47,714 nucleotides of DNA from Lacihabitans soyangensis (GTDB lineage: Bacteria; Bacteroidota; Bacteroidia; Cytophagales; Spirosomataceae): positions 1-47,714 of the forward strand of contig NZ_RJUF01000179.1 of the NCBI RefSeq assembly GCF_024343775.1, written 5' to 3'. Positions 1 to 47,714 of the stretch are shown one piece after another (position 1 is the first letter of the stretch; every line of letters begins with the position of its first letter). The notes beneath the pieces were generated by a model, which did not search any database, was not told the origin of the DNA, and was given only the letters and a program-made list of their open reading frames with translations. A program made the translations under genes and the position numbers.

Positions 1-462
1 GTTCTTAGCAAAGAAACCGCTTATAAAATGATTCACCTGATGCGAGGAGCCACGGCTCCAGGCGGTCCTGCAGTGGGCTTGGGTCGTTTTGGGGTTTTGG
101 ATGGCAACGAGGTGGCCGCCAAAACAGGTACTACTTCTAATTTCTCTGACGGCTGGTTTATGGGTATGACCCAAGACCTTATTGGTGGAGTTTGGGTAGG
201 TGGAGAAGACCGTGCCATTCACTTCCAGAGTATTGAGCAAGGCCAAGGTGCACGCGTAGCCATGCCGGCTTGGGGTATGTTTATGCAAAAAGTATATGCA
301 GACAAAGGCATAGAATTTAAGAAGACGAAGTTTGTAATTCCTGAAGGAATCAGAATAGTAGGTGATTGTGTTCTGAATCCAAATGAAGGTTTCCCTGTGC
401 CGCAGGGTGAAACAGGTACACAACCTGCCTTAAAACCTGCCGACGACGATGAGTTGCTCTAG
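1..462 (+). CDS. Penicillin-binding protein 1A-type transpeptidase, C-terminal part (5' end outside window)
   Basis: This is the C-terminal end of a class A penicillin-binding protein, which cross-links peptidoglycan in the periplasm. The frame is open from base 1, so the start and the glycosyltransferase domain lie upstream of the window. The visible part has the KTG box (K-T-G-T-T) followed by S-D-G-W-F-M-G and G-G-V-W-V-G, the usual end of a PBP1A transpeptidase domain. The tail is Pro-rich and acidic (ends D-D-D-E-L-L), as is common in these enzymes. The catalytic Ser motif SxxK is outside the window. The class A assignment rests on overall similarity; a PBP1C-type or other bifunctional PBP cannot be excluded from this fragment. 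Confidence 0.88.
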   Translation, partial: VLSKETAYKMIHLMRGATAPGGPAVGLGRFGVLDGNEVAAKTGTTSNFSDGWFMGMTQDLIGGVWVGGEDRAIHFQSIEQGQGARVAMPAWGMFMQKVYADKGIEFKKTKFVIPEGIRIVGDCVLNPNEGFPVPQGETGTQPALKPADDDELL

Positions 463-499
463 GGATGATTTGATAAATTATACGGAATAATTCCTCCCA

Positions 500-1477
500 A
501 TGCCTTTTAAAATACTTCTTCTCTTGTGTTTGTCAGCAAGTTTTGGTTGGGATTCCACGCCATACAGGACACTTCAAGGTCAAGCTCAGGGTAGTACCTA
601 CAGAATAATTTATGAGGATAAAACCAGTGCCGATTTTTCAAAATCAATAGATAGTTTGTTCCAGTTAATAGATGCCAGTATGTCCCTGTGGGATAGCAAT
701 TCTTTGATATCTAGAATAAATGCCAATAAAAACCTCGGGCCTTTCGATGCACATTTCGAAGAGGTTTTCATTAAATCCCAACAGATCTCTAAAAATACAA
801 AAGGCTATTTTGACATAACCGTTGGTCCGTTGGTAAAGGCTTGGGGATTCTCTAAAACCAAAGGTTTTGCAAGCCCTACTGATTTACAAATAGATAGCCT
901 CAGAAAGCTTGTAAATTACAAAAATGTCAGCCTTAAAGACGGGGGGATAACCAAGAAATATCCTGAAATTCAATTGGACTTCAACGCCATCGCCCAAGGT
1001 TATACGGTAGACCTGATTGCTGAGTATTTAACAAAAAAGGGCATCTCAAATTTTTTGATAGAAATAGGTGGCGAAGTCAGAGCCAAAGGGAAAAATCAAC
1101 AAGGGGAGTTTTGGAAAGTAGGAGTTGAAAACCCTTCGGATGAGAACAAACTACAAGCTATTTTGGCTCTAAATGATAAGTCTTTGGCCACTTCTGGTAG
1201 TTATCGTAAGTTTTTTTTGAAAGACGGCAAAAAGTTTTCACATGCTATAGATCCCCATTTGGGTAGGCCTGTTTCACATAATTTGTTGAGTATTACCGTT
1301 CTTGCAAATGATTGTGCCACAGCGGATGCTTATGCTACCGCGTTTTTGGTTATGGGATTGGAGAAAGCCAAATTAATTGCACAAAAGCAAAAGATAGATT
1401 TTTTTGCCATTTATGAAGAAAATGGAAAGATCCAGACTTACTCTTCTGAGGGGTTCAAAGGAGCTAAACTAGACTGA
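500..1477 (+). CDS. apbE: FAD:protein FMN transferase, ApbE family
   Basis: ApbE enzymes attach FMN from FAD to a Thr/Ser of exported flavoproteins such as NqrB/NqrC, using Mg2+. The 325-residue protein has a hydrophobic N-terminus (export signal, MPFKILLLLCLSASFG). In order it shows S-M-S-L-W-D-S-N-S-L (FAD-binding start of the domain), G-Y-F-D-I-T-V-G-P-L, D-F-N-A-I-A-Q-G-Y-T-V-D, an I-G-G-E-V motif, the S-H-A-I-D-P-H-L-G-R-P block, and D-C-A-T-A-D-A-Y-A-T-A near the C-terminus with the metal-binding Asp/Thr. Length and motif order match the family. It starts 37 bp after the PBP gene and may share its transcript. The flavoprotein substrate is not visible in the window. Confidence 0.93.
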   Translation: MPFKILLLLCLSASFGWDSTPYRTLQGQAQGSTYRIIYEDKTSADFSKSIDSLFQLIDASMSLWDSNSLISRINANKNLGPFDAHFEEVFIKSQQISKNTKGYFDITVGPLVKAWGFSKTKGFASPTDLQIDSLRKLVNYKNVSLKDGGITKKYPEIQLDFNAIAQGYTVDLIAEYLTKKGISNFLIEIGGEVRAKGKNQQGEFWKVGVENPSDENKLQAILALNDKSLATSGSYRKFFLKDGKKFSHAIDPHLGRPVSHNLLSITVLANDCATADAYATAFLVMGLEKAKLIAQKQKIDFFAIYEENGKIQTYSSEGFKGAKLD

Positions 1478-1510
1478 AAATAAAAGAGCCTCATTTTTTC
1501 GGAGGCTCTT
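1476..1510 (-). terminator. Rho-independent terminator between convergent genes
   Basis: A perfect 9-bp stem (AAGAGCCTC at 1484-1492 with GAGGCTCTT at 1502-1510) has a 9-nt loop. On the minus strand it is followed by TTTTATTTTC, so it mainly serves the isomerase-like gene. The plus-strand side lacks a T run. Confidence 0.75.
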
Positions 1511-1518
1511 CGAGAGTT

Positions 1519-2415
1519 TTAAACGTCACATATTTCTACACATCGTTTGAGCGATGCCAGCATACCTTCTTTATCTTTTGGAGTTGGTACAAATTCTTGA
1601 CCGAGGTATCCTTTGTAGCCTGAGTCAATAATCGCCTTCACCACGGCCGGGTAATAAATTTCTTGGGTATTGTCTATTTCTTTTCTGCCCGGCATGCCCC
1701 CCGTGTGATAATGACTGATGTATTTGCCGTATCTTCTAACATTTCGAATGTGGTCGCCATGCATACTTTGCATGTGGAAAATGTCGTAGAGCATCTTGAA
1801 GCTCTCTGAATTTACCATTTCGCACAAAGCGACTCCCCACTCTATGGTGTCACACATGTAGTCGGGATGACTATCTTTAGAACTCAGGAGTTCCATTGTC
1901 AGTATAACCCCGTTTTTCTCACAAGTGGGTATCAATTTTCTGATGATTTTTGCACAATTCATCATGCCCGTCAGGTCGGTCATTCCATTTCTATTGCCCG
2001 AGAAACAAATCAGATTTTTTATTCCGTTAGCAGCTGCGTGCGGAATTAGTTCTTCGTACAATTTTATCAATTCCTCATGGTTTTTAGGATTGTTGAAGAA
2101 ATTATGCAAACCCATGCCTTTAGGCCATTCGCCCCAACCGATAGCACAAGTAAGGCCGTATTGCTTCAGTATCGGCCATTCTTTCGGTCCAGTTAGTTCG
2201 ATTGAAGCCATGCCGATGTCTTTAACTCCTTGGCAGAGTTCTTCGAATGGAATGGAGCCATAACACCACCGACATACCGAGTGTTTGATGTTGCTTTTCA
2301 ATGGTAAATTGGTTCTGGTTTCTGCCGCTTTTACAGTTGAAATACCTGCAAATGATACTGCGGAGGCCGTTCCGAGAGATCGGAGTACGTTTCTTCTAGA
2401 GGTTTTGTTTTTCAT
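1519..2415 (-). CDS. TAT-exported sugar phosphate isomerase/epimerase-like protein (xylose isomerase-like TIM barrel)
   Basis: The protein has 298 residues. The N-terminus has a twin-arginine signal (T-S-R-R-N-V-L-R-S-L-G) followed by a hydrophobic stretch and K-A-A-E, so it should be exported folded. The rest looks like an AP-endonuclease-2/xylose-isomerase-like TIM barrel of the hydroxypyruvate isomerase type. Visible metal-ligand-type segments are T-M-E-L-L, L-Y-D-I-F-H-M-Q, H-Y-H-T-G-G and G-Q-E-F-V-P. Such proteins isomerise or epimerise small sugars or keto acids with a divalent metal; the substrate cannot be read from sequence. It converges on apbE, with a terminator between them. The family call is good; a specific activity such as hydroxypyruvate isomerase is only a possibility. 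Confidence 0.83.
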   Translation of the reverse strand: MKNKTSRRNVLRSLGTASAVSFAGISTVKAAETRTNLPLKSNIKHSVCRWCYGSIPFEELCQGVKDIGMASIELTGPKEWPILKQYGLTCAIGWGEWPKGMGLHNFFNNPKNHEELIKLYEELIPHAAANGIKNLICFSGNRNGMTDLTGMMNCAKIIRKLIPTCEKNGVILTMELLSSKDSHPDYMCDTIEWGVALCEMVNSESFKMLYDIFHMQSMHGDHIRNVRRYGKYISHYHTGGMPGRKEIDNTQEIYYPAVVKAIIDSGYKGYLGQEFVPTPKDKEGMLASLKRCVEICDV

Positions 2416-2639
2416 TATTAAGATTGATTGAATAGTTCTTTATCTAAAATCGTTTTAGCGAAATAAAACGTATTTTATCGAAAATATGGGCTACAAATCT
2501 GACAGCTTCAATTTTTTCTAAAAATAAGCTTCTTTGAGGCTTTACCCAAATTAATTAAATATTTTATCTATGATTTTTATCATTTTTAATTTATTTTTGA
2601 AATAGAACCTTTGTGGAGGAATAAAACATAATAATTGAT

Positions 2640-3347
2640 ATGGACGCTAAAACACTTGAGAACCTTGTTGAAACCAACAAAATGTATCAGCTTGTAACAG
2701 AACGACTTGAAGTAATTGACCCAGCGGCACAGGATATCTACGCTAGGTTTAATATGGAGTCGGAGTTGATGGAGGTTATTTTGGAACTTTATCACAACGA
2801 CGAGGATAACTTTCCTTTTCAAAAACTCCAGAAGTTTTCGCTGGAGCAAGTGCTGGCATATTTGCAAGCCTCTCACAAGTTTTATTTGTCCAAAAAGCTA
2901 CCTGAAATTGAGCAAACGATGATGCATATTTTCAATAAGTATGGATCTACACATCAAATACTAGCGAGTCTTACTTCCTTCTTCAATGACTACAAAAATC
3001 GTTTGGTGGAGCATATCAGAATGGAAGAAAAGACGTTTTTCCCTTATATCAAAAGTTTAATATCGGCCTCAAAAGGAGAAATGACCACTCAAGAAACCAA
3101 AACTCTCTTGAGCGAATGTTCAATAGCCTCTTTTGACGACAACCACGATCCGATTGAGGACGATTTGAAAACGGTATCCTCTATTATCCATAGTTATTCA
3201 TTAAACGAGGAAACGCCTCTCCCTTACCGTGTTTTTTTGAACCAAGTGGAACTTTTTGAAATGGAGCTTCGCAAGCATGCTATTATTGAAGATCACGTAT
3301 TGGCACCAATGGCCAGAGAATTGGAAGCTAAACTGAAGGCCGCTTAG
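2640..3347 (+). CDS. Hemerythrin-like di-iron protein (RIC/YtfE/ScdA-like)
   Basis: This 235-residue soluble protein carries the full hemerythrin ligand set in the expected order: His79, His125 with Glu129 (H-x3-E), His169, and His213 with Glu217 (H-x3-E). This matches the di-iron proteins that repair iron-sulfur clusters after nitrosative or oxidative damage (RIC, YtfE, ScdA). Unlike ScdA it lacks an N-terminal DUF542 domain with its Cys; the first 75 residues are an acidic helical segment of unknown role. It is a single transcription unit with about 220 bp of non-coding sequence upstream. A role in stress repair is inferred from the family; oxygen or NO sensing is an alternative. Confidence 0.85.
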   Translation: MDAKTLENLVETNKMYQLVTERLEVIDPAAQDIYARFNMESELMEVILELYHNDEDNFPFQKLQKFSLEQVLAYLQASHKFYLSKKLPEIEQTMMHIFNKYGSTHQILASLTSFFNDYKNRLVEHIRMEEKTFFPYIKSLISASKGEMTTQETKTLLSECSIASFDDNHDPIEDDLKTVSSIIHSYSLNEETPLPYRVFLNQVELFEMELRKHAIIEDHVLAPMARELEAKLKAA

Positions 3348-3376
3348 AATTTCGGAGATTCTGATTTTTATTGAAC

Positions 3377-4681
3377 CTAAGACTGTTTCATTTTTAGTTT
3401 TAGTTCGCAGGCACTTCTGCCTATGCGTTTACCGTTTTTGAGACCTTCTTCGTTTGACATACGATAATGAATGCCACCGTATAGTCTTGAAAGAGCTGCT
3501 TCTTGAGCAAATTCAAAAAAAGTATCGAACGAACGAGGTTTGAGGCCTCTTTCGGCGTGAGAAAAGTCGGTAAAGCGGTAGTTATAACCAAACATGTCTG
3601 ATAGTACGGCCGCAGTGGCTCCAGAAACCGTTCCGTGGCCTGAGGTGTATTCAGGAAAAGGCGGGGTGTCGAGCAAAGGTTTCCAGTTTGGGTCAATAGC
3701 CGTGTTTATGAAACTGATTGGCCTCAGGATGTTGTATCGAAACTTGCATTTCCAACATGACACAAAAGCATCGTTGACAGCAATACCCAATCTACAAAGG
3801 GTTTCTGCTGTTTTGGCTAAATCAAAGTTTTCTTTTTTTATCAACTGCAAGGCTATCGAAATGCCATGACCAGGAGGAGTGAATGTTTTGCCAGCATCAT
3901 CGGACCAAAAAAGTGCTATTTCTTTTTGCTCCTCGTTGAGGTTTTTACCCACACTGTAAACTTCAAGGGCTTGCGAAAACATCAAAGAAGAGTTACCTAT
4001 TTCGCATCGAGGAGGTACGGGAAGTTCGAAATCAGCATTTCCTTTTATGAATGTGCGATTTGTACCCCAATAGGGTTGAAGGGCCATTTGGTTGCCCACG
4101 GGTGTCCACATGCAAGAGCCTGGTGAACTTTTAAAATCCTTCGGGAAATTATTCTTTTCGGCATGGTGACCACCGTCTGTTTTTGAGTATTTAAAGATAG
4201 CTTTGGCTATTTCTTCCCCATACTTTACCGATGCCTTGTACGTGTTTTCATTATCCTTAAACTTAGCATTTAAGGCATCTCTTAACTCAAGAATTTTTGG
4301 CTTATTTTCTTTATGATTAGCTGCGTAAAGTTCCTGAACTATAAGAGCTTGGGCATTATTAGCAACAATTTGCCAGTCATAAACTTGGTTCTTGTCTGGG
4401 AGTGGCAATTTTTCAAATTCTTGTAAAACGCCAACCAAAGATTTGTAATCTGGGGAGCCGTGAACCAAAGACTCGTAAAGTGTAAGTCCCGTGTAACCCA
4501 ATGCCCGAGAAACTACTGGAGGGGTAAAACCCGGTGTTTGGGGAATTAACTTTAGTTGTAGATCAAACCATCGGCTAGCAACTTCGTGATTCAGCTGCGG
4601 TACTTTTTTTTGGCTGTGTCCGCTTTGGAAAGTCAGAAAAAGTATTAAAAGAGATAATATTTTGACTATTTTTTGTTGCAA
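3377..4681 (-). CDS. Vanadium-dependent haloperoxidase-like protein (PAP2 superfamily), copy 1
   Basis: Vanadium haloperoxidases oxidise halides with H2O2; the fold is shared with PAP2 phosphatases. The complete vanadate-binding signature is present: Lys313-x6-Arg320-Pro, T-S-G-H at 346-349, and S-R-L-Y-G-G-I-H at 398-405 (Arg399, His405). An N-terminal signal peptide ends near F-Q-S-G-H-S-Q with no lipobox, so this copy is probably periplasmic or secreted. The start is TTG at 4681: an in-frame stop lies three codons upstream and no ATG occurs before residue 190. It follows the second copy by 47 bp on the same strand, probably in one operon. Whether it is a haloperoxidase or an acid phosphatase cannot be settled from sequence alone. 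Confidence 0.87.
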   Translation of the reverse strand: MQQKIVKILSLLILFLTFQSGHSQKKVPQLNHEVASRWFDLQLKLIPQTPGFTPPVVSRALGYTGLTLYESLVHGSPDYKSLVGVLQEFEKLPLPDKNQVYDWQIVANNAQALIVQELYAANHKENKPKILELRDALNAKFKDNENTYKASVKYGEEIAKAIFKYSKTDGGHHAEKNNFPKDFKSSPGSCMWTPVGNQMALQPYWGTNRTFIKGNADFELPVPPRCEIGNSSLMFSQALEVYSVGKNLNEEQKEIALFWSDDAGKTFTPPGHGISIALQLIKKENFDLAKTAETLCRLGIAVNDAFVSCWKCKFRYNILRPISFINTAIDPNWKPLLDTPPFPEYTSGHGTVSGATAAVLSDMFGYNYRFTDFSHAERGLKPRSFDTFFEFAQEAALSRLYGGIHYRMSNEEGLKNGKRIGRSACELKLKMKQS

Positions 4682-4728
4682 AATTTTCTAGACAAATTTC
4701 ATCTATGGTAAAACTACAAAGAATTCTA

Positions 4729-6057
4729 CTATTTCTTGAATTTTAAATTTAAAATATTTTGGGCTATTGCTTTGCCATTATCATATCCATTGGTGCAGGA
4801 AAATTCGTAGTGAATACCACCATAAAGTCTTGACATTGAAGTTTCATTGCCATATTTTTCAAAGTTCTCATATTTTCTTTTCGGAAATATACCTTCGTAT
4901 GTGTTGTCTTCGAAGGCATAAGTTTTGCCCAATATACTTTCCATTATTGTAACCAAAGCACCGGCGGCAGTACTATGGCCCGAGGCATAATCTGGAAATG
5001 GGGGATTGGCTAAAAGAGGAACCCAGTTTTTGTCCATCGTTTGTTTGATGTAAGTACTTGGACGCATTAAATAGTACTTGTATTTGCCTCGCCAGCATCC
5101 TATGAACGCATCGTTGAGGGCTAATCCCAATTTTACATAGGCCAGTGCTGTTTCATCTAGTTTTGCTTTTTTCTTAAGAAAGATATCTCGAGCAACATTG
5201 AAATGGTGCCCTGGTGGGGTTATGGTACCTGTGCCGTCTGCGAAAAAGTTGGCAATCGCTTTTTCCTCCGCACTCAAATTTTTTGAAACGTCATATACTT
5301 TTTTGGCTTCTGCAAAAAAAGTGGTGTTTTTTTCGAATGAGAAAGGAATCGGAATCTTCAGTTTATCTTCTGTATTGGCTTTTACCAATGTACGGTTTTG
5401 ACCCCAAGAAGGAAGTAAAGGAATAAGTTGAGTACCTGTAGGTCTCCAATAACCTATGCCTGATGGTAATACATAATTCTGAGGGAAGTTTGTAAGGTGA
5501 CCATTAGCACCGCCGTCGGTTTTCGAATATTCGTGGATGGCAGTAGCCAAAAGTGCCCCGTAACGCACAGATCTATCAATTACTTCATCTGTCGAACCTA
5601 TTTTAAGCTTTGTTTCATATACGCTTCTTACCGAGTCGAGCTTGCTTTTGTTTTTGTCGCTTGTGGTCAGAAATAATTGTGTCAGTAGGGTATATTGTGC
5701 TACACTCGCAACCAAGCCCCAGTTATAGATTTTGGTTGTGTCGGCAATTGGAAGCATGACCAATCCATTTAATTGTCCTTTCAAGGAATTGTGTCCGGGT
5801 ATGCCGGCCACCACACTTTCGTAAAGTGCTAATGAGGCATAACCCAATGACCTCGAGGCCACGGGTGGGGTAAACCCGGGAGTCGTTTTTATTAAATCTA
5901 GATGTATTTTTAACCAATCAGAGGCCAAGTCTCCATCAAATGTTGATGCCAGAGGTGATGGATTTACGATCACGGGGTCAACATCTTCTGCACCTTTTTT
6001 ACAAGATACGAAGGAGATAAAGGCAAGCATAGTGAAAAGGACAAATTTGGCTTTCAT
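4729..6057 (-). CDS. Vanadium-dependent haloperoxidase-like lipoprotein, copy 2
   Basis: The 442-residue product is related to its downstream neighbour. A lipoprotein signal peptide ends at Cys19 (F-V-S-C-K-K). Vanadate-site residues are all present: Lys325-x6-Arg332-Pro, A-S-G-H at 358-361, and S-R-L-Y-G-G-I-H at 409-416. The N-terminal half shares P-G-F-T-P-P-V, S-R, L-G-Y and L-Y-E-S with copy 1 and S-R-x-L-G-Y with copy 4, so the copies are paralogues. It is the first gene of a minus-strand pair, read away from the CBS gene across a non-coding region of about 315 bp. Halide specificity and actual peroxidase activity are unknown. Confidence 0.87.
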   Translation of the reverse strand: MKAKFVLFTMLAFISFVSCKKGAEDVDPVIVNPSPLASTFDGDLASDWLKIHLDLIKTTPGFTPPVASRSLGYASLALYESVVAGIPGHNSLKGQLNGLVMLPIADTTKIYNWGLVASVAQYTLLTQLFLTTSDKNKSKLDSVRSVYETKLKIGSTDEVIDRSVRYGALLATAIHEYSKTDGGANGHLTNFPQNYVLPSGIGYWRPTGTQLIPLLPSWGQNRTLVKANTEDKLKIPIPFSFEKNTTFFAEAKKVYDVSKNLSAEEKAIANFFADGTGTITPPGHHFNVARDIFLKKKAKLDETALAYVKLGLALNDAFIGCWRGKYKYYLMRPSTYIKQTMDKNWVPLLANPPFPDYASGHSTAAGALVTIMESILGKTYAFEDNTYEGIFPKRKYENFEKYGNETSMSRLYGGIHYEFSCTNGYDNGKAIAQNILNLKFKK

Positions 6058-6372
6058 TAAATTAAGCTTTTTTAATGTTATTTACTCAAAAACCTTGCCA
6101 AATGGCTTTTATAGATAGGTTTAAGCCTCGAGAAGGCATTTTTATATTCCCAAATAGAGCTTTTTGGTTTACTTTTTCGATGTATCGAGGTTCTAAATTT
6201 AATTGGGCGAACGAGGTTTATATTACTTTGGAGGTAGAGAGTCTATGGTGATTGTATGGTTAAAGATGAATCGAAATGAAAATATGATGGGCTAATTCAT
6301 CATTTTTTATACATTTTACTTGATTTTTCTAATAGTTTTACATACTTTGGTTATCTAAAAAACCTAAACATC
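6058..6372. other. Non-coding divergent promoter region
   Basis: No gene is seen. The stretch separates the minus-strand haloperoxidase pair from the CBS gene and must hold both promoters. A near-consensus promoter for the CBS gene is TTG at 6320-6322, 20 nt, then TACTTTG at 6343-6349, one base short of the TAnnTTTG consensus. Confidence 0.5.
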
Positions 6373-6810
6373 ATGCCTACGTCTGTAAAAACTATTTTGA
6401 ATAACAAAAAGATAAAGTCTATTCTTTCGGTTCTTCCATCAGCCACTGTTTTTGAGGCTCTGGAGGTGATGAGCCAGCATAATATTGGTGCTTTGTTGGT
6501 AATGGAAAACGACAAACTAGTAGGTATTTTTTCAGAGAGAGATTATGCTCGAAAAGGAATTGTACAGGGAAGAAGTGCTAAAACTACTGTGATAGCCGAC
6601 GTGATGACCCCTAACGTGTACACTGTGGAATCTAAAATGACTTCAAAGGATTGTATGGAAATAATGAACGCACGGAAATTCAGACACTTGCCTGTGGTTG
6701 ACGACGGTAATGTAGTTGGTGTACTAAGCGTTGGGGATATTGTAGGTGCTATTCTTGACGAGCAAAAAGAACACATTAAATATCTTGAAAGTTATATTGT
6801 AAACGGATAA
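6373..6810 (+). CDS. CBS-domain pair protein
   Basis: The protein has 145 residues and consists of two CBS repeats (about residues 13-70 and 77-135), which form one Bateman module. The repeats show the usual S-x-x-A-T-V-F-E-A-L, I-G-A-L-L-V-M, G-I-F-S-E-R-D-Y-A and R-H-L-P-V-V-D-D-G-N-V-V-G-V-L-S-V-G-D patterns. Such stand-alone modules bind adenine nucleotides and regulate partner enzymes or channels. No catalytic domain is attached and the partner is not evident. The final codons and stop lie in a 21-bp tandem duplication (see the repeat entry). Confidence 0.9.
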   Translation: MPTSVKTILNNKKIKSILSVLPSATVFEALEVMSQHNIGALLVMENDKLVGIFSERDYARKGIVQGRSAKTTVIADVMTPNVYTVESKMTSKDCMEIMNARKFRHLPVVDDGNVVGVLSVGDIVGAILDEQKEHIKYLESYIVNG

Positions 6811-6837
6811 TATTTAATTGTAAACGGATAATATTTA
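6796..6837. repeat. 21-bp perfect tandem duplication across a stop codon
   Basis: Two exact adjacent copies (6796-6816 and 6817-6837) contain the core GTAAACGGATAATATTTA. The first copy includes the last codons (I-V-N-G) and TAA stop of the CBS gene. The second lies just after the stop and repeats the same codons and stop in frame, giving a back-up stop. Confidence 0.95.
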
Positions 6838-6862
6838 AGAGTATATACTTCTTAAAGATATA

Positions 6863-6898
6863 AAAAAAGCACTTGAGGGTTTTCTCAAGTGCTTTTTT
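6863..6898. terminator. Bidirectional rho-independent terminator
   Basis: A 15-bp perfect stem, AAAAAAGCACTTGAG paired with CTCAAGTGCTTTTTT, encloses a 6-nt loop. It has A/T runs at both ends, so it can stop both the CBS transcript and the convergent terC-like transcript. Confidence 0.92.
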
Positions 6899-6914
6899 CT
6901 ATTATTAGCCTATC

Positions 6915-7979
6915 TTAATTGGCAGGTTTTTCTTCTTTCGGAGGGAACAACAGTGAAGCACCTATGCTCACTCCCAAAATCAAAACGATTACAATCAATG
7001 AATGTAAATTGGTGAAGCCAATACCCTCTAACCAATGGTGAGCGAGCATTTTTACTCCAATAAACGTTAAAAGAACACCCAAGCCGTATTTCAAATAAGC
7101 AAACATATCAATGATATTCACCAAGAAAAAGAACATCGAACGTAAACCCATAATGGCGAATACATTAGAGAAAAATACAATGTAAGGGTCTTTGGTGATA
7201 CTAAAAATGGCAGGAATGGAGTCCACCGCAAATATAACATCGGTGAAAGCAATTACGACTATAACCACAAACAAGGGCGTGATATACAGTTTGTTGGCTC
7301 TGTATTTGTGTCTAAAAAAGAACCTGTCAGAGACGAATTTTTCATAAACATTGAAAAATCTTGAGGTGACTTTTACCGCTGGATGGTTTTTGGTGTCTAT
7401 GTCTTCTTCCTCATCTTTAGAGAAGAGAATTTTGATACCTGTATAAACCAAAAACGCCCCGAAAACCAAAAGGATCCACTCGAATTTCTGAATAAGGGCA
7501 GCTCCCAAGAATATAAAGATGAAACGCAAAACAATAGATCCGAGAATTCCCCACACCAAAACGTCTTTATAGTTTTTCTTTCTGACTCCGAAAGAATTGA
7601 AAATCAGGATAAACACAAAAATATTATCTACTGAAAGCGAGTACTCTACCAAATAACCTGTGATGTACTCCAAGGCCATGTTGTTCTGGAAAATCTTAAG
7701 ATTTTCAGCATAGTCTGAGCCAAGCTTTAGGTTTTTATAGTACAATTGTTGAATAGTATCCAAATGACTCGCATCGCTGATGTCATGTATAAAATATCCA
7801 TAGTTTCTAAGGAAAAAGTAAAAGCCAATTGAAAGTCCCACCCAAATGGCACTCCAAAATGCGGCTTCTTTAAACTTGACAATTCCGGCCTTTTTTGGGC
7901 TAAAAGCCCCGAGGTCGAGGAGCATTACAAATATTACAAATATGGCAAAAGCCCCAAAAAACAAAACTTCGTTAGACAT
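6915..7979 (-). CDS. TerC/Alx-family integral membrane protein
   Basis: This 354-residue protein has about nine predicted membrane helices. TerC-family hallmarks are S-V-D-N-I-F-V-F in the central part and A-V-D-S-I-P-A-I-F-S-I-T further on, whose acidic residues lie in the membrane and are implicated in metal transport. E. coli Alx and Bacillus TerC-type proteins handle manganese, with links to pH and to metalation of secreted proteins. A charged cytoplasmic segment (D-E-E-E-D-I-D-T-K-N) lies between the halves. The gene is monocistronic, converging on the CBS gene. Metal export is inferred from the family. No yybP-ykoY-type riboswitch was recognised upstream. Confidence 0.87.
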   Translation of the reverse strand: MSNEVLFFGAFAIFVIFVMLLDLGAFSPKKAGIVKFKEAAFWSAIWVGLSIGFYFFLRNYGYFIHDISDASHLDTIQQLYYKNLKLGSDYAENLKIFQNNMALEYITGYLVEYSLSVDNIFVFILIFNSFGVRKKNYKDVLVWGILGSIVLRFIFIFLGAALIQKFEWILLVFGAFLVYTGIKILFSKDEEEDIDTKNHPAVKVTSRFFNVYEKFVSDRFFFRHKYRANKLYITPLFVVIVVIAFTDVIFAVDSIPAIFSITKDPYIVFFSNVFAIMGLRSMFFFLVNIIDMFAYLKYGLGVLLTFIGVKMLAHHWLEGIGFTNLHSLIVIVLILGVSIGASLLFPPKEEKPAN

Positions 7980-8073
7980 ATATCTTATAATTACTGAAAA
8001 CTGAATTAAGTCGCAATTTGCACAAAAAAATGCAAAAATGGGTAGTTTTAGGCGTAAATACTATGCAAGTACT

Positions 8074-10002
8074 TTAAATTACAGAACCAAGTTCTTCGGC
8101 TATTAGTTTGAGAATTCCTCTTTTTTTGCCGACTTGGTTCATGATTATTTCCAGGTCTTCGTCGGAGGCAGTATCCACTTCTTCTATTAGGGCGTCAATT
8201 TCTTTTTGAATTTTCTCTTTTCTGATTCTTAATACCATGCGGTAGGAAAATTCATTGAGCATCTCCTCATATTTCGGTATGAAAATCTCGAATTTATCCC
8301 ATCTCTCACTCAGCTCGTGTTTCGGACTTAGCCAACTTACGGCCACATCCTGTATTTGTGGGTTAGGGTTCGACGAAAACATTTGGCTCGTGGGTGCGTT
8401 GCCGTTGAGATACTCTGTTTTATACAGTTGGTAGATTTCATAAAAAAGTGGTGTTTCTATCCTCAGATCGTTGGTTTCGTGCAAAAGATAATCTGCTAGT
8501 GTATGGTCTTGCCCAGTTTCTTCGTCTTTCTCAATAACAAAATGCCCATAGAGCACCAAGTCTCTTACCAAAGCCTCTTCTTGAACATTGTGTTTTTTGA
8601 GGGTATTAATGATCTCTAACTCCTGATTTCGAATTGGTGGTGCTGGACTTATTATTCCGCCATCGCCTTTTTCTATTCGTTTGTTGTTATCAGTAATTTT
8701 AGTTTTGACAATTTTGTTGCCTTCATTTATCAAAATGTTTTCATCAATCTGGAGCATTTTGGCTACTTCCTGATAAAACACTGATCTTTTTATTGGATTT
8801 GGAATCTTGGTTATCGAACTCACCAAGTCAGCTATCAGTTCGGCTTTTTTTATGGCGTCGTCACCTACATCAGCTAGCGAAAGTTCCGTTTTGAAGTTAA
8901 TGAAGTTCTTCTGGTGGTTTTTGACATATTCTGAAAACGCCGCACCGCCTACTTTTCGGATGTAACTGTCGGGGTCGTCGCCGTCGGGAAAAACCACCGA
9001 CTTCACGTTCATGTCTTCTTCCAGAATGATGTCTATACCTCTTAATGACGCCTTAATACCAGCGGCATCACCATCATATAGCACAGTTATGTTATCACTA
9101 AAACGCCTGATAAGTCGCACTTGTTCAGGGGTTAATGAGGTGCCAGATGAAGCCACTACGTTTTCTATACCCGCCTGGTGCAGGGATACCACGTCGGTAT
9201 AACCTTCCACCAAATAACAATTGTCAGCTTGGCGAATAGCGTTTTTGGCCTGGTAAATTCCGTAAACTATCTGGCTTTTGTGATAGATTTCGGTCTCAGG
9301 AGAGTTGATGTATTTGGGAGCTTTTGGGTCGGTTTTGAGTATTCTGGCACCAAAAGCTATGGGTTTACCGGCCACGTTGTGTATGGGAAATATCACCCTG
9401 CCTCTAAACCTATCTATTTTTACATCACCCTCTTTTACACTTATCAGACCTGCTTTTTCAAGAATATCGCTGCTAAAACCCGCCTTTTCGGCTTTTTTGA
9501 CAAACTCATTTCTGGAGTCAAGGGCATAGCCGAGTTGAAACTTTTCAATTGCTGCTTTGGAGAATCCCCTTTCTATAAAATAGGATTGCCCCACACTTTG
9601 ACCCTCTTCCGTATTGGCCATGGTTTCGGCAAAATACTGCTGAGCATATTCCAGCACTATAAAAAGACTCTCTTTTTCGTTTTGGCTGATGAGATCTTGG
9701 TCTGTAAACTCACGTTCTTTGACTTCGATATTATACTTTTTTGCCAACCATCGCAATGCATCTGGGTAGGAGAGACCTTCCAAATCCATTACAAATCTCA
9801 GAGAATCACCACCTTTGCCACAACCGAAGCATTTGTAGATACCTTTCGACGGCGAAACATTGAAGGAAGGGGTCTTTTCGTTGTGAAACGGACAGCAAGC
9901 TATCATGCTGGCCCCGCGTTTTTTGAGGCTCACAAACTCGCCTACCACTTCTACAATGTCGGCGGCTTGAATAATTTGCTGAACGGTATCCTGAGGTATC
10001 AT
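8074..10002 (-). CDS. dnaG: DNA primase
   Basis: DnaG makes RNA primers for chromosome replication. The 642-residue protein has the normal domain order. The N-terminal CHC2 zinc finger has ligands Cys37, His40, Cys58 and Cys61 (C-C-P-F-H and C-F-G-C-G-K-G-G-D). The RNA polymerase core then shows R-F-R-G-R-V-I-F-P-I and the TOPRIM motifs V-E-G-Y-T-D-V and L-Y-D-G-D-A-A-G. The C-terminal segment of about 200 residues would be the helicase-binding domain. The ATG at 10002 is followed at once by I-P-Q-D-T-V, a typical DnaG beginning. It is not in the rpsU-dnaG-rpoD arrangement known from E. coli. Confidence 0.97.
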   Translation of the reverse strand: MIPQDTVQQIIQAADIVEVVGEFVSLKKRGASMIACCPFHNEKTPSFNVSPSKGIYKCFGCGKGGDSLRFVMDLEGLSYPDALRWLAKKYNIEVKEREFTDQDLISQNEKESLFIVLEYAQQYFAETMANTEEGQSVGQSYFIERGFSKAAIEKFQLGYALDSRNEFVKKAEKAGFSSDILEKAGLISVKEGDVKIDRFRGRVIFPIHNVAGKPIAFGARILKTDPKAPKYINSPETEIYHKSQIVYGIYQAKNAIRQADNCYLVEGYTDVVSLHQAGIENVVASSGTSLTPEQVRLIRRFSDNITVLYDGDAAGIKASLRGIDIILEEDMNVKSVVFPDGDDPDSYIRKVGGAAFSEYVKNHQKNFINFKTELSLADVGDDAIKKAELIADLVSSITKIPNPIKRSVFYQEVAKMLQIDENILINEGNKIVKTKITDNNKRIEKGDGGIISPAPPIRNQELEIINTLKKHNVQEEALVRDLVLYGHFVIEKDEETGQDHTLADYLLHETNDLRIETPLFYEIYQLYKTEYLNGNAPTSQMFSSNPNPQIQDVAVSWLSPKHELSERWDKFEIFIPKYEEMLNEFSYRMVLRIRKEKIQKEIDALIEEVDTASDEDLEIIMNQVGKKRGILKLIAEELGSVI

Positions 10003-10228
10003 TCTGTAAAATTATCTTTATTTTTCTTTCCAAAAAAGTTTTAAAGTCGAGATTCTGAATGTTATAACGGACAAACTAGGATTATCCAAATGTTTTTTTG
10101 GCTATAACCTGACCAAAAGCATTTTTTGTCTTTTTGTTTTTGTCAAATTTTGCAAAAAAAATCTTTACCAAGACAAACTCCTTAACTGCTTTAAAAGGTT
10201 TTGTTTTGTCTCAAAATGATCAAATAAC

Positions 10229-10645
10229 ATGAATTTCAGAATGGTTTTAGTTGCCAATAGAGTAGCTCTGTTTGTGGTGTATTTTTGGTTTGGCGTGTTA
10301 AAAGTAATAGGCCTTTCTCCTGCTACAGGCTTGGTGACCGACTTGGCTCATGTGACTTTGCCGTTTTTTGAAGCCGATAAATTCATTGTGTTGTTCGGTA
10401 TATTTGAGTGCTTGGTTGGTATCATGTGGCTTTGGCCCAAGTTGGCTAAAATAGCCTTCTGGTTGACAGTTTTTCATTTGATTACTACTTTTTTGCCCAC
10501 ATTTTTCTTGCCCGAAGCCGCTTGGAACCAATTTCTTACGCCTAGTTTAGTTGGGCAATATATAATCAAAAATCTGGTAATTCTCGCCTCCATATTTACC
10601 TTGTATTTTGCATCAAATCCATCTAAAAGAAAGCTTATGTATTAG
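10229..10645 (+). CDS. Small membrane protein, DoxX-like
   Basis: The 138-residue protein has four predicted membrane helices (about residues 10-28, 48-66, 72-90 and 112-130). It resembles the DoxX/DoxD-like superfamily, with an N-terminal F-W-F-G-V-L-K-V-I-G loop after helix 1 and an I-F-E-C-L-V-G-I segment. Members are often called oxidoreductase or quinone-linked membrane proteins, but their function is poorly known. It sits between divergent dnaG and the co-directional parA without apparent functional linkage. The exact Pfam family was not determined here. Confidence 0.68.
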   Translation: MNFRMVLVANRVALFVVYFWFGVLKVIGLSPATGLVTDLAHVTLPFFEADKFIVLFGIFECLVGIMWLWPKLAKIAFWLTVFHLITTFLPTFFLPEAAWNQFLTPSLVGQYIIKNLVILASIFTLYFASNPSKRKLMY

Positions 10646-10649
10646 TAGA

Positions 10650-10670
10650 TTACACAAGGCAATTGTGTAA
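10650..10670. terminator. Stem-loop after the DoxX-like gene
   Basis: A perfect 8-bp inverted repeat, TTACACAA (10650-10657) and TTGTGTAA (10663-10670), has a 5-nt loop and is followed by CTCTTTTG. It is probably a weak terminator; the T run is poor, so a protein-binding palindrome is also possible. Confidence 0.5.
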
Positions 10671-10690
10671 ATCTCTTTTGTTCTGAAAAC

Positions 10691-10718
10691 TTTTCCACAT
10701 TACGGCTACTTATCTACA
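10691..10718 (+). promoter_or_regulatory. Two DnaA-box-like sites upstream of parA
   Basis: TTTTCCACA at 10691-10699 and TTATCTACA at 10710-10718 each differ by one base from the DnaA-box consensus TTATCCACA. They share orientation and start 19 bp apart. They lie in the AT-rich gap before parAB. Two sites alone do not make an origin. Confidence 0.4.
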
Positions 10719-10756
10719 TATTCTAACAGTGTCGGTGTAGTTTTTTCAAATTTAAC

Positions 10757-10764
10757 TATCTTTG
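10757..10764 (+). promoter_or_regulatory. Candidate -7 box of the parAB promoter
   Basis: TATCTTTG matches the Bacteroidota -7 consensus TAnnTTTG exactly and lies 24 bp before the parA ATG. No convincing TTG -33 element was found at the usual spacing. Confidence 0.5.
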
Positions 10765-10788
10765 CACCTCTTTAACAGCAGACAATAA

Positions 10789-11622
10789 ATGGGAAAAATT
10801 ATATCGATAGTAAATCAGAAGGGTGGAGTAGGAAAAACCACCACTGCCATCAATCTTTCAGCAAGTTTGGCGGTATTGGACTACAAGGTTTTAATTGTCG
10901 ACACTGACCCACAAGCCAACGCTGGCTCTGGTATTGGCATTGATAGCAAAGACCAAAAAAATAACATTTATTCTGCCTTGGTGGGGCATTCTAAAATCAA
11001 AGACTGCATCATCGAAACCCAAATACCCAATCTGCATCTTATTTCTAGTCACATTGACTTGGCTGGTTTTGAGTTGGAAATAGTCAACCAAGTGGCTCGT
11101 GAGTATATTTTGAAGGAAATCATTCACGAAATCAAAGAGGATTACGATTTTATTCTCATTGACTGCTCGCCTTCTCTTGGTTTGATGGTTATTAACTCCA
11201 TTGTAGCTTCTGACTCGGTGTTGATACCCGTTCAATGTGAATATTTTGCTTTGGAAGGTATTGCAAAACTCCAAAATACTATCGACATCATTAAGAAAAG
11301 GTTGAATCCGAGTTTGGTCATGGAAGGTTATGTGTTAACCATGTACGATGCCCGTACCAACCTCTCGAAAATGGTAGTGGACGATGTGAGGAAATATTTT
11401 GATACAGTTTGTTTTGAAACTATCGTTCCTCGAAACGTAAAATTGGCCGAAGCTCCAAGTTATGGCGTGCCTGCTTTGTTGATGTTTTCAGGAGACAAAG
11501 ACGGTGAGTTTGATATTAAATTTTTGGAAAATAAAGGAGCCATTAGCTATATAGACTTGGCCAAAGAACTATTAAAACGCAATAATCTGCCTGAGATAAA
11601 AGAAGTAGATGGAACAAAATAA
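10789..11622 (+). CDS. parA: Chromosome partitioning ATPase ParA (Soj type)
   Basis: ParA is a deviant Walker ATPase that, with ParB, segregates the replication origin region. The 277-residue protein begins with I-I-S-I-V-N-Q-K-G-G-V-G-K-T-T-T, the deviant Walker A box (signature Lys in K-G-G-V-G-K-T). It continues with V-D-T-D-P-Q-A-N and I-L-I-D-C-S-P-S-L-G. It lacks the N-terminal DNA-binding extension of plasmid type Ia ParA, so it is the chromosomal type. It overlaps parB by 14 bp, which suggests translational coupling. No parS site was recognised within the window. Confidence 0.96.
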   Translation: MGKIISIVNQKGGVGKTTTAINLSASLAVLDYKVLIVDTDPQANAGSGIGIDSKDQKNNIYSALVGHSKIKDCIIETQIPNLHLISSHIDLAGFELEIVNQVAREYILKEIIHEIKEDYDFILIDCSPSLGLMVINSIVASDSVLIPVQCEYFALEGIAKLQNTIDIIKKRLNPSLVMEGYVLTMYDARTNLSKMVVDDVRKYFDTVCFETIVPRNVKLAEAPSYGVPALLMFSGDKDGEFDIKFLENKGAISYIDLAKELLKRNNLPEIKEVDGTK

Positions 11623-12472
11623 GAACAAAGGTCTAAATTCGCTGCTGTCGGATTCTGACTTGGTGGTGCAGCGAAAAGTGGCGGCTTTTAGAGGAGTTAG
11701 TGAAGTAGAAATAGACAAACTAGAGGTTGGAACACAACAACCGAGGAGTCATTTCGATGTAAAATCTATTGAAGAATTAGCGGAGTCCATTCGAGTGCAT
11801 GGATTGATTCAGCCCATCACGGTTCGTGAAAAAGAAGACGGGAAATTCGAGATTATATCGGGTGAAAGACGCTTCAGAGCAGCCAAGTTAGCTGGATTGG
11901 ACAAAATGCCCGCCTTTATAAGAGATGTGGATGACCACCGCTCTATCGAGATGGCTCTAATTGAGAACATCCAAAGAGAAAATCTCAATCCTATTGAAAT
12001 AGCACTTTCCTACCAAAGAATGGTAACCGAATGTCAGGTAAGTCAGGAGGAACTGGGCAAAAGAGTGGGGAAAAGCCGTTCTGCGGTGACTAATTACCTG
12101 AGATTGCTGAATCTTCCCACTGAAGTGCAATCAGGTTTGATTTTGGGCGTAATATCTATGGGTCAAGCACGTCCACTTATACCTATCCAAGACAATAATC
12201 TGCAGTTGGACATTTACCAACGCATTCTTGAAAATGATCTTAGTGCCAGAGAAATAGAGACTTTGGTGAAAAAGGGAAATGCTTTTGAAGCTGGGGCTAA
12301 TGAACTAGACTTACACCGCGAAGACATGCGAATAGAAGAAATAACCCTCAAGGGTAAAACACTAGTACCCATAAAAATTCAAATCCAAGACCTTAATAAA
12401 GGCAATGTTGCCATTAAGTTTTCGAACGCCGAAGAGCTGGCTGAAATTTTAGCAAAACTGGAGGTCAGTTGA
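11609..12472 (+). CDS. parB: Chromosome partitioning protein ParB (Spo0J type)
   Basis: ParB binds parS and spreads as a CTP-dependent clamp. The 287-residue protein has the ParB/Srx domain with P-R-S-H-F, the CTP-binding G-E-R-R-F-R-A motif and E-N-I-Q-R-E-N-L-N-P-I-E. A helix-turn-helix domain follows (Q-E-E-L-G-K-R-V-G-K-S-R-S-A-V-T-N-Y-L-R), then a C-terminal dimerisation segment. The start ATG lies inside the end of parA. With parA, dnaG and gyrB close by, this segment may be near the replication origin, but dnaA and a full origin are not in the window. Confidence 0.96.
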   Translation: MEQNKNKGLNSLLSDSDLVVQRKVAAFRGVSEVEIDKLEVGTQQPRSHFDVKSIEELAESIRVHGLIQPITVREKEDGKFEIISGERRFRAAKLAGLDKMPAFIRDVDDHRSIEMALIENIQRENLNPIEIALSYQRMVTECQVSQEELGKRVGKSRSAVTNYLRLLNLPTEVQSGLILGVISMGQARPLIPIQDNNLQLDIYQRILENDLSAREIETLVKKGNAFEAGANELDLHREDMRIEEITLKGKTLVPIKIQIQDLNKGNVAIKFSNAEELAEILAKLEVS

Positions 12473-12591
12473 TTTTTATTTGATTTTAATTCGAATTCTT
12501 TATTCTTAATTTCTTCAAAATTTGGCTTTCTCAAGGTTAAAGTTGAAGAGCTTGCTTGTTCGTTATAGAACAAACTTTTACCTCTATTTTT

Positions 12592-12625
12592 TTGGCAAAT
12601 AATTCAATAATTTTCACTATATTTG
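12592..12625 (+). promoter_or_regulatory. gyrB promoter
   Basis: TTG at 12592-12594 and TATATTTG at 12618-12625 (exact TAnnTTTG) are separated by 23 nt, the upper end of the Bacteroidota spacing range. The -7 box is 78 bp before the gyrB start. Confidence 0.6.
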
Positions 12626-12646
12626 TGTGTTAAAATTCTACAATAA

Positions 12647-14662
<2,016 letters not shown>

Positions 14663-14684
14663 TATTCCTTTGACCATAAACTGG

Positions 14685-14712
14685 GGCGAATCGGTAACGG
14701 TTCGCCTTTTTT
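14685..14712 (+). terminator. Rho-independent terminator of gyrB
   Basis: The stem is GGCGAA (14685-14690) paired with TTCGCC (14701-14706), with a 10-nt loop and a six-T tail. It ends 7 bp before the next start codon, so that gene needs its own promoter or read-through. Confidence 0.85.
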
Positions 14713-14719
14713 ATTGACC

Positions 14720-15370
14720 ATGAAAAATTCAAGCTTTATACCTGCCCTCAAATGGCACTGGGCAACTCCGTTTTATGACAGTTTCATAAAATTAACCATG
14801 CCAGAACACAAGGTTAAGTCCAAAGTTATTGAATTGTTAGCAATCAATTCATCTGAGAAAGTTCTAGATTTCGGATTTGGCACTGGTACTTCATTGGTAA
14901 TGATAGCTAAAAGTTATCCCCAAGCTAGGCTTTTTGGGTATGATCTTGATGAAAAAATAATGAAAATAGCAAGGAAAAAGTTTGATAATGAAAATGTTGA
15001 GGTTACGGTATTTTCAGAAAACCTAGAAGTTATATCCGGAAATTCCATGGATAAGATTTTCTCCACTTGGGTGTTTCATCATTTGACTTATGACGAAAAA
15101 TTAGAATCTATGAGCCACTTATACCGTATGTTGAAGCCAGGTGGGACTCTGGTAATTGCGGATTGGGGTAAGCAAAAGAATTTTATAATGTCATTTCTGT
15201 TTTTAATACTTCAAGTAGTTGATAATTTTAAAACTACCAATGACAATAGAAATGGCTCTATTGCGAAGCTTTTGCTTCGGGCAGGATTTGTTAAACATTC
15301 AAACGTTCCTTCTCAGAACACCTTGTTTGGTACCTTAAGCTATTGGAAAGTTTCAAAAGCCGAAGATTGA
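14720..15370 (+). CDS. Class I SAM-dependent methyltransferase
   Basis: The 216-residue protein has a Rossmann methyltransferase fold. Motif I is V-L-D-F-G-F-G-T-G-T, followed by the acidic loop G-Y-D-L-D-E-K, then the post-motif segment S-T-W-V-F-H-H-L-T-Y-D-E-K and L-K-P-G-G-T-L-V-I-A-D-W-G. The pattern is that of ubiquinone/menaquinone-biosynthesis-like (UbiE-like) or unspecified small-molecule methyltransferases; the substrate is unknown. ATG 14720 is chosen over an in-frame TTG two codons upstream. The start is 7 bp after the gyrB terminator T run, so expression may depend on read-through or on a promoter inside the gyrB end. Confidence 0.85.
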   Translation: MKNSSFIPALKWHWATPFYDSFIKLTMPEHKVKSKVIELLAINSSEKVLDFGFGTGTSLVMIAKSYPQARLFGYDLDEKIMKIARKKFDNENVEVTVFSENLEVISGNSMDKIFSTWVFHHLTYDEKLESMSHLYRMLKPGGTLVIADWGKQKNFIMSFLFLILQVVDNFKTTNDNRNGSIAKLLLRAGFVKHSNVPSQNTLFGTLSYWKVSKAED

Positions 15371-15658
15371 CTGTTATTAATTTTCTATATTTTTTTTCTG
15401 TTGAATAGTAAAAATAGCTTGGAAGTCATGAGGTCTTGATTTTTAAAGATTAATAACCTTTATATAAGAGGCAGTCGAAGGTTTTGTGATTTATCAAAAG
15501 GCAAGGATTGTTTTAGGCTAATACCAGTTTTTGTTTTCCAAAATAGTCTGAAATGGACTTTTTTGTGTCTTCCTATTCTTGTTTTTTGTCGAAATGATTT
15601 CAGAAAAGGTGCTAAAAGTGGTTTGTTTTCGTTCTTTTGTAAACAAAAAAGCAAATAT

Positions 15659-16855
15659 ATGCAAAGTAGTGTCCTCGTTTTGATTTTTGCGTCAGTGGTT
15701 ATTTTGTCCTATTTTTTTAATATTGTTAGTAACAAAACTCGAATTCCTTCGGTGTTGCTCCTCATGGGGTCAGGTATGTTGTTTGCTTTTTTTGAGAGAA
15801 ATACATTGGTATCCGCACAAGCTATTAATAAGTTGGTTGAGGTGTTGGGCATTATGGGTTTAATTATGATCATTCTGGAGGCATCATTGGACCTACATAT
15901 CACAAAGGACAAGAAATTAATGATTGTAAAAGCTTTTGTGTCGGGCTTAATTATCCTTTTGGCTTCCTCTTTTGCTATTGCCTATTTACTGAACCATTGG
16001 CTAAATGAGCCTTTTATTGAATGCCTGATATATGCCACCCCGCTCTCGATTGTGAGTAGTGCTATTCTTATTCCAAGTCTTGGGCAATTAACACCCGAGA
16101 AAAAGGAATTTCTGATATACGAGTCTTCGTTTTCTGATATTCTTGGGATATTATTTTTTAATTATCTCATCAGTGAAGGATCTACACAGCCTTTGAATGC
16201 TGTTTTTTATCTTGGTCAGATGGGTCTAAGCATAGTTTTGTCCATCGCCTTTGCCTTTGTATTGGTTTATTATCTTGGCAAAATCAAACTGCACATTAAG
16301 TTTTTCTTGATTTTTGCGGTATTGTCGGCATTATATGCCCTAGGTAAAATAACCCATTTGCCATCCTTGTTGATCATTTTATTCTTCGGTTTGATTATCA
16401 ACAACCGCCAGTTTTTTCAGGACATACCATGGGTTAACAAGAATATTCCCGACGAAGAAAGTTTCAAAGAGTTAGAGGGGCAGCTAAAGTCTGTAACCGC
16501 CGAAACCGCTTTTTTGGTAAGGACGTTTTTCTTTATACTGTTTGGGTATTCTATTGATATAGCTAAGCTGGCTGTGCAAGAGGTACAGATTTTAGGAAGT
16601 ATAATAGTGGTTATCTTATTGGTTGTGAGGTTGTTGTTTCTTCGGTATCTCAATCCCAAAGAAAATCCGCTGCCTGAACTTTTTTTAATGCCTAGAGGAT
16701 TAATAACCATTTTGCTGTTTTATAGCATTCCGTCTTCAAGAGAGTTGGAGCATTTTAATACGGGTATTTTGTTTTTCGTGATATTAGTAACAGCTGTCTT
16801 GATGATGATCGGCTTAATGAGCGTAAAAAATGAGAAAGAAGTAGTTGATCTATAA
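15659..16855 (+). CDS. Cation:proton antiporter (CPA1-like Na+/H+ exchanger family)
   Basis: This is an integral membrane protein of about 398 residues with roughly 11-12 hydrophobic helices. It starts with a long hydrophobic helix, and the second segment reads N-K-T-R-I-P-S-V-L-L-L-M-G-S-G-M, typical of the Na+/H+ exchanger domain. The region E-A-S-L-D-L-H-I and the later E-S-S-F-S-D-I-L-G-I-L-F contain intramembrane acidic residues like the ion-binding site of the family. ATG 15659 gives a normal N-terminus; an upstream TTG would add 32 polar, Cys-containing residues. About 290 bp before it hold no recognisable gene. The transported ion is inferred from the family. Confidence 0.82.
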   Translation: MQSSVLVLIFASVVILSYFFNIVSNKTRIPSVLLLMGSGMLFAFFERNTLVSAQAINKLVEVLGIMGLIMIILEASLDLHITKDKKLMIVKAFVSGLIILLASSFAIAYLLNHWLNEPFIECLIYATPLSIVSSAILIPSLGQLTPEKKEFLIYESSFSDILGILFFNYLISEGSTQPLNAVFYLGQMGLSIVLSIAFAFVLVYYLGKIKLHIKFFLIFAVLSALYALGKITHLPSLLIILFFGLIINNRQFFQDIPWVNKNIPDEESFKELEGQLKSVTAETAFLVRTFFFILFGYSIDIAKLAVQEVQILGSIIVVILLVVRLLFLRYLNPKENPLPELFLMPRGLITILLFYSIPSSRELEHFNTGILFFVILVTAVLMMIGLMSVKNEKEVVDL

Positions 16856-16886
16856 TTGTATTTTTTAAACAATAAATTGTTTATTA

Positions 16887-16917
16887 TTGTTACCAATAAC
16901 TCTGTTTACTATATTTG
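16887..16917 (+). promoter_or_regulatory. Promoter of the acyl-CoA ligase gene
   Basis: TTG at 16887-16889, a 20-nt spacer and TATATTTG at 16910-16917 match the Bacteroidota -33/-7 consensus (TTG, 17-23 nt, TAnnTTTG). The -7 box ends 46 bp before the ATG. Confidence 0.7.
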
Positions 16918-16963
16918 TATATCACTTAATCGTTCATAATAATCAACCTAAAAATCAAATTAT

Positions 16964-18655
16964 ATGTCTGTCGCAGATAAAAACTTTCCGTGGGTGGCCC
17001 AATATCCGAGCGGAATTTCACCAGAACTTAATCCCGATGCCTATCCATCTTTGGTGGAACTCATGGAGGAGGGTTTTAAAAAATATAGCTCACAACCTGC
17101 ATACACGTTTATGGACAAAACCCTGAGCTATGCACAGGTGGATAAAATGTCCAGAGATTTTGCGGCTTATTTGCAAAGTTTGGGTCTTCAGAAGGGTGAC
17201 AAAATAGCCATTCAAATGCCCAATTGTTCGCAGTATCCCATTGCACTTTATGGGGCTTTGCGTGCTGGATTGACGGTGGTCAATACCAATCCGCTCTACA
17301 CACCCCGAGAGATGAAGCACCAGTTTACCGATTCCGGTGCCAAGGCTATAGTGATGGTGGCTAATTTTGCCTTTAATTTGGAAAAGGTAATAGAAGAGAC
17401 TGATATTGAGCATGTTGTTATTACAGAATTGGGCGATTTGTTGGGTTTTCCAAAAAAACAAATCGTGAATTTTGTGGTGAAAAGTGTTAAAAAAATGGTG
17501 CCTGATTATTCGATTTCAGGTGTTGTGAAGTTTGGAGATGCACTTTCAAAAGGGGCTTCATTAAATTACAGCAGACCAGCGATGGTGAGCAGTGACACTG
17601 CCTTTATTCAGTATACGGGAGGAACTACGGGTGTTTCTAAGGGTGCGGTTTTGAGTCACCGAAACATGGTGGCAAATACAGAAGGCATTGCCGCATGGTT
17701 TGGGCCTATGATGAAGTTTGATTATGAAAGAACCATACTCGGTGCCTTACCTTTCTATCATATTTTCGCACTTACGGTCAATGCTTTTTCTACTTTCAAA
17801 CTGGGTTTCCATAATTTGATGATACCGAACCCAAGAGACCAAAAAGCATTGTTGAAGGACCTCAAGAAACACAAATTGTTTGTTTTTCCAGGTTTGAATA
17901 CATTATTTAATGCATTGCTCAACAATCCGGAGTTTTTAGCTTTAGATTTTAGTCATTTAAAAATTACTATTTCGGGAGGAATGGCTTTACAAAAAACAGT
18001 TGCCGATGCGTGGGAAAAGGCCACGGGTTGCAGGGTGACAGAAGGTTATGGCTTGTCAGAAACTGCCCCAGTGCTATCATGTAATCCAGTGGACGGAACC
18101 CAGCAGGTGGGTACTATTGGCTTGCCTTTCCCTTCTACCGAAATGAGAATTCTCAAAGAAGATAACACATGGGGTGAGGTTGGCGAAGTGGGTGAGATAT
18201 GTGCCCATGGTCCGCAGGTAATGGCCGGGTATTATTTGCGAGCCGAGGAAACGGCCAACGTGTTTATTAACGATGAAAATGGTAGGCCGTTTTTCAAAAC
18301 AGGCGATATTGGCTTAATGCAACCTGATGGTTTCTTCAAAATCGTAGATAGGAAAAAGGATATGATTTTGGTTTCAGGATTTAATGTTTTTCCAAATGAA
18401 ATAGAAGAAGTAGTTTCGCAGTGTCCTGGTGTTCTTGAGGTGGCCTGTATTGGTGTTCCGGATGATAAATCTACCGAGGCCGTTAAGATTTTTGTGGTTA
18501 AAAAGGACCCTAGTCTTACTGAAGAAGCCGTTCGTGATTTTTGTAAGGAGAATTTGACCGGGTACAAATGCCCTAAGCATGTGGAGTTTAGAGAAGATTT
18601 GCCAAAAACCAACGTGGGCAAAATATTGAGACGTGAACTCAGGGATAACAAATAG
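16964..18655 (+). CDS. fadD: Long-chain fatty acid--CoA ligase (AMP-forming)
   Basis: FadD activates fatty acids to acyl-CoA through an acyl-AMP. The 563-residue protein has the complete adenylate-forming motif set: Y-T-G-G-T-T-G-V-S-K-G-A (P-loop), E-G-Y-G-L-S-E-T-A-P-V, G-E-I-C-A-H-G-P-Q-V-M-A-G-Y-Y, K-T-G-D-I-G, D-R-K-K-D-M-I-L-V-S-G-F-N-V-F-P-N-E-I-E, and the C-terminal catalytic Lys in N-V-G-K-I-L-R-R-E-L. Length and motifs match E. coli FadD. It has a good promoter and its own terminator and is not embedded in a beta-oxidation operon. Chain-length preference is not visible. Confidence 0.94.
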   Translation: MSVADKNFPWVAQYPSGISPELNPDAYPSLVELMEEGFKKYSSQPAYTFMDKTLSYAQVDKMSRDFAAYLQSLGLQKGDKIAIQMPNCSQYPIALYGALRAGLTVVNTNPLYTPREMKHQFTDSGAKAIVMVANFAFNLEKVIEETDIEHVVITELGDLLGFPKKQIVNFVVKSVKKMVPDYSISGVVKFGDALSKGASLNYSRPAMVSSDTAFIQYTGGTTGVSKGAVLSHRNMVANTEGIAAWFGPMMKFDYERTILGALPFYHIFALTVNAFSTFKLGFHNLMIPNPRDQKALLKDLKKHKLFVFPGLNTLFNALLNNPEFLALDFSHLKITISGGMALQKTVADAWEKATGCRVTEGYGLSETAPVLSCNPVDGTQQVGTIGLPFPSTEMRILKEDNTWGEVGEVGEICAHGPQVMAGYYLRAEETANVFINDENGRPFFKTGDIGLMQPDGFFKIVDRKKDMILVSGFNVFPNEIEEVVSQCPGVLEVACIGVPDDKSTEAVKIFVVKKDPSLTEEAVRDFCKENLTGYKCPKHVEFREDLPKTNVGKILRRELRDNK

Positions 18656-18682
18656 AACCTAATAAAAAAATATGGTGTTTTT

Positions 18683-18710
18683 AAGACAGGTCTTTGGCCT
18701 GTCTTTTTTT
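18683..18710 (+). terminator. Rho-independent terminator of the acyl-CoA ligase gene
   Basis: The stem AAGACAGG (18683-18690) pairs with CCTGTCTT (18698-18705) across a 7-nt loop, followed by a T run to 18710. The next start codon is the very next base. Confidence 0.88.
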
Positions 18711-18956
18711 ATGAAAATAATCAACAAAATCTTCGGTGGTTTACTGATATTGGTCGTACGCCTGTATCAGATAGGTATTTCGCCCTATTTTCCTGATGCT
18801 TGTCGGTTTCAGCCAACTTGCTCACAATATATGATTGATAGTATAAAGGAGTGGGGGATTTTGAAAGGCACATGGCTCGGCTTCAAAAGAATGGCTCGCT
18901 GTCACCCATGGGGAGGACATGGTTGGGATCCTGTGAAACGAAAACACGAGCATTGA
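18711..18956 (+). CDS. yidD: Membrane protein insertion efficiency factor YidD
   Basis: YidD helps YidC/Sec-dependent insertion of inner-membrane proteins. The 81-residue product has the family signature C-R-F-Q-P-T-C-S-Q-Y and the C-terminal R-C-H-P-W-G-G-H-G-W-D-P-V, preceded by an amphipathic/hydrophobic helix. ATG 18711 is chosen because a more upstream start would place the acyl-CoA-ligase terminator inside the coding sequence. It is not beside rnpA, rpmH or yidC as in many bacteria. Its stop codon directly abuts the stop codon of the convergent TauE-like gene, with no intergenic base. Confidence 0.93.
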   Translation: MKIINKIFGGLLILVVRLYQIGISPYFPDACRFQPTCSQYMIDSIKEWGILKGTWLGFKRMARCHPWGGHGWDPVKRKHEH

Positions 18957-19919
18957 TTAACTTCGGGCGTTTTTGGATAGAAAAAAGAACAAAATTAGTC
19001 CACTCAGAAGTGTTAATCCGCAGATCGTTAATTGAAAAGCATTGGGTTTTATCACCCACATGGCTCCTGCAAACTGAACAAAAAGTATGATATTCAGGAA
19101 GTTTGCAATCGCTGTACGAGGCAGTTTCGATACTACAAATGAACCTAGCGGTGCAAATACAATCACGAAGGGTATGCAGGCAATCCACATTTCGAAGGCT
19201 TCCGGCTGAAAGTCGTTTATAACTCCGGCATGCATAAAAAAACCTAGAAGGGTTTCTATGCTCATGATGATAATGGACGAAGGAACCGCTACTTTTTCGT
19301 TAATACCGTAGTAAATGGTCATTAAACAGAAAGTGAAAATATTGATGCCAGTTCCGAAAATAGACGATATGATGCCGCCAATCAGACCGAAGAATAGCAG
19401 TTTAAGCATGTCTGATTTTTGGAAATTTTCTATCAAATCGTGCACCATTCTAGTTGGTATTAGATTTTCTCGCCAGAGTACTATTCCAAAACTCAGCCAC
19501 AGCGAAACAAAGAAAAGCTTGGCCATGGGAGGCGAAATTAAAGGAACTACGTAATAGGTGCCAAATACGAGGCCGAAAATACCACCAATCGTAACATATT
19601 TAATGTAATTCCAGTCCACCTTGATTCTTAGGCCGAGTATGAGAAGCGAGGCTGCGGTCATGCCTATACTTTGGATAGCAAATGCAAAGTTTCTCGCAAC
19701 GGCTGGTTTTATATCCAGAAGCAAGGTAAACACAGGATATGCCACAGCAGCACTGCCTTCTGGACTGGAACCAGCTATAAATGAGCCAAATATCATCGTA
19801 ACTACCGCCCAAATATGCTTTTCTATGTAGTAAAATAGCTGATTTTGCGTTACATAGATTAACCATGCCGAAATAACCAAGAGGTAAAAAACGATATACA
19901 GTTTGGGTAGTTTTTTCAA
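18957..19919 (-). CDS. TauE/SafE-family permease (putative sulfite/sulfonate exporter)
   Basis: The protein has 320 residues and about eight predicted membrane helices arranged as two similar halves, as in TauE/SafE permeases. Typical elements are G-S-S-P-E-G-S-A-A-V-A-Y-P-V-F-T in the first half and G-G-I-I-S-S-I-F-G-T-G-I-N-I in the second. Family members move sulfite, sulfoacetate or other organosulfur anions; the substrate here is unknown, and no sulfur-metabolism genes are nearby. The start is TTG at 19919: no ATG lies between the upstream in-frame stop and the first helix. It converges on yidD with zero gap. Confidence 0.85.
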   Translation of the reverse strand: MKKLPKLYIVFYLLVISAWLIYVTQNQLFYYIEKHIWAVVTMIFGSFIAGSSPEGSAAVAYPVFTLLLDIKPAVARNFAFAIQSIGMTAASLLILGLRIKVDWNYIKYVTIGGIFGLVFGTYYVVPLISPPMAKLFFVSLWLSFGIVLWRENLIPTRMVHDLIENFQKSDMLKLLFFGLIGGIISSIFGTGINIFTFCLMTIYYGINEKVAVPSSIIIMSIETLLGFFMHAGVINDFQPEAFEMWIACIPFVIVFAPLGSFVVSKLPRTAIANFLNIILFVQFAGAMWVIKPNAFQLTICGLTLLSGLILFFFLSKNARS

Positions 19920-20060
19920 ATACTTTGAATCTTTAGTTTTTTATCAATTTCAAATATAGCTTGGTATTGCAGAATTTTGGAAATTTGTCTTGGAAATATA
20001 TTAATTTCGTAATGTTTCTGAATTATAAACCGAATTTCTAGAAAACCGACGCAATTCTTT

Positions 20061-20471
20061 ATGGCAAAATCTAATGATTTAATTGAAAACGTAGCTGATC
20101 AAGTAAGCGATATAACCAAACGTCTCACGGATGTGTCCTCTCATATGGCAAGTATGGTAGAGAATTATGATTATTTGCTTCAAAATCAAACTCACGTGGC
20201 GGATAATCATGACTTGGTTATAGCCAATCAGAACACCATAATTCAGAATTTAGGTATAATTATTCACAACCAAACGGCTATTATACACAACCAGTCTAAA
20301 ATTGTTAAGAACCAAGCTTATCTCAAAACTTTTCTGTTTGCACAGGTGGAGATTCTTACTTTGTTGACCAATAGGCCAAAGGAGGAAATATCAAATGAAA
20401 TTAATATGTTTTTTGAAAATGCTCAGATTGAGATTTCTAAAGGCTTTGAAAATCCGATTGGAGAGTTGTAG
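20061..20471 (+). CDS. Asparagine-heptad coiled-coil protein, function unknown
   Basis: This 136-residue soluble protein matches no family I recognise. Residues 35-90 consist of eight consecutive heptads that each begin with Asn (Asn35, 42, 49, 56, 63, 70, 77, 84), most reading N-Q-x-x-(I/V)-x-x. With Asn at core position d and Ile/Val/Leu at position a, this is the I-x-x-N pattern of N@d coiled coils, which form trimers that hold anions in the core of trimeric autotransporter stalks. No signal peptide or membrane helix is seen, so it is probably cytoplasmic. The first 34 residues continue a weaker heptad pattern (Val11, Ile18, Val25, Met32 at a). The C-terminal 45 residues look helical and acidic. 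It faces an XRE regulator with zero intergenic bases. Confidence 0.75.
   Translation: MAKSNDLIENVADQVSDITKRLTDVSSHMASMVENYDYLLQNQTHVADNHDLVIANQNTIIQNLGIIIHNQTAIIHNQSKIVKNQAYLKTFLFAQVEILTLLTNRPKEEISNEINMFFENAQIEISKGFENPIGEL
20163..20330 (+). repeat. Eight tandem Asn-led heptads (protein-level repeat)
   Basis: The stretch encodes residues 35-90 of the protein above: a 21-base period at protein level, with codons diverged between repeats so that the DNA is not a clean tandem repeat. Heptads include N-H-D-L-V-I-A, N-Q-N-T-I-I-Q, N-L-G-I-I-I-H, N-Q-T-A-I-I-H and N-Q-S-K-I-V-K. Confidence 0.9.
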
Positions 20472-20948
20472 TTATTTCTGAATAAGACCGATTTTTTCTT
20501 GTAGAAGTATAATCTGACTCCTCAGTAGTTCAATCTCCGAAAGTTTACTGGCTTTTAGCTGTTCTTGTAATCGCATTTGTAATGTTAGCGATTCTACTTT
20601 TTGTTTTTGTAATCGCAGCTCTAGTAACAACTCATTTTTTTGTTTTTCCAAAACCTCGGCATATTCTTTGGCTTCTAAAATCTGCTTTGGGTGAGACTCT
20701 TGGTTTGCTAAGATTAGTTCGCCATCCTTATTTTTTTCCAATATCTCGGAAAATTCTAAAATATCGATACTTGTTTTAAAGAAGTCGGCAATCTTTCGGC
20801 ATATAATGAGAGATGGCGAAAATTTGTCATTTTCATAATCAGAAAGAGCACTTTTACTCACATTGACGGCCTCTGAAAGCTCTTCTAAGGTGATTTTATG
20901 ATATTTTCTTAAGTTTTTTAAATTTTGAGAAAAGTAACTTTTTGTCAT
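20472..20948 (-). CDS. XRE-family DNA-binding protein with C-terminal coiled coil
   Basis: The 158-residue protein has an N-terminal Cro/C1 helix-turn-helix (about residues 5-60; L-K-N-L-R-K-Y-H-K-I-T-L-E-E-L-S-E-A-V-N then S-K-S-A-L-S-D-Y-E-N). A linker follows, then a Lys/Glu/Leu/Gln-rich C-terminal half (about 95-158) with strong coiled-coil character. ATG 20948 gives the standard beginning M-T-K-S-Y-F-S-Q-N-L; an upstream TTG would add 21 residues of no family match. It is probably a dimeric or higher-order transcription regulator with an unknown target. It ends where the Asn-heptad gene ends; both encode coiled coils, so an interaction is conceivable but unproven. Confidence 0.85.
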   Translation of the reverse strand: MTKSYFSQNLKNLRKYHKITLEELSEAVNVSKSALSDYENDKFSPSLIICRKIADFFKTSIDILEFSEILEKNKDGELILANQESHPKQILEAKEYAEVLEKQKNELLLELRLQKQKVESLTLQMRLQEQLKASKLSEIELLRSQIILLQEKIGLIQK

Positions 20949-21085
20949 TATATCGATTTTCTTTATTCCAAAATATTGGATTTTATCTTTTGCCTTTTTA
21001 ATATTGTGCAAGCCAATTGATGTAAAAATACTAGTTTTTGTGTATTGAATTACAGAATTCTGGAAATTTAAAAACCTCTTAATTT

Positions 21086-21982
21086 ATGAAGTTGAAATTT
21101 TATCTCGTTTTAGTTTGTAGTTTTTTGTTTAGTCAATTAACCAAGGCACAAATGCCTCATGATGCTATTTATATGCCCAAAGGCACAGCCTGTTTGGCGG
21201 TAAGCTATGGCAGCAGCAGTTGGAAAGAATATTGGGAAAATACCCTCAAAAGAGAAAATCTAAACATTGGAACACATACTACTCAAAATGTAATGCCAAT
21301 GGTAGCTGCCGGAATTACCGATAAGCTGAATGTTATTGTGGGTTTACCCTATGTTTCTACAAAGGCCAGTGCGGGAAATTTGATGGGGCAAAAAGGTCTT
21401 CAAGATCTCTCACTTTGGGTTAAATACAAAATGTTTGATGGTGAAGGTTTGTCCTTGCATGCAATTGGAGGTGCTTCTACTCCCATTTCGGATTATGTCC
21501 CTGACTTTTTGCCCATGTCCATCGGTTTGAAAAGCAAAACCGCCACTGGAAGATTATTGGCCAACTATCAACATAAGTCTGGATTATACCTTACCGCTCA
21601 CGGAAGTTATTCAGGTCGCTCAAATATAAAAGTTGACAGAGACGCCTATTTGGCTTACGGCAAGATGTATAATACAGATGAGGTAGCTCTACCAAACACG
21701 ACTGATGCGGCCTTGAGGATTGGTTATTTGAAAAAGACTATTCAAGCGGAAGCATTTATTGAAAGAAATGCTTGTGTGAGTGGAGATAACATTCGAAGAA
21801 ATGATATGCCTTTTCCAACTAACAAGATGAATATGACCATGGTGGGGGCTTATGCCAAATTTCAGCCTAAAAATATTGGTTTGAATGCCCGCGTGAATTA
21901 CGTTACGAATGGACTCAATGTAGGTCAGTCATTGGGCTACAGCGTCGGATTATTGTATCAGATCAATAACATCAAGTTTTAA
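21086..21982 (+). CDS. Predicted outer-membrane beta-barrel protein A
   Basis: The protein has 298 residues with a signal peptide cleaved near T-K-A-Q (residue 22). The remainder is rich in alternating hydrophobic/aromatic strands with G-x-Y/L turns and ends in an aromatic residue (I-N-N-I-K-F), typical of outer-membrane barrels. It resembles the loose 'transporter / MetA phenol-degradation' barrel group; no precise function is recognisable. It is the first gene of a run (20- and 24-bp gaps) with a haloperoxidase-like lipoprotein and a second barrel, so a joint envelope function is likely. An upstream gap of about 140 bp should hold the promoter; TAGTTTTTG near 21030 is a poor match to the -7 consensus. 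Confidence 0.7.
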   Translation: MKLKFYLVLVCSFLFSQLTKAQMPHDAIYMPKGTACLAVSYGSSSWKEYWENTLKRENLNIGTHTTQNVMPMVAAGITDKLNVIVGLPYVSTKASAGNLMGQKGLQDLSLWVKYKMFDGEGLSLHAIGGASTPISDYVPDFLPMSIGLKSKTATGRLLANYQHKSGLYLTAHGSYSGRSNIKVDRDAYLAYGKMYNTDEVALPNTTDAALRIGYLKKTIQAEAFIERNACVSGDNIRRNDMPFPTNKMNMTMVGAYAKFQPKNIGLNARVNYVTNGLNVGQSLGYSVGLLYQINNIKF

Positions 21983-22002
21983 TTTTTAAAGAATATTCTA
22001 AA

Positions 22003-23541
22003 ATGAAAAATATTTTCAAATCTATAATATTGTGCATTGCTTTTTGTGTAGCTTTTTCATCATGCGACAAAACCGTGGACGAGCCCGCAACGGATGCTTA
22101 TATTCCAGCCTCATTAGACTTAGGTGCGGGTTCTTGGAAAACGTATGTTTTATCTTCACCAACAGAGGTAACTGTAGCCGAACCAAAGGCGGCCTCTTCG
22201 GCGGAGTATTTGGCCGAAATTGCAGCATTGAAGACTACAATTTCCACTATTACACCTGAAAATAAAAAAGCCATTAATTATTGGGGTGCGGGAGCCACTT
22301 ACAGATGGAACGAAATAGCTAGAGAATTGTCGGCAAAGTATAATCAACCTCCAGCCTCAAATGCCGAGGGTAAATATCCTGTGCCAGATGCAGCCAATCC
22401 ACTTGCCGATCCTCGTTTTCCTTTTGCCAATCCGCCTTACGTTTCTCGTGCTCTGGCCTATTTGAGTGTAGCACAATACGACGCTTTGGTAAGTGCATGG
22501 AATTATAAAACAAAATATAATAGAAAAGCTCCATCAAAGAATGACCCATCGGTTTCTGTTCTTTTGCCAGTTTCTGATTTGCCAAGCTATCCATCTGAGG
22601 ATGCCGTTGTTGCGGCAGCTTCTTATACTATTTTGGTGGCCATGTTTCCAGGCGAAGTTCCATATCTAGATGGAAAACTTGCTGAGGCAAAAAATACCAG
22701 ATTATGGGCTGGAATGAACGTTCCGAGTGATATTTCCGCTGGTGATGCTCTTGGAAAAGCGGTTGCGGCCAAAGTAATGGCAAAGGCCAAAACGGATGGA
22801 ATGGCTGCTTCTAACAATCAGGCTGTTACTGCGTCAATGATAGAAAATGCTAAGAAATTGGGTGTAAAAACTCCTTGGGTAAGTCAAGAAACGCCAGCAA
22901 GACCACCGATGTTGCCTAATTTTGGAGCTGTAGCCACTTGGAATTTTGACAAAGCCACAATGATTAAAATCAGACCATCTATTCCTTATTTAGAAGATAC
23001 TAAGGAATTTAAAGATGATTTAGCAGAACTCAATAAAATCAATAAAAACCAAACACGAGAACAATCTCGAATTGCCAATTTTTGGGCAGACGGTCCTGGC
23101 AGTTACACACCACCTGGTCATTGGCACAGAACTGCTGCCAATGCCGCCTTTGATGCCAAGTTTAGCGAAGTTAGAATGGCCAGAACCTTGGCCTTGGTTG
23201 GAACTGCACTTATGGATGCGGGAATAGCCTGTTGGGATACAAAATATTACTATTACACCCCTCGTCCTCAACAATTTGGGTTAAAAACCTCTGTAGGTTT
23301 GCCCAATTTCCCATCATATACATCAGGTCACTCTACTTTTTCCTCTGCAGCAGCTACTGTTTTGGGTTCAATATTTCCTGCAAAATCAGCTGAGTTTGAT
23401 GCTAAGGCATTAGAGGCATCAAATTCGAGAGTTTTTGGCCTGATTCACTACAGGATAGATTGTGAGATGGGATTAGCTCATGGTAAAAAAATTGGGGAAT
23501 ATGCTATTGCCAGAGGTAAAGCAGATGGATCAGGTCTTTAA
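22003..23541 (+). CDS. Vanadium-dependent haloperoxidase-like lipoprotein, copy 3
   Basis: This is the longest of the four copies (512 residues). The lipoprotein signal ends at Cys21 (A-F-S-S-C-D-K). The signature is Lys414-x6-Arg421-Pro, T-S-G-H at 440-443 and S-R-V-F-G-L-I-H at 475-482: Arg476 and His482 are kept, but the Gly before Ile-His in the other copies is Leu. The N-terminal half has about 70-80 extra residues and lacks the P-G-F-T-P-P-V segment of copies 1 and 2, so this is a distinct subfamily. It starts 20 bp after barrel A and ends 24 bp before barrel B. Peroxidase versus phosphatase activity is undetermined. Confidence 0.85.
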   Translation: MKNIFKSIILCIAFCVAFSSCDKTVDEPATDAYIPASLDLGAGSWKTYVLSSPTEVTVAEPKAASSAEYLAEIAALKTTISTITPENKKAINYWGAGATYRWNEIARELSAKYNQPPASNAEGKYPVPDAANPLADPRFPFANPPYVSRALAYLSVAQYDALVSAWNYKTKYNRKAPSKNDPSVSVLLPVSDLPSYPSEDAVVAAASYTILVAMFPGEVPYLDGKLAEAKNTRLWAGMNVPSDISAGDALGKAVAAKVMAKAKTDGMAASNNQAVTASMIENAKKLGVKTPWVSQETPARPPMLPNFGAVATWNFDKATMIKIRPSIPYLEDTKEFKDDLAELNKINKNQTREQSRIANFWADGPGSYTPPGHWHRTAANAAFDAKFSEVRMARTLALVGTALMDAGIACWDTKYYYYTPRPQQFGLKTSVGLPNFPSYTSGHSTFSSAAATVLGSIFPAKSAEFDAKALEASNSRVFGLIHYRIDCEMGLAHGKKIGEYAIARGKADGSGL

Positions 23542-23565
23542 CCAAGAAAATTAAATAATTAAGAA

Positions 23566-24630
23566 ATGAAAAGAATATTACTTTTAGTTGGTCTCGTTTT
23601 TTCAATAAGTCAAGCTTACTCTCAAGGTTGTATAGCGGTTAGACACATGGCTTGTGCTTCGGGCAGAGTAAACAATGGCACTTCGACAATGTTAGACGGT
23701 CAATGGCAATTTACAACTGGATATAGATATCTGCATTCATACAAGCATTTTGTAGGTACAGAGGAGCAAACTCATCGCGTTAAGGAAGGTACAGATGTAA
23801 GAAACTGGTCACATTCGTTTGACTTTGGCCTTTCTTATGCTGTAAATGACAGACTCAATATTGCAATTAATATGCCCTATAATGACAATTCAAGGTCTTC
23901 ATTGTATGAGCATTATGGAAACTCAGTAGAAGCTAATCCAGAGAGGAAAAGATTTTTTACTTATTCCAGAGGAATTGGGGACTTAAGGCTAACCTCTACG
24001 TATTGGGTATTAGATCCAAATACCCATGTGAAAGGTAACTTTGCGGTTGGTTTGGGTGTTAAAGCTCCCACTGGCGATGCCAACGTACAGGGTGACTTTT
24101 ATAAATTAGATAAAAACAAGAAAGAGTACATTCTTAGTAAAGCTGTTGATCAATCTATCCAATTGGGTGATAGTGGTTGGGGAGCGAGTATCGAAATTCA
24201 AGGATATCAGTCTGTTTTTAAGAATGCAACCGTCTATTACAACGGATTTTATCTATTTAGTCCGAAAGGTGTTAACGAGCAAACGGGCCTTTCTGTGCCA
24301 GATCAATTTGCTGGTAGGCTTGGAATGAATTATAATATTTTGCCCAAAAAAGGAGTAGCTCTAAGTCTGGGCGGAAGAGTGGAAGGATTGCCGGCAATTG
24401 ATGCAATCGGTAGTAGTGAGGGTTCTCGTAGGCCTGGTTATATAGTTTCTATCGAGCCTGGTGTGGTCTGGATGAATAGCAGACATACTGTTGCGGTTTC
24501 TACTCCTTATGCTATTGTGCGTAACAGAATCAAATCGTGGAGTGATCGCCAAGATCCCGCTGGTTTAAGGCATGGGGATGCGGCTTTTGCTGATTATTTT
24601 GTTTCGGCAACTTATTCGTATAGATTTTAA
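23566..24630 (+). CDS. Predicted outer-membrane beta-barrel protein B
   Basis: The protein has 354 residues. A signal peptide ends at A-Y-S-Q (about residue 20), followed by a Cys-containing segment G-C-I-A-V-R-H-M-A-C-A-S-G at the mature N-terminus. Strand-like repeats such as F-D-F-G-L-S-Y-A-V and G-V-G-V-type turns and the final V-S-A-T-Y-S-Y-R-F, with terminal Phe, mark it as an outer-membrane barrel. The two closely spaced Cys could form a disulfide or bind something in the plug. It follows haloperoxidase copy 3 by 24 bp and precedes copy 4 by 124 bp. The substrate is unknown. Confidence 0.72.
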   Translation: MKRILLLVGLVFSISQAYSQGCIAVRHMACASGRVNNGTSTMLDGQWQFTTGYRYLHSYKHFVGTEEQTHRVKEGTDVRNWSHSFDFGLSYAVNDRLNIAINMPYNDNSRSSLYEHYGNSVEANPERKRFFTYSRGIGDLRLTSTYWVLDPNTHVKGNFAVGLGVKAPTGDANVQGDFYKLDKNKKEYILSKAVDQSIQLGDSGWGASIEIQGYQSVFKNATVYYNGFYLFSPKGVNEQTGLSVPDQFAGRLGMNYNILPKKGVALSLGGRVEGLPAIDAIGSSEGSRRPGYIVSIEPGVVWMNSRHTVAVSTPYAIVRNRIKSWSDRQDPAGLRHGDAAFADYFVSATYSYRF

Positions 24631-24754
24631 TTGCTTATTTTAGTGAATTTCAAGGTCGATTGATAGTTTTAAGCCTTTTATTAAGTAAAAGTTTAGGAAA
24701 TATAAATTCTGGTCTCATTTTTGATTTCCTTACTTTCAACTTAATTTGTATTTT

Positions 24755-26107
24755 ATGAAAAGTAATATTTATATTTTATTTCTGGTAGTCGTCTTTTCTT
24801 TTGTTGGTTGTAAAGACACCGAGAAAGTTCCAGATCCCGTTGAGCTTGAAATATCTAATGTAGTTGCTGATAAATGGGCGGAAATGACGCTTAGGCATCT
24901 GAAAGCTCAGCAGCTAAAAACTCCAACATATGTTTCTCGGTCTTTGGGCTATATCGGTCTTACGATGTACGAGTCCGTGGTCAATGGCAGTATTGTTTAT
25001 CAATCTGTGGCTCCACAATTAAACGGACTCGGTACACTTCCAAAACCGGAAAAAGATAAGGCCTATGACTGGGAAACTTCTCTGAATGCGGGCCAGGCAT
25101 ATATTATTAAACAAATGTGGCAACATGCCATGGCAACTGATAATAAGAGATTGGACTCACTGGAAAATGCCATTTATGCCGAGAGAAATTTAGTAGTAAC
25201 CGATACCGCAACAATTGGTCGTTCAAAAAGATATGGATTGAGTGTTGCCAAGGCTATATATGAATGGTCAAAAACAGACGGGGGGCATTTGGGCTATTTG
25301 ACAAACTTTGACCCGAAGTATGTATTTCCTAGAACTACTATGAACTGGACACCGCCAATGAACGGTCAATCCTCCGTATTAATGCCTCTTCACCCACACT
25401 GGGGTAAAAATAGGACTTTTACCTCTACTAATTCTCAGTTATCTATTCCGGAAATGATTCCATACTCTGACGATAAAAACTCTGCTTTTTATAAGGAGTT
25501 TAAAGAGGTTTATGATATTCAGCTGTCACTGACTCAAACTCAAAAGGAAATTGCCAACTGGTGGGGAGATGACCCATCAGAGACTTATGCTCCTCCTGGC
25601 CACTCTTATAGCTTGGCACTGCAAATATTGAGAGTAAAGAAGCCAAATCTTTTCACGGCGGCAGAGTCATTCGCTAAAGTGGGCATGTCAGTGGCTGATG
25701 CATTTATCAATTGTTGGAAATGTAAATACACTTATCACTCTATCAGACCAGCGGCATATATCCGTAAAAACATTAAAGGTTCTTTTGAACAATTTTGGCC
25801 TGAACCGCCTTTCCCAGCTTTTGCCTCAGGTCATGCTACCCAAGCCTCGTCAGCCGCGGAAGCTCTGATTAGTGTTTATGGTGATAACGTGGCTTTTGAC
25901 GACATGACTCACGTGGGTAGGCCAAAGGATATATTCAGAAATGTAGAGTATAAAAAACGAAGCTTCACTTCAATATCTCAAACTGCCATAGAATGTGGAA
26001 TATCACGATTGTACGGAGGAATTCACACCAGTCAAGACAACGAAGTAGGTTTAGCCGAAGGAAAGAAAATTGGAGGAAATATCAACGCTCTTTCTTGGAA
26101 AAAATAA
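24755..26107 (+). CDS. Vanadium-dependent haloperoxidase-like lipoprotein, copy 4
   Basis: The 450-residue protein has a lipoprotein signal ending at Cys19 (F-V-G-C-K-D-T-E). The Lys-Asp after Cys loosely resembles the acidic surface-export signal known from Bacteroidota lipoproteins. All vanadate ligands are present: Lys324-x6-Arg331-Pro, A-S-G-H at 357-360 and S-R-L-Y-G-G-I-H at 417-424. It is closest in pattern to copies 1 and 2 (C-W-K-C-K as in copy 1). ATG 24755 is preferred to an in-frame TTG three codons upstream. A hairpin terminator follows, so the barrel/haloperoxidase run ends here. Confidence 0.87.
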   Translation: MKSNIYILFLVVVFSFVGCKDTEKVPDPVELEISNVVADKWAEMTLRHLKAQQLKTPTYVSRSLGYIGLTMYESVVNGSIVYQSVAPQLNGLGTLPKPEKDKAYDWETSLNAGQAYIIKQMWQHAMATDNKRLDSLENAIYAERNLVVTDTATIGRSKRYGLSVAKAIYEWSKTDGGHLGYLTNFDPKYVFPRTTMNWTPPMNGQSSVLMPLHPHWGKNRTFTSTNSQLSIPEMIPYSDDKNSAFYKEFKEVYDIQLSLTQTQKEIANWWGDDPSETYAPPGHSYSLALQILRVKKPNLFTAAESFAKVGMSVADAFINCWKCKYTYHSIRPAAYIRKNIKGSFEQFWPEPPFPAFASGHATQASSAAEALISVYGDNVAFDDMTHVGRPKDIFRNVEYKKRSFTSISQTAIECGISRLYGGIHTSQDNEVGLAEGKKIGGNINALSWKK

Positions 26108-26134
26108 TCAAAAAGTAATAAATATCGTCAATTT

Positions 26135-26164
26135 AAAAATGGCCTCCATGAGGTCATTTTTTTT
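26135..26164 (+). terminator. Rho-independent terminator after haloperoxidase copy 4
   Basis: AAAAATGGCCTC (26135-26146) pairs with GAGGTCATTTTT through a 12-bp stem with one G-U pair and a 3-nt loop, followed by further T residues to 26164. Confidence 0.85.
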
Positions 26165-26195
26165 AGTTAAAAGTAAAACTAACTTAAAATTACCG

Positions 26196-26203
26196 TAAAT
26201 TTG
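26196..26203 (+). promoter_or_regulatory. Candidate -7 box for the DUF1080 gene
   Basis: TAAATTTG is an exact TAnnTTTG match 22 bp before the ATG. No clear TTG -33 box was found upstream, so the promoter is tentative. Confidence 0.4.
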
Positions 26204-26225
26204 ACCTTCAACCATTCTTTTAAAA

Positions 26226-27095
26226 ATGAAAATAATTATCTGCTTTTTCTTGAGTATCTCTGTGGTTTTTGCACAAAAAAAATCTGACTGGCAAAGTCTC
26301 TTTAATGGTAAAAATCTTGATGGATGGGATATCAAAATTTCCGGTCATAATGTCAACGATAACCACAAAAATACTTTTTTGGTTGAAGATAAAATGCTCA
26401 GAATTAGCTATAAAGAGTATGAAACTTTCGGGGATAACTATGGTCATTTGTATTACAAAACCCCTTATTCCCATTATATTCTAGACTACACCTACCGATT
26501 CACAGGAAATCAAACACCAGGCGGAGCCACTTGGAATGTAAGAAACAGCGGTGTGATGTTTCACTCTCAGTCGGCTCAAAGTTTGAGTTATGACCAAGAT
26601 TTTCCAGTTTCGCTCGAAATGCAACTCTTGGGAGGATTAGGCAATGGCCCAAGGCATACGGCCAATCTGTGCACACCAGGTACACACGTGTACATGAACA
26701 ATAAACTTAGAATGGAACACTGTATAGATTCTGACTCGAAAACCTATGATGGAGATCAATGGATAAGGGCTCGATTAATAGTTTTGGGCGATTCTATGGT
26801 GCACCAAATTATAGAAGGCGATACCGTTTTGAGTTACCAAAATACCAAAGTGGGGGAGGGAAACACCAAGAATTTCAACTGGAAACAGTGGGGTTTTAGT
26901 GATGAAGCCGCAGCTTTTTGGGAAAAACGAAACGGAGAGCCGCTAAAGGAAGGTTATATAGCTCTTCAAGCCGAAAGTCATCCGATTGACTTTAAGGATA
27001 TTAAATTGTTGAATCTCAAGGGCTGTATGGACAAAAAAGCCAAGAATTACAAGAGCCATTACTTAGAAATGGATAGGAGTGCTTGTAAGTATTAG
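26226..27095 (+). CDS. Exported DUF1080 (3-keto-disaccharide hydrolase-type) protein with C-terminal Cys module
   Basis: The protein has 289 residues with a signal peptide ending near V-F-A-Q. The bulk is a concanavalin-like DUF1080 domain: W-Q-S-L-F-N-G-K-N-L-D-G-W at the start, N-S-G-V-M-F-H-S-Q in the middle, and G-Y-I-A-L-Q-A-E-S-H-P-I-D-F-K-D-I near its end. Some DUF1080 proteins hydrolyse 3-keto-glycosides; the function here is not established. Residues 266-289 form an extra module with the spaced pattern G-C-M-D...A-x-N-Y...D-R-S-A-C-x-Y. It resembles the short Cys repeats (G-C-x-D-x-x-A-x-N-Y-x(n)-D-x-S-C-x-Y) found at the ends of secreted Bacteroidota proteins, in a degenerate single copy. 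It lies just after the haloperoxidase cluster but behind a terminator. Confidence 0.82.
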   Translation: MKIIICFFLSISVVFAQKKSDWQSLFNGKNLDGWDIKISGHNVNDNHKNTFLVEDKMLRISYKEYETFGDNYGHLYYKTPYSHYILDYTYRFTGNQTPGGATWNVRNSGVMFHSQSAQSLSYDQDFPVSLEMQLLGGLGNGPRHTANLCTPGTHVYMNNKLRMEHCIDSDSKTYDGDQWIRARLIVLGDSMVHQIIEGDTVLSYQNTKVGEGNTKNFNWKQWGFSDEAAAFWEKRNGEPLKEGYIALQAESHPIDFKDIKLLNLKGCMDKKAKNYKSHYLEMDRSACKY

Positions 27096-27309
27096 GAAAG
27101 TTGAGAATATAGAAGGTTTTTTTATTTGCACCAATTTTTTTCAGAATCTGTATTTGTGATTTCTTCAAGTTTTCTCAAGCGATTGTCGAAGAAAAATAAC
27201 ATTTTGTGGGTTGATTCTCCTAAGCTGTGGATTTTGTGAAGAAATATCCTGAAATATTTATATTTTTAGCTTAAATATTTATTTTCAGCCTTTTATAAAA
27301 TCAAAGAAT

Positions 27310-28968
27310 ATGAAATCATCAAGACGTAATTTTATCCAATCGCTCGGTATGGTAGGAGCTGGAATCGGAATTTCCACCGAGACCTTTGGCCATACCTCCA
27401 AAGTTTCGGCTGCTTCAAAACCCAACGGAGACGACCAACAACTGTTTGTTGGTGACAATATTGCCATAGCCAATACAGAGCATGGTAAAGTACGTGGCTT
27501 TATTCTTAGAGGCATTATTACATACTTGGGTGTACCATATGGAGCGGACACTTCGGGTAAAAACCGTTTTATGCCACCACAAAAACCAGCTCCTTGGGCA
27601 GATATTCGACCAACACTTTGGTGGGGGAATTCTGCTCCACAGATTATGGAGAAACGCTACGCCAATACTTATGCCTCATTTGTAGATCATTGGAATTACG
27701 ACGATGTTTCTGAGGATTGTTTAAAAATCAATGTTTGGACGCCAGCAATTGATACCCAAAAACGTCCAGTTTTAGTATGGCTTCACGGCGGCGGTTTTGT
27801 CAACGGAAACGCTATTGAGCAAGACGGCTATCATGGCGAAAATATTTCTCGACTCGGAAATATCGTTTATTGCTCACTAAATCACAGATTGGGGGCATTG
27901 GGTTATAGCCATTTGAAAGCCGCAGGAGGGCATCCGGCATCAGGGAATGTTGGAAATTTGGATATGGTTTTGGCACTAGAATGGGTAAAAAACAATATCG
28001 CAAATTTCGGTGGCGACCCCAACAATGTCACCATTATGGGTCAGTCGGGAGGTGGTTCGAAAGTGACTACTTTGATGAACATGCCGGCAGCAAAAGGGCT
28101 TTTTCACAAAGCAGTGGTATTGAGTGGAGGTTCTTTGGCTGGAGTTAATAAGGAATATGCAGAGAAATTGGGACAGAAAGTAATGGAAGAAGCTGGTCTT
28201 AAAAATGGTGAAGTAGAGAAACTACAGCAGATTCCGTGGAGAGAATACATTGATATAGCTGATAGAGCTGTAGTAAAAATGGCTGATGAAGCCAAAAGGT
28301 TAAATCTTATGCGAGGTGGTTTTTCGCCTGTGGCTGATGGCGAATATCTAAATGGAGGTACGTTTTTTGCCGATTCCAATCATTTTTCAGCAGATATCCC
28401 TGTAATTATTTGTTCTACATTCAATGAACAAAGCCCGAGCCGGACGGATGCTAGGTTAGAGGGAATTACGCTGGCTGAAGTTGAAGAGAAAATAAAACCA
28501 AGATTTGGTAATAAATCATCAGAAATAGTGGAAGCCTACGCAAAGAACTTCCCGAAAGCCAAGCCTATTGAGCTTTGGTCGATGATAATTTCGAACAGAA
28601 AAAATGCCGTGGCCATTGCCGATGCCAAGTTTTCGCAAAAGAAGTCTCCTGTTTATTTGGCATGGTTTGGCTGGCAGCCACCGCTTTTTGATGGACGTAT
28701 GAGAGCCTTCCATTGTGACGACATTTGTTTTTGGTTTTACAATACCGATCTCATGCTTACGCATACAGGTGGAGGCAAGCGACCAAGAGCATTGTCGGAA
28801 AAAATGTCGAAATCACTTTTAAGTTTTATAAAAACGTCAAATCCAAATGGTGGCGGTTTGCCAAATTGGAAACCATATACTACCCAAAATGGTGAAACGA
28901 TGATATTGGACGATACTTCTGTTTTAGCCAATAATCCCGATGGTGAAGCCAGGAAATCTTTGGCTTAA
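27310..28968 (+). CDS. TAT-exported type-B carboxylesterase/lipase
   Basis: This 552-residue alpha/beta hydrolase starts with a twin-arginine signal (S-S-R-R-N-F-I-Q-S-L-G). Family motifs are S-E-D-C-L-K-I-N-V-W, the oxyanion loop W-L-H-G-G-G-F (around residues 157-163), the nucleophile elbow G-Q-S-G-G-G with Ser246, and the His motif R-A-F-H-C-D-D-I. It belongs to the carboxylesterase type B (para-nitrobenzyl esterase-like) family, which cleaves ester bonds of varied substrates; the natural substrate is unknown. The length is normal for the family. It is separated from the DUF1080 gene by about 210 bp of AT-rich DNA. Confidence 0.9.
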   Translation: MKSSRRNFIQSLGMVGAGIGISTETFGHTSKVSAASKPNGDDQQLFVGDNIAIANTEHGKVRGFILRGIITYLGVPYGADTSGKNRFMPPQKPAPWADIRPTLWWGNSAPQIMEKRYANTYASFVDHWNYDDVSEDCLKINVWTPAIDTQKRPVLVWLHGGGFVNGNAIEQDGYHGENISRLGNIVYCSLNHRLGALGYSHLKAAGGHPASGNVGNLDMVLALEWVKNNIANFGGDPNNVTIMGQSGGGSKVTTLMNMPAAKGLFHKAVVLSGGSLAGVNKEYAEKLGQKVMEEAGLKNGEVEKLQQIPWREYIDIADRAVVKMADEAKRLNLMRGGFSPVADGEYLNGGTFFADSNHFSADIPVIICSTFNEQSPSRTDARLEGITLAEVEEKIKPRFGNKSSEIVEAYAKNFPKAKPIELWSMIISNRKNAVAIADAKFSQKKSPVYLAWFGWQPPLFDGRMRAFHCDDICFWFYNTDLMLTHTGGGKRPRALSEKMSKSLLSFIKTSNPNGGGLPNWKPYTTQNGETMILDDTSVLANNPDGEARKSLA

Positions 28969-28980
28969 AAGGTTTAAAAT

Positions 28981-29018
28981 CACCACGAATTAATGAAGTT
29001 TTTTGTGAGTTCGTGGTG
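28981..29018 (+). terminator. Stem-loop after the esterase gene
   Basis: CACCACGAA (28981-28989) pairs perfectly with TTCGTGGTG (29010-29018) over a 20-nt loop, followed by a weak T-rich tail. It lies between convergent genes and is probably a terminator. Confidence 0.5.
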
Positions 29019-29066
29019 TTTATCTATTTATGAAACCTTAACACGAATGTCAAGTTTTTAGATATT

Positions 29067-30353
29067 TTAGACAGTAATTGCTACAGCATATAGTGGAATA
29101 TTAGTAAGCCAATCTTCTTTTCTAAACTTACTCATTGAAGTTCTAATGGCATTTGGATTTTCAAATTTTTCCACAAACACCTTTAGGCTTTTGGCTTTGA
29201 GGTTTTCTTCGGCTTTTACTTCTAAAGGTATAACTTGATTTTCTTTTTGGAACACAAAGTCTATTTCGGCGTTTCCCAAAGGTGCTGACCAATAATAAAG
29301 CTTAATTTTCGGGAACAATTGTTGACAAACAAATTGCTCAGTCAGTGCTCCCTTAAACTCGGTTAGGATAGTATTTTTCTCCAATAGAATTTGCTTGTCA
29401 AGTCCTCCCATGGCATTCAAAAGCCCTATGTCTAAGAAGTAAAGTTTAAAATTATCAATTTCAGCATAAGCGTTTAGTGGTAATTCTGGCTTGCTGAGGT
29501 TGTGTACTTTAAGAATAAGGCCAGCATCTACTAGCCAAGCGATTGCCAATTCAAATTCTTTTGCTCTACCGCCTTTTTTTATTTGACCATAAATGAATTT
29601 TTTGTTTTCTTTCGAAAGCTGGCTAATAATTGAATTCCAAACCAATTTGATTTTGGGTACGATTTCATTCGGTGCATATTTCGCAAAATCATTGGCATAT
29701 CCGACCAAAATTTTGTTCTGAATTTCTCTTACCACTTCTAAGTTTTTATTTTGTTGATAGGCATAAACGGCCTCTGGCATACCGCCAATGTAATAATACA
29801 AACGTAATTGCTCCACAAGTCTATCATGAAAACTATTCAATAAGTCCCAATTGGCATTTTTAATTTCTGTTGCTATGCGTTCTTCATTATTCGATGCCAG
29901 GAACTCTGTAAATGACATAGGATATAAATTCAAGAAATCAACTTTCCCTACTGGAAAAGAATGTTTTTTTTGTATTGAAACGCCCAGTAATGACCCAGCG
30001 GCCACAATATAGTATTCAGGAGCGTTTTCGCAGAAATATTTGAGTGCGGTTAATCCTTTTTCGGCTTCTTGGATTTCGTCAAAAATTAATAGCGTATTGC
30101 CTGGATCAATTTGTTGATTAGTTTCAATTTCGATAGCAGCTATGATTCTTTGAATACTGTAATCTGGCAAGAATAAATCTTTCAGTCTTGTGCTGCTTTC
30201 AAAGTTTAAATACACGTATTTTTCGAAGTTGTGTTCTCCAAAATTCTTCATCAACCAAGTCTTTCCTACCTGCCTTGCACCTTGAATTATTAATGGTTTT
30301 CTTGCCGGAGAATTTTTCCATTCAATGAGCTTTTGACTTAGATCTCTTTTCAT
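29067..30353 (-). CDS. AAA-type ATPase with DUF4143 domain
   Basis: The 428-residue protein belongs to the common prokaryotic family with an N-terminal AAA_14-type ATPase and a C-terminal DUF4143. Walker A is G-A-R-Q-V-G-K-T (25-32), and Walker B is L-L-I-F-D-E-I-Q. A sensor-like V-A-A-G-S-L-L-G follows. The C-terminal part shows L-D-I-G-L-L-N, L-T-E-Q-F-V and A-E-I-D-F-V-F with E-V-K-A, a PD-(D/E)xK-nuclease-like pattern. The biological role is unknown. Three regularly spaced palindromic sites and a separate dyad lie immediately upstream, so it may be tightly or self-regulated. No partner gene is apparent; it converges on the esterase. Confidence 0.85.
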   Translation of the reverse strand: MKRDLSQKLIEWKNSPARKPLIIQGARQVGKTWLMKNFGEHNFEKYVYLNFESSTRLKDLFLPDYSIQRIIAAIEIETNQQIDPGNTLLIFDEIQEAEKGLTALKYFCENAPEYYIVAAGSLLGVSIQKKHSFPVGKVDFLNLYPMSFTEFLASNNEERIATEIKNANWDLLNSFHDRLVEQLRLYYYIGGMPEAVYAYQQNKNLEVVREIQNKILVGYANDFAKYAPNEIVPKIKLVWNSIISQLSKENKKFIYGQIKKGGRAKEFELAIAWLVDAGLILKVHNLSKPELPLNAYAEIDNFKLYFLDIGLLNAMGGLDKQILLEKNTILTEFKGALTEQFVCQQLFPKIKLYYWSAPLGNAEIDFVFQKENQVIPLEVKAEENLKAKSLKVFVEKFENPNAIRTSMSKFRKEDWLTNIPLYAVAITV

Positions 30354-30360
30354 GCTGATT

Positions 30361-30380
30361 TACAGTATTTTAATGCTGTA
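30361..30380 (-). promoter_or_regulatory. Imperfect dyad beside the DUF4143 ATPase start
   Basis: TACAGTATT and AATGCTGTA (30361-30380) form a 9-bp inverted repeat with one mismatch and a 2-nt centre, 7 bp upstream of the start codon on the minus strand. It could be an operator or a 5'-leader hairpin. Confidence 0.4.
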
Positions 30381-30405
30381 AAATTAGAAATTATTTTCAA
30401 TAAAT

Positions 30406-30493
30406 ACACTTTTTCGAACGAAAAAGTGTCGTATATTACATTTATTCGTACGATAAAGTGTTACAGATTACATTTATTCGTACGAAAAAGTGT
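30406..30493. repeat. Three 24-bp palindromic sites at exact 32-bp spacing
   Basis: Sites are at 30406-30429, 30438-30461 and 30470-30493. Each has 11-bp arms around a 2-bp centre. Site 1 is perfect (ACACTTTTTCG / CGAAAAAGTGT); sites 2 and 3 start ACATTTATTCG, have centre TA, and end CGATAAAGTGT or CGAAAAAGTGT. The 8-bp spacers differ, and the 32-bp period (about three helical turns) puts the sites on one DNA face. They lie 52-140 bp upstream of the DUF4143 ATPase start, in the gap to yigZ. Confidence 0.9.
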
Positions 30494-30537
30494 GAATTAA
30501 TTTAGGAGCATGAAGGTTTTTAACGAAAATTTTAGAG

Positions 30538-31137
30538 CTAAAGCACCTCTATCTCCAAACTCCAATATTCTTTGAGTTCTTCTCTGATTTTGTCGATATA
30601 AGAATTTCTGACATCTAGAATTATTCCACAACGATTGTCGTAGGTTTGTTCTTTTACCGTAAGTTCAAGTTTTCTCACCATTTGCATGACGGCATTGGTT
30701 TGGTCAAAATCATAGCTGATTTTCACTAAGCTATTGATGGTTTTGGTTTCTATTTCTGCTATCGAAAGAGCCTCTTTGGTAGCTTCTTTATAGGCATTTA
30801 TCAAGCCAGGTACGCCCAAAAGTGTTCCGCCAAAATACCGAATGACGATCACTAAAGTATCTGTTAGTTCGAATGAAGTGATGGTGTTCAAAATCGGTTT
30901 TCCGGCCGATCCCGAAGGCTCTCCATCGTCGTTGGCTCGGAAATTGGTCTCGTCTATGCCAAGTTTGTAGGCATAGCAGGCATGTCGGGCTTTAGGATGT
31001 TCAGCTTTAACGGTTTCTAAATAAAATCGAACGTCTTCCTCACTTTGAATTGGAAAGGCATAAGCAAAAAACTTACTTCCTTTGTCTTTAAAAAGGCCTT
31101 CTGAATTAGATTTTAGGGTTTTGAATTCGTCTATCAT
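30538..31137 (-). CDS. yigZ: YigZ/IMPACT family protein
   Basis: The protein has about 199 residues with the UPF0029/IMPACT N-terminal domain: K-G-S-K-F-F-A-Y, H-A-C-Y-A-Y, then the signature N-D-D-G-E-P-S-G-S-A-G-K-P-I-L and V-I-R-Y-F-G-G. A C-terminal DUF1949-like segment follows (D-F-D-Q-T-N). In eukaryotes IMPACT regulates GCN2; the bacterial role is uncertain, with ribosome or translation links proposed. ATG 31137 is taken rather than a GTG two codons earlier. It is 20 bp downstream of the amidohydrolase gene on the same strand, probably co-transcribed. Confidence 0.9.
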   Translation of the reverse strand: MIDEFKTLKSNSEGLFKDKGSKFFAYAFPIQSEEDVRFYLETVKAEHPKARHACYAYKLGIDETNFRANDDGEPSGSAGKPILNTITSFELTDTLVIVIRYFGGTLLGVPGLINAYKEATKEALSIAEIETKTINSLVKISYDFDQTNAVMQMVRKLELTVKEQTYDNRCGIILDVRNSYIDKIREELKEYWSLEIEVL

Positions 31138-31157
31138 CAGCACAAATTTAGGATAAA

Positions 31158-32594
31158 TTATTCCCTGCTTTTATCCAATTCTGTTTTCTTTTTGGCGGCT
31201 TGATTGAGCATTTCATTAAGTGCATTTTTATCGAAATATTGTCCTTTCGTAAAAACTCCAAAGGTTTTGTTGACCGCATTGATGTCATTCAAGGGGTTTT
31301 CGTCTAAAATCACTAAATCTGCTACTTTTCCAATGTCTATGCTTCCAGATTTTTCAAATTTGCCCATAAACTTTGCCCCGTTCATAGTGGCTGATTGTAG
31401 AATTTCCAAAGGCCTCATACCACTTTTTTGGAACAAGTCTAATTCTTCTAGCAAACTAGCAGCAGGATATACAAAGGTATTCAATGCCGCACAATCGCTA
31501 CCAGCTATTATCAACATGCCAGACTTTTGTACATAAGGCAATTGCTTCGCAATCAATTGATAACGTTCTTTTCGTTGTTGCTTTTGTTCTGCTGTTTCGT
31601 TTGCCATACGGTCTATTCGCCATTGATAGTTAGACATGAATCGCTTAGTTAGATATTTCTGGAAATCATCATTTTTATGATTGTTTTCGTCTAGATAAGC
31701 CAACTGTTTGCCACCAATCAATGTAGGGCAAACGGCCACGTTTTTCTTTGCCAATTCTGCATAGGCTCGGGTTGCTTTTTCTTGGTTAAATTTAATCAGA
31801 AAGTCTTTTTCAGCTTGGGCTTTTGTTAGGGTTCCTTTCAGGATACTTGTTTTCGCGGTAATTTCATCATTTCCAAGCCTTAATAAATAGCTGGCATGTT
31901 CAATGGCAGAAAAACCTTCGTTAGCCAAGTCATTTATAGTAAGGTCGTAAGGTACATGTCCCGTTACCAAATAGCCTCGTTTTTTGGCCTCAATTACACT
32001 TTTAAGGAACAGGTCACCTTTCAACGTATTCTCTGTAATTTTTACAAAATCTACTTTAAGGCTGTCTAAATAATCCAGCATTTGGGTTAATTGTGCTTCA
32101 TTTTCTATCTCCAAATCGCCTTTCCAAATAGAGTTCAAACCTTCTAGTTTTCGGCCTGCGGTATAAATGGTTGGACCAAGAAGTTTATCATCGTTTATTT
32201 CATCTCGCCATTTTAAAACCTGAAGACCCAAGTCGCTCGCGGCATCTCTCACAGTCGTGATGCCATGGGCTATAAAAACTGGAAATAGTGCTTTGTTGTC
32301 TTCCACCAAGTCTTGCCCTTCGATATGTATGTGCATATCCCAAAGGCCGGGAATCACAAATTTGCCTTTGGCATCTATTTTTTCTGAGGCCAGTTTTTTA
32401 TATTTTTTGAAAGTGTCAATTCCTTTAATTGTTTGATTTTCAATCAATATGGCTTTGTTGTGTTTGATTGCTCCAGTCTTTACATCTATCACATTGGCAT
32501 TGTAAATCAGGATATTCTTACTTTGAGAATTGGCATCCTGAAGCACAAAGAAGGAAACAAGGGTAAAGAGAAACTTGAGTTTTTTTAAAGACAT
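31158..32594 (-). CDS. Exported amidohydrolase (imidazolonepropionase/prolidase-like)
   Basis: The 478-residue protein has a signal peptide ending around D-A-N-S-Q-S. The amidohydrolase metal motif H-I-H is at 88-90 (W-D-M-H-I-H). Later ligands are probable in V-K-I-T (Lys), G-H-V-P-Y-D (His), I-E-H-A-S-Y (His) and A-G-S-D-C-A-A-L (Asp). It belongs to the imidazolonepropionase-like group of secreted amidohydrolases, whose members cleave dipeptides, lactams or related amides; the substrate is unknown. It is divergent from the deformylase-like gene with only 48 bp between the starts, so the two promoters overlap or lie close together. Confidence 0.88.
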   Translation of the reverse strand: MSLKKLKFLFTLVSFFVLQDANSQSKNILIYNANVIDVKTGAIKHNKAILIENQTIKGIDTFKKYKKLASEKIDAKGKFVIPGLWDMHIHIEGQDLVEDNKALFPVFIAHGITTVRDAASDLGLQVLKWRDEINDDKLLGPTIYTAGRKLEGLNSIWKGDLEIENEAQLTQMLDYLDSLKVDFVKITENTLKGDLFLKSVIEAKKRGYLVTGHVPYDLTINDLANEGFSAIEHASYLLRLGNDEITAKTSILKGTLTKAQAEKDFLIKFNQEKATRAYAELAKKNVAVCPTLIGGKQLAYLDENNHKNDDFQKYLTKRFMSNYQWRIDRMANETAEQKQQRKERYQLIAKQLPYVQKSGMLIIAGSDCAALNTFVYPAASLLEELDLFQKSGMRPLEILQSATMNGAKFMGKFEKSGSIDIGKVADLVILDENPLNDINAVNKTFGVFTKGQYFDKNALNEMLNQAAKKKTELDKSRE

Positions 32595-32642
32595 TTTGCC
32601 ACTAATTTATAGATTGCGAAAGTTTAAAGTTAGAAATAAAAT

Positions 32643-33128
32643 ATGAAAACTGTCAACGATTTGTTGGTTTTAGGAAATCCGCTACTTTACGAGATTTCTG
32701 AGGAAGTAGAACCGCATGAATTACCTTTGGTAAATGAGTGGGTGCGAGATTTACACGATGTGATGGAGGATATTAGAGCTAAGTATAATTTTGGCAGGGC
32801 AATCGCAGCACCACAGCTGGGTATAATGAAACGTTTGATTTATATGAACATTGATAAACCAATGGTTTTCATTAATCCAAAAATTACCAATAAGAGCCCG
32901 GAAATGTTTGAAGTTTGGGATGATTGTATGTGTTTTCCCAATCTTTTTGTGAAGGTTTTAAGGCACAAATCCATTGAGATTGAGTATTTAGATGAAAACT
33001 GGGAAAAGCAAACCGCTCTATTCGAAAATGACCTTTCTGAACTTTTTCAACATGAATTCGACCATTTGAAAGGTATACTCTGCACGATGCGGGCCATTGA
33101 TAATAAGTCTTTTCGGTGGAGGATTTAG
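32643..33128 (+). CDS. Divergent peptide deformylase-like protein
   Basis: Peptide deformylase removes the formyl group from nascent proteins. In this 161-residue protein the metal site H-E-F-D-H (137-141) is intact, motif 1 is A-I-A-A-P-Q-L-G with Gln58, and the Cys ligand sits at Cys95. However, the usual E-G-C-L-S motif reads D-D-C-M-C-F-P-N, with Gly replaced by Asp and Leu-Ser by Met-Cys. It is therefore a variant, perhaps an accessory deformylase or one with another substrate; the housekeeping def is presumably elsewhere. It is followed 35 bp later by a DUF1569 gene. Confidence 0.83.
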   Translation: MKTVNDLLVLGNPLLYEISEEVEPHELPLVNEWVRDLHDVMEDIRAKYNFGRAIAAPQLGIMKRLIYMNIDKPMVFINPKITNKSPEMFEVWDDCMCFPNLFVKVLRHKSIEIEYLDENWEKQTALFENDLSELFQHEFDHLKGILCTMRAIDNKSFRWRI

Positions 33129-33163
33129 TGATTTTTCTTAACTTTATAAAAAAATAAACTCCA

Positions 33164-33619
33164 ATGCTCAAAAACATCTTCGACAAAACTGCTACTGACG
33201 AATTATTTGCACGAATAGACAAGCTTACACCCTCTACCCAACCACTATGGGGCAAAATGTCAGTAGACAAGATGCTGGCCCACTGCAATGTTTCTTACGA
33301 AATGGCCTTCGAAAACATTCATCCAAAACCGAATGCATTTATGCGTTTTATCATGAAATTGATAATCAAAAATGCTGTGGTGAATGAAACCCCCTTTAGG
33401 AAAAACTCTTCAACGGCCCCAGCTTTTTTGATAAAAGACGAGAAAAATTTTGAAGCTGAAAAAGCTAGATTAAAAGCCTATATCACTAAAACCCAAGAAC
33501 TGGGTGCTGAACATTTTGAAGGAAAAGAATCACATTCTTTTGGGCCACTTACCAGTACAGAATGGAACAATATGTTTTATAAACACTTAGATCACCATTT
33601 GAGGCAGTTTGGGGTGTAG
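33164..33619 (+). CDS. DUF1569 (DinB-like) protein
   Basis: This 151-residue soluble protein resembles DUF1569, a DinB/YfiT-like four-helix-bundle family. Characteristic parts are W-G-K-M-S-V-D-K-M-L-A-H-C near residue 30-42 and the C-terminal H-L-D-H-H-L-R-Q-F-G, which supply His ligands for a divalent metal in DinB-like proteins. The reaction is unknown; relatives include thiol- and bacillithiol-dependent transferases. It is likely in one transcript with the deformylase-like gene. A cluster of palindromic repeats follows directly. Confidence 0.8.
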   Translation: MLKNIFDKTATDELFARIDKLTPSTQPLWGKMSVDKMLAHCNVSYEMAFENIHPKPNAFMRFIMKLIIKNAVVNETPFRKNSSTAPAFLIKDEKNFEAEKARLKAYITKTQELGAEHFEGKESHSFGPLTSTEWNNMFYKHLDHHLRQFGV

Positions 33620-33641
33620 GATATATTTTAAAATGGAATTT

Positions 33642-33787
33642 TGGCTAAAGCCAGTCATTTGAAAAATCATTTCTGCCATCGGGCTAAAGCCCGATGCAAT
33701 TCCTAGCCATTCATCTGGGGAATTTCAATTGGAATGGGCTTTAGCCCATTCTCATTTTTGGAATTAGCATATTTGGCTTTAGCCAAA
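33642..33787. repeat. Cluster of four GGCT-AA/TT-AGCC palindromes
   Basis: Palindromes are TGGCT-AA-AGCCA (33642-33653), ATCGGGCT-AA-AGCCCGAT (33678-33695), AATGGGCT-TT-AGCCCATT (33733-33750) and TTTGGCT-TT-AGCCAAA (33772-33787). The first two have centre AA and the last two centre TT, so the pairs are inverted. Centre-to-centre distances of 39, 55 and 38 bp are mirror-symmetric: two doublets facing each other. They fill the gap between the convergent DUF1569 and ferredoxin genes, and resemble REP-type elements. Confidence 0.88.
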
Positions 33788-33834
33788 ATATCTTCACCAC
33801 CGATTTTTAAAGAATTGAATAAAAATCAGGCTTC

Positions 33835-34059
33835 TCACTCCAAAACCTGAATAACCTTCACAGGACAAGCCTCAGCAGCCCGCTTATTTTCGTCAACTTC
33901 ATCATAATCAAGCTCCACTTGGTAGATGCCTTTTTTGTCTTTTCCGCCAAGGAGAACTGCTTTTCCGTCTTTTTTAGACATCCGCCAACGGTTGTAGGCT
34001 ATTTCTACGCATGCATTGCAACCTATGCAGCGTTGGCGGTAATGAAACATCTTAGGCAT
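33835..34059 (-). CDS. Single-cluster [4Fe-4S] ferredoxin
   Basis: The protein has 74 residues. Cluster ligands are Cys11, Cys14 and Cys17 (C-I-G-C-N-A-C) with the fourth, Cys65, in E-A-C-P-V. A Lys-rich central segment lies between them. It is a small electron carrier. It overlaps the 3' end of the U32 gene by 8 bp, so it is translated in coupling with it and probably feeds electrons to that protein or shares its pathway. A palindrome cluster lies immediately downstream. Confidence 0.88.
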   Translation of the reverse strand: MPKMFHYRQRCIGCNACVEIAYNRWRMSKKDGKAVLLGGKDKKGIYQVELDYDEVDENKRAAEACPVKVIQVLE

Positions 34060-35311
34060 CGGCAGCTACAATCTTGTACAGTTTGTCTGAAGGGCGTATT
34101 TTCTCGCCTATCGCCAACGAAATGGTATTGCCTTTCATGGCTTTCTCTACGGATTCTCCAGAACCCAACCTGATTTCTTCTACCGTAGTTTCTATCAAGC
34201 CAGTCGTTGGACCTGTTACTATCAATTTATCACCAATATTGATGTCGTGACTTTCCATCAAAAACTCACCTACACCTATTTTTTCAAAGTATTTAACGCC
34301 TTTGCCGATGTAAATTTTCTTTGTGGTGGCCACAGATCCATGTACATTACTCCATTCGCCCATTTTACGGCCTAAATAGTAACCGTCCCAGAATCCACGG
34401 TTATAAACTGAGCTAAGTTTCTCTTTCCAAACTTCTATTTTTTCTTGGGTGTAAGTACCTTCTTCAAAAGCATCTACGGCCTCTCTGTAGCATTGGGTAG
34501 TGGTGTAAACATAGTCAGCAGCACGTCCACGGCCTTCTATTTTCAAAACTCTTACACCGGCTTCAAGTATTTTATCAAGAAAATCTATTGTACAAAGATC
34601 TTTGGCTGACATAATGTACTCATTATCAATTTGTAGCTCTATTCCTTCCTCGTCGGTTACAGTATATTCTCGGCGGCAGTTTTGAATACAAGCACCACGA
34701 TTGGCCGAGGCATTGTGAGAGTGTAAGCTCAAGTAGCACTTACCCGAAACCGCCATACAAAGTGCTCCGTGAGCGAAGATTTCTATTTGTACTAAATTGC
34801 CCGATGGTCCTGTTATTTTATTCCTCTCTATGGCTTTCACCATGTCACCCACCTGCTTGAGCGTAAGCTCACGGGCCATCACGATGACGTCGGCGTAGTC
34901 GGCAAAAAACTCAACTGTTTCGATATTAGTTACGTTGGATTGCGTAGAAATATGCACTTCCATACCTTTTTTGCGGCAATAATTCATCACCGACAGGTCT
35001 GAGGCTATTACGGCTGTTATGCCCGCGTCCTTGGCTTTATCTACAATCCTTCGCATCAAAGAAATGTCATGATCGTAGATGATGGTGTTCATGGTGATGT
35101 AACTCTTTACTCCAGCTTCGCCGCATACTCGAGCCACTTCGGGCAAATCGTCCACCAAAAAATTATTGGTTTGGCGAGCTCGCATATTCAACTGCTCCAC
35201 ACCAAAATATACCGAGTCGGCACCTGCTTTTATAGCGGCCATCATGGCTTCCCACGAACCCGCCGGAGCCATCACCTCAAACTTCGTATTTTTTTGCATT
35301 TCTTTATTCAT
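34052..35311 (-). CDS. Peptidase U32-family protein (TrhP/RlhA/UbiU-like)
   Basis: The 419-residue protein fits the U32 signature exactly: E-I-F-A-H-G-A-L-C-M-A-V-S-G-K-C-Y-L-S at about residues 177-195. Cys185, Cys192, Cys208 and Cys212 are suited to bind an Fe-S cluster, as shown for UbiU/UbiV. Well-studied U32 proteins are not proteases: TrhP hydroxylates tRNA U34, RlhA hydroxylates 23S rRNA, and UbiU/UbiV act in O2-independent quinone hydroxylation, all prephenate-linked or Fe-S dependent. The E-V-M-A-P-A-G-S beginning and overall length fit the tRNA-modifying TrhP group best, but the substrate is inferred. The downstream ferredoxin overlaps it. Confidence 0.87.
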   Translation of the reverse strand: MNKEMQKNTKFEVMAPAGSWEAMMAAIKAGADSVYFGVEQLNMRARQTNNFLVDDLPEVARVCGEAGVKSYITMNTIIYDHDISLMRRIVDKAKDAGITAVIASDLSVMNYCRKKGMEVHISTQSNVTNIETVEFFADYADVIVMARELTLKQVGDMVKAIERNKITGPSGNLVQIEIFAHGALCMAVSGKCYLSLHSHNASANRGACIQNCRREYTVTDEEGIELQIDNEYIMSAKDLCTIDFLDKILEAGVRVLKIEGRGRAADYVYTTTQCYREAVDAFEEGTYTQEKIEVWKEKLSSVYNRGFWDGYYLGRKMGEWSNVHGSVATTKKIYIGKGVKYFEKIGVGEFLMESHDINIGDKLIVTGPTTGLIETTVEEIRLGSGESVEKAMKGNTISLAIGEKIRPSDKLYKIVAADA

Positions 35312-35431
35312 CTGTTTTGAAACAGAATTTCTAAGCGATTAATTTCCAATCTGAACGATAATGCAAAATTAATGAATCATTTTTGTGTTTTATCACTTAT
35401 TTTAAGGTGGGAAGTACACAAAATCATAAAT

Positions 35432-35887
35432 ATGAAATTTAGAAGGGCTGAGGTAGGGGATTTAGAGAATATTTTGAGTTTGTTTAAAGCGAATGTTTTG
35501 GCAAATGAGGACTATAATGAAGAACAAAAGGAAGTTTGGGCCTCATCGACAGAAAATAGAACGATGTGGTTGAACAAAATAAAGGGCGAATATTTTTTAT
35601 TGGCACATCGGGATACCAAATTGGTGGGTTTTAGTTCGCTCGGGCCCATGGATTATGTAGATTTGATGTTTGTTCAGAAAGATGAATTTGGGAAGGGAAT
35701 AGCGAAGCAAATGTTAGAAAACATTGAAAATGAGGCAAAATTGAATGATTTGTCGGAACTATATGCAGACGTAAGTGTGTCTGGGAGAGGTTTCTTTGAA
35801 AAAAGTGGCTATCACGTAGTGAAGACCAATAGAAATATTAGAAAAGGAGTTCATTTGAAAAACTTCAGAATGAAAAAGGTATTTTGA
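35432..35887 (+). CDS. GNAT-family N-acetyltransferase
   Basis: The 151-residue protein begins M-K-F-R-R-A-E-V-G-D-L, the typical GNAT opening. It has the central strands V-G-F-S-S-L-G-P-M-D-Y-V-D-L-M-F-V and the acetyl-CoA loop Q-K-D-E-F-G-K-G-I-A-K-Q-M-L (Q/R-x-x-G-x-G/A pattern). A C-terminal F-F-E-K-S-G-Y-H-V-V follows. The acceptor (protein, amine or antibiotic) is unknown. ATG 35432 is chosen; a 20-codon upstream extension is out of family pattern. It is the first of three plus-strand genes of unrelated function. Confidence 0.87.
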   Translation: MKFRRAEVGDLENILSLFKANVLANEDYNEEQKEVWASSTENRTMWLNKIKGEYFLLAHRDTKLVGFSSLGPMDYVDLMFVQKDEFGKGIAKQMLENIENEAKLNDLSELYADVSVSGRGFFEKSGYHVVKTNRNIRKGVHLKNFRMKKVF

Positions 35888-35961
35888 ACTGAATAATTCA
35901 AAGTGTGCTCTTGAAATTAATGGCCTAGCGTCTTTGGGACCGGGAGGTAAATTTATAAAGT

Positions 35962-36528
35962 ATGAATAACGGATTTTTGGATTCAACAAAAAAGCAATTT
36001 GAGTATTACAAACTGCTCGGAGAAAAGACTTTTGATCAGATTTCTGACATTCAAATCAATTGGCAGTATAATGCGGAATCAAATTCTATCGCCATTATTG
36101 TCAAGCATTTAACTGGGAATATGCTCTCTCGTTGGACCGATTTTTTGACTACTGACGGAGAAAAAGAATGGAGAAACCGAGAAGGAGAATTCGAAGGTGA
36201 AATAGAATCCAAAACGCAATTACTTGAGGTTTGGAACAAAGGCTGGAATTGCCTTTTTTACGCATTAGATAGTATTTCTGATGAAGATTTAGACAAAATT
36301 ATTTACATCAGAAATCAGGGTCACACAGTAATGGAGGCCATCAATCGCCAATTGGCACATTATCCCTATCATGTTGGGCAAATAGTTTTTATTGGCAAAA
36401 TGCTTTTGGACGAAAATTGGCAAACGCTCTCGATAGCCAGAGGCAAAAGCTCAACCTATAACGCTGAAAAATTTTCAAAGGAAAAGCAGAAAGGTCATTT
36501 CACAGACGAATACTTGGGGAAGAAATAA
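35962..36528 (+). CDS. DUF1572 (DinB-like) protein
   Basis: The 188-residue protein resembles DUF1572 in the DinB/YfiT superfamily. The segments S-I-A-I-I-V-K-H-L-T-G-N, N-R-Q-L-A-H-Y-P-Y-H-V-G-Q-I-V and R-G-K-S carry the His residues expected for the bundle's metal site. The role is unknown; relatives are metal-dependent thiol transferases or stress-induced proteins. It starts 75 bp after the acetyltransferase and 13 bp before the serine hydrolase, and may share a transcript with them. Confidence 0.85.
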   Translation: MNNGFLDSTKKQFEYYKLLGEKTFDQISDIQINWQYNAESNSIAIIVKHLTGNMLSRWTDFLTTDGEKEWRNREGEFEGEIESKTQLLEVWNKGWNCLFYALDSISDEDLDKIIYIRNQGHTVMEAINRQLAHYPYHVGQIVFIGKMLLDENWQTLSIARGKSSTYNAEKFSKEKQKGHFTDEYLGKK

Positions 36529-36540
36529 TTTTCATAGTAC

Positions 36541-37632
36541 ATGAAAAAAGGGATACTTGTACTTTGGGTAATTTTCAATTCTTGCTTTTCTCAGAATCAA
36601 AAATTAGTCAAGAATCTTTCAGATTATGAGCATCAGATTCTGCCATTGATGGATAAATACAAGATTCCAGGTATGTCTGTCGGTATATCGCACAATGATT
36701 CTGTTGTTTACTCTAAAGGCTTCGGGTTTGCTAATATTGAAAAGGAAATTCAGCCAGATGGAAACACGCCTTATAGCATAGCTTCCATCACAAAGCCTTT
36801 CGCAGCAGCTGTAATGATGCGTTTGGTAGAGGAGAATAAGCTGAGTTTAGACGCAAAAATAAAGGATTTGTATCCAGGATATGAGGAACGGTGCAAACGG
36901 ATTTTAGGCTATTTTAGAGAAGAAATGCCCGAATATACCTTTATGTTAGAAAATTACCATCCCGAAAGAAACGATATTACTCTAAGGCATCACTTGACGC
37001 ATACTTCTGAAAATATGCCCGGCGACCAATACAAATACAATGGTTTTTTGTTTGGAATGCTTTCGGTAGCTATTGAAACCGCAACTGGATCTAAATTTGA
37101 CGATTTGGTAGATAGCATGATCATCGATAGACTAAATCTGAAGAACACCGCATCCTCTCAGTTGGACAAATCGAAAAAGGGAATGTTAAATAAAATTGCT
37201 TTGCCGTATAATCCTACAGAATCGGGTTTTGTAAGAGCCGAGTTTCCCAATCCAAAACTAAACGCTGGTGCTGGAATAATATCATCGGTAAATGATTTAT
37301 TGATTTTTGATAAAGCCATCAATAACAACTTTTTGGTTTCGGAAAAAGCCAAGAATTTACAATTTCAGCCATATAAATTAAGCAGCGGAAGTCTCTCACC
37401 TTATGGCTATGGTTGGTTTACACAGAAATATAAAGACCAGACGCTCGTCTGGCATTATGGCCACCACCCAGGCTCATTTTCCGCCCTTTATTTAAAGGTT
37501 TTAGAGAAAAATTTAACATTAATAATCCTTGCCAATAGCGACCGCCTGAGTCATGATTTTGATTTGGGTAAAGGCGATGTGGTTAAATCAGAATTCGCAA
37601 AAACATTTTTAGATTTGTTTGTCGGCAAATGA
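36541..37632 (+). CDS. Exported serine hydrolase (beta-lactamase / PBP-like)
   Basis: The 363-residue protein has an N-terminal signal ending near S-C-F-S-Q. Active-site motifs of the class C beta-lactamase/DD-peptidase superfamily are S-I-T-K (Ser82-x-x-Lys85), Y-K-Y-N (YxN) and Y-G-H-H-P-G-S (in the KTG position, as in AmpC-like hydrolases). Such proteins are esterases, peptidases or transacylases; antibiotic resistance should not be assumed. It starts 13 bp after the DUF1572 gene and ends 4 bp from the convergent RAYT gene. Confidence 0.88.
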   Translation: MKKGILVLWVIFNSCFSQNQKLVKNLSDYEHQILPLMDKYKIPGMSVGISHNDSVVYSKGFGFANIEKEIQPDGNTPYSIASITKPFAAAVMMRLVEENKLSLDAKIKDLYPGYEERCKRILGYFREEMPEYTFMLENYHPERNDITLRHHLTHTSENMPGDQYKYNGFLFGMLSVAIETATGSKFDDLVDSMIIDRLNLKNTASSQLDKSKKGMLNKIALPYNPTESGFVRAEFPNPKLNAGAGIISSVNDLLIFDKAINNNFLVSEKAKNLQFQPYKLSSGSLSPYGYGWFTQKYKDQTLVWHYGHHPGSFSALYLKVLEKNLTLIILANSDRLSHDFDLGKGDVVKSEFAKTFLDLFVGK

Positions 37633-37636
37633 AATA

Positions 37637-38116
37637 TTAATTCTTCAAGTCAATTTCATCAAAAAACTCAAAAACGTATTCGTTTTTATATTCCACCTCG
37701 TAGGTATTGAGTAGGGAGAAGTATTCGTCTTTAAAGCTTCTCTTAGAATGATGTTTTTCTTGATTAATGATGTATTTAATGATGATATCTTTTTCACGGT
37801 AACCATTCGAGAAGACCCCGTATCCATTTTGCCATTCAAATTTTACGGAACAAAAACCATTTGTATTGATAAACTCGTTTGAAGATTTCTTAATTTCTCG
37901 AACTAGGTCTGAAATGAGTTCTTTGCAATTATAGTCAAAAAATAGATGAACATGGTCATTATAGCCATTTACTGCTAATGAAAAATGTCCTCTATTGTTT
38001 AGTGAGGATGCCATGTAAGCGAAAAGCTCATTTCTCCAAAGTTTGTCTAAAAGTGCTTTTCTGTTTTTGACAGCGAAAACTATGTGTAAATAAACTCTGC
38101 TATAGGTATCTGCCAT
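37637..38116 (-). CDS. REP-associated tyrosine transposase (RAYT, IS200-like Y1)
   Basis: RAYTs are single-copy Y1-type HUH enzymes that mobilise REP palindromes. This 159-residue product starts M-A-D-T-Y-S-R-V-Y-L-H-I-V-F-A-V-K, a typical opening, and carries the HUH pair in Y-N-D-H-V-H-L-F-F. The catalytic helix Y-I-I-N-Q-E-K-H-H follows, in which the Tyr is the presumed nucleophile. ATG 38116 is chosen; an upstream extension of 22 residues is hydrophobic and foreign to the family. It converges with the serine hydrolase, 4 bp apart. Four GACCCC/GGGGTC palindromes lie directly upstream and are its likely substrate. No second copy, inverted terminal repeat or accessory gene is present. Confidence 0.9.
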   Translation of the reverse strand: MADTYSRVYLHIVFAVKNRKALLDKLWRNELFAYMASSLNNRGHFSLAVNGYNDHVHLFFDYNCKELISDLVREIKKSSNEFINTNGFCSVKFEWQNGYGVFSNGYREKDIIIKYIINQEKHHSKRSFKDEYFSLLNTYEVEYKNEYVFEFFDEIDLKN

Positions 38117-38197
38117 GTAGATTATATTTTTAGATATCCAAAAATATAAAATCTTGTGAATTTTTAATAAATGGAAAAACATGATTCATAAATAATC

Positions 38198-38408
38198 TGA
38201 CCCCTTTGGGGTCAAAAATGCTTCCATCTCAATCTGTGCTAACAAAATATGACCCCGCTGGGGTCAGTTTTTAACAATTCTATTTTTAAATTTTTCAGGC
38301 AAATACCGAAGCCCAGAGGGTTCATTACATTAGAAAAATGACCCCAGTGGGGTCATATTATGTTAAAAAAGGAAAGATGAATAAATAAAAATGACCCCAG
38401 CGGGGTCA
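38198..38408. repeat. REP-like array: two inverted doublets of TGACCCC-nnn-GGGGTCA
   Basis: Four 17-bp palindromes lie at 38198-38214 (centre TTT), 38250-38266 (GCT), 38339-38355 (AGT) and 38392-38408 (AGC). Downstream flanks (C/A-A-T/A-T-T-n-T) show that the first two point to the minus strand and the last two to the plus strand. Each doublet is about 70 bp long, and the doublets are inverted copies: centre spacings 52, 89 and 53 bp. A further half-flank (GTCAGATTATATTTT) lies near 38459. The whole gene-free gap 38117-38509 holds nothing else recognisable. Confidence 0.92.
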
Positions 38409-38509
38409 AATTATATTAGAAATGGTTTGAAAGTCTAAATGTAAATATCATTCGTTGTGTCAGATTATATTTTCAGTCTTATGAGAATGTTTGTTGGATT
38501 TTGAATCAT

Positions 38510-39466
38510 TTAGTATTTTTCCGCCATACAGCCTCTAAGCATTTCCTCAAAAAATGCCTTGTCCAAATCTTTCCCAATAAACACAATTTTGCTTTCTCGG
38601 ATTTCATCATTTTGCCATGCTTTTCCGCCAGAAATGTTGAGACTTTGGCCTACAGATTGCAAAATCAATCTGTGATTCACATCTTTAGCATTGATAATGC
38701 CTTTTATCCTATACAATCCTTTGGCTTCGAATACTAAATATCCGAATAGTCTCATTTGCAGTTCTTTGTCGTTGAAGGGCTCTGGAAATCTGAAAGTGAA
38801 TGATTTAATTTTTCCATGTTTGTGTTCGTGAGAGTGAGGTTTGTTTTCGTTTTCTTCGATTTTCAAATCTGCATCCCTAACTGTTTCAAATATTTCGGCC
38901 ACAGGAAAGACCATGCCGTTCTCTTCGAAAAACTTTATGAATGGATTGATAGACAGTAACTTATATTTTACCTCCTCCAAATAAACCTTAGAAACTTTGG
39001 CTGTTTTGTTCAACAAAATAATATCACTGAAAGCCAATTGCTTGATAGCTTCTTCTGTTTCAGTAAGTTGGTCTTCTATAAGTTCTACATCCACCAAACA
39101 GACGATTCTTTTTACAGGAAAATCCTTCTTGATTTCAGAATGGGAGAAAAACGGGCTCGCTACATTGGCTGGATCAGCTATGCCCGTGGTTTCGATAATG
39201 AGTTCGTCAAACTGCTCTGTTTTATGGCTGAGTTCGTTCAGAATGTCATAAATACCTTCGTTTAATGAGCAGCAAAGACAACCGTTGCTCAATTCAAATA
39301 TCTCATTATCAGGCTTAATAATGAGTTCGCCATCAATTCCCGCCTCGCCAAATTCATTCTCAACAATGGCGAATCTTATTGACGGTTTTTGTTCTAAAAC
39401 TTGGTTCAGAAATGTGGTTTTTCCTGACCCAAGAAAGCCTGTCAGAATGGTTACTGGTTTGCTCAT
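38510..39466 (-). CDS. COG0523/CobW-family GTPase (putative metallochaperone)
   Basis: The 318-residue G3E GTPase shows G-F-L-G-S-G-K-T-T (10-18, Walker A), E-N-E-F-G, the metal motif C-L-C-C (Cys63, Cys65, Cys66), and N-K-T-A-K (guanine-binding). A His-rich linker K-P-H-S-H-E-H-K-H precedes the C-terminal CobW_C domain. Proteins of this group (such as ZNG1 and YeiR) deliver zinc or cobalt to client proteins. The His stretch and C-x-C-C support metal handling; the client is unknown. It overlaps the upstream ABC gene by 4 bp (ATGA), so the pair is one operon. Confidence 0.9.
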   Translation of the reverse strand: MSKPVTILTGFLGSGKTTFLNQVLEQKPSIRFAIVENEFGEAGIDGELIIKPDNEIFELSNGCLCCSLNEGIYDILNELSHKTEQFDELIIETTGIADPANVASPFFSHSEIKKDFPVKRIVCLVDVELIEDQLTETEEAIKQLAFSDIILLNKTAKVSKVYLEEVKYKLLSINPFIKFFEENGMVFPVAEIFETVRDADLKIEENENKPHSHEHKHGKIKSFTFRFPEPFNDKELQMRLFGYLVFEAKGLYRIKGIINAKDVNHRLILQSVGQSLNISGGKAWQNDEIRESKIVFIGKDLDKAFFEEMLRGCMAEKY

Positions 39467-41232
39467 GCCATTGCTGGTTGTTTTCTAAGGTCTTGTCTTT
39501 CACCTATTTGTTGACGCCACATAGCATAGTATAGCCCTTTTTCTAGGAGCAAATCTTCATGTTTACCCACTTCGATAATTTTGCCTTTTTCCAAAACATA
39601 AATTCTATCGGCATGCATAATGGTGCTTAATCGGTGGGCAATCATTACCGTTATGTAATCACCGTTTTCAGTTACTTCTCTCACGGTAGTGGTAATTTCT
39701 TGTTCCGTCAAAGAGTCTAACGCCGAGGTCGCTTCATCAAATACAAATATTTTTGGGTCGCGTAACAAGGCTCTGGCTATAGAAAGTCTTTGTTTCTCTC
39801 CTCCCGAAATCTTCATTCCGCCCTCACCAATGACCGTATCGAGTCCATTATCGGCTCTTTTTAGAAGGTTATGGCAGGCAGCTTTTTGCATTTTATCCAA
39901 CATCAATTCGTCTGTGGCAGTTGGATTTACAAAGAGTAAATTTTCCCGAATTGTGCCTGAAAATAACTGTGTATCTTGGGTTACAAAGCCAATTTGATTT
40001 CTGAGCTCATCAATGTTCAATTGGTCGGAGTCTATATTGTTGTAGAAAACTTTTCCCTCGTTTGGTTTGTATAGCCCAACTAACAATTTTACCAAAGTAG
40101 TCTTTCCCGATCCTGATGGCCCTACAAAGGCGATCGTTTCACCTTTTTTGACTTCGAAATTTACTTCCTCCAAGGCGTGATTTTCGGCACTTGAGTGTTT
40201 AAAACTCACATTTTCGAAGGTCAATTTCTGTACAATTCCCAATGGTTTTGGATTTTCAGGATTCATTTCCACGGGCGTATTCAGTAATTTCTGAAAATTA
40301 TTTAAAGAGGCCTCTGCCTCTCGGTAGGCCAGTATTACATTGCCAAGTTCTTGTAATGGTCCAAAGATAAAGAAGGAATAAAACTGTAGTGTAAGTAGTT
40401 GTCCAACAGTAAGTTCGTTCTTAAAAATTAGAAACAATAATATAAAAAGAATAATCTGTCGGAGTAAATTAACGAAAGTACCTTGAACGAAGTTTATCGA
40501 ACGAACACCTCGTACTTTCTTCAGTTCAAGTTTCAGGATTTTTAATGTATTGAGCTTCAAACGATTGATTTCCTGGTCAGCTAGGCCAAGACTTTTAACC
40601 AACTCAATATTTCTGAGGGATTCGGTGGTTGTACCGGCCAGTGCAGTAGTTTCTTTAACAATTGTTTTTTGTATTTCTTTGATTTTTTTGCTTAAAATAT
40701 TGGTTAACGTACCTAAAGCAAATGCTCCAATAAAATAAACCGCCACCAAAGCTGGATTAAGATTTATGGCATAAATAATAACGAAAACTATTCCCACAAT
40801 AGAAGTAAAGGCCACATTGATAAATACCGTAATGAATTTCTCAGAATCAGACCTTACTTTTTGTAATATCGAAAGTGTTTCGCCGCTGCGTTGATCCTCG
40901 AATTGTTGAAATGGAAGCTTCAGCGTATGTTTTAAGCCATCAATAAATACATCCGCTCCGAATTTTTGGATGACGCTGTTCATGACATAATCTTGAAGTG
41001 TTTTGGCTATTCTACTTACCATAGCAACGCCTATAATGGCCAAGATGATTAGACCTGAGCCTTTTAAGAACTCACTTTGCGAGTATTGATTTGGGTTTTT
41101 AGCGAAGCCATCAATCAGTTTTCCAAAGAAAAACGGATCCATTAACGAAAAACTCTGGTTGATGGCGGCCAATAAAAATGCCAGAATTACACCTAATTTA
41201 TATTTTGATAAATACTGGAAAAGTAGTTTCAT
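39463..41232 (-). CDS. ABC transporter, fused permease/ATPase (exporter type)
   Basis: The 589-residue protein has an N-terminal six-helix membrane domain (about 1-310) and a C-terminal ATPase. Walker A is G-P-S-G-S-G-K-T-T (about residue 370), the signature I-S-G-G-E-K-Q-R, Walker B I-F-V-F-D-E-A-T-S-A-L-D, and the H-loop I-A-H-R-L-S-T. It functions as a homodimer or heterodimer exporting lipids, peptides or drugs; the substrate is unknown. Its end overlaps the start of the COG0523 gene by 4 bp. It is probably the first gene of that operon. Confidence 0.92.
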   Translation of the reverse strand: MKLLFQYLSKYKLGVILAFLLAAINQSFSLMDPFFFGKLIDGFAKNPNQYSQSEFLKGSGLIILAIIGVAMVSRIAKTLQDYVMNSVIQKFGADVFIDGLKHTLKLPFQQFEDQRSGETLSILQKVRSDSEKFITVFINVAFTSIVGIVFVIIYAINLNPALVAVYFIGAFALGTLTNILSKKIKEIQKTIVKETTALAGTTTESLRNIELVKSLGLADQEINRLKLNTLKILKLELKKVRGVRSINFVQGTFVNLLRQIILFILLFLIFKNELTVGQLLTLQFYSFFIFGPLQELGNVILAYREAEASLNNFQKLLNTPVEMNPENPKPLGIVQKLTFENVSFKHSSAENHALEEVNFEVKKGETIAFVGPSGSGKTTLVKLLVGLYKPNEGKVFYNNIDSDQLNIDELRNQIGFVTQDTQLFSGTIRENLLFVNPTATDELMLDKMQKAACHNLLKRADNGLDTVIGEGGMKISGGEKQRLSIARALLRDPKIFVFDEATSALDSLTEQEITTTVREVTENGDYITVMIAHRLSTIMHADRIYVLEKGKIIEVGKHEDLLLEKGLYYAMWRQQIGERQDLRKQPAMA

Positions 41233-41390
41233 AAGGGCTTGGAGAAAATTTTCGGATTAAGATTAACTAACACATTTTGAAATATTAAAATTCCTAAGCT
41301 CTAAAATAGAACAATGTTTGTGCATTTTATAAATTCACAAGGGTAATCATTTCGCTGAAAAATTATATTTTATATATAAATAGTTTAAAT

Positions 41391-41420
41391 TTTGCTAAAA
41401 AGATATATATTTGCTAAAAA
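41391..41420 (+). repeat. Direct repeat before the InsA-like gene
   Basis: TTTGCTAAAAA occurs at 41391-41401 and again at 41410-41420, 19 bp apart, immediately upstream of the InsA-like start at 41428. It could be an operator of that DNA-binding protein or a promoter duplication. Confidence 0.6.
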
Positions 41421-41427
41421 AGTATAG

Positions 41428-41856
41428 ATGGCCAGTATTTTCCCTCCTTGCCCCAAATGTGACTCCGACGATATCTCCAAAAATGGTGTTATTAAAGGTA
41501 AACAGCGTTACAAATGTAGGACTTGTCTTTATAACTTTACCGTCGAAAAGATGGGTAAAAGTATCGACAGCTACTATGTGGTTAAGGCTCTTCAGCTCTA
41601 CATAGAAGGTGTAAGTTATAGGGAAATAGAACGATTGTTAGGCATAAGTCATGTTTCGGTGATGAATTGGGTTAAGAAATATCAAATAAAGGTACCGAAA
41701 CAAAACTTAGCTACTCCTACTTATAGAATCCTGAATCACAAGGAGTTAGGAGAGTTTGTGTCACGACCTCAGAATGTGGAAGGCAAAGGTATGCTTATAA
41801 CTGAACTGGGTGATAAGTTTATGGTCATTCAATGGAATAGGATTACTTTTAACTAA
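41428..41856 (+). CDS. IS1 InsA-like zinc-ribbon/HTH DNA-binding protein (possibly domesticated)
   Basis: The 142-residue protein has an N-terminal zinc ribbon with Cys8, Cys11, Cys30 and Cys33 (C-P-K-C and C-R-T-C). A helix-turn-helix follows (S-Y-R-E-I-E-R-L-L-G-I-S-H-V-S-V-M-N-W), the arrangement of IS1-family InsA and related transposase N-termini. The C-terminal part is not a DDE domain, and no InsB frame or terminal inverted repeat was found in the next 270 bp. It is thus either an IS remnant or an intact small regulator built from a transposase DNA-binding domain; the clean reading frame with its own stop favours the latter. It lies 268 bp before the porin/transporter operon, on the same strand. 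Confidence 0.7.
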   Translation: MASIFPPCPKCDSDDISKNGVIKGKQRYKCRTCLYNFTVEKMGKSIDSYYVVKALQLYIEGVSYREIERLLGISHVSVMNWVKKYQIKVPKQNLATPTYRILNHKELGEFVSRPQNVEGKGMLITELGDKFMVIQWNRITFN

Positions 41857-42124
41857 TCTATATCACTCTTCTAAATTGGTGCATTTATTTTGTACCCTCA
41901 TACTCTACTAATTTGGGGTATTTATAAAATTGCCAAATATAATTCGTAGTTTCTCTTTTGCTGTAATTTATAATCTTGTTTTTTCGCTCAAATGCTACTG
42001 TAAGTCCACTTTTGTTGTTTTCTATATCAATTTAGCTTAGCTATATAGAAATTTCGATTCTAGAAATAGAACGCTAATCTTTGTCATCGAAAAGTACAAC
42101 AAAACCCCAATAAATTTAAACTCT

Positions 42125-43513
42125 ATGAAAAAATTAATTATCCTATTTTCGGTGCTCGTCACCACGGTAATTTCCTCCTTTGGGCAGGGGGCACCTGAAT
42201 ATGGTTCTGGGATGAAAATTAATGTAAACCAAGACGGATCCAAGTTCATCCGATTTATAACCTGGAACCAGATTTGGTTCAGATCTTCTCAGATGAATCC
42301 AGGTACCACAGTCGGTGGTGAGGCTGCCACGAATAGTGTTGATATTGGTGCTCGCCGACTACGTTTTTTAGCCTATGCCCAATTGAGTAAACGGTATATG
42401 GTAATAGCTCACTGGGGAATCAACAACCAAACTTTTGTGAATGGTGGTGGCTCAGGTACAACAGGAACAGGCCCTTATGGTGCTGGTAAGAAACCCCAAA
42501 TATTTTTTCATGATGCCTGGAATGAGTATCATTTGGTATTACCCAGCAAAGAAAACAAGAATTCAAGCCTATCTGTTGGTGCTGGTTTACATTATTTTAT
42601 GGGTATTTCAAGAATGACGCAGGCCTCAACCTTGAATTTTATGACCATAGATTCGCCTATTTTTAACTGGGCCACTGTAGATGTGGCGGACCAATTTGTT
42701 AGGCAATTTGGAATATTTGCGAAAGGTAAATTGAATAAATTTGAATATCGATTGGCTATTAACAAGCCTTTTTCAACAAATACACCACCCGTAAACGCAA
42801 CGGATGCTAGTAAAGCAACGGCAGTGGATAATAGCGGTAACAGCAAATGGGTGAAAACAGGTTATCTAGAGTATCAATTCTGGGATACGGAGTCTAATTT
42901 GTTGCCTTTCAAAGTTGGGACATATTTAGGTACAAAAAAAGTATTTAACTTAGGTGCAGGTTTTTATAGTCAACCAAAAGGAACAAAGTCTCAACTTAAT
43001 GGTACACTCAGTAGTCATGATATAAATTTGGTTGCGGTAGATGCATTTTTGGATCTTCCTGTAGGTAAAAAAGAAAGAAACATGGCCTTCACTGCGTATA
43101 CTGGCTTATTTAACTATAACTTCGGACCAAATTACCTTCGAAATGTTGGAATTATGAACGTAGGAGTTGCAGATGCCAACTATAAAGGCAGCGATAAGCT
43201 TTTGTCGGGAGCTGGCAATGCTCAGCCAATGATTGGTACAGGCTCTATTTTCTATACACAAGCGGGCTTACTTCTGCCTAAAACCAAAGAAAAACCTAAG
43301 TTGAGAGTTCAACCGTTCACAGCATATACCATGAAAAACTTCGAAGCATTGCCTACCGCAGTTTCAAATTTTGACATTGGTGCCAATTGGCTAATAGATG
43401 GACATCATGCTAAAATTACCACGCAATATGCCATTAGGCCAGGTGTAGAGGTGACTTCAGGCAATAAAAAGTCCTTGGGCGAATTCATTATGCAATTACA
43501 AGTGTATTTATAA
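42125..43513 (+). CDS. Predicted outer-membrane porin
   Basis: The 462-residue protein has a signal peptide ending at S-S-F-G-Q (about residue 21). The mature protein has many beta-strand-like segments with Gly/aromatic turns (R-F-I-T-W-N-Q-I-W-F-R-S; L-R-F-L-A-Y-A-Q-L) and a C-terminal strand ending I-M-Q-L-Q-V-Y-L. It probably is a diffusion porin for the substrate of the following transporter. The preceding region has AATCTTTG near 42075 as a poor -7 candidate. The specific family and substrate were not recognised. Confidence 0.75.
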   Translation: MKKLIILFSVLVTTVISSFGQGAPEYGSGMKINVNQDGSKFIRFITWNQIWFRSSQMNPGTTVGGEAATNSVDIGARRLRFLAYAQLSKRYMVIAHWGINNQTFVNGGGSGTTGTGPYGAGKKPQIFFHDAWNEYHLVLPSKENKNSSLSVGAGLHYFMGISRMTQASTLNFMTIDSPIFNWATVDVADQFVRQFGIFAKGKLNKFEYRLAINKPFSTNTPPVNATDASKATAVDNSGNSKWVKTGYLEYQFWDTESNLLPFKVGTYLGTKKVFNLGAGFYSQPKGTKSQLNGTLSSHDINLVAVDAFLDLPVGKKERNMAFTAYTGLFNYNFGPNYLRNVGIMNVGVADANYKGSDKLLSGAGNAQPMIGTGSIFYTQAGLLLPKTKEKPKLRVQPFTAYTMKNFEALPTAVSNFDIGANWLIDGHHAKITTQYAIRPGVEVTSGNKKSLGEFIMQLQVYL

Positions 43514-43557
43514 TTATCAACCTTTAAAAAATTTATTAAACTCTAAAATTTAACATT

Positions 43558-45144
43558 ATGTCATCTACTAAGAAAAGTTCGATGTTCTCTATAATTGGGG
43601 CATCATCTGTAGGAACAATGATAGAATGGTACGATTTCTATATTTTTGGAAGTCTTGCCACTATCATTTCCACAAAGTTTTTCCCTTCGGGGCCAGGAAA
43701 TGAAACCCTTTCTTTCCTTTCAACATTAGCAACATTTGCGGCAGGATTCATAGTTAGACCTTTCGGTGCCTTGTTTTTTGGTCGCTTGGGTGACCTGATT
43801 GGTAGAAAATATACTTTCATGGTTACGCTACTTTTAATGGGTGGTGCTACATTCCTCATTGGCCTTATTCCATCTTACGAAACCATCGGTATGGCCGCTC
43901 CATTGTTGGTTTTATTGCTAAGATTATTACAAGGTCTCGCACTCGGTGGCGAGTATGGCGGTGCTGCTACTTATGTGGCAGAGCATTCTCCTGACAAAGA
44001 AAGAGGCTATATGACTTCATGGATTCAGATTACTGCCACTGCTGGTTTAATTATTTCATTAATTGTAATTGCTATCACCAAAGCATCGCTTTCAAAGGAG
44101 GCATTTGATGACTACGGGTGGAGAATTCCTTTCCTTGCTTCGGTTTTGATGGTTGGCGTTTCGTATTTGATTCGTAGAAATATGCATGAGTCTCCTCTTT
44201 TTGCCAAAGTAAAATCAGAAGGAAAAATTTCTACTAATCCTCTGAAAGAATCTTTTGGAAATAAATTAAATTTCAAGTTTGTTCTTTTGGCACTTTTGGG
44301 TGTAACGATGGGCCAGGGTGTAGTATGGTACACTGGCCAGTTTTACGCCATGTCTTTTATCGAAAAAGTAATGAACGTACCTAAAGAGCAGGTGGATAGC
44401 ATTCTGATTTGGGGATTATGCTTGGGTACACCTTTCTTTGTGTTTTTTGGTTGGTTGTCTGACAAAATTGGCCGTAAATGGATCATGATGGCCGGAATGT
44501 TGGTGGCAATTCTATCCTATAGAACCATCTATTCTAAAATGTACGAAACAGCAGATATTAAGCTGAAGTCGGAAATTGTAGAAAAAGGTACTTCTGTTGC
44601 AGAATTGAAAGAAAATGCTAAAAATAAAAATGGTGGAGTGGATTCAGTGTACACAATTACCAAGGCTTTTGAAGACGGCACCACTTATAAAGAAGTGAAG
44701 ACAGTGACGCTCAACAACGGTGCAATGGATATGAAAGATGGTAAACCTTTGGTAGACACCAAGAAAACCGTAACGATAAATGATTCGGACAAGTGGTTTT
44801 TGGTGCTGATGGTATTTATTCAGATGCTCTTCGTTACGATGGTTTACGGTCCAGTAGCTGCATTTTTGGTAGAAATGTTTCCTGTTAAAATCAGGTACAC
44901 GTCCATGTCACTTCCATACCATATCGGCAATGGAATCTTTGGAGGTCTACTGCCTGCCATAGCTACTTTCTTGGTAACCAATGCCAAATCTATCAACGAC
45001 AAGGCTAAAGAAGCTGGCCTAGAAATAATGCCTGTGGATAAGCCATATCTAGAGGGTCTGTGGTATCCCATTATTATTGCAGGGGTGTGTTTTGTAATTG
45101 GTACTATCTACTTAGATGGAAACGACAATAAGGTGAACGATTAA
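43558..45144 (+). CDS. MFS transporter, metabolite:H+ symporter (MHS) family, with an extra soluble insert
   Basis: The protein has 528 residues and 12 predicted helices. Family motifs are G-T-M-I-E-W-Y-D-F-Y-I-F-G in helix 1, G-D-L-I-G-R-K between helices 2 and 3, L-A-L-G-G-E-Y-G-G-A near residue 128, and S-D-K-I-G-R-K after helix 8. MHS members carry dicarboxylates, citrate, proline/betaine or shikimate. An unusual hydrophilic insert of about 85 residues (326-411) sits between helices 9 and 10 and contains beta-like and acidic stretches; many relatives lack it. It follows the porin by 44 bp and precedes a small membrane protein by 28 bp, so the three are probably one operon. Confidence 0.88.
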   Translation: MSSTKKSSMFSIIGASSVGTMIEWYDFYIFGSLATIISTKFFPSGPGNETLSFLSTLATFAAGFIVRPFGALFFGRLGDLIGRKYTFMVTLLLMGGATFLIGLIPSYETIGMAAPLLVLLLRLLQGLALGGEYGGAATYVAEHSPDKERGYMTSWIQITATAGLIISLIVIAITKASLSKEAFDDYGWRIPFLASVLMVGVSYLIRRNMHESPLFAKVKSEGKISTNPLKESFGNKLNFKFVLLALLGVTMGQGVVWYTGQFYAMSFIEKVMNVPKEQVDSILIWGLCLGTPFFVFFGWLSDKIGRKWIMMAGMLVAILSYRTIYSKMYETADIKLKSEIVEKGTSVAELKENAKNKNGGVDSVYTITKAFEDGTTYKEVKTVTLNNGAMDMKDGKPLVDTKKTVTINDSDKWFLVLMVFIQMLFVTMVYGPVAAFLVEMFPVKIRYTSMSLPYHIGNGIFGGLLPAIATFLVTNAKSINDKAKEAGLEIMPVDKPYLEGLWYPIIIAGVCFVIGTIYLDGNDNKVND

Positions 45145-45172
45145 TATTTTTGAACCAAAAACTTTAAATAAA

Positions 45173-45400
45173 ATGAATGTTATAAAGAAAATCTTAGGAA
45201 TTGTGTGGATAGCATTGGGAGCTTTTGCAGTCTACTATCTTATTGTAAACCAGGCCGTAACACTCTGGAATAAAGGTGGTGAAAATGTAATCCCTGCTGT
45301 GATTTATACGGTGGTGCTTTGCCCAATGATTGCCGGTGCTTTGGGATTTTTTGGAATGTACTGCCTTCAGGGAGAGTACAACGGAACAGACGAAAGATAA
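45173..45400 (+). CDS. Small two-helix membrane protein following the MHS transporter
   Basis: The 75-residue protein has two predicted membrane helices (about residues 8-28 and 42-66), a conserved-looking W-I-A-L-G-A-F-A-V-Y-Y sequence and the C-terminal E-Y-N-G-T-D-E-R. It starts 28 bp after the transporter stop and is likely a small subunit or stabiliser of it, as seen for other small proteins paired with secondary transporters. I do not recognise the family with certainty. Unlike the neighbouring 64-residue protein it lies in the transporter operon. Confidence 0.72.
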   Translation: MNVIKKILGIVWIALGAFAVYYLIVNQAVTLWNKGGENVIPAVIYTVVLCPMIAGALGFFGMYCLQGEYNGTDER

Positions 45401-45470
45401 TATTTTGAGCAAAACAAGTAGTGACTTGAAAGACTCAAAAAAGATTAATTCTATTTGAAATTCAATCTGA

Positions 45471-45489
45471 ATTTTCAGAGTCTGAAAAT
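45471..45489. repeat. 8-bp inverted repeat
   Basis: ATTTTCAG (45471-45478) and CTGAAAAT (45482-45489) surround AGT. No T run follows; it may be a weak terminator or an operator after the transporter operon. Confidence 0.45.
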
Positions 45490-45515
45490 CAAATTGTGTT
45501 AGGGTTAAATACAGC

Positions 45516-45555
45516 AATATATGCCAATTGAGACGATTGTCCGTTGGCATATATT
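45516..45555. repeat. 12-bp inverted repeat with 16-nt loop
   Basis: AATATATGCCAA (45516-45527) and TTGGCATATATT (45544-45555) are a perfect inverted repeat ending 26 bp before the 64-residue protein start. The lack of a T run makes termination doubtful; a binding site or mRNA leader hairpin is possible. Confidence 0.6.
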
Positions 45556-45581
45556 CTTCACCAAAACCGATTTTAAAAAAA

Positions 45582-45776
45582 ATGGGAAATAAAACCAAGG
45601 AACAAAAGCTATTTTTACTTTTCATACTTTTATTAGTTTTATTGAATTTTCCGATCATTTCGATTATTCAAAATGACCAATATATAGTTGGTTTTCCTTT
45701 GAAAATAGTAATAGTTTTTATTATTTGGTTTATAATAATATTGTTAGCGGCGTTTTTCGTGAATCGAAATAAATGA
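45582..45776 (+). CDS. Small two-helix membrane protein preceding the symporter/sensor gene
   Basis: The 64-residue, very hydrophobic protein has two predicted helices (about residues 10-27 and 36-58) with a Lys-containing N-terminus (M-G-N-K-T-K-E-Q-K) and the end F-V-N-R-N-K. ATG 45582 is chosen; the frame extends upstream only through a TTG with unlikely sequence. Its stop overlaps the following start (ATGA), so it is translationally coupled to the symporter/kinase gene and may be its small subunit. Small subunits are known for other sodium/solute symporters, but this one has no recognised family. Confidence 0.72.
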   Translation: MGNKTKEQKLFLLFILLLVLLNFPIISIIQNDQYIVGFPLKIVIVFIIWFIIILLAAFFVNRNK

Positions 45777-47714
45777 ATGGATTTCTGATTTCGGTAGTAT
45801 CTGTTTTGTATTTGGGTTTTTTATTTTACTTGGCATTTGTGGCCGAGCGTTTCAAAAGTAAAAAAAGAAGCCTGATAGACAATCCCTATGTCTATGCTTT
45901 GTCGCTTTCGGTTTATTGCACTGCCTGGACTTTTTACGGAAGTGTAGGTAGGGTAAATCAAACCGGCCTCGAGTTCCTTTCGGTTTACATAGGTCCGACT
46001 TTGGTGATGTTGCTGGGCTGGAGTGTTTTACGTAAAATCGTACGTATTTCACATGTGCACAATATCACAAGTGTCGCTGACTTCATTTCTGCCAGATATG
46101 GCAAATATCGTTCTTTGGGAGTTTGGGTTACTATTATTTCGCTGTTGGCAGGTATTCCGTATATCGGTTTGCAGATCAAGGCCATTTCCAAGAGCTTTGA
46201 GATATTGTCTGGAATGGCCCATGGAGTCTATTTTTACCAGGAGCCTGCTTTTTATATTTCTATTCTTCTGGTGGTTTTTACCATACTTTTTGGTACCAGA
46301 AAGGTCCAAGCCAACGAAACCCATGAAGGAATGATTTTTGCCATCGCGGCTGAAAGCGTTTTCAAGCTTTTGGCCTTTTTGGTTGTAGGTATTTTCATCA
46401 CTTTTTGGCTTAATGATGGTTTTGCCGATGTTTTTGAGAAACATTATTATCAAAAAGAAATCCAGAAAGCCTTCGATTTTGAGAAGCAACCAGGATACGG
46501 AAACTGGTTTATGCATATTTTGGTTTCGGCTTTTTCATTTATGTTTTTGCCTCGGCAATTTCAGGTAGCGGTGGTCGAAAATCAAAACGAAAATAACTTA
46601 AAGCAGGCCATTTGGTTATTACCACTTTATATGTTTTTAATCGATATTTTTGTGATACCTATTGCACTGACAGGCAGTTCAGTTTTCGCAGGCAATCCAA
46701 GTATTTTAGCTGACAATTACGTGATTGAGCTGCCTTTGAGTGTTTCTGCCAATGTCATTGCACTTATTGCTTATATCGGTGGTTTTTCCGCTGCAACGGG
46801 TATGATTATCGTAGAAACTATTGCTATCAGCACCATGCTCACCAATAGTTTGGTTTTACCGGCTTTATTGGAAAACAAAAGATTTAAAGAAAAATACACT
46901 TTTCGTATCATCAATTTTGCGGTTTGGATTCGTCGAGGAGCTATTATTTTGACAGTTCTTCTCGGCTTTTTTTATTACAAAACCGTGGCCAGTTATTTTT
47001 CATTGGTATCTATTGGTTTGATTGCATTTGTGGCAATTGGTCAATTTGGCCCAATAATTTTGGGTGGTATTTTTTGGAAAGGGGCCACCAAAACTGGTGC
47101 TTTGGTTGGGCTATTATCGGGTTTCATTATTTGGTTGTTTTCGCTTATTTTACCCTCTTTACTAACCGACGCAACGGGTAATTACCTTAATAGCTCCGTT
47201 TCTGCTTTTTTTGAGTTTTTTGCACATTTTAAAATTCAGGGCTTTGATGACATTTCCAATACCACTTTTTGGAGCTTACTGATCAATTCAATCATGTTTT
47301 TTGTGGTTTCTATGTGCACAGAAGTCACCCCGGCGGAGGCCAAACAGGCCTTGTTGTTTGTTGATGTTTTCAAATATTCTAACAAAGACGGTCAATCTCT
47401 GCTTTGGAAAGGAAAAGCACGAAATGAGCATTTGATAGAGCTTTTGGTGAGTTTTATTGGCAGTATGCAGGCCAAAGAAGAACTGGAGGACTTTGCACGA
47501 AAAAACCACATCGACCTCAAAGATTCTATTGCCGATCCTAAATTGGTGAGTTATGTGGAAAATACCATTAGCAGCATAATTGGTACTTCTACGGCTAGGA
47601 TGTTGGTGGCTTCTATCACCAAAGAAGAAGTCGTAAGCATCGATGAGATTTTGGAGGTTTTGAAACGTTCTCAAAAAATTGTGGAAGACAACCAAGAACT
47701 AAAAAACAAAACAC
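45773..47714 (+). CDS. Sodium:solute symporter/sensor kinase fusion (CbrA-like), 3' end outside window
   Basis: The open frame from ATG 45773 has no stop before the window end (647 codons). Residues to about 500 are a sodium:solute symporter (SSS) domain with 12-13 helices; typical segments are Y-C-T-A-W-T-F-Y-G-S-V-G, H-N-I-T-S-V-A-D-F-I-S-A-R-Y-G-K and F-L-P-R-Q-F-Q-V-A-V-V-E-N. Next come a linker and a STAC-like domain (I-S-S-I-I-G-T-S-T-A-R-M-L-V-A-S near residues 601-616), the part that connects SSS to a histidine kinase in CbrA-type proteins. The kinase domains must lie beyond the window, so that role is inferred. It is translationally coupled to the preceding small membrane protein. 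Confidence 0.85.
   Translation, partial: MNGFLISVVSVLYLGFLFYLAFVAERFKSKKRSLIDNPYVYALSLSVYCTAWTFYGSVGRVNQTGLEFLSVYIGPTLVMLLGWSVLRKIVRISHVHNITSVADFISARYGKYRSLGVWVTIISLLAGIPYIGLQIKAISKSFEILSGMAHGVYFYQEPAFYISILLVVFTILFGTRKVQANETHEGMIFAIAAESVFKLLAFLVVGIFITFWLNDGFADVFEKHYYQKEIQKAFDFEKQPGYGNWFMHILVSAFSFMFLPRQFQVAVVENQNENNLKQAIWLLPLYMFLIDIFVIPIALTGSSVFAGNPSILADNYVIELPLSVSANVIALIAYIGGFSAATGMIIVETIAISTMLTNSLVLPALLENKRFKEKYTFRIINFAVWIRRGAIILTVLLGFFYYKTVASYFSLVSIGLIAFVAIGQFGPIILGGIFWKGATKTGALVGLLSGFIIWLFSLILPSLLTDATGNYLNSSVSAFFEFFAHFKIQGFDDISNTTFWSLLINSIMFFVVSMCTEVTPAEAKQALLFVDVFKYSNKDGQSLLWKGKARNEHLIELLVSFIGSMQAKEELEDFARKNHIDLKDSIADPKLVSYVENTISSIIGTSTARMLVASITKEEVVSIDEILEVLKRSQKIVEDNQELKNKT

Follow-up and report, generated by a model that had tools for sequence, protein, structure and literature searches.

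Introduction

Few bacterial haloperoxidases have been characterised. Haloperoxidase genes are already known in the phylum Bacteroidota, where the closest described enzyme to the proteins analysed here is VIPO1 of Zobellia galactanivorans (structures 4cit and 4usz). The nearest hint of a biological role is the up-regulation of one Zobellia vIPO on a brown alga, as given in the available text of PMC9296495. The vanadium chloroperoxidase of Curvularia (1idu) and the bacterial enzyme NapH1 (3w35) are further relatives, and NapH3 (8cxl), titled a haloperoxidase homolog catalysing a rearrangement, has the same fold and provides a precedent for leaving halide chemistry. The accessible part of PMC13198595 states that the residues that decide halide use are largely unknown, and that of PMC12871659 describes an enzyme near the iodoperoxidases that was found to chlorinate, with bromide preferred; halide preference therefore cannot be read from residues. 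In Saccharina japonica, as far as the available text of PMC11765636 goes, V-HPO genes are present in many copies and in tandem clusters.

Here we describe four vanadium haloperoxidase (VHPO)-like genes in Lacihabitans soyangensis, carried in a window (the whole stretch of DNA analysed, 47,714 bp) that is the entire contig C179 of a genome of 5.65 Mb assembled into 198 contigs. The four proteins are related to VIPO1 over their full length and share with it the five vanadate ligands, a Trp/Phe pair, the predicted fold and, in three cases, a lipoprotein-like start, but they lack a segment that VIPO1 carries between its FW and PGH motifs. They have the fold and ligands of the Curvularia enzyme and NapH1, and keep the His that is missing from the NapH3 motif. 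Class A acid phosphatases (7f17, 1d2t, 8yc1) also have the PAP2 core and the ligands, but, unlike the window proteins, consist of a single bundle, are about 220 residues long and have no Trp/Phe pair. Whereas the eukaryote S. japonica reached 88 copies by tandem duplication (PMC11765636, available text), the genome studied here holds a few old paralogues.

Results

Four intact VHPO-like genes in the window

The four VHPO-like ORFs reported by an initial annotation of this DNA were open and intact at the coordinates that it had given (Table 1). It had named no strand: V3377 and V4729 lie on the minus strand, and the plus-strand reading contains many stops. The start of V3377 is less certain, because its TTG follows soon after an in-frame stop and no in-frame ATG is nearby, while the ATG of V24755 lies within a slightly longer ORF that starts with TTG at 24746. 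Signal peptides and Cys positions, on which our statements about cell location are based, were read by eye. This count reproduced the annotated lipoprotein-like starts of V4729 (Cys19), V22003 (Cys21) and V24755 (Cys19) and the ordinary signal peptide of V3377, and the annotated vanadate-ligand motifs K-x6-RP, SGH and SR-x4-IH were likewise found in all four copies.

The four copies are not one set. V3377 and V4729, 47 bp apart on the same strand, form an old tandem pair and are probably co-transcribed, and V22003 and a barrel-like gene make up a conserved unit. On the plus strand, OMP21086, V22003, OMP23566 and V24755 are arranged in this order with gaps of 20, 24 and 124 bp. A promoter and terminator scan of positions 2300-6600 returned 14 promoter-like sites against 12.2 in shuffled sequences and 2 terminator-like sites against 3.7. 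tRNA and Rfam scans gave no matches, and no NCBIfam model scored above its cut-off for the four VHPO-like proteins. Two short transposase-like ORFs were seen elsewhere in the window.

Table 1. Coordinates of genes in the window and of related genes at other loci.
Feature	Position	Strand	Description
Hemerythrin/RIC-like gene	2640-3347		Family match; flanks the V3377-V4729 pair
V3377	3377-4681	-	Type A VHPO-like; ordinary signal peptide; TTG start
V4729	4729-6057	-	Type A VHPO-like, predicted lipoprotein; in tandem with V3377
CBS-domain-like gene	6373-6810		Assigned by eye; flanks the V3377-V4729 pair
OMP21086	21086-21982	+	Outer-membrane beta-barrel-like; constant upstream neighbour of V22003
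V22003	22003-23541	+	Class B VHPO-like, predicted lipoprotein
OMP23566	23566-24630	+	Probable second barrel protein; often, not always, a neighbour
V24755	24755-26107	+	Type A VHPO-like, predicted lipoprotein
Transposase-like ORF	37637-38182	-	Short; REP-type, by eye
Transposase-like ORF	41428-41856		Short; InsA-type, by eye
V4729 orthologue	L110:9770-11098	-	Ligand-less; conserved gene place
V4729 orthologue	L122:1-1341	-	Ligand-less; conserved gene place
V4729 orthologue	L259:7933-9243	-	Ligand-less; conserved gene place
Second V22003-class gene	L182:7437-9005	-	Ligand-less; full length
Second V22003-class gene	L184:15208-16746		Ligand-less; full length
Second V22003-class gene	L183:10465-12036		Ligand-less; full length
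S/TPPPE protein	L173:6062-6577		About 180 residues
S/TPPPE protein	L188:6486-7037		About 180 residues
TonB-dependent receptor	L173:9176-11371		Siderophore/FecA-like
TonB-dependent receptor	L197:5255-7483	-	Siderophore/FecA-like

All four copies have VIPO1 as their best solved relative

The other three window copies are homologues of V4729, with 40, 37 and 29% identity. By sequence, the best solved relative of every copy was VIPO1 (E against 4cit, 4.7e-65 for V3377, 9e-64 for V4729, 1.4e-48 for V24755 and 7.1e-14 for V22003). VIPO1 was also the top fold match for both models made: the V4729 model (pLDDT 90.8) matched 4usz with a TM of 0.87 by target and E 6e-25, at about 32% identity in the structure alignment, and the V22003 model, of middling confidence (pLDDT 73.2), matched 4usz and 4cit with E 8.5e-13 and 6e-12 and TM 0.66 and 0.69. 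For V3377 and V24755, of which no model was made, the haloperoxidase fold is supported by the sequence match to 4cit. The Curvularia enzyme 1idu is distant in sequence, with E 0.046 or weaker to V4729.

Comparison with class A acid phosphatases left VIPO1 as the first match throughout, in sequence for the four copies and in fold for the two models. The phosphatases ranked below it by fold (E 3e-3 for V4729 and 2e-4 for V22003), and V22003 matched the acid phosphatase 7f17 by sequence at E 5e-5. Its motif spacing of 29 + 32 residues is short and phosphatase-like (31-35 + 32 in acid phosphatases). The PAP2 family PF01569, which covers both haloperoxidase and phosphatase activity, scored above its cut-off of 27.2 for V22003 (46.9) and V24755 (33.0) and below it for V3377 (20.5) and V4729 (19.6); the N-terminal chloroperoxidase Pfam models stayed below their cut-offs for the window copies.

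Two further residues occur in all four copies, a Trp at the third position before the Lys and a Phe at the seventh before the His; they contribute to the shape of the halide site of the Curvularia enzyme. The Trp was present in 228 of 228 aligned rows and the Phe in 223 of the 227 having a residue there, a conservation that is partly expected because the rows were collected with a profile of these same proteins. Neither residue occurs in the two acid phosphatases compared.

The copies belong to four old groups

In a tree of 144 rows (quick method, SH-aLRT support only, with long-branch warnings), V4729, V3377 and V24755 fell into three separate groups, each containing rows from other genera (support 99, 100 and 100), and V22003 lay in a deep clade of its own (support 100) with relatives in other genera. 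Since each group includes relatives from other genera, the four copies must have split before the genus arose, which bears out the annotated view of diversified paralogues; recent tandem duplication of the window copies is contradicted by this tree. VIPO1 joined the group of another copy of this genome, on contig C6 (support 100, 10 rows), and not that of any window copy, so that orthology of the window copies to VIPO1 is not supported.

A core tree of 47 rows was rooted on two acid phosphatase fragments; four PAP2 proteins of the same genome, meant as outgroup, had no match in the motif filter and were left out. The initial annotation had proposed a tree with characterised haloperoxidases and acid phosphatases as a check on its haloperoxidase assignment. 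In the core tree the type A rows (V3377, V4729 and V24755) joined 4cit and 1idu with support 100/100, the 1idu branch being very long, and by this grouping these three are placed with haloperoxidases and not with phosphatases. The V22003 class fell between the type A clade and the two phosphatase fragments.

The gene order around the tandem pair recurs in other genomes of the genus. The run of hemerythrin gene, V3377, V4729, CBS-domain gene, TerC and DnaG is common to the window genome, G003, G009 and G008, and G006 and G004 have V4729 at the same gene place, without V3377. The G007 contig starts inside this run, and the contig fetched for G002 is without it.

Copy number is ordinary and clusters are uncommon elsewhere

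The genome holds seven VHPO-like copies, the four in the window and one each on contigs C44, C185 and C6. Within the genus, copies occur in 8 of 10 genomes, five of which have seven; in the family Spirosomataceae they occur in 145 of 150 genomes, with a mean of 4.94 among the matches listed and at least four in 112 of the 150, counts of 11 being lower bounds as up to 11 candidates were scored per genome. Seven copies are thus ordinary for genus and family, and the census contradicts the idea that this number is exceptional.

When seven copies were placed at random in 5.65 Mb, four fell within 22.7 kb in about 2 of 100,000 trials (2e-5), so their closeness is not chance, although clustering is expected for genes born by local duplication. 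The annotated claim that four copies within 23 kb is unusual holds in part. Clusters are uncommon elsewhere: of the 80 named loci that ranked best among 561, which come from several phyla and in some cases end at contig ends, 79 carried a single copy in the stretch examined and one (Emticicia) carried four. An Emticicia genome, probably that of E. aquatilis (L124, L125), is denser than the window: seven VHPO-like genes fall within about 36 kb there, and a 23-kb part of this holds five.

A barrel-like gene lies directly upstream of the V22003 class

In the order, 45 of 194 genomes had V22003 relatives (E up to 1e-40) and 47 had OMP21086 relatives (E up to 1e-15), and all of the 45 were among the 47. 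The two extra barrel matches (G251 and G255) comprise one at a contig start and one cut-short frame. The barrel gene was directly upstream of the V22003 relative on the same strand in all 47 loci fetched, which came from 40 of the 45 order genomes and seven more (six of the genus and one Emticicia), with estimated gaps of 1-517 bp; in L198 a small ORF lies between the two. A 48th locus, in G008, is without V22003. Outside the order the barrel gene was directly upstream in 16 of 16 loci, which are all the matches there. Across Bacteroidota, pairing was thus seen in 65 of 66 judgeable loci (the 47, the 16, the window and G309), the exception being G303, where the pair is 2.8 kb apart on one contig; in G252 and G295, which are outside this count, the pair is split over different contigs. 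V22003 in L160 and L176 and the barrel gene in L186 and L122 had been missed by ORF calling and were found by tblastn.

OMP21086 matched Pfam PF13557 weakly (23.7 bits, cut-off 22), and its homologue in L127 had no Pfam match. OMP23566 had no Pfam match, and its match to FapF was below the cut-off; its relatives occur in 13 of 49 loci and in 5 of the 16 distant loci. In 4 of the 16 distant loci, the same run includes a type A gene 44-45% identical to VIPO1; two of these four have Cys for the Ser of SGH and keep the five ligands. This neighbourhood, not assay, links the V22003 class to the iodoperoxidase type.

Two other families were seen around the barrel pair. Proteins of about 180 residues that end in S/TPPPE, mostly with a hydrophobic start, are encoded near it in 32 of 49 loci and 9 of 16 distant loci; two were scanned and had no Pfam match. 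A siderophore/FecA-like TonB-dependent receptor family occurs in 5 of 49 loci, with some members between or after the barrel and V22003 genes.

Vanadate ligands have been lost repeatedly

The alignment had 228 rows, including two characterised enzymes; the ligand site is covered in 226, and 220 of these keep all five ligands. Three of the six losses are V4729 orthologues, that is, three of seven in the genus. G003 and G007 read SSLYGGNQ where the window V4729 has SRLYGGIH; in G004, whose orthologue sits between the hemerythrin and CBS genes as in the window, the motif His is lost as well. The ligands are intact in the window, in G009, G008 and G006, and in the Emticicia rows shown. Since G003 and G007 group as sisters, with G004 basal and intact rows in between, parsimony suggests two separate events. 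G003 and G007 were the only one of 15 V4729 pairs with low dS, the rest being saturated or nearly so; they gave dS 0.262, dN 0.015 and dN/dS 0.056 over 443 codons, which indicates purifying selection, although some of this divergence may be older than the loss.

The remaining three losses, in G013, G047 and G062, concern a second V22003-class gene that has a second barrel gene next to it. In these genes the catalytic His motif and the final Arg/His are gone; among the first V22003-class genes, every covered row retains the ligands. Neither a haloperoxidase-barrel gene pair nor repeated ligand loss was found among the matches listed from the open-licence PMC literature.

Discussion

The four window proteins are most likely exported haloperoxidases of old, separate lines, one class of which works with a barrel protein at the outer membrane, a reading that we hold with moderate confidence. 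In each protein the five residues Lys, Arg, His, Arg and His would bind vanadate, which hydrogen peroxide would convert to peroxo-vanadate; a halide, most likely iodide or bromide, would then be oxidised to hypohalous acid outside the cytoplasm. V24755 is a third old paralogue beside the V3377/V4729 pair, and V22003 is a separate class that would act at the outer membrane together with OMP21086, which could pass halide, peroxide, product or substrate across the membrane beside the enzyme. Our data show homology, the ligand residues, a predicted fold, orthologue groups and the gene pairing; vanadate binding, halide oxidation, the outer-membrane location and the role of the barrel are inferred. 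The haloperoxidase assignment draws on VIPO1 being the best solved relative by sequence and by fold, on the presence of the five ligands and the Trp/Phe pair in all four copies, and on the grouping of the type A rows with 4cit and 1idu. It is weakened by the finding that VIPO1 is nearest to the C6 copy and not to the three type A copies of the window. The partnership of V22003 with the barrel is suggested by the near-constant upstream position of OMP21086 and their co-occurrence in the order, and the VIPO1-like genes in the same run at some distant loci favour both parts of the reading; the weak Pfam match of the barrel and the 2.8-kb gap in G303 speak against its part.

The same five residues hydrolyse phosphate esters in PAP2-type phosphatases, where vanadate would merely inhibit, and some or all of the copies, V22003 above all, could be exported enzymes of that kind. 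Behind VIPO1, V22003 also resembles acid phosphatases in sequence and in fold. The spacing of its motifs is short like theirs, its place in the core tree is between them and the type A clade, and the PAP2 Pfam family includes both activities; with the middling pLDDT of its model, these features count against a haloperoxidase assignment for V22003. However, the Trp and Phe of the haloperoxidase site occur in all four copies and in neither phosphatase compared, the full-length fold matches are haloperoxidases with phosphatases far below, and VIPO1-type genes share the run at 4 of 16 distant loci, so that we regard a phosphatase function as rather unlikely. That the four copies are recent local duplicates with one redundant function is highly improbable: they are indeed close neighbours, with 47 bp between two of them, but the other three are just 29-40% identical to V4729, the closest relatives of each copy are found in other genera and not in the same genome, and their gene places are common to other genomes of the genus.

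Because three of its orthologues are without vanadate ligands, the V4729 locus need not encode a haloperoxidase. Part of the set may thus have left vanadium chemistry, with V4729 and perhaps others acting without vanadate ligands in binding, structure or another reaction, much as NapH3, a haloperoxidase homolog whose motif has no His, catalyses a rearrangement. The different losses in G003/G007 and in G004 at the same gene place, the dN/dS of 0.056 and the ligand-less second V22003-class genes that still lie beside a second barrel gene in three genomes all fit this idea. Against it, the ligands are kept in 220 of 226 covering rows and in all four window copies, and the low dN/dS comes from one pair and may partly predate the loss; we consider it unlikely. 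Returning to exported haloperoxidases, we suggest tentatively, as a possibility, that in Bacteroidota the V22003 class is joined with OMP21086 in an oxidant machine of two parts at the outer membrane, in which a dedicated barrel would feed halide or peroxide to a lipoprotein haloperoxidase or release its hypohalous acid. In some lineages VIPO1-type enzymes would belong to it as additional members, and sister copies such as V4729 would be drifting to vanadium-free roles.

Genomes of this family carry about five haloperoxidase-like genes on average. Repeated ligand loss at one gene place provides a natural experiment on non-halide roles, and the barrel-like gene that almost always accompanies one class is a concrete candidate partner and a clue to the site of oxidant production.
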